DNA of 64,000 nucleotides, from NCBI GenBank assembly GCA_918797485.1, contig CAKKNE010000001.1, positions 6,138,001 to 6,202,000 of the forward strand. Direction: 5' to 3'. Below the pieces are notes generated by a model that made no database searches, was not told the DNA's origin, and worked only from the letters and a program-made list of their open reading frames with translations. The position numbers and the translations under genes were made by a program. This DNA comes from Pelagomonas calceolata. Its lineage: Eukaryota; Sar; Pelagophyceae; Pelagomonadales; Pelagomonadaceae. Below, one piece after another: positions 1 to 64,000 of the stretch (positions are counted from its first letter, which is position 1; every line of letters begins with the position of its first letter).

Positions 1-522
1 GGCGCGCCTTTGTTGGAGCGCGCGGCGCGCTTCAAGGCCTCCCGAGATTCCGTGCGCGCCATGCAGGACGCGCTGGCCGAAAACTACGTCTTGTCGTCGT
101 GCGTCGAGATCCTGCCGCGCGGCTCGGGCGCGTCGACGTTCCACGATCTGGCCGTGGCACGGGCGGCCTTCGAGCAGGGCTGGGAACAAACTCGCGTCGA
201 CGCCTTCGTGCACAAGTCGGAGCCCTCGGACCACGCCTTGGTGCCGGCGCGCTGCCCGCCGCGGACGGGCGAGACGGCCGACGCCGTCACGCGGTGCCCC
301 TGTTTGTCGAACGAGACGAGCTACCGGGACCGCGTCGCGCCGTGGCCCGGGCCCGATCTGGTCTGGGCCCACCCCTGGCGCGACCCCTACGAGAACAGCA
401 CGCGGTCGGCGCGCATGCGCCTCGTCAAGGAGCGGATCCGGGCGCGCCGCGAGGCGCGGGACGCGGCGCGCATGTCGAGCATCGCGGGGGCGGGCGTCGC
501 GGGGACGCACGGGACGTTTTGA
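1..522 (+). CDS. C-terminal part of an unrecognised protein (5' end outside the window)
   Basis: The reading frame is open from base 1 to the TGA ending at 522, so about 173 C-terminal residues are visible and the start lies to the left. There is no ATG near the edge that would serve as a natural start. The visible part has a Cys-rich stretch (two CxC/CP-type cysteine pairs around residues 85-100), a Trp/Pro-rich segment (APWPGPDLVWAHPW) and a basic Arg/Ala tail. The cysteines and the N-E-T sequon would fit a secreted or Golgi protein such as a glycosyltransferase, but I do not recognise a family. It converges on the next gene with only 17 bp between the stops. Confidence 0.6.
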   Translation, partial: GAPLLERAARFKASRDSVRAMQDALAENYVLSSCVEILPRGSGASTFHDLAVARAAFEQGWEQTRVDAFVHKSEPSDHALVPARCPPRTGETADAVTRCPCLSNETSYRDRVAPWPGPDLVWAHPWRDPYENSTRSARMRLVKERIRARREARDAARMSSIAGAGVAGTHGTF

Positions 523-539
523 GTTTTTAAGTTTCTGTA

Positions 540-1583
540 CTACTTCCAGTCCCCGACGCAGTCGAGGTAGTGGAGGAGATCCGCGAGGTTTTTGGTAGCG
601 ATGCCTGCGAAGCTCAACTTCACGGCGTCGCCGCGGATGCCGAAATGCGTCGGGCAAACGCGGCCGTCCCCATCTTGATAAGAACCAGGCAGGGGAATAG
701 GCGCTGACTTTGTTATAATCTCGGCTTCGCAAACTGGCGTCGCCATGGAACGCATGTTCACCAACCGTCGGGCCTCCAGGCACATCGCAAATTCGTGTTC
801 AGGGGTGTCATAATAACCCTCGAGATTTATATGGTCCTTAGACAGTTGCTCCTTGTGAGGGTGTTGAAAATTGAGCCGCAGTCTATCCTCAAACACTAAA
901 AGACTCTTCCCGTCCTCGCGCACGAGAAAGACCCTGGCGCTGCCAACAAGTCTTTCCAACAAGTCTTCCCACTCATCTAAGACCGTCCATACCCCACCAG
1001 CAGCTCGTTCAGCCTCCTCCGTCCACTCTTCGGTGGGCCTGGCGGCAAGGAAATGAGCCTCTTCAGGGCGGAGCGCTTGATTGAACATCCATCCTTCCGA
1101 CAGTTCGTAATAGTTTATCCCCGTCCTGCTTATTACCCTGTCGTGGTTCGCGCCGGTGAGTTCGAGTTTCGCACAAGTATGGGCGTCCTCGACACCATAA
1201 TCCCATGCTTCGACATCAGTAAGCTGCCCGCGCTGCACGAGGCGTCCGCCGCAGTCCAGCTTAATTTCGCAGACGACTTCACATGTGCGCGTCACGACGG
1301 TGTCACGAGGGCGCTGCCTCGACTGCTGTGCGAGGCTCGTCAGGACGCGCAGCGGGTGCGTGGCCGCGAGGCGTCTCTTGACGAACTCGCTGCCCAGCAC
1401 GGGTAGCTGTTCCTCGAGCGCCTTGAGCACCGTGGGATCCGTCACCGTCGCGGTGCGCTTCGACGTCGCGCACAGCGCTATGAAATCGATAGCAGGCGTG
1501 GCCTCGACCAGGGCAGCCCCACAGGCAGCCAAGACATCAGCTATTGATGGATGTGGCCTCTCATCATGACTAATGGACGTCAT
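540..1583 (-). CDS. Unrecognised 347-residue protein
   Basis: A long clean ORF on the minus strand. The first in-frame ATG is at 1583 (reads MTSISHDERP); the further upstream start would be a GTG and is not credible in a eukaryote. The N-terminal 60 residues (SIADVLAACGAALVEATPAIDFIALCATSKR) have the rhythm of an F-box-like helical hairpin, but this is weak. The rest is mixed alpha/beta with conserved-looking aromatic residues (EGWMFNQALRPEEAHF, HEFAMCLEARRLV). No signal peptide or membrane segment. It shares a 122-bp divergent spacer, containing the GCTAG-type motif, with the amidase gene at 1706. Function unknown. Confidence 0.7.
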   Translation of the reverse strand: MTSISHDERPHPSIADVLAACGAALVEATPAIDFIALCATSKRTATVTDPTVLKALEEQLPVLGSEFVKRRLAATHPLRVLTSLAQQSRQRPRDTVVTRTCEVVCEIKLDCGGRLVQRGQLTDVEAWDYGVEDAHTCAKLELTGANHDRVISRTGINYYELSEGWMFNQALRPEEAHFLAARPTEEWTEEAERAAGGVWTVLDEWEDLLERLVGSARVFLVREDGKSLLVFEDRLRLNFQHPHKEQLSKDHINLEGYYDTPEHEFAMCLEARRLVNMRSMATPVCEAEIITKSAPIPLPGSYQDGDGRVCPTHFGIRGDAVKLSFAGIATKNLADLLHYLDCVGDWK

Positions 1584-1633
1584 ACCCTTTTTTCGCACTC
1601 GTTGTGATTAAAATCTCGAACCGTCGGAAGCTT

Positions 1634-1656
1634 GCTAGTGTCTTACTAATGCTAGC
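1634..1656 (+). promoter_or_regulatory. GCTAG-GTCTTAC motif, copy 1
   Basis: GCTAGTGTCTTAC followed by a short spacer and GCTAGC. It lies in the divergent spacer between the genes starting at 1583 (minus) and 1706 (plus), 51 bp and about 50-70 bp from the two ATGs. An ATG at 1649 overlaps the motif but leads into a non-signal leader, so the later ATG is preferred. Ten similar copies occur in the window; a promoter role is inferred from position. Confidence 0.6.
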
Positions 1657-1705
1657 AACCTGGGAAAGCACCGACCGAGGATTTCATTGTACACGGCCGC
1701 AAACG

Positions 1706-3040
1706 ATGCATGCGTTGCTTCTTGGATCGCTTTTGGTCATATCCAGACGATGCACAGCGATCACGACCATCGCTAAGGACGACGCCGTCCGACGAGACAC
1801 AGCACTGACCCGAAGCGCCGGCGGCGCGGCCGCGGACGCCAGCGCCGCGGACGCAGCACTGACCCGCAGCACCGGCGGCGCGGTCGCGGACGCCAGCGCC
1901 GCGGACGCAGCACTGACCCGCAGCACCGGCGGCGCGGTCGCGTGGCGACCCGTTCCGTCGTTTGCGATCAATTTGGACCTCGCGCCCGAGCAACGCTACG
2001 TAGGAGTGGCGACGCGTTTCAATTCATCCATCTGGCGCTTCTACGACAAGCTCTTCGCGCACGACGCCGCGTTGACCAATGCGCTGTACGCCATGGTCGA
2101 TAAGAGAGGCCCGGAGCCCGACAGCGTGATGAGAGGTGAGATCGAAGGCATCGTCGCGACGACGCGCCTGCCCGCGAAGTTCGTCCAGGGCGTGCAAGCC
2201 CTCTACGAACTGCAGACGCTCATGGTGCCCGTGGTAAATGGCTCGTCGCGCCAGGACCCGCTGCCGCGCCGGTACCGCGCGCTGGAGAGCTGGCCGCTGC
2301 GCGGCCCGGGCTGCACGGGTATTGTTGCGACGAACACCGCGGACGGAACGGTGGTCCACGCTAGGAACATGGACCTGGCTCCCGTGAAGTTGTTCGCGCC
2401 GCTCGTCTACGAGGGCGTCTTCACGCGGAACGGATCGGTCGTGTTCCGCGCCGAGATGGTCGCGGGCTACGTGTCGCTCCTCACGGGGTACCGACCCGGC
2501 GCCTCCGGATACGTCGTCGAGCGGAACACGCGCTACCCGGCGCACAAAGGAGGCAACCGCGAGATGCTCGATAATCTGCTCGAAGGCGTGCCGTTGTCGG
2601 GCTGGACGCTGCGGCGCATGATCGAAAGCATCTCGACCTACGACGAGGCGCAAGCCAAGGTCCAGAGCGCGCATTTCGTCGCGACGGAGTATGTTGTCAT
2701 GTCGGGCGTCCGTCGAGGCCACATCATCGCGCGGGACCCTGCTAGCGTCGCGCACCTGTCGACGCTCGGCCCGTCGGCCTACGTGATCGTGACGAACTTT
2801 GACTACTGGTGGCACGACGTGAGGGAGTATTTGGACCCGACGGGCGGCCACCTCGGGCTCCCGCGGCGCGTCGCGGCGCAGCGCATCCTGAACGCGTCCC
2901 TGAACACCGGCCTCGCGCTGACGCCCGGATTGCTGAACGCGACCATCTCGGCGGACGGCGTCCTCGCGGACACGATCTTCCAGGCCGTCGCCGACGTCGA
3001 GGTAGGTCTGTGGTCGATCGCGCAGCCGGTGCTGCCGTGA
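1706..3040 (+). CDS. Acid ceramidase / N-acylethanolamine acid amidase-like Ntn hydrolase
   Basis: Predicted to hydrolyse the amide bond of N-acyl lipids (ceramides or N-acylethanolamines) in an acidic or secretory compartment. ATG 1706 gives 444 residues starting MHALLLGSLLVIS, a likely signal peptide. The family signature is clear: GCTGIVATNTADGTVVHARNMDL, with the catalytic cysteine near residue 203 that becomes the N-terminal nucleophile after self-cleavage, and a later TNFDYWW segment matching the conserved TNxDxW region. Between the leader and the enzyme (about residues 30-80) lie three tandem 18-residue Ala/Thr-rich repeats, absent from family members I know. It converges on the next gene with 44 bp between the stops. 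Confidence 0.85.
   Translation: MHALLLGSLLVISRRCTAITTIAKDDAVRRDTALTRSAGGAAADASAADAALTRSTGGAVADASAADAALTRSTGGAVAWRPVPSFAINLDLAPEQRYVGVATRFNSSIWRFYDKLFAHDAALTNALYAMVDKRGPEPDSVMRGEIEGIVATTRLPAKFVQGVQALYELQTLMVPVVNGSSRQDPLPRRYRALESWPLRGPGCTGIVATNTADGTVVHARNMDLAPVKLFAPLVYEGVFTRNGSVVFRAEMVAGYVSLLTGYRPGASGYVVERNTRYPAHKGGNREMLDNLLEGVPLSGWTLRRMIESISTYDEAQAKVQSAHFVATEYVVMSGVRRGHIIARDPASVAHLSTLGPSAYVIVTNFDYWWHDVREYLDPTGGHLGLPRRVAAQRILNASLNTGLALTPGLLNATISADGVLADTIFQAVADVEVGLWSIAQPVLP
1796..1942 (+). repeat. 54-bp tandem repeat inside the amidase gene
   Basis: Two full copies (1796-1849, 1850-1903) and one partial copy (1904-1942) of a 54-bp unit, coding 18 residues each (DAALTRSTGGAVADASAA). Copies 2 and 3 are nearly identical over their shared length, which points to recent expansion. 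The unit length keeps the frame. Confidence 0.9.
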
Positions 3041-3084
3041 AGTTGTCTGTGACTTCTAGTTTTAAGAATTTTTTAGCTGTTAAT

Positions 3085-6000
3085 TCACCCGTCCGGCGTC
3101 CCCCCCTCGTGCGGCCGCACCTTCGTCGGCGCGATGCGGTTGCAGTCGTCGTTCGACGGCCAGCGGATTTCGTAGAACTTGAGCTTGCCGGCGCCGTCCT
3201 TCACGAGGTCGTCGACGGTGCCGCGGTACCATCGGGCGCCTGCGCGACGCGACCAACTCAAACGCGCCACGACGGACACAACACACAAACAGAGCGCGCG
3301 CGCAACACACACACGCGGGCGAATCACGCTCAGGTCCATGCCGAACAGCGCATCCACATCAGCCCCCACCGCAAAAAAGTCAGCGGCAAAGGCCGAGAGC
3401 CGGCGCTTCGGCGGCTTCGGCGACGCGGCCGGCTTGGGCCGCTTCTTCTTCTTTGACGGCAACAGGTGGCGGCCGTCCTCGTCGGCCGGCCGCACGGAGC
3501 GCGCCGCGCAGGACTCGACGCGGCCGTCGTCCAGGACCACGTCGTAGCCGACCGCCGACGAAGACTTCACGCGCCCGAGCACCCAGACCTCCTCCTTGCG
3601 GCCCTTGCGCTGGCGCACCTCGACGCGCTCGCCGACCTGGAGCGCCGTCGGGAACAGGCCCCCGAACTCGTCGACCATGTCCTCGTCGTCGTCGCGGTCG
3701 TCGAGGACCTCGTCCTCGCCGCCGCCGTCGCGGCGGCGGCGCTGCCGCTTCTGCGCGCTCCAGCACGTGGGCGCGCCCCTCAGGAGCTGGTCCAGGGTCA
3801 GCGTCGCGCTCTTGCCCGCGGCGGGGCCGGTGTCGAAGACGACGGAGTACATCGTGGGCGCCGGCCCCGTCTCGGCCTTCCCATACAACTCGGTCGTGCG
3901 GCGCCGGCTGCGCTGCGGCACGGGGTTCGAGACCGTTGTGATGACGCCGCTGCCCTGGCCCACGACCTCCACTCTATCACCGGGCAGGAACGCGCCGTCG
4001 GTCTTGTCGTGGCCCGGCCGCCGGCTGCGCGGCGACCCGTCGCGGCTGTGGCTCCCGCCGGCGTCGTAGCCGCCGCCGCGCGCCGCCCGCTTCCTGTGTG
4101 GACATCAAACGTCACGCCCCCGTAACCGCGTCGATTGATTCCCACACGGCCCGCCACAGCTTCTTCTCCCACTTCCGCGACGCCTTCCAGGCGACCTGGA
4201 ACTCCGTCTCCCACAAATCTTCTTGAATATCGATGGCGTCGATGCCCTCCGGGGGCTTGTACGTGACCCTCGTGCAGGCCTGGTACGTGCCGTCCTCGGC
4301 CTGCACGCGTCCCACCCCGATGACCACGCCGTCGCACGGCACGTCGTCTCCATTATGTAAAGTGACGTTCGTCCGCACGAGATCGCCGATGCGCTCGCCC
4401 TCCAGCAAAAACGCGCCCTCGTCCTGCGGCGACGGCGTCCACTTCCCACTATCGTCCCGCGTCCAGTTGCCGCCCTCCACTTCCAAGGAAGACGCGTCCC
4501 TCCTCTTAAACGCCTCCCACCTCACAAACGCGTCCCGCGCCGCGCCGAACTCGTCGTCGCCCGCGTAATGATACAAGTCCTGCTGGAAGCCGTTTTCATA
4601 CACAACTCGCACGCACGCGACCTGGTCCTCGTCGTCCTCGTGTATTAGTAATGAACCGACGCCGATGACCTCGCCCTCGAGCACCGTGCCGTCCACGTTG
4701 CGCCAGACCTTCGTCCCGATCAACGGCCCGTCCGTCCTAAAGTCCTCCCTATCTTCCTTGGGCACGACCCACTTCCCCTCCTTTTTCGTCCAGTCGCCCT
4801 CGAACTCGACCGGCGTGTCGAACTTCTTCACCGCCTCGCGATGTAACAGGTCCGCGTCCTTCTTCGCCTTCTTCTCCGCTTCCACGTCCTTCTTCGACCG
4901 CGGGCCGCGGCCGCCCTCGACCTTCACGGCCTCGAGGCGCTTCGTCACGCTGCGGTCCTCGCGCTTCAGCGTCGAGACGGGCGGCCGCGGCACGGACAGC
5001 GCGGGCGGGCCGCCCTCGACCCAGCACGTGCCCTTGAGCTCGTTCGTCGGCGAGAGCTTGTAGAGCTTGAGCTTCTTCTGGAACTCGGCTTTGTTGGTAG
5101 TACAGTGCGCGCAGCCGACGAGCTTGCAGGTGTGCGGCGGCGTCGTGTCCGACAGGTTCGCGAGGATGGCGTCGCGCTCGGCGCCCGGGTCTCCCACATA
5201 TTCGTGGCGGTACGACGGCCTAAGTTTGTCGCGCGTCGTCGGCGCCCAGGTCCCGGCCTTCTGGGCGAGCGAGCGCCCTCTTACGTCCGTCGTCGCCTCA
5301 TCCTTGTCGGCCTTGTGGTTTCTGGCGGACGGGCGCCACCGCGGGCTCCTATCCCGACACTTGCCGAACGTCGGGTGCATCGTGATGGACGTGACTCGTC
5401 TTCCTGTGGACGTCAATTGCGCCGCGACGGTCTCGGCCAGCATCCAGCCCAGCCCGATGCCCTGGAAGTCCGGCAGGATGACGACGCGGTGCTCCCGACT
5501 ACCGCCGCTCGTCCCTTCCCCGGCGCCGGGCATGCCTAGAGCTGTGTTGACACTATGAAAGCCGATGGGCCGGCCGTGCAACCGGAGCTCCCAGCTCCAG
5601 CAGCTCTTGTTGATGTCCTCGGTCAGGTAGTGGTGGCGCTTGAACGAGTCGAAGTGGTAGTACGGGCACCGCTGCAGCTGCAAGTTGACCGAGGGCGCCG
5701 CGAAGAGCTCGTCGAGCCGCGCCACGTCCGTCGTCGCGGGCTCGTCGGTCGCCGCGAGGCGATCCGCGTGTAGTAGTACTAAACAGCCCGTGCGCGTGTC
5801 GCCCGTGTCCTCAAATACGTTGCCCTTCTTGTTCTTCTGCCACCAGCACGTCGTCACGACCGCCGTCATGAAGAGCCAGCGCGGCTTCAGGAAGGCCACG
5901 ACGTCCTCGTGGACTGTGGCGCAGACGACGTGCTGCAGGTTGTGCTGCGCCACGTAGGCAGCGACGCCCGCCGCGACGCGCCGCGCGAGGGGCCGGGCAG

Positions 6001-7159
6001 CGAGGCTCGTGAACTCGTCCAACACACATTCGGACGCCAGCAGCCAGGCGATCTGGCAGCGCGCGCGGCCGCACTGCGTCAGCTGGTCGATCCGCGACGA
6101 CCGCTCGTCGTCGTCGACGGCGGCGGCGTCCAGTCGCGCGGCCGCGTCGGCCTCGCCGAACTTGTCCCGGAAGAGCTTCGCGACCGTCGCGTTCATATCC
6201 CAGTCCGGCTCGCGCGTCGCGACCTTGCCCTCCTCCACACCTTTGAAGACGCGTCTCAGCACCGTCGTCTTCCCGGAGCCGCTCGGCCCGTGGACCACGC
6301 CGATGGACCACGCGCCCTTGATTTTCGACGCCGGGAAGTCCGGCGGCGCAAACACACAACTCCCGTCAAATTCAAAGTCGAACGCCGCCGACGCTGCCTT
6401 GGCGCAGGCGTCGACCTTGACCTGGCACTTGTAGTCCTCGGGCAGCTTGCCGTCGCCCAAGACAACTTTCTCGATGGCCTCGGGCTCGATACTATACGAA
6501 GCCGTGATCTCCCGCACGAGATCCGTCTCGCGATTCTTGCGGCGGTCGCGCGCGTTCGGCAGGCCGCCGTGCGTCCAGTCGCACGCGAAGGAAACATTCG
6601 GGCGTAGGGGCTTGTCCGTCGGGCGCAAATACAACGTGTCGGCGGCGACGTCGTAGCACCAGTCCGGCTGGAGGTACGCGCAGACGTCGTCGTGCGCCGT
6701 CGCGAGGACCAGGCCCGACATTCTTAGGCGCCGCGCGTATTTGCCGACCGCGCACGCCATGGACCGCGCCGCGTCGCGGTTGACCACGCACGCAAAGTCG
6801 TTCACCACACAAAATTGCTTCTGAGACGCGGCGTGGCGCGCGAGGCACGTCGCCACGTCGACGCGCGCGGCCTCACCGTTACTGAGGGCCTTGTGCGGCC
6901 GGAGCCACGACGGCACCGAGGACAGCCCGCACGCGCCCAGCCTCGCGGCTGCCTTGTCGGCGCGCTCCTTGTCGTCGCCCGTCTCGAGCTTCGCTAGGAC
7001 GGACACGACGGACTCGTCGTCGGGAAACGTCTGCACCGACAGGTTGTGCGTGTGGCCGAAGTGCCGCGCTAAGTATTGGTCGCGCGCGGCGTCCGCGCGG
7101 CCGAGGACGAGGCCGACGCTGAAGCCTTGCGGCGGGTCGGAGTTGTTGGTGCGCGTCAT
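3085..7159 (-). CDS. ABC ATPase fused to a GNAT acetyltransferase and Tudor-like repeats
   Basis: Proposed exons on the minus strand are 7159-4158, 4093-3315 and 3239-3085, giving 1311 residues in frame. The first ABC half has a signature-like LSNGE (about 92-96) but a degenerate Walker A (GRADAARD) and Walker B (VVNDF). The second half is intact: GPSGSGKTT (about 281-289), LTQCGRARCQ, CVLDEFTS, and an H-loop near 407. A GNAT domain follows (DFQGIGLG near 554-561, then MHPTFGK and SPRW). This order matches the family I remember as COG2401 (ABC ATPase fused to a predicted acetyltransferase), common in phages and prokaryotes. The C-terminal half carries about five Tudor/KOW-like units, each starting G-x-RV or similar. 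The first intron is an introner; the last (3240-3314) is tentative. ATG 7159 is chosen over an upstream GTG. Substrate unknown. Confidence 0.75.
4086..4157 (-). mobile_element. Introner, 56 bp, with duplicated target; forms a 64-bp intron
   Basis: The element spans 4094-4149 on the minus strand, beginning CCGTGTGGGAATCAA and ending TTTGATGTCCACACAG, which are inverted copies of each other. It is flanked by GTGGCGGG (4157-4150) and GAAGCGGG (4093-4086), matching at 6 of 8 positions. Splicing from the GT of the first flank to the element's terminal CACAG removes 64 bp and joins two frames that are otherwise separated by a stop, fusing the ATPase-GNAT part to the Tudor-like part. Confidence 0.75.
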
Positions 7160-7963
7160 TTTGTGAATGTGTTCTCTCACCGTCCGAGAGCTTGCGTCGG
7201 TTTCACGGCGCTCACGATTTTCCGGGGCACGCGCGTGCAGGAGCAGGGTCCGGGTGTATGGCGCCGCCGGCCGAGCAACTGTGTGGGCGCGCCGCGCTCT
7301 CGGTCGCTCGTTATCAGCCGGAACCTGAAATGCTCTCCCGAGCTATTCGCTGCGGGAGGGTAACGCAGCGGGAAAAGCTGCAAGGGCAGTGATGCCTGGC
7401 TTTGTCGCTACGCTTTCGCAGCTTCTGCTGCGTCCCGGATCCACTAGGAGCTCCGTGCGCAGCGTTTTTTGCCAAAGGCTGAGCAGCAAATGGGTTTGGG
7501 CCAATCCTGCCCGCTAAATCGAGTCCGATCTCTTCGAAAGTCTCTTCAGGCTTCGTCAAGCGCCCAACCCGATGTGAAAAAACGACGCTTCGAGGCAGGA
7601 AAAAAACGTGACGGGTTTCTAAGGCATCGTCGTCGACCATTTTGCAACCAAAGAGCATCGATAGCTCGCAGCGCTGCTGCGTGATAGATTTTTCGCAGTG
7701 CTGCGTATAGTCGCAGCATTGTTGGGACGCTGCGGACCGCTCAGGCTCTGCAGCACACGATTGCATCAAGCAGCCAAATATAAATTATTGACGCTCGCGA
7801 CGCACGAGTGGCATTGAGAACCCGCGAGGAGCGTAGCAGGACGCCTCTCTTAGAACGTGACAGAGAACAGAAGAACTAGACCAGAGACCCGAGACACGCG
7901 GCACTGCCGACAGCGCTAGCGCTTCAGACAGCAAACAACAGACGGAACGCACAGAAGCGTTGC
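7160..7963. other. Divergent spacer between the ABC-GNAT gene and the helicase
   Basis: About 800 bp with no convincing gene; ORFs here have no domain-like features and unnatural composition. It is less GC-rich than its surroundings and holds a TATA-like box at 7779. No copy of the GCTAG-type motif is present, although a GCGCTAGCGC palindrome lies near 7912. Confidence 0.6.
7779..7784 (+). promoter_or_regulatory. TATA-box-like sequence of the helicase gene
   Basis: TATAAA in an AT-rich stretch, 180 bp upstream of the helicase ATG at 7964. It is one of few clear TATA boxes in the window, and this gene lacks the GCTAG-type element. The transcription start is not visible from sequence. Confidence 0.4.
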
Positions 7964-10900
7964 ATGCCCCCCCGCCGCGTCCTCGGCCCCGGCGGCCGCC
8001 GCCGCCTCGGCCCCTCCAAGGAAGCCACCAAGTCCATCGGCGCGGGCGGCGGCGGCTCGTCCAAGGCTGATGGGGGAGCGCGCCTCAAGGGCAAGATCGC
8101 CGTCCTCAAGAGGGCGGAGAAGTTCGGGTTTATATCACCTCTGACGGACGGCGCCTTCGACGACGACGCGCCGCCGCCCAAGAAGCTGTACTTTAGCTTC
8201 GCGGACTGCGACTGCGACCCTTCGCGATTGAGGGAGTGGCAGCGCGTGACCTACGCGCCGCCCGCGCAAGGGACCGACCGGGCCTCGCACATCGAACTGG
8301 ATCTCGTTGGTTCCACGCCACATTTAGATGAAACACGCTTCGGCCACGTCGACTCCATTTTGACCAATGTGCGGAGCCACGACAGTACCAATGTCGAGCG
8401 CCAGTCGCTGGCGGCCTGCGACGTGACGGCGGCCACTACTTTCTGCGTGTCGCTGGACGCGCCTTCCATCCTCCTAAGGCCGAACGAGGTCTGCGAGGTG
8501 CTCTCTAGGGATGACCTGCCCTTCAAGGCCGTCGAGAGTCTGGTGAAGGCCCTAGCTAGTCAAGACGCGGCCGAGGCGGCGAGTGGGGCTGCGAGAGTCG
8601 TGTACCAGACCTGCTCGCGCTCTCCGTTGTTGTTGAGCGGCCGGGGCGCGCGCGCCATGCTGCTCCGAGCCGGGTCTCGTAGACAGCAGCAACAAGGCGA
8701 CGCGGCGATGCTGCTCCAAGTGACGATCGTCGCGGGCGCGTGCCTGGACGCTGATAGATCTTGTTATGAGAATTTACAAGATCTCCTCGAGCAGATCCGG
8801 GATCTCGTGGACGAGCGCAAGCGCGAGTCGTCCCAAGACTGGGTCGCTGCCCGGAAAGAGGCCCTCGCCGTGTTGCAAAGAGCCGACGCGTTACGAGCGG
8901 ACGCCAAGCGGCTGACGTCGTCGTCCGACGCCGACTTTCGACGGGTCGCGCCCTTCCCTTCCAGAAGAGACGTCACGCTCGCGCGGCCGCTCGAGGATGT
9001 TGTTAAAAATCAGATCACGGGCGAGCAGGCCTCGGCCGAGGCCTATGTGGCGACGCACTTCCATTTACTCAGGGCGGACTTCCTCGGTCCCTTGCGAGAT
9101 GGACTAAGAGCCGTGTCGAACGGCGAGTCGTCGAGAGACGTTGACGTGTACCGGACGTGCGCGTTGCGAGGTATCATACAAAGAAGAGGCTTACTACATC
9201 GCTTCGAGTGCGCCGGCGACCGGGAGCCCTGGGCCAAAGCGTCGTGGGCGAAGGCCAGCGAGGGCCAGCGCAAGGGCCGGCTGATGAACGGCGCGCTCGT
9301 CATTGTGGTGGACCCGACGACGCTGGGGGAGCAGACCTGGGTCTGTGCGGTTGTTCGATCTAGAGAGTTACGCAAGGACAAGAGCCTGGTCATTGATTTG
9401 GAGGTCGAAGGGGCGTTGGCTTTTGGGAGAAGCTATTCCCTGGTCGAGTGCACCTCCACATACTTCGAAGCGTATCGATGGGTCCTGAACTGCCTCCAGG
9501 CGGCGGACCTCGAAGCGTTCGCGCAGAATCGAGTATTACAGACATTCCTACGTCTACCGGAAGAACCACCTCCACCGGACTACGTGTTTCCCCAGGACGA
9601 GTACGTGTTTGGGACGGAGAAGCGACGCGTTTTAGATGAGGATGCCTGGCCCGTCGATGGCTGGGGGTCCCTCGACAAGTCGCAGGCCGCGGCGGTGAAA
9701 CGAGCACTCACCAAAAGTGTCGCCGTGATCCAGGGCCCGCCGGGAGCTGGCAAGACGCACGTCGGGCTGGAGGTCATGCGTTTGCTGCTCGCAAATGTCT
9801 GCGGCGCGAAGGCGAAGAATCCTTTTGTCGTCATGTGCGCGACGAATCACGCGTTGGACGCCTTCCTCGAGGGCGTGCTGGAGTTCGAAAGTAGCATCGT
9901 GCGCGTCGGCGGGCGTTCGAGTTGCGAAGCCTTGGCGGATAAGAATTTGAGGGAACTCTCAAAAGCGTGGCGCGAGATGGACGAGCGCGCGGCCGAAGGA
10001 AGTTTGTTGGGGGCCCAGCACGTCCGCGGGCGCCGGGCGCTGTACGGACGCTTGAAGACGCTGGAAGAAACCATTACCAAACTCGCGAAGGAGGCCCACG
10101 CTTTGTCGAAGGGTGCTTCCTTGCAGGACCTCGAGCAGTGGCTCCGCGAGGGGAGTGATGAGGACGACTTCGACCCGCTCGGCGTCACGGAGGAGCACCT
10201 CAGAAGTTTGTGCTCGCGACCGTGCAAGGACGTCCTCGGGACGTGGCTCGAGAGCGACGCGCCCGAGAAGTTACTCGCGAAGCCGCCCGACATCCGATCC
10301 ACCAAAAAAGTCGAGCCCAAAGTGAACACGACAGAAGAGGAGGAGCCCGACCCCGACGCCGTCGATACAAAAGCGGCGATGGCCGACGAGGCCGACGACG
10401 TTCCCAAAAAGCGCGAGGCCGTCTTCTTGGACATCGGCATGGCGCCCTTTGTCAATGCAGGCAACCGCAAGGCTAGGCGCCGGGGCAAGCGCGGGCCGAA
10501 CGCGCCGCCGCCTCCTCCAAATGTAGGTGAGGACGTGTGGAGCTGGCCTTTATTGCAAAGACGCCAGGCCTGGGCGGCCTGGGGCTCTGCCATTCATAGG
10601 AGAAGGATTAATGAATTAAGGTCCTGTGCCGCTCGGGCGGAACGGACGCGGCGCGAGATGGAGCGCTTGGATCGAGACGTCGACGCGGAGGTATTGCGCG
10701 CTGCCAAAGTCGTCGGCTTGACCACGACGTCCGTCGCGAAACGACGCGATTTATTAAGGTTGATCGGCGCGGAGGTCCTCATCTGCGAGGAGGCCGCCGA
10801 GGTGCTCGAGGCGCACGTCCTCGCGGCCGTCTCGGCGACGACGAAGCATGTCGTACTCATTGGCGACCACGAACAATTAAGACCGGGCACGGCCGTCTAC

Positions 10901-11704
10901 AAGCTCGCGACGGACTATAATCTGGACGTGTCGCTGTTCGAGCGCCTCGTGAAGAACGGCGTGCAGTCGACGATGCTCGAAACCCAAAGAAGGATGAAGC
11001 CGAACATTTCCAGATTCGTGAAGGAGATCTATCCCAATCTGCGGGACCACCCGTCGACGCGGGAGCGGCCGTCGATCCGCGGCCTCCAGAAGGACGTCTT
11101 CTTCCTGTCTCATCAAAACGCCGAGGATCAGGGGAGCGCCTCGAAGCAGAACCCGGCCGAGGCGAAGTTGGTTACTGCTTTCTGTCGGTATTTGGTAAGG
11201 GGGCCGCCGCGCTACGGCCAAGATAAAATTACCGTTCTAGCTACATATGTGGCCCAGGTCGGTTCATTAAGACGCAAGCTGCAGAGCGACGGGTTGGGCG
11301 ACGTGCGCGTGGCGTCCGTCGACAACTTCCAGGGCGAGGAGAACGACATCATTCTACTATCGCTCGTGCGGAACGACGGCCGGCCCGACGGCGCGAACCA
11401 CAAAAAGGCGACGATCGGGTTCCTGGCGACGTCCAACCGCGTCTGCGTGGCGCTGACGCGCGCGCGGAACGGGCTGTTTATTTTTGGCAACGCCGGCTTA
11501 CTGAGCGCGCGGTCGAAGCTCTGGAAGAACGCGCTGGACGACCTGCGCGGCCGCGGCGGCCTCGGGGGCGGCCTACCGCTCGTGCCGCGGTTCCGCGACG
11601 GCGACGACGCGGTGCGCTACGTGTCGTCGGCGCGCGACGTCGAGGCCGTGCTCGAGGACGTGGGGGAGGTGGTCCCTCCTCCGGCTCCCGTCGTCGAGGA
11701 GTGA
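7964..11704 (+). CDS. ZNFX1-like superfamily 1 RNA helicase with an N-terminal cold-shock domain
   Basis: 1246 residues in one exon. Residues about 38-110 (GKIAVLKRAEKFGFISPL, then YFSFADCD) form a cold-shock-type OB fold that binds single-stranded nucleic acid. The helicase core follows: Walker A GPPGAGKT (about 590), a long charged insertion, the Walker B variant EEAAEVLEAH (about 940), IGDHEQLRP, ETQRRMKP, SVDNFQGEE and the motif VI region VALTRAR (about 1160). EEAAEVLEAH followed by GDHEQLRP is the pattern of the Upf1-like NFX1/ZNFX1 branch, which acts in small-RNA and antiviral pathways in animals. The NF-X1 zinc fingers typical of that family are absent. A Pro-rich poly-Arg/Ala linker and an acidic tail flank the domains. 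It likely acts on RNA; the partner is unknown. Confidence 0.85.
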   Translation: MPPRRVLGPGGRRRLGPSKEATKSIGAGGGGSSKADGGARLKGKIAVLKRAEKFGFISPLTDGAFDDDAPPPKKLYFSFADCDCDPSRLREWQRVTYAPPAQGTDRASHIELDLVGSTPHLDETRFGHVDSILTNVRSHDSTNVERQSLAACDVTAATTFCVSLDAPSILLRPNEVCEVLSRDDLPFKAVESLVKALASQDAAEAASGAARVVYQTCSRSPLLLSGRGARAMLLRAGSRRQQQQGDAAMLLQVTIVAGACLDADRSCYENLQDLLEQIRDLVDERKRESSQDWVAARKEALAVLQRADALRADAKRLTSSSDADFRRVAPFPSRRDVTLARPLEDVVKNQITGEQASAEAYVATHFHLLRADFLGPLRDGLRAVSNGESSRDVDVYRTCALRGIIQRRGLLHRFECAGDREPWAKASWAKASEGQRKGRLMNGALVIVVDPTTLGEQTWVCAVVRSRELRKDKSLVIDLEVEGALAFGRSYSLVECTSTYFEAYRWVLNCLQAADLEAFAQNRVLQTFLRLPEEPPPPDYVFPQDEYVFGTEKRRVLDEDAWPVDGWGSLDKSQAAAVKRALTKSVAVIQGPPGAGKTHVGLEVMRLLLANVCGAKAKNPFVVMCATNHALDAFLEGVLEFESSIVRVGGRSSCEALADKNLRELSKAWREMDERAAEGSLLGAQHVRGRRALYGRLKTLEETITKLAKEAHALSKGASLQDLEQWLREGSDEDDFDPLGVTEEHLRSLCSRPCKDVLGTWLESDAPEKLLAKPPDIRSTKKVEPKVNTTEEEEPDPDAVDTKAAMADEADDVPKKREAVFLDIGMAPFVNAGNRKARRRGKRGPNAPPPPPNVGEDVWSWPLLQRRQAWAAWGSAIHRRRINELRSCAARAERTRREMERLDRDVDAEVLRAAKVVGLTTTSVAKRRDLLRLIGAEVLICEEAAEVLEAHVLAAVSATTKHVVLIGDHEQLRPGTAVYKLATDYNLDVSLFERLVKNGVQSTMLETQRRMKPNISRFVKEIYPNLRDHPSTRERPSIRGLQKDVFFLSHQNAEDQGSASKQNPAEAKLVTAFCRYLVRGPPRYGQDKITVLATYVAQVGSLRRKLQSDGLGDVRVASVDNFQGEENDIILLSLVRNDGRPDGANHKKATIGFLATSNRVCVALTRARNGLFIFGNAGLLSARSKLWKNALDDLRGRGGLGGGLPLVPRFRDGDDAVRYVSSARDVEAVLEDVGEVVPPPAPVVEE

Positions 11705-11734
11705 TGTTTACTTAGGTTATTAAGTTGTCATGGT

Positions 11735-14068
11735 TCAATGGAACTGGCCCCAGAAACTAATGCCCGGGCTCACGGGCTCCGCGTCGACGACGACGTTCCC
11801 GGGACTCGTCACGGCCTCGCCGTCGAGGACGGTGGCGTCGAGGAACGCGTTGGTGACCCGGACAAAGCCGGGCCATGTCTGGAATTCTTCGGGGTCCGGA
11901 TATGCGCCCCATCTTGCGCGCAACGCGGCGTTTTCCGGCTGGTTGTACCAGGCGGCTATCTGGTTGTAAATTTCCTCGAATTTCGGTGCCGAGGGCTCAG
12001 GCTCGGTGCGCTGGGAGGCCTCTTCCTGCTCCCCGAACAGGAACGAGGATAGCTTTCTCGTGAAGCCCGGGCGCTCGACGGTCTCCACAGCCACGGCTTT
12101 GGTGGCGAAGAGCGCCGCGGCGCGCGTCTCCAGGGCGTACTCGTCGGGATCTTCCCGTGGCGACTCTGCCGGCGGCAGCAGACCGCATTCATGTAGCAGT
12201 ATTCTCGTTCTGTAGCAGAGAAGGCGGCGGGCGGCGGCGACGTAAGTTTCGTCCTTCTTCTTCCTACAGCAGACGCATGCGCCGAAGCCAGCAAGAAGGA
12301 CAAGCACGATGATGATGATAAGTGTTGGTGAGTTGATATGGCATTGCTTTTTGTTGCCAATGAGACACGGCCGGGCGCGTGGTGACCATTCGCATAGTCC
12401 CAGCCCGTCCTTATAAGAGACGCCGCACGAGGTTTTTCTGCACTTGGTTTTCTCAAACGCACGAGGTTTTTCTGCATTTGGAGGGAGTCCTTTTACGCTG
12501 CTGTCCAGGCACCAGCCGAGGTCCTGGTTGAAGTCCTTTGCCCTCAAGAAGATATCTTCCATTGTTCTCACGGCACCAACGTCCCAGCCGCTGAGGTCCT
12601 GGTTAAACCTCTTGGCCGTGTCGAACATATCACTCATGTCTTTGACAGCGCCGGTTTGCCATTTGCCGATTGGTCCGTTAAACGACGAGGCGCCCTGGAA
12701 CATGCTCTCCATCGTTGTCACACCAGAGACGTCCCACGCTCCGATGTCCTCGTTAAAGGACGCTACGCCCGGATTGCTGTACGAGCCACAGTGTTCGGTG
12801 CACGTGTAAAACAAATTCCTCATGTTCGTCACCCTCCCAGTCTCCCACGTAGAAATGTGGCCGTACGTCGCCTCGGCGGCCGCCGCGTCCGCGAGCCACG
12901 CGGCGGCGGCCGTTTTGATGTTGCTGTCGTCCATTGCGTAGCCGGTAACTGCGCCAGGGCAGGTGTGCGTGATCCCCTGCGCGTCGGGCTTACTGACAAA
13001 TACACCGCAGTACGTCGACGCGCACTTGGCGTTACGGACGCTCAGACCCACGTCGTCGTCAAGGCACCAGCCGAGGTCCTGGTCGAAGGCCGAGGCGTCC
13101 TGGAACATGTAGCGCATGTCCGTGACGCTGTGGACGGCCCAATTACCGATGTCTCGGTTAAAGGCCAAGGCCATGTAGAACATCGCGTGCATCGTAGTGA
13201 CGCCGGAGGTGTCCCACGCGCCGATGTCCTCGTTAAAGGACGCCGCGGCCGTGTTGCAAGAATCCCACGAACCCCCACAAAACAAATACGACATGTCCGT
13301 CACCCCTGATGTCTCCCACGTCGAGATGTGGCCGTACGTCGCCTCGGCGGCCGCTGGGTTCGAGAGCCAGGCATCGACGGCCGTGCGAATGGTGTTGTCG
13401 TCCGCGACCAGTGGAGTTACTGTCGGCGCGGGCGTCATCGTTGGAGCCAGAGATGTTGTCGGCGCTAAAGTCGGCCGACAGGTGCCTTCCTCCATTGTAT
13501 AGACACCGCACGATGTCGACGCGCACGGGGTGTAGGAGAACGCGCTTCTCAGGTCCACGTCGTCGCCCACGCACCAGCCGAGGTCCTGGTCAAAGGCCGA
13601 GGCGGAGAAGAACATCGCGGACATCGTCGTAACTCCGGAGGTGTCCCACGCGCCGATGTCCTGGTTAAAGGCCGAGGCGTACCAGAACATGTTGCTCATG
13701 TCCGTAACGCTGTCGACGGCCCAACCACCGATGTCTCGGTTAAAGGCCGAAGCGTAGCCAAAAAAGTAGTACATGCTCGTAACGCCAGAGGTGTCCCACG
13801 CGCCGATGTCCTCGTTAAAGGACGATGCGCCCGAGTTGTAGCAACTGCTCCATGAATAGGAGCTATCGCAAAACAACTTCTTCATGTCCGTCACCCCCCC
13901 AGTCTCCCACGTAGAAATATGGCCGTACGTCGCCTCGGCGGCCGCCGGGTTCGAGAGCCAGGCATCGACGGCCGTGCGGATGCTGCTGTCGTCAAACACG
14001 TAGCCCGCGAGCGCACTCCGGGGGCTGCTAAAAGCGAGAGCGATGCCCATCAACGCCAGTCTCATCAT
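11735..14068 (-). CDS. BspA-like (DUF285) repeat surface protein with one membrane segment
   Basis: ATG 14068 gives about 777 residues beginning [21 protein letters not shown], a signal peptide. Three large tandem modules of about 180-190 residues follow. Each opens with I-R/K-TA-x-AWL and [10 protein letters not shown], then carries BspA-type units ([35 protein letters not shown]) and ends in a Cys pair (CASTSCGV). A PT-rich linker separates modules 1 and 2. Near residue 560-580 lies a hydrophobic segment ([22 protein letters not shown]), then a cytoplasmic tail of about 170 residues. This predicts a type I membrane protein with a large extracellular repeat domain, probably for cell-surface binding. 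The further upstream start is a GTG inside the promoter motif and is rejected. Confidence 0.85.
12425..12476 (-). repeat. 18-bp direct duplication, 34 bp apart, read in two frames
   Basis: GCACGAGGTTTTTCTGCA occurs at 12425-12442 and 12459-12476 in the last BspA module. The two copies are translated in different frames (AEKPRA and CRKTSCG). The copy nearer the C-terminus carries the module's normal Cys ending, so the other looks like a small local duplication that added about 11 residues. Confidence 0.8.
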
Positions 14069-14120
14069 GCCGCAGCTTCGGGCAGCCCACGCTCTGCGAT
14101 CGTTGCAAAAAAAAGTTGAG

Positions 14121-14144
14121 CCTAGTGTCTTACTGCACGCTAGC
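14121..14144 (+). promoter_or_regulatory. GCTAG-GTCTTAC motif, copy 2
   Basis: CCTAGTGTCTTAC, a short spacer, then GCTAGC. It lies in the 157-bp divergent spacer between the BspA-like gene (ATG 14068) and the DEAH helicase (ATG 14226), 53 bp and 82 bp from them. Confidence 0.6.
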
Positions 14145-14225
14145 ACCGTTTTTTGGCGCAGCGCACCAGCAGCTCGCTAGCCGCCAGCGACAGATTTCCG
14201 GACAAAACAGCATCAATCAGGAGCC

Positions 14226-16160
14226 ATGTCCCGCCGCCGCTGCCCCATAGCCGCACACAGAGATGAGATCCTCTACGCCCTCGAGGACAAGGATGCCGTC
14301 GTCGTGATCGGCGCGGCCGGCAGCGGCAAGAGCACGCAGCTGCCGCGCTACTTGGTCGAGGGCGGCTGGGCGGCGCCGCCGCGCTGCGTCGTCAGCGCGC
14401 AGCCGCGGCGCGCTATTGCCTCGGACGTCGCGACGCGCATCGCGGACGATCTGGGCTGCGACCGCGTGGGCGACGCGGTCGGATTGGCGGCGGCGGGCGA
14501 CGAGCGCTGGGACGCGTCGAGGACGCGGATCCTCGTCGCGACGGACGGCTGGCTATTGAGGACCGCGCTGCTCGATCCTCTGCTGAAGCACTTTTCTGTC
14601 GTTGTGGTGGACGAGGCGCACGAGCGGACCCTGAACCAGGACCTGCTGATGGGCCTCGTGAAGAAGGTCCAGAAACGAAGGAAGGAATTGGGCGATCCGT
14701 TGCGAGTGGTCATAGCGCTCGCGGACCGAGATAACGACGTGGAAAAGTTCTTTGGGAGACAAAATACCGCCATAGCGCACGTCGACGGCCGGCGGGACGT
14801 CGTCGACGTCTTCCACAGCGACGCGCCGCGCGGGTCCGACTACGTGTCCGCCGCGGCCGACGCCGCGCACCAGGCCCACGAGGAGGACAAGCAGCGGGGC
14901 GGCTGCATTCTGGTCTTCCTCCCGGGGGCGCGCGAGGTCGACGAGTGCTGCCAATTGTTGAAGGCGGTGCTAAGAGATGGCAACAAGCCCGCGGATTTGA
15001 TTGGCGTCTACGCCGGGGCGGACAAGCGCGCGTTGAAGCAGGCGGCCATGCCGTCCTCGCGACGGCGGATCTGCGTCGCGACGAGCATCGCGGAGACCTC
15101 CGTGGCCGTCGCGGATGTGCGAGTCGTGATCGACGCCGGCTTCGAGCGCCTGCCCGTCTTCGACGAAAACGCCAACGCTGAGGTGGTCGCGACGACCTAC
15201 GCGTCGCAGCAGACGGCCGATCGACGGGCCGCGCGCGCCGGCAGTTCCGGTGAGGCGGGCAAGTGCTACCGGCTCTACACGGAGGAGGCCTTCCGGACGA
15301 TCCTCCCCGCGAAGCACGAGCCCGCGTCGCGGCGGTCGGAGCTCGCTGCCGCCATGCTTCAATTGAAGGCGGTCGGCGTGTCGAACGTCCTGGATTTCGA
15401 CTGGCCGTCGCCGCCTACCGAACTATTGATCTGCGCCGCGTTCGAGGAGCTGCTGGCCTTGCGCGCCATCGACGATCAGGGCGAGCTGACCAAGCCCGAC
15501 GGGGCGCGGCTGGCGCTGGCGCCGTGCGGCCCGCGGACGGCGCGGTTTTTGCTCGCGTCATTGGAAGCGGGCTGCTCCGAGGAGGCCTTGGACGTCGCCT
15601 GTGTCCTGGCGACGAAGCGGACTCTAAGACGGACCGATCGGCGCGTCAAGGAGGAGCAGAAACGATTGTTCAGGGATGAAATTGTCGACCTCGATGGGGA
15701 CCACGCGACTTATGTCAAAGCACTGCGGGCGTTCCGCGAGTCGCCGCACCCCGAGCAGTTCTGCTCCGAGCGGGCCATGGACTCGGGGACACTGCGGTCA
15801 GCTGAGCGGTCGAAGCCCAACTTGGAGCGCTGGTTGTCGGAGATGGCCAAGGAGGACGGCGTCGTGCTGGCGTCGTGCGGCGAGGACGGGGACAGCCTGC
15901 GGAAAGCGCTATGTGCGGGGTTCTTCGCTCGCGCGGCCAGGTTCGGCGCCGACGCGACGTTTCGCACTCTAAGGGCCGACCGGGAAATTGGCCTGCACCC
16001 CCTCTCGGTGCACGCGGAGTTCGGGACGCCGCCGGAGTACGTCGTCTTCTGCGACTTTGGACTGGACGCCGACGGCGCGTCCGTCGCGCGGCACGTGTCG
16101 CGGTGTGATCCACGCGTTTTGATCGCTGAGGCCGGGGAATATTACGAGCTTCGTGGGTAG
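14226..16160 (+). CDS. DEAH-box RNA helicase with altered motifs III and VI
   Basis: 644 residues, one exon, ATG 14226. Motif I is GAAGSGKST (about 29-37) and motif II is VVVVDEAHER (DEAH about 129). Motif V is ATSIAETSVAVADVRVVIDAGFERLPVFD (about 283), followed by winged-helix and HA2-like regions. The general plan fits the spliceosomal and ribosomal DEAH family, closest in feel to DHX35. Two core motifs deviate: motif III, normally S-A-T, reads A-L-A (VVIALADRD), and motif VI, normally QRxGRxGR, reads DRRAARAGSS. Motif III couples ATP hydrolysis to unwinding and motif VI holds an arginine finger, so activity may be changed or lost. The ORF is otherwise intact. Confidence 0.85.
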   Translation: MSRRRCPIAAHRDEILYALEDKDAVVVIGAAGSGKSTQLPRYLVEGGWAAPPRCVVSAQPRRAIASDVATRIADDLGCDRVGDAVGLAAAGDERWDASRTRILVATDGWLLRTALLDPLLKHFSVVVVDEAHERTLNQDLLMGLVKKVQKRRKELGDPLRVVIALADRDNDVEKFFGRQNTAIAHVDGRRDVVDVFHSDAPRGSDYVSAAADAAHQAHEEDKQRGGCILVFLPGAREVDECCQLLKAVLRDGNKPADLIGVYAGADKRALKQAAMPSSRRRICVATSIAETSVAVADVRVVIDAGFERLPVFDENANAEVVATTYASQQTADRRAARAGSSGEAGKCYRLYTEEAFRTILPAKHEPASRRSELAAAMLQLKAVGVSNVLDFDWPSPPTELLICAAFEELLALRAIDDQGELTKPDGARLALAPCGPRTARFLLASLEAGCSEEALDVACVLATKRTLRRTDRRVKEEQKRLFRDEIVDLDGDHATYVKALRAFRESPHPEQFCSERAMDSGTLRSAERSKPNLERWLSEMAKEDGVVLASCGEDGDSLRKALCAGFFARAARFGADATFRTLRADREIGLHPLSVHAEFGTPPEYVVFCDFGLDADGASVARHVSRCDPRVLIAEAGEYYELRG

Positions 16161-16318
16161 GTGTTTGTTTTGTACTTATGCTTTTTTTCGGAGAGACTAA
16201 GGACGTGGGATGCCGCTGGACATGCGCGCATCTCTAGTAGTCATGATATAAATAAATGAGCTTAGTTTAAGTAGTGTGTCGAAGCTCCGACGACGCGACG
16301 TGCGCACCGCGAGACAAA

Positions 16319-19300
16319 TTAGGACTCCAGCTCCTCGGCCATGGGTTCGGTAGCAAGGAAGTCCGCCGCCGTGACGTCCTTGAGCGCGGCAGAGACGGCC
16401 TCGCGATCCTGCTTCCACCCCGGCCGCGGATCCGTTTTGTTGTTTACCGCGAAACCGATTACGTTGGCCAGGGATCGCCAGGCGTTATTCCGACGATTTT
16501 GAGCAGTTGCACTACTATCAGTACGCAGTTTTTCAATGGCCCTGTCTAGGAAATCGTGCGCGAGTTCTTTGGGGAGCGCCTTCGTCGAGTAGCACGCCAC
16601 AGCGCCCGGGTGCGTGTGCGTGCGCGCGACCATTTTCTGCCACTGCGCCGCGAGCTTTTGCACTGCCTCCCGCGAGGCGTCCGCTATCTTCGCGTCGTCG
16701 TCGCCCTCGTCGTCGGGCGGGCCGACCCCGCGCCGCGCCATGACCCGACGCAGCTCCGTCTCTGTCAGGTCAGCGAGGGCGGCGTCTTCCGCCAGTTCGA
16801 TCACGGCGCCTTCGGCCAGTTCCCGCGGCGTCGGGGCTCCCAGGTGGAGCGGGCGCGCCAAACCATGAGGTATATTCCAGTCGCCCCCCCCCCCTTTTTT
16901 TTTTTTACGTTGGGAGTTCATTTTTCTGTATGCTTCTTCGAAGGTGCAGTAATCAAAGGCCTGGTTCATGAACCGCTCCGCCGTGAGATAATTGCCGGCT
17001 TCTGGGAACGCGGGCGGAACAGTAGCGTTGGTCGCGTCGAGCGCGACGCGCAACATGCGCAGGTGCGGCGTGGCGAAGCAAGGGGCTAGCCAATTCAAAG
17101 CAGCCACGCCACGGGATGTTCCCCAGTCGGCAAACGGATACACGACATGCTGGTAGCCAGTAACGGCGCGGTTGTAGCGCCAGTGCGGCGTTCCGTCGGC
17201 CGCCAACCGGACGCGGTTCAAGCACTCTTTGGAGATGAGGTGCAGCTTATACTCAAATGCGTACAGGTCACGGGGCCCACTCAGTGATGCGAACACGACT
17301 TTTTCTCTATTGAAAATGACAACACCGCGCCGGCCGGCCTGGCCGCTGATGATGTGTCGAGCCACGACGAAGAAGGATTCGGACTTCTCGTAAGCTCTGT
17401 CGCCCATGCGCTTGCGGAGTTTCTCGAAGGCATTTCTACACGTATCTCCAGGCCATACAGAGATGGAGCGATCTAGACCGAAGCGCTTGAGGCGCTCGGT
17501 GAAATTATTCTCGGGCGGGCCCAGCGCCGAAGCGAGGCCGACGTTAGGCTCAATGGCCCAGGACGGCACCGGCAGGACGACCATGTATTCCCAGATCGAC
17601 TCACATGCGCTGTGGTGGCGCAGATCTCCAGTGCACTCGTAGCAGCACACGCTGTCGCCGCGCTTCTCGTAAATCTTGACGCCACTCGCGACCTTGCGCG
17701 GCGAATCCGCAACCAGGTGCTGCTCGCATTCTTTGTCAAAGTAGAGATTTTTAATCGACACCACCCGCGACTCGAACGAGTACCACTCCAGCGCCGTGCT
17801 CACAAAGCCCTGCTCGCCGCACGTGACCTCGGTGCTGCCAAACATACGATCGAGCCAGAAGAGCGCGTCACGCAGATCCATAACATCGACGCCATAATGT
17901 TCTATCGCGAGGAATTGCGCAAACTTAAAACCGGTGATGCACGTGCACCAGCCGACGCTCTCGGCGGTCCCGGAACGTAGCGTGAGCGCAATGCGGACGA
18001 GTTCCTTGGCCGGCCCTTCGGGGAGCGCCCTAAAGCACTTGCGAACGCGCTCATCTATAGAAGGATCGTCGAGCAGCCGATCCCAGATCTCACAATGCAT
18101 GGCGAAGCTGTGCGAGATGCGGGGACCATTATGGGCAAGCTGCGTTTCATCGGGCGCCGAGCCAAAGGCCGTGTTCCACTCGGTCAGGGGCAGCACGTCC
18201 CGCCCCAAGAACGGTATCGTGCACATGTCGACATATGTGCGCAGCGGCCATCCCGGCATGCGCACGCCATCGGGCCGCCACGCAAATGGATCGAACTGTG
18301 TGGACATCAACCAGTGACTCAGGTTACGGACAACGTCGCGTCGATGGCGTGGCCCTCTTTTTTGAACAATAAATAAGGCACTGTCGTCGACGGGCTGGAT
18401 CAGGCTTCTACTTTCAGAATCTTCGTGGACTGGCAGCGGCCACTGACTTAGTTTCACGTTCGCCAGTTTCCGGATTGCGTGTATGAGTTTTCCACCTTCT
18501 TCATTTGGTCTGTGGATGACGGACAGGTTCGCATATCTACGGCGAAAGATCTGCCCGTTGGCAACGAGCTGCCTCATGGCATCCTCTTCTCCAAGTTGTT
18601 CTACCAGGCGTTCTTTTTGTCTGCCCGTATAAGCATCAAAAGCCTCCCACAAAAGAGGCTCGTAGAACACATCTTCGAAAGCTTTGCCGCACGCGACGGC
18701 GATGCGTTGATAATCGGAGTTCATGGATACTTCGTGCCACTTCTTCAACTCTTCAGGGTCCCAGGCAGCGGCCTTGACGACTTTGATGTCTGCTTTCTCG
18801 TCAGGCCACCGGAGGCGGTCCAAAGAATCATGAAACACTAAGCGGACTTCGAGCTCGCTGTCTAGGGCCCCTCGTCGAGTACACCGAAGCACAACAGCGT
18901 CGAACCACTCAGACGGTCGCGTCTTGTCGTTCCCCAGATACGTGTTCACTTTTATCTTTGAATTGACGGCCGGCGGCAGATTCGGGTACTCGTTGCCTTT
19001 CTCTCGTAAAGCTTCATGATCCGGATCAATCAAGGACGCGCGCTCGTGGCCCCAGAGGCTCCGGAGCCTCCGGACCTTTCGATACATCGCGACGTACCAG
19101 GGCTCCGCGGTCTTCTTTGCCGGCATGTGCGGGTGCGTCAGGTACTTGAATATGCGTTTCAATATTTTGTCGTCGAATCGTGTTTCTCCCGCTAATAACG
19201 CGCGGAGGCCTTCGCGCCCGCCTTCTCGCTCCGCAAAGGACAGCCGGTGTCTTCTGAGCCGGTGTCTTCTGTTATTCACGGAGAGCGTCGTCCACACTGA

Positions 19301-19432
19301 ATACTCTCTGGAAATGGACTCCACTGAATACTCGTCGGACACCGATTCCTCCGTCCGCCACACTGGGCTCCCAGAGATAATTTCGAGATCTTCTACGTCT
19401 GGCGTTGTAACTCTCGTAATGGCGGCGCCCAT
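16319..19432 (-). CDS. Unrecognised large protein (about 1037 residues)
   Basis: A single open frame from ATG 19432 (MGAAITRVTTPDVED); an earlier GTG start is rejected. Near residues 90-115 (FDDKILKRIFKYLTHPHM) is an F-box-like hairpin. The middle part has many Trp, His and Cys residues without a pattern I can name. GEQGFVSTALEWYS in the centre faintly resembles the STS loop of ADP-ribosyltransferases, which is only a suggestion. A K4-G4 run is encoded by A12-G11 at 16884-16906. A 96-bp in-frame introner-like segment lies at 18296-18391. If it is spliced the protein has about 1005 residues and reads SLIQP-FDPFAW across the junction. No signal peptide or membrane segment. Confidence 0.65.
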   Translation of the reverse strand: MGAAITRVTTPDVEDLEIISGSPVWRTEESVSDEYSVESISREYSVWTTLSVNNRRHRLRRHRLSFAEREGGREGLRALLAGETRFDDKILKRIFKYLTHPHMPAKKTAEPWYVAMYRKVRRLRSLWGHERASLIDPDHEALREKGNEYPNLPPAVNSKIKVNTYLGNDKTRPSEWFDAVVLRCTRRGALDSELEVRLVFHDSLDRLRWPDEKADIKVVKAAAWDPEELKKWHEVSMNSDYQRIAVACGKAFEDVFYEPLLWEAFDAYTGRQKERLVEQLGEEDAMRQLVANGQIFRRRYANLSVIHRPNEEGGKLIHAIRKLANVKLSQWPLPVHEDSESRSLIQPVDDSALFIVQKRGPRHRRDVVRNLSHWLMSTQFDPFAWRPDGVRMPGWPLRTYVDMCTIPFLGRDVLPLTEWNTAFGSAPDETQLAHNGPRISHSFAMHCEIWDRLLDDPSIDERVRKCFRALPEGPAKELVRIALTLRSGTAESVGWCTCITGFKFAQFLAIEHYGVDVMDLRDALFWLDRMFGSTEVTCGEQGFVSTALEWYSFESRVVSIKNLYFDKECEQHLVADSPRKVASGVKIYEKRGDSVCCYECTGDLRHHSACESIWEYMVVLPVPSWAIEPNVGLASALGPPENNFTERLKRFGLDRSISVWPGDTCRNAFEKLRKRMGDRAYEKSESFFVVARHIISGQAGRRGVVIFNREKVVFASLSGPRDLYAFEYKLHLISKECLNRVRLAADGTPHWRYNRAVTGYQHVVYPFADWGTSRGVAALNWLAPCFATPHLRMLRVALDATNATVPPAFPEAGNYLTAERFMNQAFDYCTFEEAYRKMNSQRKKKKGGGGDWNIPHGLARPLHLGAPTPRELAEGAVIELAEDAALADLTETELRRVMARRGVGPPDDEGDDDAKIADASREAVQKLAAQWQKMVARTHTHPGAVACYSTKALPKELAHDFLDRAIEKLRTDSSATAQNRRNNAWRSLANVIGFAVNNKTDPRPGWKQDREAVSAALKDVTAADFLATEPMAEELES
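16884..16906 (-). repeat. C11-T12 homopolymer tract inside a coding region
   Basis: Eleven C (16884-16894) followed by twelve T (16895-16906). On the coding minus strand it reads A12-G11 and encodes KKKKGGGG. The frame is kept at this length, but the tract is prone to slippage and to sequencing error. Confidence 0.95.
18296..18391 (-). mobile_element. Introner-like segment, 96 bp, read in frame
   Basis: On the minus strand it ends CACTGGTTGATGTCCACACAG, matching the introner 3' end, and contains the core GCCACGCCATCGACGCGACG also seen in the copies at 25822 and 46647. A GT 96 bp upstream (GTCGACGA) is in the right phase, and 96 bp is a multiple of three with no stop. The flank after the acceptor (TTCGATCC) matches GTCGACGA at only 4 of 8 positions, and the 5' terminus is decayed. 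It may be spliced or translated. Confidence 0.55.
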
Positions 19433-19697
19433 CTTGCTTGGGCCCGCAGCTCGTCTACACGCGCGCAGCGCGTGTCTTGGCAGAGCACCCCTCGCTCTTG
19501 GAGTAGAGAGCAGTCGAAGGCCTGCGCGGTGACGGTCGCATTTGTGGGCGTTCTCGAACCATCCCACGCGTGAGCTCTCGCAGCGTCAATCAGTAGTACG
19601 TGAAGCACACGCCCTTCTCTCAAACCTCTCACGAGCACTTCGTTGTGGCGCTCGTCTTCGCGTCCACTTGTAGTAGGCGTTCAAGACGATCGGCCGG

Positions 19698-19873
19698 ACG
19701 GCGGCCGGGCCAGGTCGTCGACGCGCGGCGCCAGCGCCACGCCCACGACGCGCCGCCTCGCACAGGCCCGCCGGAACGGCGCGTAGGGCCAGCGACGCGA
19801 CGCGCAGCGCCGGTCCGCGGCGGCGCCGGCGCTGCCGGACGGCGGCCGGGCCAGGTCGTCGGCGCGCGGCGCC
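19698..19873. repeat. Duplicated segment with 138-bp period
   Basis: GACGGCGGCCGGGCCAGGTC and following bases occur at 19698 and again at 19836, with about 36 bp nearly identical in both. The surrounding sequence is related more loosely. No coding role was established. Confidence 0.75.
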
Positions 19874-20400
19874 ACGCCCTCGACGCACCGGCTCGCGGCG
19901 CCGAGCGAGTGCCGCGTGTACGCCCAGGATCGACGCGTCGCCGAGCAGCGCCTTTGCCGCGGCCGCACCCGCGCGGCTCTCGATCACCACTAAAGCTAAA
20001 AAGTAGAAGGCACCTCCTCTTTTTTATTTACGCACTGCTCGCGACGACTACGATGCTGTCCTCGAAGGTACGACCCGACCTGCGCGCGGGCGCGGCGTTA
20101 TGTCGAGCCTCCTGGTAACGAGGGGCGTGTCCTCCCAGAAGCTCTCTGGGGGCAGGAGGCCAGCGCCGCGGGCCCCGCGGGGGGTCTCGCCGGTGTGTCG
20201 TCCGCCGGACGTGTCCTTCTTTGACCGGTAAGCGTCTCTGATGGCGCAAATGAGATAAAAAAGGCCCCTGGTGCTGCGCAAGTGCAGCCCATGGTGTGAA
20301 TTTCAAGGCGTCTGATGCTTTGGTGTACCACGCTGTCTTGTGCCAGTCGCTGGCGCGCGGCGGTGCTTGCTAGCAAGAGGGGCCTTTTGACCAAACTCAC

Positions 20401-20629
20401 CTTCGTAATTGCCAGTATATGACATACTAGCATCCATGTTGTTTTGGGCATGATTGGCTGCCCCACGAGGCGCGGCGGCCTCGGGTGCTGCTTGAAGGCT
20501 TGTCAGCCTGCCGAACGACTCACTGAATGAGCCATTTAGTTGTTGGGGCTGCCTCTGCTTGCGCACGAGCACAGCCCTTAGCACTGTTTGCTCCGACGGC
20601 AAAGCAGTTTCATTTTTGATGTGCGACGA
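20401..20629 (-). CDS. Possible exon of a small unknown gene
   Basis: A minus-strand ORF with a natural-looking composition (QPQQLNGSFSESFGRL, NNMDASMSYTGNYEG) ends at a textbook splice donor, AAG then GTGAGT, with the exon end at 20401. It lies directly downstream (minus sense) of the motif at 20691, which would then sit between divergent genes as in other places. No in-frame ATG is visible near the motif and the acceptor is not certain, so this may be chance. Confidence 0.25.
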
Positions 20630-20690
20630 CTACCATTCCCGGGGGGCGGCAGGAGCGCCTCCTTTACGCGCTGGGAGGGCTTGCTTGTTT

Positions 20691-20713
20691 GCTAGTGTCT
20701 TACAGCCGCTAGC
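20691..20713 (+). promoter_or_regulatory. GCTAG-GTCTTAC motif, copy 3
   Basis: GCTAGTGTCTTACA followed by GCCGCTAGC, a very good match to the consensus. It lies 164 bp upstream of the gamma-tubulin complex gene ATG (20877). Confidence 0.65.
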
Positions 20714-20876
20714 TCGGCGGCGCGCGCGCGGGTGTTTTGTGTTTAAAACAGACACGCATATCAACTATTGACAGTGGCTGTGTGTAGCTCTTCATCGCTG
20801 CCGGCGGATCTGCGACCTTAAGGCACGCGCGGTACGCAGCCAGCGCTTGAGCGGCAGAAGCTGCTCGCAGATCGCG

Positions 20877-23800
20877 ATGGCCTTGGCCTCGCCCAAACAA
20901 GCCGGCGAGTTCTGCCTAGCATGCGTAGGCCACGTCGGCGGCACCATCGACAAAAACTACAGAGTAAGAAAGGAAGCGGGCCTCGACGCCTCCACCGCGG
21001 CGGCCGTCGAGGCCGCGGTCGCGCCGGGCGCCGCCTACCGCGCCGCGCGGGACGCCGTCTCCGCGGCGTTGTGCGACGTCGAGTACTACAAAACGGCGGC
21101 GAACGCCGTCAAACGGGCCATCGCGGACGAGGCCAACAACGTCCTCGACGACTACGCGCAGCGCGTCGCGGACGCGGACCGCGCCGTCGACGGGCTCGAC
21201 TTCTCCTTCGAGGGCGCGACGAGATTAAGGCACCTCCTGAGCGACGCGACGCCGACGCTCGAAGCGGTCCGCGACTGCGTCGTCGCTATTACGGCGGCCG
21301 ACGCGCCGCGCGGCGGCCGCCTCGTCGACTTCTGCCGCGACCGGGCGCAGCGGTCCGGCGCGCCGCAAGTCGCGCACGCGCTGCGGCGTCTCACCGCGGC
21401 GGCCGAGAAGGCTGTGTTAAGAGCCTGCTGCGCGTGGTGCGTCCGTGGCGACCTCTGCCGCGACTTCTTCGTGCGCGCGGCGCGCCGGGCCGTGTCCGAG
21501 CCCTGGCCGCCGCTGCGCGCGGAGCACGCGCCGGTCCTGGGGGCGCAGCCGTCGCTCGGGCGCTTCGAGCTCGACGCGAACGCCGTGCCGCGCAGCCTCG
21601 CGTCGAAGCACCTCGCGGAGCGCATCCTGTTCCTGGGCGGCGCGACGCGCGTCCTGCGCGCGGCGGCGACGCGCCGCCGGGACGCCGCGGCGCGCGAGGT
21701 GCGGCGGCGGCGCTTCCTGCAGCGCGCCGTCGCGGAGATCGAGGCCGAGCCGCGCTTCGGCGGACTCGTACAATGCGGCGTCTTTGGAAAAGGTGCCTTC
21801 GTCGCGGCGATGGCGTGAGTAGGGGCGCCCGCCAACTCCTCGCTCGTTTTTGAGGCGTCGACGGCGATGCTCGCAAGACAGATAACCGCACACAGGTCAA
21901 GGCCGCCGACGAGCCCCTCCCGGCGGAAGAGCCGGACGAGGACGCGACGCCGGCCACGCGCGCCTGGCGCGACGTCGTCGCGCTGGCGGCGCCGCCCGTC
22001 GAAAGCGACGGGGCCTGCGGCGCCGAGGCGCGCGACGCGCGGCTCCGCGAGGCGCTGGAAGCTCTCGTCAACGCGCACGCGCGCGTCGCCGCGGAGAAGC
22101 TGAAGCACGTGCTCGTGCGCGACGGGTCGCTGGCCGCGGCCATCGGAACGTTAGGAGGCGTTTGTTTGCTACGGTGCGGGCCCCTCTGGAGCCGGGCGCT
22201 CGACCTCGCGCGGCCGACTTTAGCCCAGGCGCCAGACTCAAAAAGAGGCGCGCTCTGCATCCAGCGGTGTCTAGAATCGGCGGCGCGCGATCTGCTCCCC
22301 GAGGAGGAGGACGAGGAGGAGCGGCTGCGCGCGTGGCGCGCGTTCGAGCGCGCGGGCGGCGCCAAGGGCGCGGGCAAGTCCGACGCCGCGGCCTTCTTCG
22401 AAGCCTTGGGGAAGCGACGTACGGCGCCCACGACTTTAGATGTGGGCGACCGCGTGGGCCACCGCGCGGCGCTCGACGCCGTCGTCGCGGCCCGGGGCGG
22501 CGCCGACCGCACGACAGCTTTAGTGGTGGCCGACCCGGAGCCCTTCCTCTGGTCGCCGGCGGAGGCCGACCTCCGGGCGCGTTTTGGTTTGAGGGGCGCC
22601 GCCGCGCGGTCCGATAATGTGGTCGTGCTCGGAGGCGACGGGGCCGCAGACCAACAAGAGTCGGACGACGAGGCGACGCCGCGGTTCCCGCTAGCTGAAG
22701 CGGCCGCCGTCCCGGCGCTCGAGGCGCTCGAGCCGCGGCGGCTGGCCCAGCGGGCGTGGCGGTTGGAGGCGGTCGCGGCGGGGCGCGGCGGCGACGCGCG
22801 CGTGCGGCTGGCTTTGAGAAGGCCGGGCATGGCCGCGCGGCGGCGGCGGCCCGCCGTCGCCGCGGCGCTCACCGACGGGGGCCTGCTGGAGGTCTCGTTG
22901 GACGGTTCAGTTGTTGCCACGCGGCCCGCTTCGTTGGAAAAAGCGAGATTGGCGCTGCGCAGCGCCCGGGGCGTCGACGGACGCTGGGAGCTTGATGTTT
23001 TTGCCGCCGACGCGGTCACGGACGCCGTCCGGGCGACGGTGAAAGTGGTGGTGGACGTCGGCGGCGTGCTCGGCGGACACCGCGCGGCGATCGCGCTCGA
23101 GCTCGTGGGCGACGCACCAGTTGATGTGGCGCGCTTCTCGCTGGCCTTCGACGACATCGAGGAGGAGGAGACGAGTGCGGCGGCTGTGGTGTTGGGCTCG
23201 TCGTCGCTCTCGAGGCGAGCGGCCCGGGCCGACGCCGAGGCGTCGCGGGCGGCGGACGCCTGGTCGCGGGCGTTGCGGTGCGACGTGGCGCCGCGGTGGC
23301 CCGTTGGGGATCTACTTCCGGGCTCCTCCGCGGGCGAGGACTACCAGGCGGCCTTTGCGCGCATCTTCGCGGCGCGCAAGGCGCTCGCGGACCTCGACGC
23401 GTGCTGGCCGGCGCTTTCATCGGCGGGCCGCGAGTTCTGCGCGTCGCACCGGCGCCGCGACGAGCGCGACGGTTTTGCCGCTTTGATGCGGCTGCAACAT
23501 TTACATTTCCGCTGCTCCGCCCTGTGCCGATGCATCGTGGCCGTCCTACAGCGCGACGGCGTCGAGCCGCTCTGGCGGCGCCTCTGCGAGCGCATCGAGG
23601 AGCCGGGCGACTACGACGCGTTGCGCGACGCCCACCGCGCCTTCCTCTTGGATCTGCGGGACGCCCTGCGTTTGGACGAGGAGGACGTCGGCGCGGCGCT
23701 CGAGGCCGTCTTTCGAGACGCGGCTCGTCTCGCACGGCTCGTGGACGCGTACGCGGCGGCCGCGGACGACCTGCCCGCGTCGACGCTGGACGCGCTGCGG

Positions 23801-23881
23801 CGGGACTTCGACGCCCACGCGGCTGAGCTCGTGGGGCTGCCGGCGCTGGCGGAGACGGCGTTGGTGGGGTGTCTAACTTAG
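20877..23881 (+). CDS. Gamma-tubulin complex component (GCP4/5-like, Spc97/Spc98 family)
   Basis: Part of the ring complex that nucleates microtubules. Two exons: 20877 to about 21767 and 21896-23881, giving 958 residues. Exon 1 ends in an early stop if not spliced. The acceptor is most likely CACACAG at 21895 and the donor GT at 21768; a 21793-21881 intron would also keep frame. Family marks are the N-terminal GRIP1-like helices, the CVRGDLCRDFFVRA segment (the usual G-E-L-x-D-x-x-x-E-F-F position) and SLASKHLAERILFLGG, which matches the typical LPS-x-L-A-x-K-I-L-F-x-G. The C-terminal helical domain includes LMRLQHLHFRCSALCRCIVAVLQ and the DALRDAHRAFLLDLRDALRL region. Very Ala/Arg-rich with long linkers, so family-level placement is firm and the subtype is not. 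Confidence 0.8.
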
Positions 23882-23892
23882 GTTTTACTAGC

Positions 23893-24555
23893 TCAGTCGC
23901 CCTTCCAGGGCTCGGGGACGTATACCTTCTCGCGGTTCGGCCAGACCTCGGTGAAGTAGCGGTACGTGAACCACACAGCCGATAAGTGTACCGCGACGGT
24001 GGCGTACAGTTGTGCGGCGTCGAGCTGCGCACCGTAATCGCTCGCCAGTAAAAGTAGGGCCGCCTTGAGCAGGACGGAGCCGATGTCATCCACCATCAGG
24101 AGCATGAATCCCGCGTTTGAAACGCACCAATTTTCATCTTCATGAATCGCGATGAAGTGCGTCTCGGCGCATCCGAGATAAATCGTGCCCTGAGTGAGGA
24201 CCGCCGCCACGACGGCGTCCCAGCGGATCTCCTGACCGCTCAACATACCGATGATTAGGCCGTGGGCCATGACTACGGCGATGCCAGCGTTCATCCACGC
24301 GATCTCGTTCTGGAAACGGTGCCCGGTCGGCCATCCGATGGACCGCGCGACATGGTCCGAGACGAACTTGTGGCCCACCCACGCCCAAATACCCGTGAGT
24401 GCGCCCTCGAGGAGCTCGGCCGCGAGTAGCGCCGTCCAGGGGTCCGGTTGTTTCCCCGAGGCAGAGACTGCCGCAGAGTAGTAATACAACGCCGCGACGG
24501 CGAGCTTGAGGAGCCAGACGATGATGTTCTTGACGTCCATGGGTTCGAGGGCCAT
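23893..24555 (-). CDS. DUF6790-like integral membrane protein
   Basis: 220 residues, ATG 24555 (or 24540). Five or six hydrophobic helices are visible, including IVWLLKLAVAALYYYSAAVS, AWMNAGIAVVMAHGLIIGML and GSVLLKAALLLLASD. The segment ARSIGWPTGHRFQNEIAWMN matches the IGWP-x-G-x-x-FQ-x-E pattern I associate with the DUF6790 membrane family. It has no N-terminal signal, so it is probably inserted directly in a membrane; function unknown. Its stop is 11 bp from the stop of the convergent gamma-tubulin complex gene, so the 3' UTRs must overlap. Confidence 0.7.
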   Translation of the reverse strand: MALEPMDVKNIIVWLLKLAVAALYYYSAAVSASGKQPDPWTALLAAELLEGALTGIWAWVGHKFVSDHVARSIGWPTGHRFQNEIAWMNAGIAVVMAHGLIIGMLSGQEIRWDAVVAAVLTQGTIYLGCAETHFIAIHEDENWCVSNAGFMLLMVDDIGSVLLKAALLLLASDYGAQLDAAQLYATVAVHLSAVWFTYRYFTEVWPNREKVYVPEPWKGD

Positions 24556-24633
24556 GATGATCTATAGAGTATTGATTGATGATGATGATGGAGGACGTTT
24601 GCCCGCTCCGAGAGGATCGACTTTTTTGCCGGC

Positions 24634-24656
24634 CTAGCGGCATGTAAGACACTAGT
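24634..24656 (-). promoter_or_regulatory. GCTAG-GTCTTAC motif, copy 4 (reverse)
   Basis: Reverse-strand copy reading CTAGTGTCTTAC, spacer, GCTAG, in the divergent spacer between the DUF6790-like gene (ATG 24555) and the beta-lactamase-fold gene (ATG 24762). Confidence 0.6.
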
Positions 24657-24761
24657 GCAGCTCGGCGTCTCACCTCAATTTAGTCTGCGAGTAGAGCGCG
24701 CTTCTTGCCCTGTAGACTCTCGTTTGACGCTCAATCGCTGCATACACTCGCTGAACCAGCA

Positions 24762-26321
24762 ATGATGCTCGCGCGTGCATCACTGCGACCGCTGCGCTGC
24801 GCAGCCAAGCGCTCCCTGGCCGTCGACGCCGCGCAGCTAGAGGACACCGCAGCCCAGCTCCTCAAGCGCCACGGCGTGGCAGGCGTGCAGGCCGCAGTGA
24901 TCGATGCCGGAGAAGTCATCCCTGTGAACGGAGGCCTGGCCGACGTCGCAAGCGGGACGCCGGTCGCCTCTACCACGCTCTTCCAGCTCGCGAGCTTATC
25001 AAAGCCGGTCGCGGCGCGCCGCGCGCTCACTCGCTTCGACGCCGACGCGGCCGTAAACCCATTGCTGGCCGCGCACGGCTCGCCCTGGCGCATCGAGGGC
25101 CAGGACGGCTGGGGCGACGCCGTCACCGTCTCCCACTTGATCGACCACTCGGCGCTCGGCCTGCACTACGTGCCGGGCGTCCCGGAAAGCGAACCAAAAC
25201 CTTCGTCGCTCGAGCTGGTCTCGGGCCGGGCGGAAGAGTGGGGCTACGCGGCCGTCGAGTGCGTCAAGAAGCCGGGCTCGGCCTTTGCGTACTCGGGCGG
25301 CGGCTTCCTCGTGCTCCAGCACCTCCTCGAGTGCGCGCTCGGTCCCGAGAAAGCTTTGGCGCCGTGCGGCGGCCGCTTCGGCTACGAGCTGGACGGCGCG
25401 CCGACCGGCGAGAGCCTCGTCGACTTCGGCTTCGACGTGCCGGAAGGACAGACGCACGCGGTCGGTTATCGCGACGGCGGCGAGGTTCTGGGTAGGCTCT
25501 GGTTCCCGCCGTTCGCCGCCGGCGCCATGGGCACGGCGAGCGGGCTGGGCGAGTGGCTCTGCGGGCTATCAAAGGCGCACCGGGACCGCGGCGACGGCAT
25601 GCACGCCGTCGCCAGGTTGATGCTCGAGCGGCGCAGGGATTTGGGGGCCGGCGCCTTCATGGGCGCGCGCATGGGCCGCGGGATTTTTATCAGGGATGTC
25701 GCGTCCGGTGCTGTTCCGCGCGAATATTGAGCTCGACGTTGACGCCATCGACGGCATCGTTCCATGCAGGCGATCCGCGGAGCCCGGACCGGTGGATGCT
25801 CCACCAAGCGGCCAACGACGGGTTTACGGCTGTGTGGAAATCAAAATTTTACGGCGCGTTCGTGCTGAATCATCGCGTCGTCCTCCACGCCATCGACGCG
25901 ACGCCTGCTCGATGGCGTGGCGATGCTGGTTCCTCGCCGCTCGACCGAGCCAGGACGGCCGCGCCATCGCCGAGAAATGACAAGTGAAGAATTTTCGGGT
26001 GCACCCGACACACTTTGATTTTTACACAGGTTTAGGGGATTGTTTCTGGTCTGCTTCGATGGTCCTTCCGCCGCGAACGGTCCCCGCGGCCTCGTCGTCC
26101 TGTCAAATGGCGATAACGACGCCATGCTCTTCAACATGGCCATGGCGCGGGCCATGCTCGAAGCGCTCGAGCCGGCCGGCTTTGACCTGGGCCGCGTCCC
26201 GGACGTCGCCGCGGGCTTCGACACCGCGGGCATGCGCCAGGAGGAGATCGTGAACCTCGGCTTCAAGGGACTCGTCCTGGACGCGTTCGCGGAGGCGCCC
26301 GGGTTCGAGCTCGGGAAGTGA
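24762..26321 (+). CDS. Serine beta-lactamase-fold hydrolase (LACTB-like), three exons
   Basis: Exons 24762-25707, 25770-25821 and 26030-26321 give 429 residues. The catalytic SxxK is SLSK (about residue 78), the second motif is YSGG (about 177) in place of Y-x-N, and the third region is HQAAND. The start MMLARASLRPLRCAAKRSL is Arg-rich and suits mitochondrial targeting. Intron 1 (25708-25769) splices ASG to DPRSPDRW. Intron 2 (25822-26029) is an introner, and removing it gives QAANDGF-RGLFLVCFDG, the continuation expected in this family (GFRGLFLV then a VVLSNGDN strand). Without splicing the ORF stops at 25730 and lacks the last third of the fold. Substrate unknown; such enzymes are often esterases or peptidases. 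Confidence 0.8.
25822..26037 (+). mobile_element. Introner, 200 bp, forming a 208-bp intron
   Basis: The element 25830-26029 starts CTGTGTGGAAATCAAA and ends CTTTGATTTTTACACAG, near-perfect terminal inverted repeats. Flanks are GTTTACGG (25822-25829) and GTTTAGGG (26030-26037), an 8-bp target duplication with one mismatch. The donor GT is the first base pair of the upstream flank and the acceptor AG is the element's end. A perfect 12-bp hairpin (CCACGCCATCGA at 25885 with TCGATGGCGTGG at 25909) lies inside. Its first 85 bp match the copy at 46647. Confidence 0.85.
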
Positions 26322-26407
26322 GACGCGCGTGGCGCCCGAATTCTACCCCCCTAGGCGTACATAGTATTATTGTGCTTATTTTCCGTGCGGTGGGGGTCTG
26401 AATCTAC

Positions 26408-27976
26408 CTAGTACCCGCCTCCCTTCACGGCCTGGCAGTAGCACGGGTAGGTGAAATCACAAGGCACGTCGTTCCATACCGTACCATCGTTCCACTTGAT
26501 CGTACAGTCCTCGCCGCCAAAGTTGGGGTCGTTGTTGGGTTCTTGGGGCGGACCCGCGTCCCAATTCGTGTACGACGACGTACAGCCGTCCTCCCAGACA
26601 AACTCGCCTTCCGTATCCTTGTCATTGTAGGCGATCCAGCCGGAATAGTCCCGTTCTAGCTTTATGGCGCTCTCGAGCGCCTCGTCGACAGCCCTCGAGG
26701 TGATGCACGGCATCCGGAGGCCCTTCTTCTCGCACGCCTTTTTGCACTGTTTGTACGTCATGTCGCTGTCGTGGAGCGAGAAGGAACACGTGCCGCACGT
26801 GAGCTTACACGCCTCGTACGCGGGGACGCCGTCTTCCGACACGCGCTGCGAGCATCGCTTTTCGACCTTGTCCGGCTCGCTAGCGACGTGGTCACACCCC
26901 TTTTCACCCTTTTCACCCGCGTCGTATTTCCAAGATTCGTCATCTTCGCATCCTCCCGAGCCAGAGGGTTTGCGCGTCGGCTTGTACGTGGGGGCGTATC
27001 CTCCTGGCGAGGTAGGTTTCTTCGTCGGCTGGTACGTCGGCGAGCAATCGGGGTCGGGCCCGGGCCAGCGCGGGCATTCGCACGGCTCCGCCCGCTCTAT
27101 CTCGTAGCCGACGGTGAGGCAGCAGATGTTGTAGGGATAGCCGTCGTAGAAAGGATTCTTCTCGACTTCGCTGCGGCAAATCGTGTCGGCGTCCGTACAA
27201 TACACGCAGTCGTCGCAGTCGCCCTCGCATGCGGAGGGGCAGTACGCGTCTCCCGAGTAGCACCGCCGCGGGTCCTCGTCGTCGAAGCGAAGCTGCCGAC
27301 GCGCGACGTCGGTCTGGTGCTCGCCGATGCGGTGGATCGTCAGGTGGGCAGAGACGCCGCCCTCGGTCGCGCGGGCGGCGTGGCGCGTGTCGGCCGGGAT
27401 CACGAGGCCGTCGCCCGGCTCGAGCGTCACGACGTAATCATCGCCGTCGAACGTCCACGTCTTGGCCCCCGAGAGCTGGACGACGAGGATATCACCTAGA
27501 TCTTCGTGCGATGGGAGCGCAGCGGCGCCAGCCGTCGAGAGGTAGGCGTGGAGCAGCAAGCCTCCCTCAACTTCTGCCCGCCCATTCGTCTCGCCGAACG
27601 CCTCCGCTAGTTTCTTGACGCCAACAGGCCACGCGGTCTCGAGGTACTCGAACTGGAGCGTGATCGAAAGCGGCACGGGAGATTTAGTGAGGACGGCGAC
27701 CGCCTCCGCCGGGTCCGCGGGCAAGCCGGACTCTCGCAACGAAGCGACGACGGCATCGGCGACGCCGCCCGCGGCCTTCGCGTCGTTGTCGGCGTGGACG
27801 CGGAAGGCGAGGCCCGGCTTTTTGCCGGCGAACGGTTTCAGTAAGTCTTCGATCGAGACCGTGCTCGGTGCGGCTATATCACGATGGAGCGTCGGCGTGT
27901 CTGTCCCGTCGAGAAGGTGGAGACCTATCTCCGCGCGCGCCAGCAAAATTGTGATGCTGAGGGCAAATAATCTCAT
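26408..27976 (-). CDS. Secreted JmjC/cupin-type oxygenase with ShK-like and C-type lectin domains
   Basis: 522 residues with signal peptide MRLFALSITILLARA. Residues about 140-215 form a JmjC/Cupin-4-like fold: HAYLSTAG, then SHED (H157 and D159 as iron ligands), LSGAKTWTF, LEPGDGLVIPADTRH (H199 as third ligand). This suggests a 2-oxoglutarate/iron hydroxylase of the RIOX type. A Cys-rich stretch, a PT-rich linker (PTYQPTKKPTSPGG) and an ShK-like module (CEDDESWKYD to CKLTCGTC) follow. A C-type lectin domain completes the protein, with EPNN and a WND-like KWNDGTVWNDVPC, the sugar- and calcium-binding pattern. Such enzymes are normally nuclear or cytosolic, so a secreted version with a lectin is unusual. 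It may modify or bind extracellular glycoproteins. Confidence 0.8.
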   Translation of the reverse strand: MRLFALSITILLARAEIGLHLLDGTDTPTLHRDIAAPSTVSIEDLLKPFAGKKPGLAFRVHADNDAKAAGGVADAVVASLRESGLPADPAEAVAVLTKSPVPLSITLQFEYLETAWPVGVKKLAEAFGETNGRAEVEGGLLLHAYLSTAGAAALPSHEDLGDILVVQLSGAKTWTFDGDDYVVTLEPGDGLVIPADTRHAARATEGGVSAHLTIHRIGEHQTDVARRQLRFDDEDPRRCYSGDAYCPSACEGDCDDCVYCTDADTICRSEVEKNPFYDGYPYNICCLTVGYEIERAEPCECPRWPGPDPDCSPTYQPTKKPTSPGGYAPTYKPTRKPSGSGGCEDDESWKYDAGEKGEKGCDHVASEPDKVEKRCSQRVSEDGVPAYEACKLTCGTCSFSLHDSDMTYKQCKKACEKKGLRMPCITSRAVDEALESAIKLERDYSGWIAYNDKDTEGEFVWEDGCTSSYTNWDAGPPQEPNNDPNFGGEDCTIKWNDGTVWNDVPCDFTYPCYCQAVKGGGY

Positions 27977-28113
27977 GGTTTTCAGAGTCTGCCGAGCGAT
28001 CAGTCACGATGGCTACGTCACGGCGGCGACTACGCAAGATTAGCAGATCCTTTAGGTATAGAGTTCAGACTACTTAAGTCTGCACGGCAAATGCTAGGCA
28101 AAAATCTGGCTAT

Positions 28114-28134
28114 CTAGCGTCGTAAGGCACTAGC
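28114..28134 (-). promoter_or_regulatory. GCTAG-GTCTTAC motif, copy 5 (reverse, variant)
   Basis: Reverse copy reading GCTAGTGCCTTAC, spacer, GCTAG, with one core change (GCCTTAC). It lies in the 311-bp divergent spacer between the JmjC-lectin gene (27976) and the alpha/beta hydrolase (28288). The rest of that spacer holds loose CAGCCCC-type direct repeats near 28150-28255 and nothing else I can name. Confidence 0.5.
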
Positions 28135-28287
28135 AAGAAGCAACACGAGAGCAGCCCCGACTCAGCCGGACTCAAGCCGGTCGTTCTGGCTCACTAGGCG
28201 CTGGCGGAGTGGTCGCTCTGGCTGGCTCACTCCCGAGGCAGCCCCAGCAGCCCCAACTCAGTCTGGCGCAGTGATTGTAATACAGCC

Positions 28288-29343
28288 ATGGAGGCCGCCG
28301 CGTCGGTGCTGCCCGAACCCGTGCCGCCGCCGACCTTCAAGAAGCCCGTGCCCATGACGCCGCCGCTCACGGCCTTCGACCCCGGCTTCCTCGCGCGCAA
28401 GGCGGCGCTGCCGGGCAAAATCTTCCGACTGAAGAACGGCAACGCTCTCGAGTATTTCGAGGAGGGCAGCGCGGGAGACCCGGCCGTCGCCTGCTTCGCC
28501 GCGGGGGGATTCAACGTTTCTTCCCTGTGGACCAAGGAGCCCGTGCCGGGCGTCCGGATGCTCTGGGTCAACCAGTTCGGCCACGGGCGGTCCTCCGCGC
28601 TCGCGGCGCCGGTAGTCTTCGCGGAGCGCATTCCGGAGATTGCGGAATTGCTCGACGCGCTCGGCGTGGACAAGTTCTACAGCCTCGGGCACTCGTGCGG
28701 CGGCGTGTACGCGATGCAGCTGGCCGCCGCCTTGCCGGAGCGCGTGCTCGGCGCCGCGATCCTGTCGTCGCCGGGCTGCATCTTCCACCCCTCGGTCTCG
28801 AAGGCGGAGCGGAAGAAGGTCGACACGGGCGGCGGCGGCTCGATCGACGCCAGGGGCTGCTGGGGCGGCTTCGTGCGGTCCATGATGGCCGGCCTCTACT
28901 ACAACCCGGACAAGTCCAAGGACTACGGCTTCGCGGGCCACGCGTGCGGCGGCTACGCGTGCTACAAGTCGAAGGCTGCCGGCGGCGCGCCCGCGGCGAT
29001 GGCCTCGGACCACTGGTTCGTGACCAAGTTGCTGGACGCGGAGCTCTACGGCTCGAACTCCAAAAGGGGCCTCCTCTACGAGATGCAGGGCGTCTGGAGC
29101 CACGCGGGCTGGTCCTACGACATCGCGGCCATCAAGTGCCCGTGCTTCCTCTACGTCGAGAGGGACGGCGAGGTGAAGGAGTCCTACGTGGAACTAAACC
29201 AGAGGCTCATCCCAGGCGCCGAGCTGGTCGTGTACGAGGCGCACGGGCACACGTCCATCGCGATGGAGGTCGCGGGCATCGCCGCCGCGCTCGTCGCGGG
29301 GAGGTCGTTCGCGGGCGACCACAGCACCGGGCCCCAAGCTTAA
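28288..29343 (+). CDS. Alpha/beta-hydrolase fold protein
   Basis: 351 residues, ATG 28288. The nucleophile elbow is GHSCGG (Ser about residue 134) after a strand KFYSL, and the oxyanion region is preceded by AGGFNVSS. The late histidine is probably in YEAHGHTSIAME (about 319). Between them is a Gly/Cys-rich lid (GGGGSIDARGCWGG, HACGGYACYKS). No targeting leader beyond a Pro-rich start. Substrate not predictable; lipid or ester hydrolysis is typical. The next gene follows on the same strand after 153 bp. Confidence 0.8.
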   Translation: MEAAASVLPEPVPPPTFKKPVPMTPPLTAFDPGFLARKAALPGKIFRLKNGNALEYFEEGSAGDPAVACFAAGGFNVSSLWTKEPVPGVRMLWVNQFGHGRSSALAAPVVFAERIPEIAELLDALGVDKFYSLGHSCGGVYAMQLAAALPERVLGAAILSSPGCIFHPSVSKAERKKVDTGGGGSIDARGCWGGFVRSMMAGLYYNPDKSKDYGFAGHACGGYACYKSKAAGGAPAAMASDHWFVTKLLDAELYGSNSKRGLLYEMQGVWSHAGWSYDIAAIKCPCFLYVERDGEVKESYVELNQRLIPGAELVVYEAHGHTSIAMEVAGIAAALVAGRSFAGDHSTGPQA

Positions 29344-29496
29344 GTGTTGTTGTGCAATCATCGCAACACGCCCCAGAACCTCGCATCGCATCGCGCGAGA
29401 ACTCGAGGCAACCCGCACTTTGCAAACATCGGTTGGCAGCCACACGAACGAGAACAGCGTAGTACCGGACGAGGACCGCTGCCCCAACCCAATAAA

Positions 29497-30279
29497 ATGC
29501 CGCTCCGCAATGTGTGGGCCTCGCCCGCCGCCCGCGACGCCACGAAGGAGGAGCGCGCCGCCCATGCGCAGTGCACCACCCGGGAGGAGGCGGTACGGCT
29601 GCTCCAGGTCATGGCTCGGAGCTGGGGCGTCGAGCCCGAGGCCGCGTCCGACGAGGGCGAGGGCCTCTGCGCGGCGCTTTGTACCGTGCTGAAGCGCCTC
29701 GGCCGCGACGTGCGCACGGCGTACCTGCTCGAGGCGAATTTGGACGCCTGGATCAAGGAGAACGAGGCACGCACGCGGAATGGCGCGCGGCAGGACCAGC
29801 GGCTGCTCGCCGCGTCGGCGCTGTACGACGTCCGCGTCGTCGTGCTCTCGACGGCGTCGCCGGAGGCCCTGGCCTACGACGCCGACCCCGAAAAACCCAC
29901 CGACGAAATTACGCTCGGCCACTGCCACGCGGACCACTACGTGCCGCTGGCCGACGCGCGGCCCGGCGACGCCACGACGCGGAGCGACGTTTATGCCCAT
30001 ATGGCCAACGTCAGGACGCGGCGCCGTCCCGCAAAGGAGCCGCGCGTCGAGAAGGTCGCGCTGGCGCCCGAGGACGTGCGCGCCTGTACTGGGAACGTGA
30101 CGCCGCCGGACTTTTACGTCACGGAGGCCGGCGCGGCCGAGCTGAGCGGCGTGCACGCGGCCGACCTCGGCGTCAACGTCGGCCGCGTCGAGGACCGCGT
30201 GCCGCCCGTCCAGTACCTCTCGACGCCGGCGGCCTGCTACCGCTACGGCTGCTACGTGCTCCCGACGGGCGCCGACTAA
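29497..30279 (+). CDS. OTU-like cysteine protease (deubiquitinase-type)
   Basis: 260 residues from ATG 29497. The catalytic region reads DEGEGLCAALCTVL (Cys nucleophile near residue 55, after the usual D-G-x-x-C), followed by helices, NGARQDQRLLAASALYDVRVVVL and finally HCHADHYVPL, whose last histidine matches the H-Y-D/V-x-L end of OTU domains. A C-terminal extension of about 100 residues has no known fold. Likely removes ubiquitin-like conjugates in the cytosol or nucleus. Its stop is 11 bp from the stop of the convergent START-like gene. Confidence 0.65.
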   Translation: MPLRNVWASPAARDATKEERAAHAQCTTREEAVRLLQVMARSWGVEPEAASDEGEGLCAALCTVLKRLGRDVRTAYLLEANLDAWIKENEARTRNGARQDQRLLAASALYDVRVVVLSTASPEALAYDADPEKPTDEITLGHCHADHYVPLADARPGDATTRSDVYAHMANVRTRRRPAKEPRVEKVALAPEDVRACTGNVTPPDFYVTEAGAAELSGVHAADLGVNVGRVEDRVPPVQYLSTPAACYRYGCYVLPTGAD

Positions 30280-30290
30280 TACTTGCACAC

Positions 30291-31040
30291 TTATTTGACA
30301 CAACGTGCCACGAGCATATCGACGCGCGCGTCGTTCGCCGCGAGCACCGCATGTAAAGCAGACGCGTCTGCGACGTCGGCCTCGCGCACCCACGTCAATT
30401 GAGTCGTCCCGCCGTTCGCGGCGAGGACGTAGCCCTGCAACGGCAGGACCCGCGTCGCCGGCGCGAGGTCGCACTCGACAGAGCAGCACGCGATGACGAC
30501 GACGTCGGCCCGCGTGATGCGTGCGTGGACCACGGCGTCTCCATTATCGCGCCGCTGGACGTAGATGAGCTCGTCGTCCGACAGGCGGCGCAGGCACGTC
30601 GCGCCTTCGCGCGCGAGCAACTCGCCCCAGATGACGGCCTCGACGGCGGCGAGGGGCGCATCCACCATACGCGCCGCGACCTGCACGAGCGTCCCGCCCA
30701 CGAAGAGGTGCCGGTGCCCTTCCGTAACTTCGAAGGCGCCCTCGCCGCGCGCGACCGCCGGCAGCGCGTCCTCGAACATGGCCGACGTCTGGTCCGAGTC
30801 GAAGGGCGGCTCGTAGTCCGCGAAGCAGGCGATGGCGCGGCGAAGGGCGACGCTGCGCTTGCTGCGGTCGCAGACCGAGAAGCTCGCCGCGCCGTCGAGC
30901 GCGACGGAGTAGCGCCTTTGTGTTGGTTTGTCGCTGCCCTCCTCGTCGCTCGTGTCGCGGCTCTCCATCCGGTCCATCATCTGCTCGAAGGTCTCGTCCT
31001 CGGCGTACACGCCGTAGCTGCTCGAGTCCGAGTCCGACAT
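30291..31040 (-). CDS. START/SRPBCC-like protein (tentative)
   Basis: 249 residues, ATG 31040. The N-terminal 45 residues are acidic and Ser-rich. The remainder has the pattern of a helix-grip lipid-binding fold: LRRLSDDELIYVQRR, VVHARITRADVVVIACC, a strand ending PLQGYVLAANGGTTQLTWVREADVADA and a closing helix. The G-Y-V-x-x-x-x-x-G-x-T-x-x-T-W-V region is what one sees near the end of START domains. No single diagnostic residue proves it. Confidence 0.45.
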   Translation of the reverse strand: MSDSDSSSYGVYAEDETFEQMMDRMESRDTSDEEGSDKPTQRRYSVALDGAASFSVCDRSKRSVALRRAIACFADYEPPFDSDQTSAMFEDALPAVARGEGAFEVTEGHRHLFVGGTLVQVAARMVDAPLAAVEAVIWGELLAREGATCLRRLSDDELIYVQRRDNGDAVVHARITRADVVVIACCSVECDLAPATRVLPLQGYVLAANGGTTQLTWVREADVADASALHAVLAANDARVDMLVARCVK

Positions 31041-31170
31041 CTTGTGAGACTGTCGGGCGTGCTGCGGGTAGTGGAGGCTGCCCGGAGCGTGCGAGGCGCA
31101 AACAAATGGCAGTGACCGCGAGTCCGAAGACGCGGACGCGTGCGTTCGCGCGACGCCGCGCGCAAATCTA

Positions 31171-31195
31171 GCTAGCGTGCGAGTAACATACTAGC
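31171..31195 (-). promoter_or_regulatory. GCTAG-GTCTTAC motif, copy 6 (reverse, degenerate)
   Basis: GCTAGCG and ACTAGC ends are kept around a degenerate core (GTAACATACTAGC against GTAAGACACTAGC). It lies in the 308-bp divergent spacer between the START-like gene (31040) and the MYND gene (31349), 154 bp from the latter. Confidence 0.4.
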
Positions 31196-31348
31196 TTCGC
31201 GTCGAAGCCTGCGCGCGTTGTGCGTCGTTTCCGCGGCGCACGCAACGTACAGGTTGCGCATCACTTCGTACGAGCGCCGTACAACTGGCCCAGAGCGGTC
31301 GGGCAGCTTTCGGAGGCCCAACAGTTGACTGCAGACAAGCATATCAAA

Positions 31349-33484
31349 ATGGGCGTCGGCACGCGCAAGCCCTGGGAGAAGTTCGACATTAACTACGAAC
31401 GCTTCGAGGCCGTCGACGAAGATGAAGCGGAGCCGTCGGGCGGCGAGGCGGCTTTAAGCTGGCACCAGACGGCGGCCGCGGCCTACGTCAGCGTAAAGCT
31501 GCCGGCGCCGGCGAAGATGAATGACATAGAGGTGGGCTTCGAGGCGACGAAACTTACTGTAAGAGCGAACGGCGCGACCGTGGCGCTCCAGCACCCTTCT
31601 ACGAAAAGTGAGGGCGGCGCCTGGACGCTCGAGGGCGCCGACCGCATCAATATTAAGCTGGATAAGCGTGATGAAGGGCCCTGGGACGACGACACCTTCG
31701 GCGCCGTGGCGAAGCTCCCTGCCCCGTCGAAGCAGGCGCAAAAGCTCGAGCAGGTGGCGACATCGCTCGCGCAGATCGCGTGCACGGGATGTGGCGTACT
31801 CACAAAGCCGCGATGTCGGGTGGTCTGCGTGTGCAGCGAGGTGGTGTTCTGCTCGGAAAAGTGCTCCCGGGAGTGCAAGCTCCACGTAGATTGCTATGGC
31901 CCTACTTTCAAGAAGGACGACAAGGACGAAAAGGAGGCCGGCCGCGCGGCGATGGAGCTCGCGGCGCACCCGCGGGCGCCGCGCATGCCGTCGTGTACTG
32001 ACTACGCGCGGGCCGAGCCGAATTTGTTAAGGCGGCACGTCTTCGACAAGCTCAAGGCGGGCGCGCCGGGCGGGCCGCGCTGGCGCCTCGCGAATGATTT
32101 GGAGGAGCTCGAGGCCTGCGCCAAGGCGGGGAACACCGCCGCGGCCTTCCGCGCGGCGACGGTTTTGCTCCAGACGCAGTCGCAGTCTACAAACGAGACG
32201 CGGGCGCTCGAGTACCTCCGCCAGGCCGCGGACGGCGGCTGCGCGCCGGCCATGGCTCCCTTGGGTTTGAGACTGTGCGCCAAGGCCGAGACGTTGAGGG
32301 AGGGCGAGGCCTGGCTCTGGCGCGGCGCGCGCCTGGGCTGCGGCGTCGCGCGGCGCGCGCTCCACGACCGCTGCGCGCTGACGAAGGACTGCCGGCGCCT
32401 GCACGACGTGGCCTGCGAGACGTTGCGACGGTGCCCGGAGCCGGACCCGACGGCGGAGGGCATGCGCACGGCCGTCGTCGACGCGCCGGACCTGGGCTCC
32501 CTGATCCTCGCGCTGCGAGGCTGCCTGCCACAAACGTTGGAACTCACGGCGCTCGTCGGCAAGAAGAAGTGCCGCGCCGCCTGCGCCGGCGCCGTCGAGG
32601 CGTTATCGGCGCTCCACGACCGCGCCGCGGCGGACGCGAAAGTCCGATTGGTCGTCGCCTACGGCCGCGCGCGCACGGAGGCGGAAGAGTTGAAGGCCGA
32701 CAAAAACACGCAGAAGCGTTCGACGAGGAACCGCGCCTTCCTGCGGCCCGTGGTCCGCCCCGGCTTCGCCGACGCCTTCGCTTTTCCAAAAGAGGCCAGG
32801 CAGGCCGCGAGGGACAACGCCTACAAGAAGCAGCCGACGTTCCGCGTCTGCTGCCGCCACGAGCGCAAGACCCCCCAAAGCTTTTGTGAGGCTTGCTTCG
32901 ACGATGCGTGCCGCCGGTTGGACGTCGTCGCCCGCCGGGCTTATGTGTTGAGCGAGAGTGGGGGAGTGGGTGGTAGACACGCGGCCGTCTACGACAACGG
33001 CGGCACTTTGATGGAGGAGCCCTTCGGGGCCTACGGTCTGGGCGACGTCGACACGGCGTTGGCGACGCTCGCGGCCGCCGACGGCGGCACGGAAGGGACG
33101 CGGTTCCCCGGCCGGGACGACGCCCAGTTCGAGGGCGCGACGTTCGTCTCGAACCGGGCCTTCCTCTCACCTTTTTTCATCGCGTCGGACCCGAACCTGC
33201 TCTGGCCAACTTTATATTATTACGGGTCGCTCGCGAACGCGCTGTCGCGCGTCGGCGTGGACCCCGCGAAGACGCCGCCGCCGCCGCCCACATTACTCGC
33301 GCCGTCGGTCAAGGACGGCGACGCGTCCATCCTCGCCTGCGGCCACGACGCCTGCCGCAAGGTCGCGGCTCGCACCGCGATGATGCGCTGCTCGCGGTGC
33401 AAGGGCCGGGCCTACTGCTCCGCTTCTTGCCAGAAAGCCGACTGGAAGATCCATAGGAACGAGTGCGTCGAGTGTAAGAAATAG
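31349..33484 (+). CDS. CS-domain protein with two MYND zinc fingers
   Basis: 711 residues from ATG 31349. Residues about 35-105 form a CS (p23/NudC-like) domain: WHQTAAAAYVSVKLP, DIEVGFEATKLTV, GGAWTLEGADRINIKLDK, with a WDDDTF end. A first MYND finger (CTGCGVLTKPRC to CSEKCSRECKLHVDC, about 138-180) follows. The centre has Sel1/TPR-like helices (EYLRQAADGGCAPAMAPLGLRLCAKAE). The C-terminus is a second classic MYND finger (CGHDAC, CSRCKGRAYCSASCQKADWKIHRNEC). CS domains dock on Hsp90-type chaperones and MYND fingers on proline motifs, so an adaptor role is likely. MYND proteins are very numerous in this algal group, from memory. Confidence 0.8.
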   Translation: MGVGTRKPWEKFDINYERFEAVDEDEAEPSGGEAALSWHQTAAAAYVSVKLPAPAKMNDIEVGFEATKLTVRANGATVALQHPSTKSEGGAWTLEGADRINIKLDKRDEGPWDDDTFGAVAKLPAPSKQAQKLEQVATSLAQIACTGCGVLTKPRCRVVCVCSEVVFCSEKCSRECKLHVDCYGPTFKKDDKDEKEAGRAAMELAAHPRAPRMPSCTDYARAEPNLLRRHVFDKLKAGAPGGPRWRLANDLEELEACAKAGNTAAAFRAATVLLQTQSQSTNETRALEYLRQAADGGCAPAMAPLGLRLCAKAETLREGEAWLWRGARLGCGVARRALHDRCALTKDCRRLHDVACETLRRCPEPDPTAEGMRTAVVDAPDLGSLILALRGCLPQTLELTALVGKKKCRAACAGAVEALSALHDRAAADAKVRLVVAYGRARTEAEELKADKNTQKRSTRNRAFLRPVVRPGFADAFAFPKEARQAARDNAYKKQPTFRVCCRHERKTPQSFCEACFDDACRRLDVVARRAYVLSESGGVGGRHAAVYDNGGTLMEEPFGAYGLGDVDTALATLAAADGGTEGTRFPGRDDAQFEGATFVSNRAFLSPFFIASDPNLLWPTLYYYGSLANALSRVGVDPAKTPPPPPTLLAPSVKDGDASILACGHDACRKVAARTAMMRCSRCKGRAYCSASCQKADWKIHRNECVECKK

Positions 33485-33493
33485 GTACTTACT

Positions 33494-35338
33494 CTACTCG
33501 AGGAGGTAGGCCAGCGACGTCTGCACGACGAGGCCCTCCCCCTGGTTCGTCCGGTCCGGCAGCGGCGGCCGGTCCGGCAGGTGCCGCCGGCGCGGCTTCT
33601 GCGAGCCCATATGTCGGGCTGCGTTCTCGAAGTCGGCCGCGGCGTCGCCGCCGCCCACGGGCGTCTCGTCCCATTCGCGCTGCGTCGGCGCGCGTCGCCG
33701 CTCGCGGTCGTCGCGGCGGCGGCGGCGCGGCGGCGGCGACGCGTCCGAGACCGGCGAGCAGCGGCGCCAGCCGTCGGGCGACCGCGCGTCGCCGCGGCGC
33801 CGCCGCGGCGACGGCCGGCGCGCGGGCGACTCGTGCACGGGCGACAGCGAGCCTAACGGAGACGGCGGCCGCCACGCGGGCTTCGTCGGCTTTTGCCGCC
33901 GCTTCAGTCGCTCCTGGATGAGGCCGTCGAGCCTCCGCAGACTCTTGGCGACGTCGCGCTCCTCGACGGAGATCAGGGCCGTGTCCACCGGCGCTTTCCG
34001 ACGGGGTTTCGGCCGCGACACGGGCAGGTCCGGCGACCGCTCGCAGGGCATCGGCGCCGGCGCCTTCTGCAGCTCGAGCGGTTTTTGATAGACGGACGTC
34101 GCCGCCGTCGACGCCGAGGCGCGCTGGCTCTTCTGGGCCTTCCGCCGGGCCTTTTGCTGGTTCTTGAGCCGCTGCCGCGCGGCGAAGTCCGCCTTGCGCT
34201 TGCGCAGCAACTCCTTCTCGCGCTCGGCGGCGGTCTGGCGGCCGCCGGCGCCCCACCGTTCCTTGGGCGAGGCGGGCTTGGGCTTCTTCTGGCGCGTGCG
34301 CCGCGACGAGGCCGTCGTCGGCGCGCCGGACGAGGGCGTCCGCTGCGGCGGCGTCCGTCCCTTCAGGGCCGCGCGCCGCGCGTAGCCCGTCGTCGGCGTG
34401 TCGAGGCCCTCGCCTCGTTTGGCGTAGACCTTCTTGGGCGGCGTGGACGCCTTGGCCGCGTGGATCGCGCCGTAGCCCCCGACCTTGGGCTGCGGCGGCA
34501 GGGACGCCTTCTGGCGCTCGTTCAGCGACAGGTCCAGCGACGAGAAGAGCGTGGAGGGGGCGTGGTCCAGGCGCTTCGACCACACTTCATTATTCGTCGC
34601 CGGCGCCGGCGCCGCCGCGGCCGCCTGGCCCCGCTCGACGGCCGCGGCGGCCTCCTCCCGCCAGGCCTGGAACAGCATCGTCGACGCGGGCGAGTCGCAG
34701 ATCGAGGCCACGTGCTGCTCGTGGCGCCGCGACAGCGCCTCTTGGGCCTGCCTGCCTCTATCTATCCTTCTTTGGAGGCGCGCGGCGGCCGCGTCGGCGA
34801 CGGCCGACCAGGGCTGCGTGCCGTCGAGGCCCGGCGCCGCGAGGTCGCCGCAGGACGAACGGGTGGTGGGGCACGCGCCCATCGGCGGCGCCGTCCGCGC
34901 AACTGAATCGGCGTCCTGGGCCCGCCGCGCGTTCTTCCGCGCGAGCGCGCGCGCGGCGGCCGTCGCCGCCGCCAACGCGTCCGTGCGCCGCGCGGCCTCG
35001 CGCTCGCGCGCCTGCACGGCGCGCCGCTTCGACGCCTCCTTGCGCCGCTCCTCGACCTCGTACTGCGTCGGCTCGCGCGGCGTCCGCTTCGGCTTTTGTC
35101 GCTTCCGGAGCTGGCTCCGCAAATATTTCACGTACTCGAGCTTCTTGTGCTTGCGCTCGGCGTATTCATTTTGGGCGCGTTCGGTCTCGGCCGCCTGGCG
35201 CTTCTCGTTGCTCTGCGCGCGCAGCTTGCGCCGCCGCGCGGCGTCCTTGCGGATCTGCTTCTCGCGCTGCCACTGGAGAGCTCGGTCCTGCTCGTAGTGC
35301 GCCGCGTCCGCCGTCGGGGCGCTCCGGGCGTACGGCAT
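33494..35338 (-). CDS. Basic, Pro/Arg-rich coiled-coil protein, function unknown
   Basis: 614 residues from ATG 35338 (MPYARSAPTADAAHYEQ). The first 150 residues and a stretch near 390-450 are highly charged helices (QREKQIRKDAARRRKLRAQ, AAEREKELLRKRKADFAAR) likely to form coiled coils. Between and after these are low-complexity Pro/Ser/Arg regions. No enzyme motif, signal or membrane segment. Proteins of this look are often cytoskeletal or centrosomal, but nothing fixes this. Its stop is 9 bp from the stop of the MYND gene, the tightest convergent pair in the window. Confidence 0.6.
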   Translation of the reverse strand: MPYARSAPTADAAHYEQDRALQWQREKQIRKDAARRRKLRAQSNEKRQAAETERAQNEYAERKHKKLEYVKYLRSQLRKRQKPKRTPREPTQYEVEERRKEASKRRAVQAREREAARRTDALAAATAAARALARKNARRAQDADSVARTAPPMGACPTTRSSCGDLAAPGLDGTQPWSAVADAAAARLQRRIDRGRQAQEALSRRHEQHVASICDSPASTMLFQAWREEAAAAVERGQAAAAAPAPATNNEVWSKRLDHAPSTLFSSLDLSLNERQKASLPPQPKVGGYGAIHAAKASTPPKKVYAKRGEGLDTPTTGYARRAALKGRTPPQRTPSSGAPTTASSRRTRQKKPKPASPKERWGAGGRQTAAEREKELLRKRKADFAARQRLKNQQKARRKAQKSQRASASTAATSVYQKPLELQKAPAPMPCERSPDLPVSRPKPRRKAPVDTALISVEERDVAKSLRRLDGLIQERLKRRQKPTKPAWRPPSPLGSLSPVHESPARRPSPRRRRGDARSPDGWRRCSPVSDASPPPRRRRRDDRERRRAPTQREWDETPVGGGDAAADFENAARHMGSQKPRRRHLPDRPPLPDRTNQGEGLVVQTSLAYLLE

Positions 35339-35838
35339 TGCTGTGTCGGTTGCTGGGTGCGTGCGGCGCGCGACCGGCGCTGTCGTTGCTGGTGGCGTGC
35401 GGCGCCCCACCGCCGGGTCGCTTCCCGGCTCGGTTTCGCGCTTGGTCGGCCGGTGGCCGGCGTGTGGGCAGCCCCGTTTGTTTGCCAGCAAAAGTTGCCA
35501 AAACGGATGAAGCCTGGGGCCCGAGCCAACTTCCGCTTTTAGACAGCAAGGGAGGCGTCTGAGGACCTTCTCGGAGAGTTATGTAGAGTGGATGGGGCGC
35601 GTCTGTGGACGGCAATCAATTCGGGTTTCAAACCCAAGCAATCGCGGCGCGCGCGCGTGCTCGAACTGCGCGCAGACTTTGACGCTAGCAGCAACACGGC
35701 AGTAATCATTGGTCGCAGCGCTGCTCGCTCGGATCGCTTTTCCGTTTCAGCACGGTCCCGAAACCCCCAGCCACCAGGCGACGCGGACTCTGCCGCGTCG
35801 CGCGCGGACCTTAGAACTGACAGAGAACTGACAGATCA
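35339..35838. other. Divergent spacer without a clear element
   Basis: 500 bp between the coiled-coil gene and the SUN-domain gene. ORFs across it are extensions without starts. No GCTAG-GTCTTAC core is present; only a lone GACGCTAGC near 35690. Confidence 0.5.
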
Positions 35839-37602
35839 ATGGCCGCCAAGCGCCGCCTCCGCTTCAGCAGCGTCGCGGGCCCGTCGCCGAAGCGCGGCCG
35901 TGCCGCGCGCGGCGACGACGACGAGGAGGAGGAGCAGCCGCCGCAGGAGCCCGACGAGAGCGAGGAGGAGGCGCCGCCGGCGCCACCGCCGCGCCCGCGC
36001 CGGTCGACGCGCGGCCGGTCGCCGCCGCCGGGCCCGACGGGCACTCAGCCGCGCCGCCGGTCGGCGCCGTCGGCCGCCGCGCGCGCCGCCGCGGCCGCGG
36101 AGCACGAGGCGGTGATCGCTGCCGCCAACGCGCCCACGGTCGAGCGCCCGCGCCGCGCCGCGCCCGCCCCCGCGCCCGCGCCGGCACCGGCGCGCCGCCG
36201 ATCCGCGCGGGCTCCCGCTCCGGCGCCGGCGCCTGCCGCCGCGCCCGCCGCGCCGCCGGGCCACCAGGTGCGCCGCGCCGTCGACGCCGCGAAAGCAGCC
36301 TTCGCGGCCGCCAAGGCCTACGTCCTGAGCGCCGGCGGCGCGCCGAACCGCGGCCGGCGCGTGACGACAACGATCCCCTTCGCCTACGTCCTCGCCGGCG
36401 TCGCGGTCCTCGCCTTCGGCGGCGCCTTCACGCTGCAGGCGCGGCGCCACGCGCCACCGCGGGCGCTCGACGCGTCCGTGCTGCGGCACGCGCGCGCGAG
36501 CCGCGCCGCGACGCTGCTCGGCAGCGCGCGGCGCCGCGCCGAGGCCCTCGCTTCGAAACGGAGCGCGCTCGCGGCGGCGAAGCGCGACCTCCAGCAGGCG
36601 ACCTTCGCGGCCTCGGAAACGCGGACCAAGGCCGACGCCCACGCCCAGGGCTGGGCGCGCTTCGTCGCCGTGAAGGAGCGCGCGGCCGCGGCCAAAGCGG
36701 CGGCCGAGGCCGCGGCGGCCGGCGCGGCCGCGGCGGCAACCGCGGCCACGGGCGCGCGCGAGGCCGTGGCCGCGGCCTTCCAGCGCGCCCAGGACGCCGT
36801 CAAGCCGCGGCGCGGCGGCGAAGTTATTACCGCCGAGGCCGCCGCGGCGCGGGCCGCCGCGGCGAACGACAAGATCGAGGCGGCCATGGACTCGGGCGTC
36901 TTCTCGTCGAGCGAGCGGGCGGCGAAGAAGGCTCTGGCGGCGGCGGCGGCGCTGACGGAGGCCGTCGACGCGCGCCGGGCCTACGAGCCGCAGGTGTCGG
37001 ATGACGTGCGAAACGCGCTGCACGCGGCGGCGGAACGGGCGGCTTCAGATGACTTAAGAGCCGTCGACGTCGCGCGGAAGCACGTCGAGGCCGCGGCGCG
37101 GGCGCGGGCGGGCGCGTACGACTACGCGTCGAGCCGCGCGGGCGGCGTGGTCGTGAACGCGACGGCGCCGCCGACGCTCAAGAGCAAAGTGCGGGGGTTC
37201 CTGAAGCTCGAGCCCGGGCCCTCGATGGTCATCTCGTCGCGAGCTGTTAACGCGGCGCGGTGCTGGGGCTTTGCCGGGGATCAAGGGAGGGTGCTCATCC
37301 GGCTCAGCCGGCCGGCCCAGCCGGAATACTTCGTGCTGGAGCACGCGCCGAAAGCCCACGGTCCGAGGCGCCTCGAGGCGGCGGCGCCGCGCGAGTTCTC
37401 GGTGACCGGCTTCGCGGTGGACGGGTCCGCGACGTACGACCTGGGCGCCTTCGCCTACGACGCCGACGGGCCGGCGGCCCAGCGCTTCCCGGCCAAATTT
37501 CTCCCGCGGCGGCCCCGGCCCGTGGTCGCCGCGGTCGAGGTGTCCGTCGCGAGCAACCAGGGCGCGGCGGCGACGAAGCTTTGTCGCTTCCGGGTGCACT
37601 GA
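35839..37602 (+). CDS. SUN-domain (Sad1/UNC-84) nuclear-envelope protein
   Basis: 587 residues, ATG 35839. The N-terminal 165 residues are acidic then Pro/Ala/Arg-rich (nucleoplasmic). A single membrane helix IPFAYVLAGVAVLAFGGAF lies at about 178-196. Residues 200-420 are Ala-rich helices (luminal coiled coil). The SUN domain fills the last 160 residues: DYASSRAGGVVV, CWGFAGDQGRVLIRLSRP, YFVLEHAPK, APREFSVTGF, YDLGAFAYD and the ending LCRFRVH. It would form the inner-membrane half of a LINC bridge with a KASH partner, tying the nucleus to the cytoskeleton. Length and plan agree with SUN1/2-type proteins. Confidence 0.9.
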   Translation: MAAKRRLRFSSVAGPSPKRGRAARGDDDEEEEQPPQEPDESEEEAPPAPPPRPRRSTRGRSPPPGPTGTQPRRRSAPSAAARAAAAAEHEAVIAAANAPTVERPRRAAPAPAPAPAPARRRSARAPAPAPAPAAAPAAPPGHQVRRAVDAAKAAFAAAKAYVLSAGGAPNRGRRVTTTIPFAYVLAGVAVLAFGGAFTLQARRHAPPRALDASVLRHARASRAATLLGSARRRAEALASKRSALAAAKRDLQQATFAASETRTKADAHAQGWARFVAVKERAAAAKAAAEAAAAGAAAAATAATGAREAVAAAFQRAQDAVKPRRGGEVITAEAAAARAAAANDKIEAAMDSGVFSSSERAAKKALAAAAALTEAVDARRAYEPQVSDDVRNALHAAAERAASDDLRAVDVARKHVEAAARARAGAYDYASSRAGGVVVNATAPPTLKSKVRGFLKLEPGPSMVISSRAVNAARCWGFAGDQGRVLIRLSRPAQPEYFVLEHAPKAHGPRRLEAAAPREFSVTGFAVDGSATYDLGAFAYDADGPAAQRFPAKFLPRRPRPVVAAVEVSVASNQGAAATKLCRFRVH

Positions 37603-37644
37603 GTATAACTTGATTAGAACTTAGCTAGAGCCGTCTCGAGCTAG

Positions 37645-38583
37645 CTACCCCCGGGAAAAGGTCCTCGGCTGCAAAATTTCCTGGGCGCGGAGCACGTCTC
37701 GCGCGTTTCGCAGGGCTTTCTCTATCCCCGCTGCCGTCGGGTGCGCGCCCCCGAGTACACGCTGCGCGGTCCGTGCTGTCTCCTCGAGCGTCGTCACGGC
37801 CTCGCGGCGCTCGTCGAGCGTGGCGCCTCGCTTCTTGTAGAGCGCACACGCATAAATCCACTTCATCCTGAGCGTGAGTTCATGATTTTTCCCCAAAACG
37901 CGTCGTGTCACGGGTATCGCTTTGCGCGACAGTGATCTTGCTTCTTCGAAGCGCCCTAGTTCACTAAAGCTATTCGCGTAGTTGTAGGCCGAGGCTAGGC
38001 TCGACTCACCATCCTCGCCCGAGAGCCTGCAATGTCTGGAGTATACGTCTCCCAGTATGCGGTTGGTCTCTTCAAGCCGTCCAAGTTGGTGATACGAGTT
38101 CGCAAGACTGCCCAGCGCGACGAGCATGCTTTCTTCTGGCGCGCCAATGCGCCGCCGCGTAGCCAAACTGGCCTCTCTCACGGACAACGCGTCCTCGTAT
38201 TGCTTTGCCGCGGATAAAGCGCTCCCAAGCACGCCCATCGCAAAGAGCAGAATCTCGTCCGTCTCCGGCCGGCCCAGGTACGTCTTCCAGCACGCCCACC
38301 CGAGCGCGCATTTCACGCCGCCGTGGTACGTCTGCTCACACAGGCTACATTCTTGCCACCGACGAAACCTCTCATTCTTCGCCTTGATGTCCAAGTTGTT
38401 CTCCTCGGCCTCGTCGCACAAAATCTTTGCCTGCTCCGCCAGACACGAAACGTGCACAAAGCCCGCCGTCCCACGGCACGCACACCCGCGCACGAGGCCC
38501 TCCTTTGTTTTCCAATGGAGAGCTTGCGTGCAGATGTAGCACGTCTGGCCCTTCGTGTCCTCGGCGCACGCCTCGACCGTCAT
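37645..38583 (-). CDS. RING-CH (RINGv) zinc finger with kinesin-light-chain-type TPRs
   Basis: 312 residues, ATG 38583. The N-terminus has C4HC3 spacing: CYICTQALHWKTKEGLVRGC, CRGTAGFVHVSCLAEQAK and later CSLCEQTYHG, as in membrane-associated RING-CH E3 ligases, but no membrane helices are present. About 190 residues of TPRs follow (ALSVREASLATRRRIG, SLANSYHQLGRLEETNRILG, AYNYANSFSELGRFEEARSL). Such RINGv-TPR proteins form large families in pelagophytes as far as I recall. The gene starts almost exactly where a plus-strand fragment of a paralogue begins, so its own promoter must lie within or beyond that fragment. Confidence 0.8.
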   Translation of the reverse strand: MTVEACAEDTKGQTCYICTQALHWKTKEGLVRGCACRGTAGFVHVSCLAEQAKILCDEAEENNLDIKAKNERFRRWQECSLCEQTYHGGVKCALGWACWKTYLGRPETDEILLFAMGVLGSALSAAKQYEDALSVREASLATRRRIGAPEESMLVALGSLANSYHQLGRLEETNRILGDVYSRHCRLSGEDGESSLASAYNYANSFSELGRFEEARSLSRKAIPVTRRVLGKNHELTLRMKWIYACALYKKRGATLDERREAVTTLEETARTAQRVLGGAHPTAAGIEKALRNARDVLRAQEILQPRTFSRG

Positions 38584-38584
38584 A

Positions 38585-38947
38585 GCAGCCAACAACTACG
38601 CTGCATTGCTAGCGAAACTAGATCGCTTCAAAGAAACCAAGAAACTGCTGCGCAAAAATATTCCCGTGGCGCGACGCGTTCTCGGAGAGACTTGTCAACT
38701 TACGCTTTCGATGAGGTGGCTTTACTCGATGGCTCTCCACGAGGACCCCACGGCCACGCTCGACGATCTCCGCGAGGCCGTGACGACGCTCGAGTCCGTC
38801 GCAAAGTCGTATAAGCGCGTCCTTGGCGAATCGCATCCCGAGACGCCGAAGGTCCACAGCGTGCTGGAAATTGCACGTAACAAGCTCGCCCGCGCCTCCG
38901 AGTCGCCGGAGTCTTCGGCAGAACCGTCGCGCCACCGGGGCTCGTAA
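38585..38947 (+). pseudogene. C-terminal fragment of a RINGv-TPR paralogue
   Basis: From IAANNYAALLAKLDRFKE to the stop, this frame aligns with the last TPRs of the neighbouring gene: AIPVTRRVLGKNHELTLRMKWIYACALY against NIPVARRVLGETCQLTLSMRWLYSMALH, and REAVTTLEE against REAVTTLES. It has no start codon, no RING part and no first TPRs; the similarity begins within a few bases of the other gene's ATG on the opposite strand. I read it as a truncated copy placed head-to-head by duplication or rearrangement. It could still be an exon of an unseen gene. Confidence 0.7.
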
Positions 38948-39014
38948 AAGTCACATAGCTAGCACCTTAAACGGGTGCCCTCACCATGCGAAGCGAATAA
39001 CACACACAAACTTA

Positions 39015-42000
39015 CTAAGCCGAAGCATCGGGCGACGACTGGTACGCGCTCCGCCAGTCGGACACGCCGTACATGAGCGACAGGTTGATGCGGTAGGCGT
39101 CATACGATCGCTCAAAATAAAAGGGCAGCGTCTCGTGCACGAGCGCCGACCGGAAGACGACGCACCGATTCTGGCGGTGGTCCACGTCCACGCGGTCCGC
39201 ATGCTCGACGTGCTTGCGCACGGCCCTGAAATCCCGATTCGCTTGCAGAAACGGCATCGTGTCGGGCACCGACGCGTTGTAGATCCTCAATCCACCGCTC
39301 CCCTGCCTAAGATTGTAGCGGTCCGGCGTGAGCCAGCAGTTGACCGTGACGGCGCCCTCGTCGGCGTGGGGCCGTATGCCCATGTCCGCCTCCTGGCCAT
39401 GATACTTGTAGCCCCAGGCCTGCACGAGGCGTTTCGGCCCCACGATGTCCGGTAATTTTGCTCCGAACTCCTCGACGACCTGCAGGAGTAGACCCGAGGC
39501 GATGCCGTCTTCTAGGTACGCTCCGAGGTGGCCCCTTTTGGCGTCGTACCAGACCGTCGACTCCACGAGCTGTTTCCGCAAATGCGTTAACGCGTGGTCC
39601 GACAACGCACCATCAATCACACAAAGGTTAATGCGCTCAAAGTCCGCCGTCGCTTTCGCAGCGGTCTGCTCATCAATAAGCACGGCCTCGCTGTCCATCG
39701 ATCGCGGCATGTACAGGTGCACGCCCCGATCCAAAGTGGCTAACACGGGCAGCACGGCGTCGGACGCGACCTCCCTTAACGACCGCGCGTCCGTCTCGTC
39801 GTCTTGCGAGATAGCGGAGAGGCGCTCTGCTGCGTCGGCGTAAGATGATGCGAGCTCGTCCAGGCTCGTGACGGAACACGGCGCGAGCGCGTCCACGACA
39901 CTCGGCGCGAGCTCGACGCCCGTCGACGCGAGGTGCGCGAACTGCGCGGCCGCGTGCCTCAATTTCCCCGGCGTCGCCTCGAAGTCCGACGGTCGGTCGG
40001 GAATTAAATTGGACAGCTTGAGGCCCGTCGCGCCCATCTGCAGGACGCCGCCCGACCCGTCCTCCATGAACACGAGCGCCGCCGTGTCCGGGACGGCGTA
40101 AGACCACAGAGATCCAGAACAGTTCAGCACGGGCCTCCTCAATTTGAACAGAGCCTCCCAGTGCGTCGCCGCTTGGTCGACGGCGCCCTGAGCCTTCGTG
40201 AGGTACTGCGCGGCGAGCGCCGTGAGCGCGCCGCGCCGATCTAACGTCGTATTCGGCAGCCCGCTCTCGGCGACCGCCGCCGCGACCAACAGAGCCTCGC
40301 GCTCCCGCGTATTCAGTAAAGGCGTGACGTTCTCGCGGTCGATCCTCGTCGCCTCCCCCAATAACAGTGCGAGTAATTGGCGCATCTGGGGGTTGTCGTT
40401 CGACGGGAGCAGCCGCGCCACGCCGCAGGCCGCCGCCCAGTACTCGTCCCTTCTTAACAAAGCCCCGGGGTTCTCATCGTCGGCTTTCTCGCCGTCGACG
40501 CCGACGCAGGCCACGTCTTGAGCTCTCTGGTTAAGATCCCGCGCGGGGCAGACCAGACCAGAGTACAGGTTCGCGTACTGCACTGCCATGCGGTCGAAGG
40601 ACAGGTCCTGGCCTCCGTGCAGCCCGCGGACGCGCGGCGCCGCCTCGGCACCGAGACGTCTTCTCCACTCCGAGTCCTCGGCCACGCGCAGCAGCGCCTC
40701 CGTCAGCCCGGCCACCGACGGCGTATCCACCACGATGCCGTGCGCGTCGCCCCGTCGTAAGTACTCGGAGACGCCGCCCACGCCGAACGTGACCACGGCC
40801 TTCCCTTCGGCCATCGCTTCCACGTTGCACATGCAGAAGGTTTCTTCCAATACGTTCGAGTGCACCACCACGTCCAACGACTCGCGCACGGCCGCTCTCA
40901 CGTCGGACGGCTCGAGCCAGCCCGCGAAATGCATTTCCGTCCCGGGCCCTCTCTCTTCTGAAACGTAGCGCCCGCCCGTCACGCGCAGACCCAATCTATG
41001 AGCTAATCGTTCCAGCGGTTCGCGCAGCGGGCCGTCTCCCAACACAGCGAAGGACACGTCGAGCGGCGTGTGCCGGTAGGCCGCTCCCACCGCCGCCGCG
41101 GCCCTTATAAATAGCCCAGGAGACTTCTGGGGCGCGAGCCGCCCCACGAAGCCGAAGCGCACCCGACTCACATTCGTCTCCTGTCGGAGAATGGGCCCGG
41201 CCTCGAAGCCCGGGGGCACGACCGCCGCTTGTGTCAAGGCGCCGCGCTCCCGCCAGAAGCGGCCCGCGAAGTGCGACGGCACGACCAGCGCCGACGCCGT
41301 GCCGTCGGCGCCCGTCGGCAGCGAGCCCCACCACAGGTTCGACGGCTCGCACAATATATGAGGCACGCCCGCGAGGCGCGCCGCCTCGACCATCGTCCTA
41401 TCATCATGGCGGTGGTTCTCGTGGTTCGTAAAGCTAAATATGTCCGCGCCCTTGACCACGTCGACGAAGGGCTGGATGATGCCTCGGACGTCCTCCGCCA
41501 AATCGTCGAGATGACGCGCGGCCGCCAGGATGCTCGACAGTCGGTTCGTCGTGTTCCCGCGACCCCACTCCCTCACCAAGTGTCCGGGGATCTGCGTGTA
41601 GAACTTGTGCACCGGAACGTCCAACGCTTTTAGTAGTGGTTCGAGCGGCCCGGTCGTCCGGTTCGGCTGCGGGGGTATGGCGAAGGCGAAGTCCAGGGAG
41701 AACGCCCGTCGACCGGACCAGGTTTTAATAAGGGGGAGCCGCCGCGCCTGCTCCAGCGCGAGCATGGACTGGCCGCCCAGCTGCAGCTGGCCCGCGAGTA
41801 CGACGCGGATCGGCCTCTCCCGTCGGTCGAGGCACGCCGCGTGGCTCAGCTCGTCGCCGCGCGGTCGTATGACGCCTTCTACGTCCTTCACCTCGCCCGC
41901 CTCCCGCAAAATAGCGTCGCCCGGCGCCGGCACTAAGTCGTACGTGACGGTCGCGGCGTCCCCAAAGTCGCCGTCGGGCTCGTCCCTATCCCTTAATACA

Positions 42001-42293
42001 ATTTCGAGGAAGTGCGTGCCCAGCCGCGAGGACAGCGTGAGCGTGCTGTCCGGCAGCGGCGGGCCCAGCGTGTTCGTGTAGCCGCGGTCGACGCGCGTCA
42101 CGACGCGCAGCCGGTCGTAGCCGTCGTCCGGCAAATCGTAGTAGTGCAGCACGAGGCGCACGCCCCGGATGTTCTGGCCCGTCCCGTCGTCCTCCCCGTA
42201 GACGACGGCGTCCTGGAGGGGCTCTGCTATTTTTATGTATGGTCTGGCCGCCGCGCCGAGCAGCAGGAGGGCTGCACGGAATTGCTTAGGCAT
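39015..42293 (-). CDS. GT4-type glycosyltransferase fused to a 2-oxoglutarate/iron dioxygenase
   Basis: 1092 residues from ATG 42293, whose start MPKQFRAALLLLGAAARPYI resembles a signal peptide. Residues about 150-560 are a GT-B glycosyltransferase: a G-G-Q-S loop, VRFGFVGRLAPQKSPGLFIRA, AVLGDGPLREPLE, and the donor-binding EETFCMCNVEAMAEGKAVV with its E-x7-E. After an Ala-rich helical linker comes a C-terminal prolyl-hydroxylase-like double-stranded beta helix. It has IRPHADEGAVTVNCWLTP (H-x-D iron ligands), FRSALVHETLPF (third His) and YRINLSLMYG (Arg for 2-oxoglutarate). Both active sites look complete. A natural inference is hydroxylation and glycosylation of one secretory-pathway protein, as with hydroxyproline glycosides. 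Confidence 0.8.
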   Translation of the reverse strand: MPKQFRAALLLLGAAARPYIKIAEPLQDAVVYGEDDGTGQNIRGVRLVLHYYDLPDDGYDRLRVVTRVDRGYTNTLGPPLPDSTLTLSSRLGTHFLEIVLRDRDEPDGDFGDAATVTYDLVPAPGDAILREAGEVKDVEGVIRPRGDELSHAACLDRRERPIRVVLAGQLQLGGQSMLALEQARRLPLIKTWSGRRAFSLDFAFAIPPQPNRTTGPLEPLLKALDVPVHKFYTQIPGHLVREWGRGNTTNRLSSILAAARHLDDLAEDVRGIIQPFVDVVKGADIFSFTNHENHRHDDRTMVEAARLAGVPHILCEPSNLWWGSLPTGADGTASALVVPSHFAGRFWRERGALTQAAVVPPGFEAGPILRQETNVSRVRFGFVGRLAPQKSPGLFIRAAAAVGAAYRHTPLDVSFAVLGDGPLREPLERLAHRLGLRVTGGRYVSEERGPGTEMHFAGWLEPSDVRAAVRESLDVVVHSNVLEETFCMCNVEAMAEGKAVVTFGVGGVSEYLRRGDAHGIVVDTPSVAGLTEALLRVAEDSEWRRRLGAEAAPRVRGLHGGQDLSFDRMAVQYANLYSGLVCPARDLNQRAQDVACVGVDGEKADDENPGALLRRDEYWAAACGVARLLPSNDNPQMRQLLALLLGEATRIDRENVTPLLNTREREALLVAAAVAESGLPNTTLDRRGALTALAAQYLTKAQGAVDQAATHWEALFKLRRPVLNCSGSLWSYAVPDTAALVFMEDGSGGVLQMGATGLKLSNLIPDRPSDFEATPGKLRHAAAQFAHLASTGVELAPSVVDALAPCSVTSLDELASSYADAAERLSAISQDDETDARSLREVASDAVLPVLATLDRGVHLYMPRSMDSEAVLIDEQTAAKATADFERINLCVIDGALSDHALTHLRKQLVESTVWYDAKRGHLGAYLEDGIASGLLLQVVEEFGAKLPDIVGPKRLVQAWGYKYHGQEADMGIRPHADEGAVTVNCWLTPDRYNLRQGSGGLRIYNASVPDTMPFLQANRDFRAVRKHVEHADRVDVDHRQNRCVVFRSALVHETLPFYFERSYDAYRINLSLMYGVSDWRSAYQSSPDASA

Positions 42294-42475
42294 CGTCGTA
42301 TGTGGGATTATGCATCTGTAAGGCACTGTTGCGGCTTTCCGGGCGGCGCAATAAATGCCTGGTTTGTCACCCCGCACGTCTTTGTGAGAGCTGAGCTGCC
42401 TTTTTGGGCTGCCCAGCGCGCCATCGACGCGTAAGGCTGCCCGAAAACTGAACACGCGAGCCGGGGGCTGCCACC

Positions 42476-43486
42476 ATGCGTACTCTTGTTGTGCTGGGCT
42501 CCTTGGCCGCCGCACGGGCCTATAATGGCTATGCGGTCGGACCGGACACCTTGTCCTACCAAGCTGCCGTGTCGTACTGCGTCAGCGTCGGTGGGGAGAT
42601 TGCATCGATCCACAGCGACGCCGACAACGAGGCCGCGCGCGACGCGTGTGGCGACAACGTGTGCTGGATTGGGCTCCGGGAGAGCGGGGGCGAAGCGGGC
42701 ACGCATGCGTTCGAGCAGATATGGCGCTGGCCGGACAACTCGACGGCCGGCGCGGACTCGTACCACAACTGGGCGCCGGGCGAGCCCGACTACAGTGAAT
42801 ACTACGACGAACGGCACGCCGTGATGAATGAAGGGCACAACCCGCAATACAATCGATGGAACTGGAGAGTGTCGACGTCGGGCCTCTGGTTTGCCATCCA
42901 CTCCGACACGTGGTCTACTTATGTGCCCCTCTGCGGCGTGAACGCTCCCACGACGGCTCCGACGCTGTCGCCGGCGCCGACTTCGTCGCCAAAACCAACG
43001 TCTAGCTTTTCCTGCGACAACGACAAGTGCGGCGTGTCCGGGAACGACGAGTGCTGTCATAGTTCATGGGACGAGCCGGTCTGCTCGGGAGGCTACGTGC
43101 CGGTCGAGTTTGGGGATCACGATTGCCTGTTTACGTGTTGCACGGTTGCCGTCACGCACGAGGAGGTCACGGCGTCGGGTCACCAGTGGGAGGACCACGC
43201 GGTTCATAGCGATGACTGGGACGACGACTGGGGCGGCGGCAGCGGTGGTGGTTGGGCCTTATTCATTTTCCTCTATCTCTTGGTTTTCTCTGGCGTTCCG
43301 GCCATCATCACCGCGATCATCGCCTGCATCTGCGTGCGGTGCGGGTGCTGCAAGAGTTGCTTGCCTCCGAAGCTCAAGCAAAAAGACCTGGCCGCCACGC
43401 CGCCAACGGTGCCAAGCGGGGTCGAGCTGACCGCGCCTCCCGCGCAAGTCTACAAGGCATCGATCGTCGCGAGCGAGGGCGTCTAG
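42476..43486 (+). CDS. C-type lectin-like type I membrane protein
   Basis: 336 residues, ATG 42476 in a good context (CCACCATGCG). Signal peptide MRTLVVLGSLAAARA, then a C-type lectin-like domain (YQAAVSYCVSVGGEIASIHS, CWIGLRESGG, FEQIWRWPDNS, YHNWAPGEPDYSEYYDE). The usual EPN/QPD sugar triad is changed to EPD. A PT-rich linker, a Cys-rich module (CDNDKCGVSGNDECCHSSW) and an acidic His-rich stalk follow. The membrane helix is ALFIFLYLLVFSGVPAIITA, and the cytosolic part begins with a Cys cluster (CVRCGCCKSC) that may be palmitoylated. Likely a surface receptor or adhesin. The 182-bp divergent spacer upstream holds a weak motif copy (TGTAAGGCACTGTTGC near 42317). Confidence 0.75.
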   Translation: MRTLVVLGSLAAARAYNGYAVGPDTLSYQAAVSYCVSVGGEIASIHSDADNEAARDACGDNVCWIGLRESGGEAGTHAFEQIWRWPDNSTAGADSYHNWAPGEPDYSEYYDERHAVMNEGHNPQYNRWNWRVSTSGLWFAIHSDTWSTYVPLCGVNAPTTAPTLSPAPTSSPKPTSSFSCDNDKCGVSGNDECCHSSWDEPVCSGGYVPVEFGDHDCLFTCCTVAVTHEEVTASGHQWEDHAVHSDDWDDDWGGGSGGGWALFIFLYLLVFSGVPAIITAIIACICVRCGCCKSCLPPKLKQKDLAATPPTVPSGVELTAPPAQVYKASIVASEGV

Positions 43487-43656
43487 TCGCCCCCGCCAGA
43501 ATTCGTCCCCCGTTTCTCCTTTTGCAATTTCATGACCGCCTTGATTGGTGCCGTTGAGGCGCGTCCCAGACTAATGATTTATTTTTACCACAATGCCCAT
43601 ACTTACTTCTCGCAAATATGACGCGCCACAGCCTGGCAGCGCGCACAACGGCGCGC

Positions 43657-44046
43657 CTAGAAATCGCTGTTGCTGATATAGAACCCGATCGCGATCGTGA
43701 TCAGGAAGCCGACGCCGCTCGCGAGCAGGATCGGCCCATCCCCACCATCGAGCGTCACGCCGACCGTGTCGCCGACCATCTTCGCGTAGCGCCGCCGCGG
43801 GCCGCTGCACTGCGGGCACTTAAAGCCGAACGTCTGCTCCTCAAAGTAGCGGCCGCCGAAGATCTTGCGGTCGTAGACGTAGCCGCAGTCGGCGCAGACC
43901 CAGTCGCCCTGCCAGTACTGCTCGGCCTTCTCCTTCGCCGACAGCGCCGCGTTCAGCGGCTGGAGGCCCGGGAGGTGCTCGCGCACGGGGGGCACGAAGG
44001 CCGTCGCGCAGCTTGCGAGGACTGCGAAGGCCGTCGGTCGCAGCAT
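43657..44046 (-). CDS. Plastid rubredoxin with membrane anchor (RBD1-like)
   Basis: 129 residues, ATG 44046. The leader MLRPTAFAVLASCATAFVPP has the A-F-V-P junction of stramenopile plastid bipartite signals. The rubredoxin iron site is CADCGYVY and CPQCSGP, about 35 residues apart. A single C-terminal helix (ILLASGVGFLITIAIGFYI) anchors it. This is the plan of the photosystem-associated rubredoxin (RBD1/RubA), a factor in photosystem II assembly in cyanobacteria, algae and plants. The symbol is not assigned because orthology was not tested. Confidence 0.85.
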   Translation of the reverse strand: MLRPTAFAVLASCATAFVPPVREHLPGLQPLNAALSAKEKAEQYWQGDWVCADCGYVYDRKIFGGRYFEEQTFGFKCPQCSGPRRRYAKMVGDTVGVTLDGGDGPILLASGVGFLITIAIGFYISNSDF

Positions 44047-44641
44047 TGTCAGTTGTGTCGTGGATATTAGTCGATGTTAGTGGATATTAGCTCGTCGCGG
44101 GCGCGAAAGCAAGCCGCCACCCTAAGCTCAACAATGGCTGCTGAAAGCGTCGGGCTGACGAACGGATGGAACCGAAGGCCCAAACGTAGGAAAGGTATCG
44201 TGTCCGGGATCGTCGCAGCCTCTGAACGTGCGTTCGAGCTGACCGCGCGTAGACCAGCGTGTTTTTGTGCGGAGCTGGACAGCCATCTGACGGGGACTCC
44301 TCTGCCCGTACTTAAATCGACGTGTCCCTGCTGCCAGACGGCGTGAATGGAAGGAGCAGTCTTTGCTCAACGGCTTCAGAGGCAAAAGCCGGGTCTCTAG
44401 TATGACAAAAACACCCGGATCTGTGAGAGGCGGCCAAAGCTCCTCTCCCAAGCGCATCGCGCGCGAATCGCAGCCCCACGCATCGACACGAGTCCACCCT
44501 GAACGAATTGCGACGGGCGATCCGTGCCAAAGGCTCGCATCGCTGCCCAACCGCGAGGCAGCAGCCGCTCGCATCGTTGTCGCACTCCGGACGCCATCGA
44601 CGCAGCTCCGGACGCCGTTCCACGCGCCAGCCCTGGCCACC
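44047..44641. other. Spacer upstream of the basic protein at 44642
   Basis: About 600 bp. ORFs run through it in frame with the downstream gene from 44402, but codon use and residues (Ser/Arg-rich, no hydrophobic core) are unconvincing. No motif of the GCTAG type is present. Confidence 0.4.
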
Positions 44642-45217
44642 ATGGACATGCCAACACGACTGCAGACTTCCATGCTCATCAGCGCCGCGCGCGTCACGCC
44701 CACGAAGCGGCGCCTCGCGTGGTCCCCAGACGCGGGGCAGCGCACGGTGTCGCCTTGGTCGAGTCCGGAAGCGGAGCGACTTGCACAGCGCCGCGCGGGC
44801 TGGCGCTACTACGCGAGCCCGGCGCCCCTGGACGCGAAGCCGGCCGCGCGGCCAGCCGCACCAGTGACGCCGAAACCCGCCGCGCCCGTCGTCACGCCGC
44901 GCCGGCGGCGAAAGACGCCGCGCCGGACTAAACCCGACGCCGCGCAAATGAGGCAACTCGAGAAGGGCTGGCTCCACCACGGCTCGCGCCACGCGCCGAT
45001 CGTCGACCGGCCCCCGCCGCGGTCGCCGCGGCGGTGGCGCAAATCGCCGTCGGTGCCCGACGAGGACGTGGCCTACGACGTCGAAGAAGAAGAATACGTC
45101 AAAATCCCGGTCGCGCTGTTCAAGAACCTGTCCAAGTACTTTGCGTGCGCCAAGCCGGATTTCGTGGAGCAGGCGCGGCCCCCGGACGACGAGGAAGAGC
45201 GAGTTATCGTGGGGTAA
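44642..45217 (+). CDS. Small basic Pro/Arg-rich protein, function unknown
   Basis: 191 residues if translation starts at 44642, which has a strong initiation context (GCCACCATGG). The frame is open further upstream to an ATG at 44402, so a longer form is possible. The protein has a Pro/Arg/Lys-rich middle (TPRRRRKTPRRTKP) that may be a nuclear signal, and an acidic C-terminal segment (DEDVAYDVEEEEYVKIPV) followed by LFKNLSKYFACAKPDFVEQA. That last part is the only piece that looks like a conserved module. Not recognised. Confidence 0.45.
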   Translation: MDMPTRLQTSMLISAARVTPTKRRLAWSPDAGQRTVSPWSSPEAERLAQRRAGWRYYASPAPLDAKPAARPAAPVTPKPAAPVVTPRRRRKTPRRTKPDAAQMRQLEKGWLHHGSRHAPIVDRPPPRSPRRWRKSPSVPDEDVAYDVEEEEYVKIPVALFKNLSKYFACAKPDFVEQARPPDDEEERVIVG

Positions 45218-45789
45218 GGAATATTGTGTGTATGTAGGCTCTGTTTTAATTGTTACGGTGCTAGGACTAGTGGGCGGAGGCTCTGCCCAGGGCTGGGGGG
45301 GAGACACCGGGTGTAGGCTCTGTCGCGAGGTCCGTCTCAGTCGGTACGCGGACAGAAGCGGCCAAGCCCGTGCGCTGGGACCAAAACCAGGCTCCCGCAA
45401 ATAGGAAACCCCGTGTTCGCCATATATTTCTGTAAGGTCGATGTTACGGTGCTAGGCCCCTAGCGTCCTGTAAGACACTAGCAAAGCAGCCATGACATTG
45501 TGGCTGTCACCGCTTTTGTGCTTCATCCAGCCGCGTTGTGGCACATAGAGCGCGAGTAGGACTCTGTTCGACTCCTGGCGTCACGCGAAACGAGTGCTGC
45601 GCTTCCGGCTGGGCCTGTGGCGGCTACAGCATTTCTAAAGGAAAAAAACAGCAAAACCGCAGCGCACAAACGCCGGGCGCAGCGCAACAAAAACGCCGGG
45701 CACGACGAGCCTTGCCTCCGCAACGCTTCGTAGCCTGTACCAGAGATCTCTTGGAGGTGTTGAGGGAGTGCCGCACCACACATTAAATT
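45218..45789. other. Tandem-gene spacer with one motif copy
   Basis: 570 bp between two plus-strand genes. It contains the reverse motif copy at 45460 and two loose repeats of TGTTACGGTGCTAGG (near 45252 and 45442). No gene is visible. Confidence 0.5.
45460..45482 (-). promoter_or_regulatory. GCTAG-GTCTTAC motif, copy 7 (reverse)
   Basis: Reads GCTAGTGTCTTACA, spacer, GCTAG on the minus strand. It lies 308 bp upstream of the plus-strand coiled-coil gene at 45790; no minus-strand gene starts nearby, so either orientation seems to be tolerated. Confidence 0.55.
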
Positions 45790-46392
45790 ATGGACGGCAT
45801 AACAGCATTGCAAAAACACCTCGTCCGCGTAAAACTCGAGCACGCCGAGCGCGAGGCGGCCTTGGAGCGGACCGTCGCCGAGTTGAGAGGCGAAAACGAC
45901 GAGCTCAAGGCCGCGCTAGACGACGCGGCCGACGAGTTGGACCTGTGTTGGGCCCACGTGCACCAGCTGCGCCTCGAGACCACCACAAAATTCCAGGTCG
46001 AGGAGCGCGACGACTGGCGCGCGTTAGTGCGAAGCGTCCAGGAGGACCGCCAGCGGCTCCAGCAGGAGAACGCGCGGCTCCAGGCGCTCGTCGCGCCGGG
46101 GCCGGCCGCGCGAACTACCTCGGCTCCGCTTCCCGACGCGCTGACGTCGCCGCGGCCGCCGCGCCCGACGCGGCCGCCGCCGCCGCCGCCCGTCGAGACG
46201 CCGCGCCTCGCAAAGAAGCCGCGCGAGCGCGCGCCGTCGCCCCGCGCGACGGCCTACGCGCTCACCGGCACGCCGCGGAAGCGCAAAATCGTGCTGCCGC
46301 GGCCGAGCCCGTCAGCGCGCGAGCCGTGGTTCCTGTGGGTGCTGCTCTTCGGGCGGCCGCTCGACATCGACGGGCCGGTACTGTGTGTATGA
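45790..46392 (+). CDS. Small coiled-coil protein, function unknown
   Basis: 200 residues, ATG 45790. The first 100 residues are two heptad-rich helices (HAEREAALERTVAELRGEND and DRQRLQQENARLQALV) joined by ELDLCWAHVHQLRLETTTK. A proline-rich segment (SPRPPRPTRPPPPPPVETP) and a basic stretch with TGTPRKRKIVLP follow. The C-terminal EPWFLWVLLFGRPLDIDGP is hydrophobic but short. It resembles small centrosome or flagellum coiled-coil proteins in form only. Confidence 0.5.
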   Translation: MDGITALQKHLVRVKLEHAEREAALERTVAELRGENDELKAALDDAADELDLCWAHVHQLRLETTTKFQVEERDDWRALVRSVQEDRQRLQQENARLQALVAPGPAARTTSAPLPDALTSPRPPRPTRPPPPPPVETPRLAKKPRERAPSPRATAYALTGTPRKRKIVLPRPSPSAREPWFLWVLLFGRPLDIDGPVLCV

Positions 46393-46440
46393 GGTTTAGA
46401 GACCTAAAACTTATAAATATGAACACGATCGATGCTGGGG

Positions 46441-47969
46441 TCAGTAGAGCTGCTCGACGCCCGACCCCTTCGCCTTCGCGTCGGCGCGCCGCTCAGCCCG
46501 CCGGAGCAGCAGGGGGATCGGCACCGCTAGTAGAGCGCACGCCGCGTTCGTCAGGAAGGGCAGCCCGCCCGGGAAGCGGCGGAAGCCGCAGGACGCCGCG
46601 AAGAGCGAGCCCGAGACGACTGGAGTGAAGATGCGCGCCGCGGCGCGCGTCGACCTGTGCGGAAATTTTACGGTGCGTCCTGAATCGCCGCGTCGACCTC
46701 CACGCCATCGACGCGACGCACACTGGTTGATTTCCACACCGGCGTCGACTGGATCAGCGCTAGGTTCTTCGCGCGCGCGTCGGCCGTCGGCGACGTCCTT
46801 GCTACCAATGTGGCTGTGGACGTGTCCGAGATGCCGGCGCCCGCGCGGTTTATCAGGTAAAAGAGCGAGTGGAGCGGCTGCGCTCGCACGATGCTTTGCG
46901 AAGCCATGCCCAGCGACAGCGTGAGCAAGCCGAAGCACGACGTCAGGTGCGGGCCGATGCGCCTGACTAAGGTCGGAAAGAGCACCTGGGCCGCGATCGT
47001 CGTCAGCGCGCCGGCCGAGAACGTCGCTGATAATTGAGGTTGATCATACCCCATAAACTTGGGCGCGAACAACCCGTAGCAGTAGACCGACAGCGTCAGC
47101 GACCAGCCGACGACGAGCGCGATGGACCGGAGCGCGAACTGCGCCGACACGCCGGGCAGGATCCCGGGCGCCGGCTTCGTAGGCGCGACTTGCTTCTGCT
47201 CAACCTTGAGCGCCGGCTCGTCCTGGGACGCGATTGCTTGTGCTTTTGCGGCTGTTGCTTGGAAGGACCTGGCCAGCACGCCCAGCACGCCGGCCGCGAA
47301 GACCGAGGCCGTCAAGAAGACCGCGCGTAATCGAAAAGCCTGGGGCACGCCCGCCGCCGCGAAGGCCGACATGAGCAGGGCGGCGCAGGACGGCCCGACG
47401 ACCACGGCCATCTGCGACGACGCCGCGACGCGCGCGAGGGCCGCGGGCGCTTGCGCCGGCGCCACGAGCTCCGTCGCCGCGGCCTGGGCCACGGGCACGC
47501 TGGCGGCGAAGGCGCCGCACAGGAAGCGGCAGACGACGATCGCCGCGACCGACGGCGACATGGCGATGCCGACGTTGCCCAGCGTCGCGCCGGCCAAACA
47601 GAGGCAGAGCGTCTGGCCGCGGCCGCCCGCGCCGCCCGACCGTCGCACCAGCAACGGGCAGCAGACCATCTGGGCCACGCTAAAGAACGACGTCGCGAGG
47701 GCCACCTCGACGGGCTTCGCGCCGAGGCGCGTCAGGTGCAGCGGCAGCGTCGCAATCGCAATACCCTCGCCGATCATCTGCGCAAACACGCTCAGCGTGA
47801 CCGGCAGCAGCGCACGCGGCAGCGGCGCGTCGGCGTCGGCCTCGATCGCGACGGCCGCGGCCCGCGGCGGCGCGAGCAACTTCGGCGGTTTTGCCAGCGG
47901 GGCGAGGGCTGGGCCTCGGAAGGCGTATGTGCATTTTAATGCTGTTGCGAGGAGTAATAGTAGGCGCAT
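46441..47969 (-). CDS. Plastid-targeted major facilitator superfamily transporter
   Basis: Exons 47969-46750 and 46654-46441 give 477 residues. The leader MRLLLLLATALKCTYAFRGPA carries the A-F junction of stramenopile plastid signals. Twelve membrane helices are countable, starting LPVTLSVFAQMIGEGIAIATL. The loop after helix 2 (RSGGAGGRGQTL) is a loose version of the MFS G-x-x-x-D-R-x-G-R-R motif. Removing the 95-bp introner at 46655-46749 restores the last helices: NLALIQS-TRAAARIFTPVVSGSLF and later LTNAACALLAVPIPLLLRR. Without splicing the ORF stops early in introner sequence. Substrate unknown; probably a metabolite or drug-type carrier of the plastid envelope. Confidence 0.8.
46647..46749 (-). 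mobile_element. Introner, 87 bp, forming a 95-bp intron
   Basis: The element 46655-46741 is flanked by a perfect 8-bp duplication GTCGACGC (minus strand, 46749-46742 and 46654-46647). Its ends on the minus strand read CGGTGTGGAAATCAACC and AAAATTTCCGCACAG, inverted copies of each other. The GT donor is the start of the duplicated target; the AG is the end of the element. The core CCACGCCATCGACGCGACG is shared with the copies at 25822 and 18296. Confidence 0.9.
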
Positions 47970-48356
47970 CCTGCCACTGCTGTGTTGTTGTCGCGTTTCG
48001 ATTGATTCGTGCACCAATGCTACTAACGTATAATTGCAGCGCTTTGAGGCGACGCGTTTGGCTGTGTGCACGCTGCAATGCCAGTCGCGTGTGTGCCAAA
48101 AAGGAGCCTCGAGATGCGATGCCAGTCACAGTCCCTACTAGTCCTCTGGGCCTCCTTTGAATCGTCGAACGAGTCCTCCCACAATGGCGCGGTGTCTTGC
48201 TGGGCCCGCACTCAAGCCTCTCAGCGCCTGGCGCTCTCCCTGCCAATTACGCTGCCCCGTAGCCTCAATACGGGTGCGCACTCTCTCAGCGCCGGTGCTC
48301 TCCCTGCCATCCCAGGGTACGGCTGCGACGCTGCCCAGAGGACGCCAGCCGTCGCC
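47970..48356. other. Divergent spacer with a short direct repeat
   Basis: 387 bp between the MFS gene and the small gene at 48357. CTCTCAGCGCC followed by GCTCTCCCTGCC occurs twice (near 48222 and 48273). An ORF runs through but has no domain-like content. No motif copy is present. Confidence 0.5.
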
Positions 48357-48842
48357 ATGGCCGAGGACCTCAGCAACACGAAGAGCTCCTGGGAGTCGAG
48401 CATGTCCCAGATCAAGGCCCAGGAGCAGCACACGATCAACCATGAATTGGACGCGGTCCACTCCTGGAGCCCCATGTCGAACGCGGGTTGGTTGGCCACG
48501 AAAGGAAATCACGCGTTCAAGGCCCACGAGCTGCCCGGCGTCAAAAAAGCGCAGTACGAGGACCAGAAGCGGTTGCTCACGGTCTACGACAAGGAGTACC
48601 CTTCCTTGGATAAGCGGCGGAACCCCCAGGCCGCCGTCGTGGCCAAGCCGCGGCAGCTCATCGCGTCGAAGTGGCAGACGCCGCGGACGCGCGACGCTTC
48701 CGGTAACATCCAGCTGCAGACGGAGGACGTCAAGGAGCCCACCGAGACGGAGCGCCAGCTGTATTCTGGAAGGGTGCCGCAGAGCCGCCTGCGCCAGTTC
48801 GGGGACACGACCTTCGGGGGGCCGACTAACCACTTTTGCTAA
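48357..48842 (+). CDS. Unrecognised 161-residue protein
   Basis: ATG 48357 in a good context (GTCGCCATGG); the frame is open further upstream, but that part has low-complexity composition. The protein is hydrophilic, with an N-terminal helix (SSWESSMSQIKAQEQHTINHELD), a Lys/Tyr-rich middle (KKAQYEDQKRLLTVYDKEYP) and a C-terminus GRVPQSRLRQFGDTTFGGPT that ends in Cys. No signal or membrane segment. The amino acid composition is normal for a real, conserved small protein, perhaps cytoskeletal, but I know no family. Confidence 0.55.
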   Translation: MAEDLSNTKSSWESSMSQIKAQEQHTINHELDAVHSWSPMSNAGWLATKGNHAFKAHELPGVKKAQYEDQKRLLTVYDKEYPSLDKRRNPQAAVVAKPRQLIASKWQTPRTRDASGNIQLQTEDVKEPTETERQLYSGRVPQSRLRQFGDTTFGGPTNHFC

Positions 48843-48914
48843 CCTAAACCCGGTTTTTATTAGCCCGATGGCGTCGAACTAGTCCCGACGACGCTGAAGC
48901 CGCCTGGATGCGTT

Positions 48915-48938
48915 GCTAGTGTCTTACAGGCCGCTAGC
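48915..48938 (+). promoter_or_regulatory. GCTAG-GTCTTAC motif, copy 8
   Basis: GCTAGTGTCTTACA then GGCCGCTAGC, close to consensus, 144 bp upstream of the cathepsin B ATG (49082) and 73 bp after the stop of the preceding gene. Confidence 0.65.
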
Positions 48939-49081
48939 TAAACCGCGCGTCGAGCCCAGCCCCCCGCGCTCGCAGCTGCCATTCTCTCCGGCCACATTAT
49001 ACACCCTGTGACACTCCATCGTGCAGTCTCGCAACGTGTGCCCAATTATTCGCCCTCAAACGCCCTGCAAGCCAAGTAATC

Positions 49082-50188
49082 ATGTCTGCCAAATTAGCAT
49101 TCTTCCTGGCCGTGGGCGCCGCAGCCGTCAACGTGAAGACGGAGGAGCGCACGCTCATTCATCCGGAGCGCCGCGAACAACTGAACAAGATCAAGGCCAT
49201 GGCCACGACCTGGGAGGCGCGCGCTGGTCGCTGGGCGCGCGAGGCGCCGGGCGCCAGCGCTCCCGTGCTCGGCCATTTGGGAGACAACAAATTAAACGTG
49301 GCTGCCGCTAAGGAACGCGGCGAGGTCGTCGAATTCGTGCCGAAGCTGGTCAACCCGATCCCGGACTCCTTCGATTCGGCCAAGGAGTGGCCCAAGTGCG
49401 CCAAGCTCATCAACGACATCCGCGACCAGAGCAATTGTGGCTGCTGCTGGGCCTTCGCCGGCGCCGAGGCGGCGTCGGACCGCATGTGCATCAGTACTGA
49501 CGGCGAGAAGAATCTCCCTATCTCTGCGCAGGACGTCTGCTTCAATTCGAACGTGAACGGCTGCAACGGCGGCCAGATCACGACGCCCTGGACCTACATC
49601 CGCTGGCGCGGCGCGGTGAGCGGCGGCCAGTACAACAACACGGGCCCCTTCGGTAACATGGGACTCTGCTCGAACTGGGGCTTCGGTCATTGCCACCACC
49701 ACGGTCCCCAGAGAGATGATCCCTACCCCGACGAGGGCGCCGAGGGTTGCAAGTCGGAAAAGTCTCCCCCGGGCCCCACGAAGTGCGACAACTCGGCCAA
49801 GGGGTCCCACGCCGACTTCAAGGGGGACAAGTACAAATTCCACGGCACGACGGAGACGGCGTCGGGCGAGGAGAAAATTCAACGCATGATCATGGAGGGC
49901 GGCCCCGTCGAGACGGCCTTCACCGTGTTTTCGGATTTTGAGGACTATGCGGGCGGAATTTACCAGCGCACGACGGGCAAGCCGGCAGGCGGCCACGCCG
50001 TCAAGATTGTTGGGTGGGGCGTCGAGAACGGCACGAAATACTGGAAAGTAGCGAACAGCTGGAACCCCTACTGGGGCGAGAAGGGCTTCTTCCGCATCGT
50101 CCGCGGCAAGAACGAGTGCGGCATTGAGGACCAGGTCACGGGCTCGCCGTCCGGCGCGAAATGGACGAAGGCGTCCGAGGAGCTCTAG
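49082..50188 (+). CDS. Cathepsin B-like papain-family cysteine protease
   Basis: 368 residues with signal peptide MSAKLAFFLAVGAAAVNVKT. The propeptide covers about 20-95. The mature enzyme starts near the IPDSFDSAKEWPKC segment; the catalytic Cys is in RDQSNCGCCWAFAGAEAASD (about residue 121). The occluding-loop region, which marks cathepsin B, holds CSNWGFGHCHHHGPQRDD with its histidines. Catalytic His is in GGHAVKIVGWG and Asn in VANSWNPYWGE. Predicted lysosomal or vacuolar protease with endo- and dipeptidyl carboxypeptidase activity. All key residues are present and the length is normal. Confidence 0.95.
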   Translation: MSAKLAFFLAVGAAAVNVKTEERTLIHPERREQLNKIKAMATTWEARAGRWAREAPGASAPVLGHLGDNKLNVAAAKERGEVVEFVPKLVNPIPDSFDSAKEWPKCAKLINDIRDQSNCGCCWAFAGAEAASDRMCISTDGEKNLPISAQDVCFNSNVNGCNGGQITTPWTYIRWRGAVSGGQYNNTGPFGNMGLCSNWGFGHCHHHGPQRDDPYPDEGAEGCKSEKSPPGPTKCDNSAKGSHADFKGDKYKFHGTTETASGEEKIQRMIMEGGPVETAFTVFSDFEDYAGGIYQRTTGKPAGGHAVKIVGWGVENGTKYWKVANSWNPYWGEKGFFRIVRGKNECGIEDQVTGSPSGAKWTKASEEL

Positions 50189-50227
50189 GCCGTACTGTAT
50201 ACATTGCTTGTTAAAAAACACACAGAA

Positions 50228-51919
50228 CTAGGCCAACGTCCCCGCCCGGCGCATCTCGTCCAGCAGGCGAAGATGCTTGTCGACGGGCGCGATAGCGTGG
50301 GCCACGGCCATCCCCGACCCGCACACCGCTGGGACACCTATACCGGGAAACGTCGAGTCGCCGCAGCAGTAGAGCCCGTCGACCGGCGACGCGTGGCCGG
50401 GGAAGGTTTGCTTTCCAGCAGGCCAAGCGCTCCCATAAGTTCCTTCCGGCCGCCGCAGGAACCGTTCATGCGTGAGCGGCGTCCCGATGGACGAATAAAC
50501 AGCGCGTTCGCGGATGTCCGGGATAAACTCTTCCACGGCCTTCCACAGCACCTCTCCCCTCTCCTCTTTCTTCTCCCGATACGCCTCTCGGTCCAAACCG
50601 ACCCAGTCCGCGTAGGGCTCCGTCGCCGGCAAGTAGGCGTGCAGGACGTGGTGGCCCGCCGGCGCCGCGTCTTTGTCTAGCACCGACGGAATCGAGATAA
50701 ACACGAGGTTATCATTCGCAGTCACATCTGACCAATCCCGGACAATGATGTGGTGCACCGCCAGCGGATCCAGGCCCGTCGCGTCGAAGCCGCAGTGCAG
50801 ATGTAGAAATGAGGGCGTCTTCGGCGCCGTCGCGTCGAGGCACGACCCCACGGTGCCGTGCACCGACGCCGGAAGGAGCCTCGCCGTCGCCCAGACCGGC
50901 GCGTTCGACACGACGTGGGTCGCGCGGCGCTCGGAGCCGTCCTTGAGTCGCGCGCCGACGGCGGCGCCGTCTTCCACAATGATCTCGTCGACGTGCGCCT
51001 TTGTCAAGATTTCTCCGCCGTGCTTCGTGATGGCCCGCTCGAGGGCCGCGGCGATCGCGGGGGAACCGCCCATGGGGACGTCCATGACCGCGCCGTCGGC
51101 GAAGAACTCCTTGATCATGAACGACACCGCCGCCGCGGACGTCTCCGTGACCGGAAGACCCGAGAGCGCGAAAGCTAGAAAGTCGAACCAGCGGTAGACC
51201 AGCGACGTGGGCTTGATGCCGGCCGCGTCGAGCACGCGCGAGAAAGGCCCCGACGGGTCGACTCCTTTGAGCAGGAAATCCGCGCCGAAGCGCGCCAGGA
51301 GCGTCGGATCTAGCTTCGGCACGTAGCTCGACACAGCAGTTTGTAAGGCGCCCACATCGGCCCGGAGGGCGATCGGCGGGACGCCAGCGACGAGCGCGGC
51401 GAGCGCCTCGTTCGCGGCGAGGAGTTGTCGCCAGTCGGCAGCCGCCGACGCGCCGCCGAGGCGTCGCAGCTCCGCCTCGAAGGCCCGCTTGTCGCCGGAC
51501 TTGACGCGAAAGACGCCCTCGGGCACGTACATGGTCCACTCGTTGTATGACTTCCATTCCGGCGTCTCGCCGACCGCGTCCAGTACTTGGCGCAGCGGGT
51601 TCGACGACGGCGCCGAGCAACCGCTAAACAGCGACGGCCCGCTGTCGAAGTGAAACGTCCCAGCAGCCGTGCGGCGCTCGAAGCCGTGCGCGCAGCCACC
51701 GATTCGGTCGTGCGACTCGCAGACGGTGACCGAGTAGCCGTACTGTGCTAGCAGTGCGGCTGCGCTGAGACCACCTAAGCCGGAGCCGATGACGACGCAA
51801 TCGCTGGTGCCGTCGCGTTTTGCTGCGGAGAGTTGTGGTGCACGCGTCGAATGCGTCGTCGGTGTGATGAATGCATCGCTTGTGCATGCCACGAGCAGCA
51901 GTACGACGGATGACAGCAT
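50228..51919 (-). CDS. Plastid carotenoid isomerase/phytoene desaturase-like FAD oxidoreductase
   Basis: 563 residues from ATG 51919; a more upstream TTG is rejected. The leader MLSSVVLLLVACTSDAFITPT has the A-F junction of plastid import signals. The dinucleotide-binding motif is DCVVIGSGLGGLSAAALLAQYG with ESHDRIGGCAHGF after it, and the C-terminal FAD motif is VDGLYCCGDSTFPGIGVPA. This is the CrtI/CRTISO family, which isomerises or desaturates linear carotenes. Sequence details (FHFDSGPSLFSG, GDSTFPG) fit the CRTISO-like branch better than the plant-type PDS/ZDS branch. Exact substrate not decided. Confidence 0.85.
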   Translation of the reverse strand: MLSSVVLLLVACTSDAFITPTTHSTRAPQLSAAKRDGTSDCVVIGSGLGGLSAAALLAQYGYSVTVCESHDRIGGCAHGFERRTAAGTFHFDSGPSLFSGCSAPSSNPLRQVLDAVGETPEWKSYNEWTMYVPEGVFRVKSGDKRAFEAELRRLGGASAAADWRQLLAANEALAALVAGVPPIALRADVGALQTAVSSYVPKLDPTLLARFGADFLLKGVDPSGPFSRVLDAAGIKPTSLVYRWFDFLAFALSGLPVTETSAAAVSFMIKEFFADGAVMDVPMGGSPAIAAALERAITKHGGEILTKAHVDEIIVEDGAAVGARLKDGSERRATHVVSNAPVWATARLLPASVHGTVGSCLDATAPKTPSFLHLHCGFDATGLDPLAVHHIIVRDWSDVTANDNLVFISIPSVLDKDAAPAGHHVLHAYLPATEPYADWVGLDREAYREKKEERGEVLWKAVEEFIPDIRERAVYSSIGTPLTHERFLRRPEGTYGSAWPAGKQTFPGHASPVDGLYCCGDSTFPGIGVPAVCGSGMAVAHAIAPVDKHLRLLDEMRRAGTLA

Positions 51920-52738
51920 CGTCAGCGTGTGAGACCACCCCAAATACGAATCACAGGCGTCGTAGCGCTGCTCGAAGCGCGTTGCTTCGCTGCTCTGGTG
52001 TCGTAAGATGTCTGAAAAGCAGCTGGCAAGGCGTGATTGGCAACAGCAGCCGTGTCAGTGGCGGACACAAATCGACGCGAAACCCGTTTTGCCGCATTTG
52101 GTTTGATTTTCGACGCGACGTGCAGCTGTTTGAGTATCCTTCAGTTCGCTAATGGTCCAAAGAGACAAATAGGACGACTCCTGGGGGGTGAAAAAATTAA
52201 TTTCTGGATGTCGCGATACTGACGACGGCACCATGGCGGGCGCGTCGATGGAAACCTGTCAATTCGTGGTCCTGAGGTCTCCCTGGGGTCGCCTAGGGTC
52301 GGTACTAGACGTGCGCAATCGCCTACACCGCATGCGCGGGCGCTTCCATCGGTGGATACATATCAGTACAGGTCCTCAGCCACAACATTGGCTGGAGCAC
52401 AAGTCCGCCAACTTTTCGATCCGAGCTCTCTGGGGAGCTCCAAGTACGGGCGCATGCGGCGCGGGCGACAACCCACCACCAGACCTATCCCAGAGGGCGT
52501 CCGCGAGCCGATCTACATCCGAAAAAAGTAGACAATTTGGACCCGATGGCGCCCCGTTCCCGTCAAAAACGTCAATTACCCGAGGGCCCCCAGTAGTCGC
52601 CGTAGCGGTCTCGTTGGACCCCATACTACCCCAACGATAGTCAATTACAAGTATATGACATCTACACCGCGAGAAGGGTACTTTTGGCTGCCCACGCTCG
52701 GGACGTGAACATCTTGATCTGGACCTCGCGTAAGTCGG

Positions 52739-53117
52739 TCGGTCATGAAACAAATGATCGCGTTATGGTCCATGGTGATGGTACACGGGCTGATGGTCGC
52801 AGGTCCAAGTATGCTGCTCGTCTTTGATAGATCGTGGGCCCGGGAGACCGACGACCCGCGCCGAGCATCTTTGGGTCTCGGAGCAATGTAGTACATGTTC
52901 AGCCCGGTCGGATGGCCCATCCCATCAAAAAAGCGCCTGAAACGCAAATTTATTTTATAACTCACCGGTCTGGGGCCAATTCAGTGCCCCGCGTACGCAC
53001 CGTCGTCCGCGGAGAACGGGCAAGTCGGTCGATTGTGAATAGAACAACGGCGTTATGGTCCATCTGGGTGGTGGCGTCGCTGATACTCGCGGGTCTAGGT
53101 TATTTGCCCGGTATCAT
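52739..53117 (+). repeat. Diverged duplicate coding two hydrophobic peptides
   Basis: Sequence around 52739-52815 is repeated at about 53029-53110 with many substitutions but shared blocks such as GCGTTATGGTCCAT. The same frame is conserved at protein level: MIALWSMVMVHGLMVAGPSM against TTALWSIWVVASLILAGLGY. The first belongs to an ORF of about 48 codons from ATG 52745; the second ends at a TAA near 53121. Confidence 0.55.
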
Positions 53118-53440
53118 CTAAACGCGCGGTACCAAAGTCGCCGATTCGCGCGGCTCTAACGGAGCACCTAAAATAGATGAGTATTTGTTCAATCGGCCTA
53201 GATGGACTCTACCACCAACAAACGGAAGGAAACGAACATAAACTTGGGAGTTGTCTAGTAGAATTCTTTTCCCGCCCTCCGAGCGCGGGCCGTCGGCTCC
53301 GGTTCCGTCGATTGTGTATGAAAACTGGGCTGGAGTTGATATGATGTATCATTTGGACGGTAGAAGGCGCCGTCAATCGCTGGTGTATTTTGGCGAGCCG
53401 CGAGACCTAGTGATCTAGCGTATCGACATACTAGGAATCC

Positions 53441-53482
53441 GTATATATGTATGTGTGTGTGTGTGTGTGTATACATACATAG
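53441..53482. repeat. TG microsatellite with palindromic flanks
   Basis: About ten TG units (53452-53470) flanked by GTATATATGTA and TATACATACATA, so the whole stretch can fold back. Confidence 0.9.
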
Positions 53483-53749
53483 TATACATGTATAGAGGCA
53501 TAGGCGGATGGCTTTTGAAAACAGACCTCTCCGACTGACCCCCGAATAGTGAAGTTCAAAGCTTAATTCCCGCTCTGGGCTCGGCGGCACTTCTAAGGAG
53601 GAGTTGGACGACGCCGCAGCGCAGATAGACTCATAGACTAATCCATCACGCATCATCTTACGCGAATGACGTGGGGTAGGGAGTAGGGAAGGGGAGTGGG
53701 TTCGCCCGAGAGCCCACGAGAAAACCGCGACTCGGTTGTCAACTGCGAC

Positions 53750-54403
53750 TCAGTTGTCGTTTTCTTCGCCCGCGGCGGCCAAAAGACCAGGAAAGATCAC
53801 GACGCCGAAGAACAGGCCGCACGCGATGATGATCGAATACAGCTGGAAGTAATACAGCTGTATGTACTCGTAGCGCGCGAAGGCCATGTCCTTCGACTCG
53901 TAGGTCACGCCGCCATGCGTCACCGAGACGTCGTTCACGTTCTTCTTGCGGTAGAACGCGATAGCCTGCTTCATGTTCTTGCGCGTGAGCATGTTCTTGC
54001 CGCCGCGCGTGGCGCGCGCGTTCGTGGCCTCGCTGCCGGACTCGTAGCCCTCCACTAATTTTCTATGGGTGTTCTTGCTCTCGCGGTCGACGCGCGAGCC
54101 CGGCCTCAAGACCAGGCTGCCGAAGAGGTCCGTGTCCGTCTTGCTCGCCACGAATAACCCCGTCGTGAGCGCCGCGAAAAGCGCCGCGACGACCAGGAGC
54201 ACGAGCCACGGCCGTTTGCCGACGACGTTCTTGCCAAACCAATAAAAGGCGCGCTCGCCGGGGCCGCGGTCCGCGTCCGCCGCGAAACTTGGCTTGGTGT
54301 GCGAGAGCTCGCGCGACGCCGTCGTGGGGTAGCTCGCGTCCTCGACGGACTTCACGGCCTCGACGTCGGCCTTGGTTTCCTCGGCGACGTCGGCGGCGGA
54401 CAT
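53750..54403 (-). CDS. Short Patched/NPC1-like protein (N-terminal part only)
   Basis: 217 residues, ATG 54403. The segment RAFYWFGKNVVGKRPWLVLLVVAALFAALTTGLFVASKTDTDLFGSLVLRPGSRVDRESKNT is the typical entry of Patched/NPC1/Dispatched RND proteins (first membrane helix, then the T-D-x-x-x-L-x-x-P-G-S-R region). Those proteins have about 1000 residues and twelve helices. Here a short luminal part (YESKDMAFARYEY) leads to one more helix (LYSIIIACGLFFGVVIFPG) and the stop. So it is a truncated gene, a dedicated two-helix derivative, or exon 1 of a gene whose later exons are not visible in the gene-poor DNA beyond. Confidence 0.6.
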   Translation of the reverse strand: MSAADVAEETKADVEAVKSVEDASYPTTASRELSHTKPSFAADADRGPGERAFYWFGKNVVGKRPWLVLLVVAALFAALTTGLFVASKTDTDLFGSLVLRPGSRVDRESKNTHRKLVEGYESGSEATNARATRGGKNMLTRKNMKQAIAFYRKKNVNDVSVTHGGVTYESKDMAFARYEYIQLYYFQLYSIIIACGLFFGVVIFPGLLAAAGEENDN

Positions 54404-54921
54404 TTTTCTGGTGTTACCAGCGTCGTCTGCCGTCGCTGACTAGCGTGCGCGTCCGCAAGCTCAGCTTCTGGTATGCTCTGAGAGTTTCTATCGCTCCCAA
54501 CGTTGGCCGTGAGTTTTCTTTGGTTATCGCGATTTGCGTCGTATCTCAGAGAACTCGAAAGCGCTCTCACAATCCAACCTAAGCTCCTCGCTGGGTAGCA
54601 CGAGGATACCAAAAGTCGTGGGCAAAGGTCCCCCAGCCAGGCCAGCCATTCGCCAGACGCATCCGACCGCTTCCCGTCGCAACACGCGCTGCAGATACCT
54701 CTCTCGCGGAAAACAGAGGTAAACGCGGGGGCTAGGCTAGCGACTGTAAGACACTAGCAAGCAAGTAAGCTTGGCTGAACTCGCATAAAACGAGCATATT
54801 ATTAGCCTAGACCTGGTTCTGGAGACAGCATTCATCAACCCTTCGACCGTTGCGACCAACCCTTCATCGCTGCGACCGGTGAGGGAGCAGCCAGGCACAC
54901 AGCACATTGAGCACAACACCA
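54404..54921. other. Divergent spacer of the Patched-like and ABC transporter genes
   Basis: 517 bp with the reverse motif copy at 54736 and no other feature I can name. Short ORFs in it lack domain content. Confidence 0.5.
54736..54758 (-). promoter_or_regulatory. GCTAG-GTCTTAC motif, copy 9 (reverse)
   Basis: Reads GCTAGTGTCTTACAG, spacer, GCTAGC on the minus strand, 164 bp upstream of the ABC transporter ATG (54922) and 333 bp from the Patched-like ATG (54403). Confidence 0.6.
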
Positions 54922-57842
54922 ATGGGCAAAGGCGGCGCCCTACGAGCAGGCCTCAACGGCCGCTTTAATGTGGGAGGCCGCGTCTCCGTCTTCCAAATAC
55001 TGTCGAGAGGCAGCGCTGCTCGGCGCGTTGTAGCCGTCGGCGTCTTGTTGCTCACGCTGGACGTTATCCTGAGTGCAGCGGCGCAGTGGCTGGCGGCCGG
55101 CCGACGCATTCATTTCTCGTACAGCCTGCGCCACGACGCCAGCGATATAGTCGGCCTGGCGCTCTTACGCGTGCTGGTGCTGCCCACGTTGGCCACTGTC
55201 GCGCACCGATCGTGGCACGCGGTCTCGCGCTACTCGGCGCGCGAGGATGGCTACGAACGTCTAAATGATGACAATGAGCTCGGCTTACGCAAGGCGAAGG
55301 CGGACTTAAGGCGAGATCTGTGGCTGGGGTTCTTGTTCGTGGTGGCGTCGGTGTGCCAGGGCTACGTCGGCGTCAAGCTGTGCGTCTACGATCTGGAGGA
55401 CGTCCCACAGGAGCGACGAGCGGCATGTGTCAGCGTGTATTCGTGCCTTCGACTGCTCGACGGCGTGACTCTCCCCCACGCCATCGCCGCGACTCACAAA
55501 ATGCAAAACACAGGCCTTCGCCGTCTGCGTCGGCCTCACGACTCTACTCATAAATGCGGAGGCGTGGCTCCTCAGCAACCTCGTCCAGTCGCAGACGCGG
55601 GTGCTGGCGGCGCTGCGACCCTCGCTGCACGCGCACGCGCTCGAGCTCAGTCAGACGACGTCGAACTGGTGTGACATCTGTGGGATTCGTATCACGACGC
55701 CGACGCTGTGGCGCTGCCATCCATGCAACTTCGACGTCTGCCCGAAGTGCTGGGAGGCGCGCGACGAGACCACGGCGTCGCCGCTCCACCAAGACGGCGC
55801 GCAGAACGGGCGCGGCCGGGGCCGCGGACGCGGAGGCGGCGGCCGGGGCCGTGGCCGTGGCCGGGGCCGGGGCCGCGGCGGCGGGCGTCCGAGCCCGGCG
55901 CAGCAGGCCGAGGTCGAGATTACGAACTGGGACATCGTGCGCGAGGCGGCGAAGCTCATGCGTCCCTCCTGGTGGCTCGTGGCAACGGCGCTGGCCTGCG
56001 TTGTCGCGTCGGGCGTCGCGAGCCTGGCGCTGCCGTCGTACCAGGGCAAGATCATCGACGCCGTCTACGCTCGAGATCGGAGCCGCTTCCGCAAGATGCT
56101 CGAGCTCTACCTCGTCTTCTCGGTGGGCACGGCGGCGACGCAGGCCCTGCGGGCGCTCTGCTTCCAGGTCGTCGGCCGGCGCCTCGCGTGCGCGCTGCGG
56201 AACGAGCTGTATGCCGCCATCTTGAGGGCGGAGATCAGCTACTTCGACTCGACGGCGAGCGGCACGCTCACGAGCCGCCTGACGCAGGACGTCCGCCGCG
56301 GCGTCGAATTTCTGCTCGACGGCGTGGGCGTCGACCCGGTCGATGGCCACACAGGTCAATCAGATGACATTTCCTTTGACGACATTGCTCGGGTCGCTCG
56401 TCGCTGCGGTTATCTCGCTCATCGGCGGCGTCGCGATGGCGTTCTACACGTCGTGGCGCCTCTCCATGCTCGCCTTCACGACGGTGGGACCGATCGTGCA
56501 CGTGACCCAGGCTTATGCCCAGTGGTCCAGAGATCAGAATCGACGGATCCTAGCCCATCTCGGTGAGGCAAATGCCGCGGCCACTGAGGCGTTAGCGAAC
56601 GTGCGTACCGTGAAAGCGATGGCTACTGAAGATCGCGAGGCGAAGCGCTATGCCGACCACACGATGGCCGCGCGAGACCGCGGTATTATCGACGCCTGCC
56701 TGAACGCGCTGACGTCTATCCTCACGAATATTCTCGATTACGGCTCGGGCTGGCTGATTCTCTTCTACGGGGGCGCGGAGGCCATGAGAAAAGGCTCTGG
56801 CCTCTCGGCGGGCGAGCTCGTCACCTACCAGCTCTACTTTAACAAGATCCAGTCGTCCTACAACCAGCTCGTGAATTTGCTCTCGTCATTTACACGTGCG
56901 GGCGGTGCCGCGCAGCGTGTCTTGGGCCTTTTGAAGGCCATGCCGTCGACGGACGCGGGCGGTGACGCTCCACAGGGCGGCGGTCGCGGCGCGGCTTTAG
57001 CCTACGACGACGTGCACTTCACCTACGCGTCGCGGCCCGACGCCCCCGTGCTCAAGGGTCTGAGCCTCGACATTCCGGCGGGGTCGACGCTCGCCTTAGT
57101 TGGCCGCTCCGGCGCGGGCAAGACGACGGCGCTCAACCTCCTGCTGCGGTTCTACGACCCGAGCCGCGGCCAGATCACGATCGACGGCGTGCCTTTACCG
57201 CAGCTCGACGTGCGCTTGCTGCGACGACAATTTGGTGTTGTCGCGCAGGACACGGAATTATTTGATACGACGATTTCCGATAATATAGCGTACGGCGCAG
57301 CGGCGGGCGTGGGCGACGGGGAGGTGCGCGAGGCCGCCGAGGCGGCTTTGGCTCACGAGTTCGTTCAGGCCTTTCCTAGAGGTTACGACACGCGGGTCGG
57401 AGAACGCGGCGTCCGGATTTCCGGCGGACAGAAGCAAAGGATATCGATAGCTCGCGCGTTCCTGAGAGATCCGCGAGTGCTCTTATTAGATGAGGCTACG
57501 AGCGCATTAGATGCGGAGAGCGAGAGCAAGGTCCAGGCCTCGCTCGACGCGCTCGTGGCGCGCGCGTCGGCGACGGTCGTGCTCGTGGCCCATCGGCTCT
57601 CCACCGTCCGCAATGCGGACTGCATTGCAGTCCTCGGCGAGGCCGGCGTCGTGACCGAGCGCGGGACGCACGATGAACTCGTGGCGAGGGACGGCGTTTA
57701 TGCAGCGCTCGTGCGAAGGCAGCTCCAGACGTCCGCGAATCAAATCACCGAGGCCCAGGTCGACGCCGCGGCGCAGGAGGTCGAAGTCGAGGCCGCCATT
57801 GATGAGCTCACGCCGGTCAGGGCCTCGACGCCCCCGAAGTAG
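54922..57842 (+). CDS. TAP-like half ABC transporter with a ZZ zinc finger and RG-rich loop
   Basis: Proposed exons 54922-55464, 55514-56290 and 56355-57842 give 935 residues. An N-terminal membrane part with about four helices precedes a ZZ-type zinc finger (WCDICGIRITTPTLWRCHPC then FDVCPKCW, about residues 232-260). A Gly-Arg repeat (GRGRGRGRGGGGRGRGRGR) follows. Then comes the ABC core of six helices (ITNWDIVREAAKLMRPSWW onward) and a complete nucleotide-binding domain: GRSGAGKTT, ISGGQKQRISIARAF, VLLLDEATSALD and VAHRLST. The NBD and helices fit the TAP/ABCB half-transporter branch, which exports peptides from organelles or loads the ER. Both introns are short (49 and 64 bp); splicing them gives SCLRLLDG-AFAVCVGL and SRLTQD-VNQMTFPL, as expected for the family. 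Confidence 0.75.
56291..56354 (+). mobile_element. Decayed introner-like 64-bp intron
   Basis: The intron from GTCCGCCG to the terminal GGCCACACAG has the same length (8 + 56) as the introner intron at 4094-4157. The inner ends CGGCGTCGAATTTC and TCGATGGCCACACAG resemble the introner termini. The downstream flank GTCAATCA matches the upstream GTCCGCCG at only four of eight positions. This donor was chosen because it gives the family's normal spacing between the LTxD and SWxLS motifs; shorter choices (52 or 31 bp) also keep the frame. Confidence 0.5.
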
Positions 57843-57869
57843 AATGTGTAATTGTATTACGTTGTAAAA

Positions 57870-58716
57870 CTAGCCGTGACCGCGAGATCCGTGGCCCGCA
57901 CCCGTCCCGCGCTTTTTCGAGAACGTCGAGCACCCCGTCACGTTCAGTGCCGTCGGGAGCCACTCGGCGTAGCGCTGCCGCGAGAGCATGTAGGAGATTT
58001 TTTTGTCTTTCTTGCCGGGGTACGAGAGCCGCGCCCCGGGTCGCGGGCGCCGCGCCATGCACCAGTCTGTCTGCGCAATGACGTGGGCCTTGGCCTTGTG
58101 GAGCAGGGCTAATCCCGCCAAATACGTCGCGAGCGTGTCGTTGAATGCGTGGAGCGCCGGCACGTCGTACTCGGGAATCAGCTCCATCGAGTGGTTTCGC
58201 TTCAGTATGCGTTTGAGACCTCTCCACCAAGCCGTACGGGGCGGCTCGTCGCTCATCACGAAGACGCGTCTGATATTAAACGGCGTCGCCGCGGCGACAA
58301 TTTTGGCAGCGGCGTGGGGCGGCGAAGTGCACTCCTCGAAGCCCCAGGGCAGCCGGTCGCCCCGCCGGATGCGGGCCGCGTAGAACTTTTCACCTTGGAG
58401 CGTCTCGGCGAACGCGCGGTCGGCGGCCTTCATGACGCACGAGCTCCCGTCCGCTCACGAAGCCGTGGACCTCGGCCCGGATGTCGACGCCCCAGCGGCG
58501 GGCGTCGCGTTGCGCGCGCGTGATCATGGTGGTGATCGAGGACGGCACGGTCGTGTTGCGCGGGTCGTCGCGGTCCACGTAGAAGTAAAACGTGTTGAGC
58601 GTCGGCGGCTTCGTGCCGTTGAGCCAGGCCTTTCTGGCGCGCCGACTGGCGCGCGACGTCGGCTTTTCGCGCGCCGCGGCAAGTGCTATGACGGCGAGGA
58701 GGCTTCCGCGACGCAT
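57870..58716 (-). CDS. Secreted glycosyltransferase-like protein in two frames
   Basis: ATG 58716 opens MRRGSLLAVIALAAAREKPT, a signal peptide. The first frame gives FYFYVDRDDPRNTTVPSSIT and ends around HGFVSGREL. The second frame, one base apart, continues DGSSCVMKAADRAFAETLQG, then FYAARIRRGDRLPWGFEEC, RRVFVMSDEP, ALHAFNDTLATYLAGLALL and QTDWCMARRPRPGARLSY. R-I-R-R-G-D followed by a D-E-P strand is the GDP-fucose-binding pattern of O-fucosyltransferase-type enzymes (GT-B), so I call it a putative one. The joint near 58440 needs a short intron of 3n+1 bases, or there is a frameshift or sequencing error. Confidence 0.5.
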
Positions 58717-59009
58717 GCTTTGAGCAACAATGCTGTGATTTTGACAGCTTTTGTGCACAATTGAGTTATCGGTCAAGGGCCATAGAAGCGGTCCATTTTC
58801 TCACTCGGAGGGCACACTATGATAACGACCGACTTCTCCTTACGCCGATGAAGCAATTATGCCGCGAGACGCTGCCGCGGAGCGCATTTGACTGAGAAAC
58901 CCGTTTTGTTTCACGGCGGCGCCGCGCGCGCTGGACGTACACGCAGGGATAATAATGAGGACCCATAAAATACAACAAAATAAACAACAAACATTACGAA
59001 AAGGAACAG

Positions 59010-59594
59010 CTAGTCGCCCGCCGCCATGTCGAGCCGTAGGATATCTTTGTTCCACGCCCACGTCCCGTACTTGAAGAACGCCAACGGGCTCCGGAGCGAC
59101 TCGCCCCGAAAGCCGAGCTTCTCGTAGAGGCGCCGCGCGCCGGCGTTGTCCGTCTCGACCTCGAGCGTCACGCACTCGAGGCCGCGGGCCCGCGCGAGGG
59201 CGAGCGCGTCCGCCACTAACGCCGTCGCGACGCCGGCGCGGCGGCACGACTCCTCGACGTACAAGTCGCTGATGTGGGCGCGGCGGGGGAGCGCGCTGCC
59301 GCTCGCCTCGCGTGCGGCGACCGCGCACGTCGCGATGACGTCCGTCGAGTCGCCGCGGCAGGCCACGAGCTGCGTCGCCGAGGGACTGCAGAGCATGTCG
59401 CGCAGCGTCTTCATCGTCTCGGCGCGGGCCTCGTCCGAGGCGCCCTCGGCCGCGTCGAGGAGCACCTTCGTCAGCGGCCGCGCGGAGGCCTTCAACGTCG
59501 TCGCGGCGTCGAGGAGCAATGGCGTTTTGGCCTGCTGCGTCGTGAACTGCAGGGCTTGCGCGATTGCTGCGCAGAGGAGCAGCAGCGCTCGCAT
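59010..59594 (-). CDS. GNAT N-acetyltransferase with signal peptide
   Basis: 194 residues from ATG 59594. MRALLLLCAAIAQALQF is a signal or transit leader. The GNAT fold is clear: HISDLYVEESCRRAGVATALVADALALARARG with the acetyl-CoA loop R-R-A-G-V-A, then VTLEVETDNAGARRLYEKLGF. The substrate is unknown, perhaps an organellar protein N-terminus or a small amine. It lies divergently from lipB across a 391-bp spacer. Confidence 0.8.
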   Translation of the reverse strand: MRALLLLCAAIAQALQFTTQQAKTPLLLDAATTLKASARPLTKVLLDAAEGASDEARAETMKTLRDMLCSPSATQLVACRGDSTDVIATCAVAAREASGSALPRRAHISDLYVEESCRRAGVATALVADALALARARGLECVTLEVETDNAGARRLYEKLGFRGESLRSPLAFFKYGTWAWNKDILRLDMAAGD

Positions 59595-59985
59595 GGTGTT
59601 GGGCCGCGGAGCCGATGCAGCGGTGTTAAGCGTTGTTTTCGAGTCGTGCTGCTGCCGCACACGCGTGGTTTACCGCGTTTTGATCCGTGCGCCACGGCTG
59701 TGTCCAGACTTCAGGACTGCTGAAGAGAGTTGCTGAAGGCTGGAGAGCAGCTGTGCTGCACGCGACGCGGCAAGGACTATACGTATCGGTGAGCCCCGCT
59801 CGTGCCCGCAAAAAGCGAGCACTTGAGACCTGCACGCGTGCCGCGCGTAACCGCTGTGCTCCACGAGTGAGCTGAGGAGAGTGCAGGCTGCACTTGTCGC
59901 ACACGCGCAACGCGACGCGGCAAGGACTAATACGAATCGCTGAATCTATCGTGCCGCGTAACCGCTTTCCAGTGCCAGAGCATCG
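59595..59985. other. Divergent spacer of GNAT and LipB genes
   Basis: 391 bp dominated by a diverged tandem duplication (see the repeat at 59761); no GCTAG-type motif. Confidence 0.5.
59761..59943. repeat. Tandem duplicate with 150-bp period upstream of LipB
   Basis: CGCGACGCGGCAAGGACTA followed by ATACG-type sequence occurs at 59761 and 59911, with the following 13 bases also similar. A second shared block (GTGCCGCG, GTAACCGCT) lies further on in each unit. Confidence 0.75.
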
Positions 59986-60810
59986 ATGCTCAGGATGGTG
60001 CTCTGCGCAACGCTGCTCGTGCGGCGCGGCGCAGGCGTGGCGATGCGAACGGTCGCGTCCCAAGCCAAGCGCAAGAACGCGCCGGCCCAGGCGCAGGGCG
60101 TCTTCGAGACACTGAACCGCGAGGCGCGGCCGACGGTGCGGCTGCTCGACCTGACGGAGGGCGAGCCCGTGCCGTACGCCCGGTGCACGGACCTCCAGAC
60201 GCGGCTGGTCGACGAGTGCATCGACGGCGCGCGGGACGCGCTGGTCCTCGTGGAGCACCCCCACGTCTACACGCTGGGGCGCGGGGCGACGCACGAGCAC
60301 GTGTTGTTCGACGCCGAGGCCCCGGGCGCGCCCGAGCTGCACCGGGCCGAGCGCGGCGGCGACGTGACGTACCATGGGCCCGGACAACTGGTCGCCTACC
60401 CGATCCTCAACCTGCACAACTACAAGCGCGACTCGCACTGGTACCTGCGGGCGCTCGAGGAAGTTGTGGTCAGGGCGTGCGACAAGATCGGCGCGTCGGG
60501 CGCGGGCCGCGCGCCGAAGCACACGGGCGTCTGGCTGGCGGGCCACAAGGTCGCCGCCGCGGGGGTCGCGATGCGCAAGTGGGTGACGTACCACGGCATC
60601 TCGCTGAACTACGCCGTCGAGATGGAGCGCTACGGGGCCATCGTGCCCTGCGGCCTCGATCCCGTGATCGAGCCCGTGGGCAGCCTCGACCGGCACCTCG
60701 GCCGCGCCGTGGACCTGCGCGGCGAGCTCGTGCCCGCGGTGGTGGAGGCCTTCGCGGACGTGTTCGAGTGCGAGCTGCAGCGGCGGGAGCCTCCGGAAGG
60801 AGTGTTGTAA
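59986..60810 (+). CDS. lipB: Lipoyl(octanoyl) transferase
   Basis: 274 residues from ATG 59986. Transfers octanoate from acyl carrier protein to lipoate-dependent enzymes, the first step of lipoate synthesis. Family motifs: HPHVYTLGRGA, ERGGDVTYHGPGQLVAYPIL (substrate pocket), HTGVWLAGHKVAAAGVAMRKWVTYHGISLN (catalytic Lys) and AIVPCGL (catalytic Cys). The Arg-rich leader MLRMVLCATLLVRRGAGVAMRTVASQAKRK suits mitochondrial or plastid import. Complete and normal length. Confidence 0.95.
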   Translation: MLRMVLCATLLVRRGAGVAMRTVASQAKRKNAPAQAQGVFETLNREARPTVRLLDLTEGEPVPYARCTDLQTRLVDECIDGARDALVLVEHPHVYTLGRGATHEHVLFDAEAPGAPELHRAERGGDVTYHGPGQLVAYPILNLHNYKRDSHWYLRALEEVVVRACDKIGASGAGRAPKHTGVWLAGHKVAAAGVAMRKWVTYHGISLNYAVEMERYGAIVPCGLDPVIEPVGSLDRHLGRAVDLRGELVPAVVEAFADVFECELQRREPPEGVL

Positions 60811-60945
60811 GTCTAGACCACCATGACGTGTTTTTATGCGATGGGGGAGCGATGGGGTTCGACGTGCAAGTGACGCGCCGTGGAGGCGCGCCCGCAAGCA
60901 ATGAAGGGGCAGTTGTTGGGGGAACGGCATGGTTGGGGGTCAGCT

Positions 60946-61188
60946 TCACGACGACGTCACGGTGGACGTGTCAGAGCTCTTTGGGGGCTTCTTCTTCTGC
61001 GACTTAGCTTTTTCGCGTTCTTCCTTCGCGGCGGCCACTTCGTCCTCCATCTGTTTCGAGCGCTCCTTCTCATATTTGATAGCGAGTTGGGCGATGGACG
61101 CAATCTCGTACTCGAGCTGTTTTTCGGTGCGCGTCACGAGTTCTTCCTTCCAGTTGGGCTGGCGATGCTGGATGATGAGACGGCCGTT
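60946..61188 (-). pseudogene. Coiled-coil C-terminal fragment
   Basis: The frame encodes LIIQHRQPNWKEELVTRTEKQLEYEIASIAQLAIKYEKERSKQMEDEVAAAKEEREKAK and a Lys/Ser tail. It is a strongly heptad-patterned helix as in the tail of a cytoskeletal protein. No start codon exists; the frame opens at a stop just upstream, where the opposite-strand fragment begins. Either the last exon of a larger gene or a broken gene. An acceptor (CATCATCCAG) is possible. Confidence 0.4.
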
Positions 61189-61675
61189 TCAAAAAATCTA
61201 CGACGACGGCAACGCGTACAAGTGCTTCCCGAACGCGACGCGCGCCGCCTGCGACACGCTCAACGGCACGGACATCGCGGGCCGCTGGTGCGTCCTCAAC
61301 GGCACCTACACGCTGATCGGTCCCCTCTGCGATCCCGACGTGACGGAGTGCGACGAGATACGCCAGCGCCTCAAGCAGACCTGCGAAAAACCCTACCAGT
61401 TCGACGTCGCCGAAGGGGTATACACAGGCCTCGACGGGACGGACGTCGCCAACGGCACCTTTTGCATCGTCGAAGGGACGCGGGCCGTCGTCGAACTTTA
61501 TGCTTACGGCGCCCCCTGTCCAGGTGTCACAATCCGCACCGATGGATCCAATGCTGTCTGCATCGTGAACCTGTCCCCGGACGATCCGGTGGAGTCGAAC
61601 GCGGCGACGGGATCCGTCCCGCGCGCACTCCTCGTCCTTCTCCTCCCCGGGCTGTTGGCCCTCGGCTTGTTGTAG
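61172..61675 (+). CDS. Possible Cys-rich surface protein, likely missing its 5' part
   Basis: From an ATG at 61172 (MMRRPFQKIYDDGNAYKCFP) to TAG 61675, 167 residues. It has two related units (CDTLNGTDIAGRWCVLNGTY and YTGLDGTDVANGTFCIVEGT), several N-glycosylation sequons and a hydrophobic tail (PRALLVLLLPGLLALGLL) typical of a GPI anchor signal. A secreted protein of this kind needs a signal peptide, which is not visible upstream; the preceding bases belong to the opposite-strand coiled-coil fragment. An upstream exon ending at the acceptor TTCCTTCCAG (61151) is possible. Confidence 0.45.
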   Translation: MMRRPFQKIYDDGNAYKCFPNATRAACDTLNGTDIAGRWCVLNGTYTLIGPLCDPDVTECDEIRQRLKQTCEKPYQFDVAEGVYTGLDGTDVANGTFCIVEGTRAVVELYAYGAPCPGVTIRTDGSNAVCIVNLSPDDPVESNAATGSVPRALLVLLLPGLLALGLL

Positions 61676-62017
61676 CTTCGCCCTTCTTGGTCCCCTGCCC
61701 CCCCGCTCCCGTCCTAAAACGAGTATACGGAGGCTTTCAAAAACCGAGGAGTTACTAGTGTCTTACAAGCCGCTAGCTCACGCCTGGCGCAAAGTGTGGC
61801 GCACGCACGCCAACGCTAGTTTTTAAGTTGTTTCTGCAGTGATTTGATCAGTGCTCTCGGTCACTGATCAGATTCCAGCGCGCGATCCAGCACTGCGCGT
61901 CCGCACGCGACACTGCACACTGCTGCACAGCTGCACGCTTGCCTGAAATCGCTGCATTCAACGCCCATTAGTGGCCCGCTACGCCACCAGGGAAGTACCT
62001 ACACTGCTACTGCACGC
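61676..62017. other. Spacer with one motif copy
   Basis: 342 bp between plus-strand genes. It contains the motif at 61754 and a GATCAGTG/CACTGATC inverted repeat near 61847-61870. No gene seen. Confidence 0.5.
61754..61777 (+). promoter_or_regulatory. GCTAG-GTCTTAC motif, copy 10
   Basis: ACTAGTGTCTTACA then AGCCGCTAGC, 241 bp upstream of the COMT-like ATG (62018) and 79 bp after the stop of the preceding gene. Confidence 0.6.
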
Positions 62018-62755
62018 ATGGACCTCTTCGGCTCAGACGACGACTCCGACGGCGAAGAAGTGCAGCGCCCCGGAGCGTGCGGTGTGCTGCAGTTTCACTC
62101 CGGTACAGAGGATGAAATGCTGCGCGTCGTCGCGGCGGAAGCACAACGCGGCGACGCGAGCGACACGCTCGCAGTCATCGATCGCTTCTGCCGCATACGC
62201 CACTGGATGATGCACGTCGGCGACGTGAAGGGGGCGATCCTTCGTGGCGCAGCAGCACGAGCGGCGCCGGGGCTCTGGGTCGAGCTCGGCGCCTACTGTG
62301 GGTATTCGGCCGTACTGCTTGCGTCGCAGATGCAGAGCGGAACGCTAGTCTCGCTGGACACGGAAGCTCATTGCGTCAAATGGAGCCGACAACTCGTCGA
62401 GCACGCGGGGCTCTCGGAAAGAGTCAAAGTGATGCAGTCGTCGCCGGACGAGACCGCGGCCGAAGCTCTCGCGCGAGAAATCCCGAGCCCGCGCATCCAG
62501 CTCCTCTTCATCGACCACGCCAAGGACCGGTATCTCGCCGACCTCGTGGCGCTCGAGCCCTACTGCGCTGAAGGATGCGTCGTCGTCGCGGACAACGTGC
62601 TCTGCTTCGACGGCGGCGCGAGCCTGAAACCTTATCTGGAGCACGTGAGAGACACGTCCCGCTACGCGTCGTCGACGCTGCACGAGGCGCCCGTGGAGTA
62701 CTCGGACGGCGAGCCCGACGGCGTCGAGGTGTCGGTCTTTCGGGGCGTAACCTGA
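62018..62755 (+). CDS. Catechol O-methyltransferase-like SAM methyltransferase
   Basis: 245 residues, ATG 62018. The SAM fold is clear: GDVKGAILRGAAARAAPGLWVELGAYCGYSAVLLAS (motif I), LVSLDTEAHCVKWSRQLVEHAGL (acidic end of strand 2), then LLFIDHAKDRYLADLV (catalytic Asp with H-x-K-D as in COMT) and GCVVVADNVLCFDGG (metal-ligand D-N). The K of H-x-K-D and the D-N pair agree with the magnesium-dependent COMT mechanism. A short acidic N-terminus (MDLFGSDDDSDGEEV) precedes it. Substrate unknown; probably catechols or other small phenolics. Confidence 0.9.
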   Translation: MDLFGSDDDSDGEEVQRPGACGVLQFHSGTEDEMLRVVAAEAQRGDASDTLAVIDRFCRIRHWMMHVGDVKGAILRGAAARAAPGLWVELGAYCGYSAVLLASQMQSGTLVSLDTEAHCVKWSRQLVEHAGLSERVKVMQSSPDETAAEALAREIPSPRIQLLFIDHAKDRYLADLVALEPYCAEGCVVVADNVLCFDGGASLKPYLEHVRDTSRYASSTLHEAPVEYSDGEPDGVEVSVFRGVT

Positions 62756-62855
62756 GAGCTTGTGTGTTCTAGCGTCGCCCACAGGAGGAGTGTTGGCCTT
62801 CCACGGCGCAACATGAGCAATGAAATCGCCACCTAGTACCCTTACGCGAGAGAAG

Positions 62856-64000
62856 CTAGGCCGCGCGCTCCGGCGGCGACACCGCGGTCCGCGCCGCGGC
62901 GAGCGGCGCCGCGCAGAAGACGCGCAGCGCGCCCGGGAAAATCTCGGCCTGGATCGCGCCCGACGGCACGGCTTCGCCGTCGAGGCCAGTCCGCGAGTCG
63001 TCGTCCGCCGCGGGCACGAGCCGCAGCGCGCGGCAGCGGTGGCTCTGGAAGCTCCGCTTGTGGATGTGCTTGCCGCCGTCCAATTTCAGGAAGCCGTCGA
63101 TCAGGTCGACGCGCGCCAGGAAGCCCGGCCGCAGCCGCGTGAAGACGAGGTGTATCGCACCATCGTCCAAACCCGCGGCCGGCGCCATGGGCGTCGTCTC
63201 GTCGACGTGGCTCACGTTGCACGCCATCATCAGCTGGTAGGTCGCGTCGCGGCGCTCCGTGCGCCAGGGCGGCGGCAGCGGCGCGCCGAGGGGCGGCAGG
63301 CGCGACGGCGCGAAGAGGCCGCCCTTGCGGGCCGGCTGCGTGCAGGGCAGCCACGATAACGTGGCGCGGTGGCGCTTCAGGCGCAAAATGTACCAGATGG
63401 CCGCGAGCGTCGTCCTCAAAGCCCCGAGCCAGCGGAAGCCCTCGCTCCCGAGGTCGACGTCGGCGACGAGGCCCCACTCCATCGCGAGAAAGGAAATGAA
63501 CGGTGGCCGCCTCTCGCCGAACTCGTACCTTACCAAGCCCATGGAACAGGAAAAGCCGCGCGCCACGTTGTAGGCGACGTCTACCGCACTTCCAATCACG
63601 TCGCCGCCGGCGCTCGCGACGGACGCGTGGCAGGCGTTGCCCGTGCCGCCGGGGCAGTGCGCCACTCTTATACTTCGAAGGCGCTGCTCCGGGTCCGCGA
63701 GCGTCGACGCGCCGTCGGCGAGGCCGCGGACGACCTCGGAAAGCGTGCCGTCGCCGCCCACCACGACCACCCCATCGTAGGTCACCTGCGGCGCCGCCGC
63801 GACCACACGGCACCGCTCCATGGCGTCGCCCTGAGCTTTCGTGACCACCACGTCGGCCTCGATGTTGGCCGCGTAGAAGACGGGCGCGACGTCCCGCTCG
63901 AAAACTTTTTGGGCCCGGCCCGTGCCGCCCGCCGGATTGACCACAACAAGCACCTTGTGGGGCGCGTCGGGGCTCAGCCGTTTTGAAAGTTGCGTCAGGT
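62856..64000 (-). CDS. Sphingosine/diacylglycerol kinase family protein (5' end outside the window)
   Basis: The minus-strand frame is open to the right edge (LTQLSKRLSPDAPHKVLVV), so the start lies outside; about 380 residues are visible. The DAGKc domain shows LVVVNPAGGTGRAQKVF, VVVVGGDGTLSEVVRGL (nucleotide loop) and HCPGGTGNACHASV. The C-terminal half includes EWGLVADVDLGSEGFRWLG (acidic D-x-D) and EAVPSGAIQAEIFPGALRVF at the end. Order and motifs fit the LCB5/sphingosine kinase branch, which phosphorylates long-chain bases. Together with the ceramidase-like gene at 1706 this gives two sphingolipid-type enzymes in the window, though far apart. Confidence 0.85.
   Translation of the reverse strand, partial: LTQLSKRLSPDAPHKVLVVVNPAGGTGRAQKVFERDVAPVFYAANIEADVVVTKAQGDAMERCRVVAAAPQVTYDGVVVVGGDGTLSEVVRGLADGASTLADPEQRLRSIRVAHCPGGTGNACHASVASAGGDVIGSAVDVAYNVARGFSCSMGLVRYEFGERRPPFISFLAMEWGLVADVDLGSEGFRWLGALRTTLAAIWYILRLKRHRATLSWLPCTQPARKGGLFAPSRLPPLGAPLPPPWRTERRDATYQLMMACNVSHVDETTPMAPAAGLDDGAIHLVFTRLRPGFLARVDLIDGFLKLDGGKHIHKRSFQSHRCRALRLVPAADDDSRTGLDGEAVPSGAIQAEIFPGALRVFCAAPLAAARTAVSPPERAA

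Follow-up and report, generated by a model that had tools for sequence, protein, structure and literature searches.

A well-supported introner family in Pelagomonas calceolata, with 8-bp target duplications and a sense-strand rule at predicted splice sites

The window, a 64,000-nucleotide stretch of Pelagomonas calceolata DNA (C1:6138001-6202000), holds three related elements in register with predicted introns. One lies in a serine hydrolase gene of the beta-lactamase family (PF00144), one in an MFS transporter gene (PF07690 is present in its homologues), and one in a gene whose protein had no Pfam match. Decayed relatives and an empty site are found in the same window. The features are as follows, numbered from the first base of the window.

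4094-4157, minus strand: predicted introner-made intron of 64 nt in the gene without a Pfam match, consisting of the element (4094-4149) and the donor target copy (4150-4157); in the sense direction the donor copy is GTGGCGGG and the second copy, at 4086-4093, is GAAGCGGG (2 mismatches)
25822-26029, plus strand: predicted introner-made intron of 208 nt in the serine hydrolase gene, near full length, with the element at 25830-26029; donor target copy GTTTACGG at 25822-25829 and second copy GTTTAGGG at 26030-26037 (1 mismatch)
46655-46749, minus strand: predicted introner-made intron of 95 nt in the MFS transporter gene, consisting of the element (46655-46741) and the donor target copy (46742-46749); sense donor copy GTCGACGC, matched exactly by GTCGACGC at 46647-46654
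25331-25338, plus strand: empty site GTGCGCGC, which begins with GT; the window exon is uninterrupted here
18296-18352, strand not given: decayed copy with one terminus (1 mismatch) and a core at 18335-18352 on the minus strand
55465-55513, plus strand: probable decayed introner, a 49-nt intron with the core CCACGCCATCGCCGCGAC and a terminal CACAG
56303-56354, plus strand: probable decayed introner, a 52-nt intron that retains only a GT donor and a CCACACAG end

A sequence-only reading of this DNA had placed the three elements, with their termini and flanking duplicates, in intron register, with the GT of each intron inside the target duplicate and its AG supplied by the element's CACAG. This arrangement was confirmed at all three loci, where CACAG in the sense direction forms the terminal bases of the element. 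That reading had also claimed that removal of the introns restores the proteins, and the junctions were indeed seamless for all three. Excision of 25822-26029 joined WMLHQAAND to GFRGLFLVCFDGP, a junction that was uninterrupted in 32 of 37 aligned homologues (among 120 listed of 144 found); P0002 to P0005 and P0024 stopped or diverged upstream of it. Excision of 46655-46749 joined NLALI to QSTRAAARIFTP, uninterrupted in 41 of 44 aligned homologues (94 found), the exceptions being P0124 and P0125, which run into an introner, and P0127, which stops earlier. Excision of 4094-4157 joined KWEKK to LKRAARGG, the same residues as in P0215; among five matches, this junction was spanned by P0215 and the more distant P0216 only, and P0216 differs, with gaps just downstream. 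The near-identical proteins P0121, P0122, and P0215 were unbroken at the junctions, a state in which transcripts or spliced gene models look the same as empty sites.

Of the decayed relatives proposed earlier, the copy at 56291 probably corresponds to the 52-nt intron 56303-56354, and the core predicted within the intron at 55465 was present there. At 18296, one terminus and the core were recovered, and no second terminus or duplication was recognised. The 55465 and 56303 introns share one ABC-transporter-like gene, and excision of either gave a protein in line, by eye, with a paralogue, the product of the ABC-transporter-like gene around C1:3439300-3439351. Both short introns look like end stages of decay. 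The paralogous gene, which resembles the window gene near 55-57 kb, carries a 52-bp introner of its own at C1:3439300-3439351, with both ends and the duplication GTGCGGGC/GTGCAGGC. In the serine hydrolase gene, there is a second intron upstream, at approximately 25690-25768, inside which the metagenomic gene calls P0002 to P0004 end; it may be an old introner, since it has a GCAG end and a core-like stretch, GACGCCATCGACGGC. Scored over 13 bp with ≤1 mismatch, a separate repeated motif near CTAGCGGCNTGTAAGACACTAGCAA had 8 copies in the window, at 1635, 14122, 20692, 24643, 45469, 48916, 54745, and 61755, and another 20 across 182,719 bases drawn from other loci. No Rfam family reached the gathering score in the window, the CTAGCGGCNTGTAAGACACTAGCAA motif included.

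Within the window alone, a 13-bp terminus gave 12 matches (≤3 mismatches) compared to 8.98 expected, and 12 or more were obtained in 17 of 100 shuffles; this count was not significant and was therefore not relied on, the genome-wide count being decisive. The internal core was enriched in the window (16 matches at ≤3 mismatches, 4 of them exact, versus 1.54 expected). Across the genome (32,445,274 bases in 8 contigs), the exact 15-mer terminus CTGTGTGGAAATCAA occurred 1,562 times (790 + 772; reversed-pattern control, 0) and, at ≤1 mismatch, 2,516 times (1,261 + 1,255; control, 2 and 0), counts that contain doubles from duplicated contig ends. A variant terminus, one base shorter, was present 53 times genome-wide (control, 0), and a rare variant was found at C1:7277 and C5:7276. 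The RCC100 assembly described in PMC9481584 has six nuclear contigs totaling 32.4 Mb and single plastid and mitochondrial contigs. Regions at its contig ends are duplicated, in contigs 1 and 5 and likewise in contigs 3 and 6. The C1/C5 variant pair fits the contig-end duplication between contigs 1 and 5.

Target duplications were scored on C1, starting from plus-strand exact matches to the left terminus, with flanks left unfiltered. The sample comprised 55 distinct termini, and a right terminus was present within 260 bp of 49 and absent for 6. Flanking 8-bp sequences matched with ≤1 mismatch in 38 of the 49 pairs, compared to 0.85% of 2,352 cross-pairs, so the further copies with flanking duplicates anticipated by the earlier reading were recovered. 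Over the 8 bp, 23 pairs had no mismatch, 15 had one, 3 had two, 4 had three, 1 had four, 1 had five, and 2 had six, such that flanks matched poorly (4 to 6 mismatches) in 4 of 49. A collection of 53 copies with paired terminal inverted repeats ranged from 56 to 206 bp in length; 14 were at least 198 bp, and many were internally shortened. The 14 full-length copies were 89 to 97% identical to their own consensus and, judged from this identity, the copies are not very young. A full-length element of 203 bp plus one 8-bp target copy makes 211 bp, which matches the published intron-length peak of ~210 bp in P. calceolata, a peak that the genome paper (PMC9481584) had linked to introner elements and compared with those of Aureococcus.

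The duplicated targets followed a strand rule. The strand test used the 53 copies with ≤3 duplication mismatches, drawn from 347,070 bases (some loci overlapped; duplicates were removed). The coding strand of the joined flanks was not taken from annotation; it was called with a codon model for which 58 long open frames from this genome served as training data. Of the 53 copies, 35 had flanks that scored as coding on both sides. In all 35, the duplicated target began with GT (29) or GC (6) on the sense strand, and the element's CACAG formed the sense-strand end. The GT donor proposed earlier therefore holds for 29 of the 35 and has to be widened to GC for the other 6. On the antisense strand, GT or GC (GY) was present in 9 of 35; 26 copies had GY on the sense strand only and none on the antisense strand only (P = 3e-8 for 26:0). 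At random coding positions, sense GY was present in 284 of 1,738 (16%) and antisense GY in 312 (18%). Copies with one coding flank had sense GY in 7 of 7. For the 11 without clear coding flanks, strand calls mean little, but every one had GY on one strand or the other, versus 31.5% of background 8-mers (P = 3e-6). Among the 1,562 exact termini, GY stood at position -8 in 987 and RC at position -1 in 1,002 (background, 17% each). Intron phases 0, 1, and 2 were represented by 13, 5, and 17 copies.

Both orientations of the element occur in genes. Among 42 genic copies, its asymmetric CCAGTG arm was donor-side in 19, acceptor-side in 15, and not assigned in 8; both orientations therefore serve, and each terminus can be the acceptor. 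Right-hand ends had lost their AG in 7 of 26 donor-side cases versus 0 of 16 acceptor-side cases (one-sided P = 0.024).

Genome-wide copies, target duplications, the strand rule, and the protein junctions together support the interpretation given in the sequence-only reading, and we are highly confident that the inserts are introners, i.e., non-autonomous, MITE-like DNA transposons that become introns when they land in genes. In the mechanism we propose, a transposase would recognise the terminal inverted repeat of ~15 bp and insert the element, and 8 bp of the target would be duplicated in the process. Because either terminus, read outward, finishes in CACAG, preceded by the T-rich stretch TTGATTTCCACACAG, either orientation would supply a 3' splice site. 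Given a GT or GC at the sense-strand start of the duplicated 8 bp, the 5' splice site would come from the first copy, and splicing would remove the element with one target copy and restore the original message. An insertion into coding sequence that offers no GY on the sense strand would break its host gene and be eliminated. Internal deletion would then shrink copies from ~203 bp toward introns of about 50 to 65 nt, and the terminus on the donor side, no longer being needed, would decay more freely.

MITEs that have terminal repeats and produce 8-bp duplications are common, and the inserts might be an ordinary MITE family that enters genes at random, leaving the interrupted genes broken and unspliced. 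We regard this as very improbable. Random insertion does not account for a sense-strand GY and an acceptor-side CACAG in every one of the 35 coding copies with no antisense-only case, for AG loss at donor-side and not acceptor-side ends, for frames that still code on both flanks in 35 of 53 copies, or for the near-identical proteins that run unbroken across the junctions. Still less credible, to the point that we give it almost no weight, is an RNA route in which reverse splicing, invoked for certain introner-like elements of fungi (PMC9860276), and not transposition at the DNA level copied these introns. The coincidence of copies with introns would suit such an origin, but 15-bp terminal inverted repeats with 8-bp duplications fit DNA transposition, and copies occur in both orientations in genes and, in 11 of 53 cases, away from coding flanks.

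A closer alternative accepts the introner mechanism and attributes GY mainly to a target preference of the transposase, with selection on splicing contributing only in part. The 11 of 11 copies with GY away from clear coding flanks leave room for an added target preference, and antisense GY was slightly elevated in genic copies (12 of 42 versus ~18%; P = 0.06). However, an integrase cannot sense the direction of a gene, so the 26:0 split argues that unspliceable insertions were lost, and a strong two-sided preference should have pushed antisense GY well over 29%. The 11 copies, moreover, may sit in transcribed non-coding sequence. We consider it unlikely that preference is the main source of GY. 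Target preference and splicing selection may coexist.

A transposase bearing introner ends was not found in the genome with six profiles, of which the hAT profile gave one match and the other five gave none. The sole hAT match (PF05699) was weak (22.3 bits; cutoff, 21.4) and fell in a 714-amino-acid open frame that had no match among solved structures. This frame belongs to a hAT-like element of 3,651 bp (C4:4499549-4503199) with 20-bp perfect inverted ends, CAGGGCAGCAGAAGGGCAAG, and an exact 8-bp duplication, TTGCTCGC. Its ends differ from the introner terminus, and no introner terminus (≤3 mismatches) was found in the 9.9 kb around it. Profiles for MULE, Merlin-type (PF12762), and Harbinger-type (PF13359) transposases had no genome match while their controls matched; KDZ and P-type profiles (PF18758 and PF21787) were silent in the genome and in their controls alike, and for this reason do not show absence.

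Two apparent 3.4-kb elements proved to be spurious pairings. In the interval C1:549074-552524, which holds an open frame of ~400 amino acids, the right terminus turned out to be part of another copy, 71 bp long and flanked by an exact duplication of its own (GCGAGGAC), and in C1:3435928-3439351, where the gene reads as an ABC transporter, the right terminus is that of the 52-bp copy described above. Carriage by viruses was likewise rejected. The 15-mer was present once in each of 43 viral-contig stretches, and 3 of the 43 contained two termini facing each other (≤3 mismatches, no more than 6 kb apart), none of which had matching flanks (≤2 mismatches); given the size of the collection, we estimate that these matches arose by chance. 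The RAG-like transposon of Aureococcus, with 5-bp duplications and other termini according to the sections of PMC9435367 that describe it, was also set aside as a mobiliser.

Comparison with relatives suggests that occupancy varies. Over the exon shared with the window, P0005 (a relative's protein of JGI source) was identical at 178 of 192 residues; after LLECA, it departs and continues with PVWKSKFYGAFVLNHR, and here it matched the translation of the 25830 element in that frame at 48 of 52 residues. This predicted protein thus carries a near-identical introner where the window site GTGCGCGC is empty, and at least one site appears to be occupied in a relative and empty in the window. At the 46.7-kb site, the predicted proteins P0124 and P0125 indicate an introner whose length is unlike that in the window. 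It is conceivable, though we hold the idea only tentatively and would sooner bet against it, that wild Pelagomonas-like populations still segregate for introner gains while the mobilising transposase goes unrecognised by the six profiles, whether as a member of an unrecognised superfamily, as a protein supplied by another element, or as one lost from this strain. If so, the strand rule (sense GY in 35 of 35) would allow selection on new introns to be measured in ocean metagenomes.

The origin of introns is a long-standing question to which introners are a leading genome-scale answer. The Pelagomonas family is large and has legible target duplications in a compact genome, so that intron gain, selection on splice sites, and decay from transposon to minimal intron become countable in public data. 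What makes the family valuable is its clean strand rule, a series of sizes that leads from transposon down to minimal intron, and signs that some sites are not the same among relatives.

This is a well-supported introner family, and the intron-making principle itself is already published. The introner elements of Aureococcus anophagefferens and Micromonas pusilla were reportedly shown by Huff, Zilberman and Roy in 2016 to be short non-autonomous DNA transposons, with one splice site said to be borne by the element and the other to come from the duplicated target. The Pelagomonas family works in the same way and, by the features tested, belongs with these DNA-transposon introners; 6 of its 35 coding copies use GC rather than GT.

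In the open literature searched, introners occurred together with Pelagomonas or pelagophyte terms only in PMC9481584. The main text of that paper mentions introners once, in passages that give no terminus, duplication, or strand rule, and its Supplementary Note 3 may already describe the family. According to PMC7789003, Aureococcus introners carry canonical splice motifs and direct repeats, and the length of their terminal inverted repeats is constant. DNA-transposon introners are surveyed in PMC9860276, parts of which describe those of Symbiodinium microadriaticum as having terminal inverted repeats, as in Pelagomonas, but a 4-bp duplication, compared to 8 bp in the Pelagomonas elements. An 8-bp target duplication is common to hAT transposons and the Pelagomonas introners, whereas the lone hAT-like element in this genome ends in CAGGGCAGCAGAAGGGCAAG and the introners end in CTGTGTGGAAATCAA.
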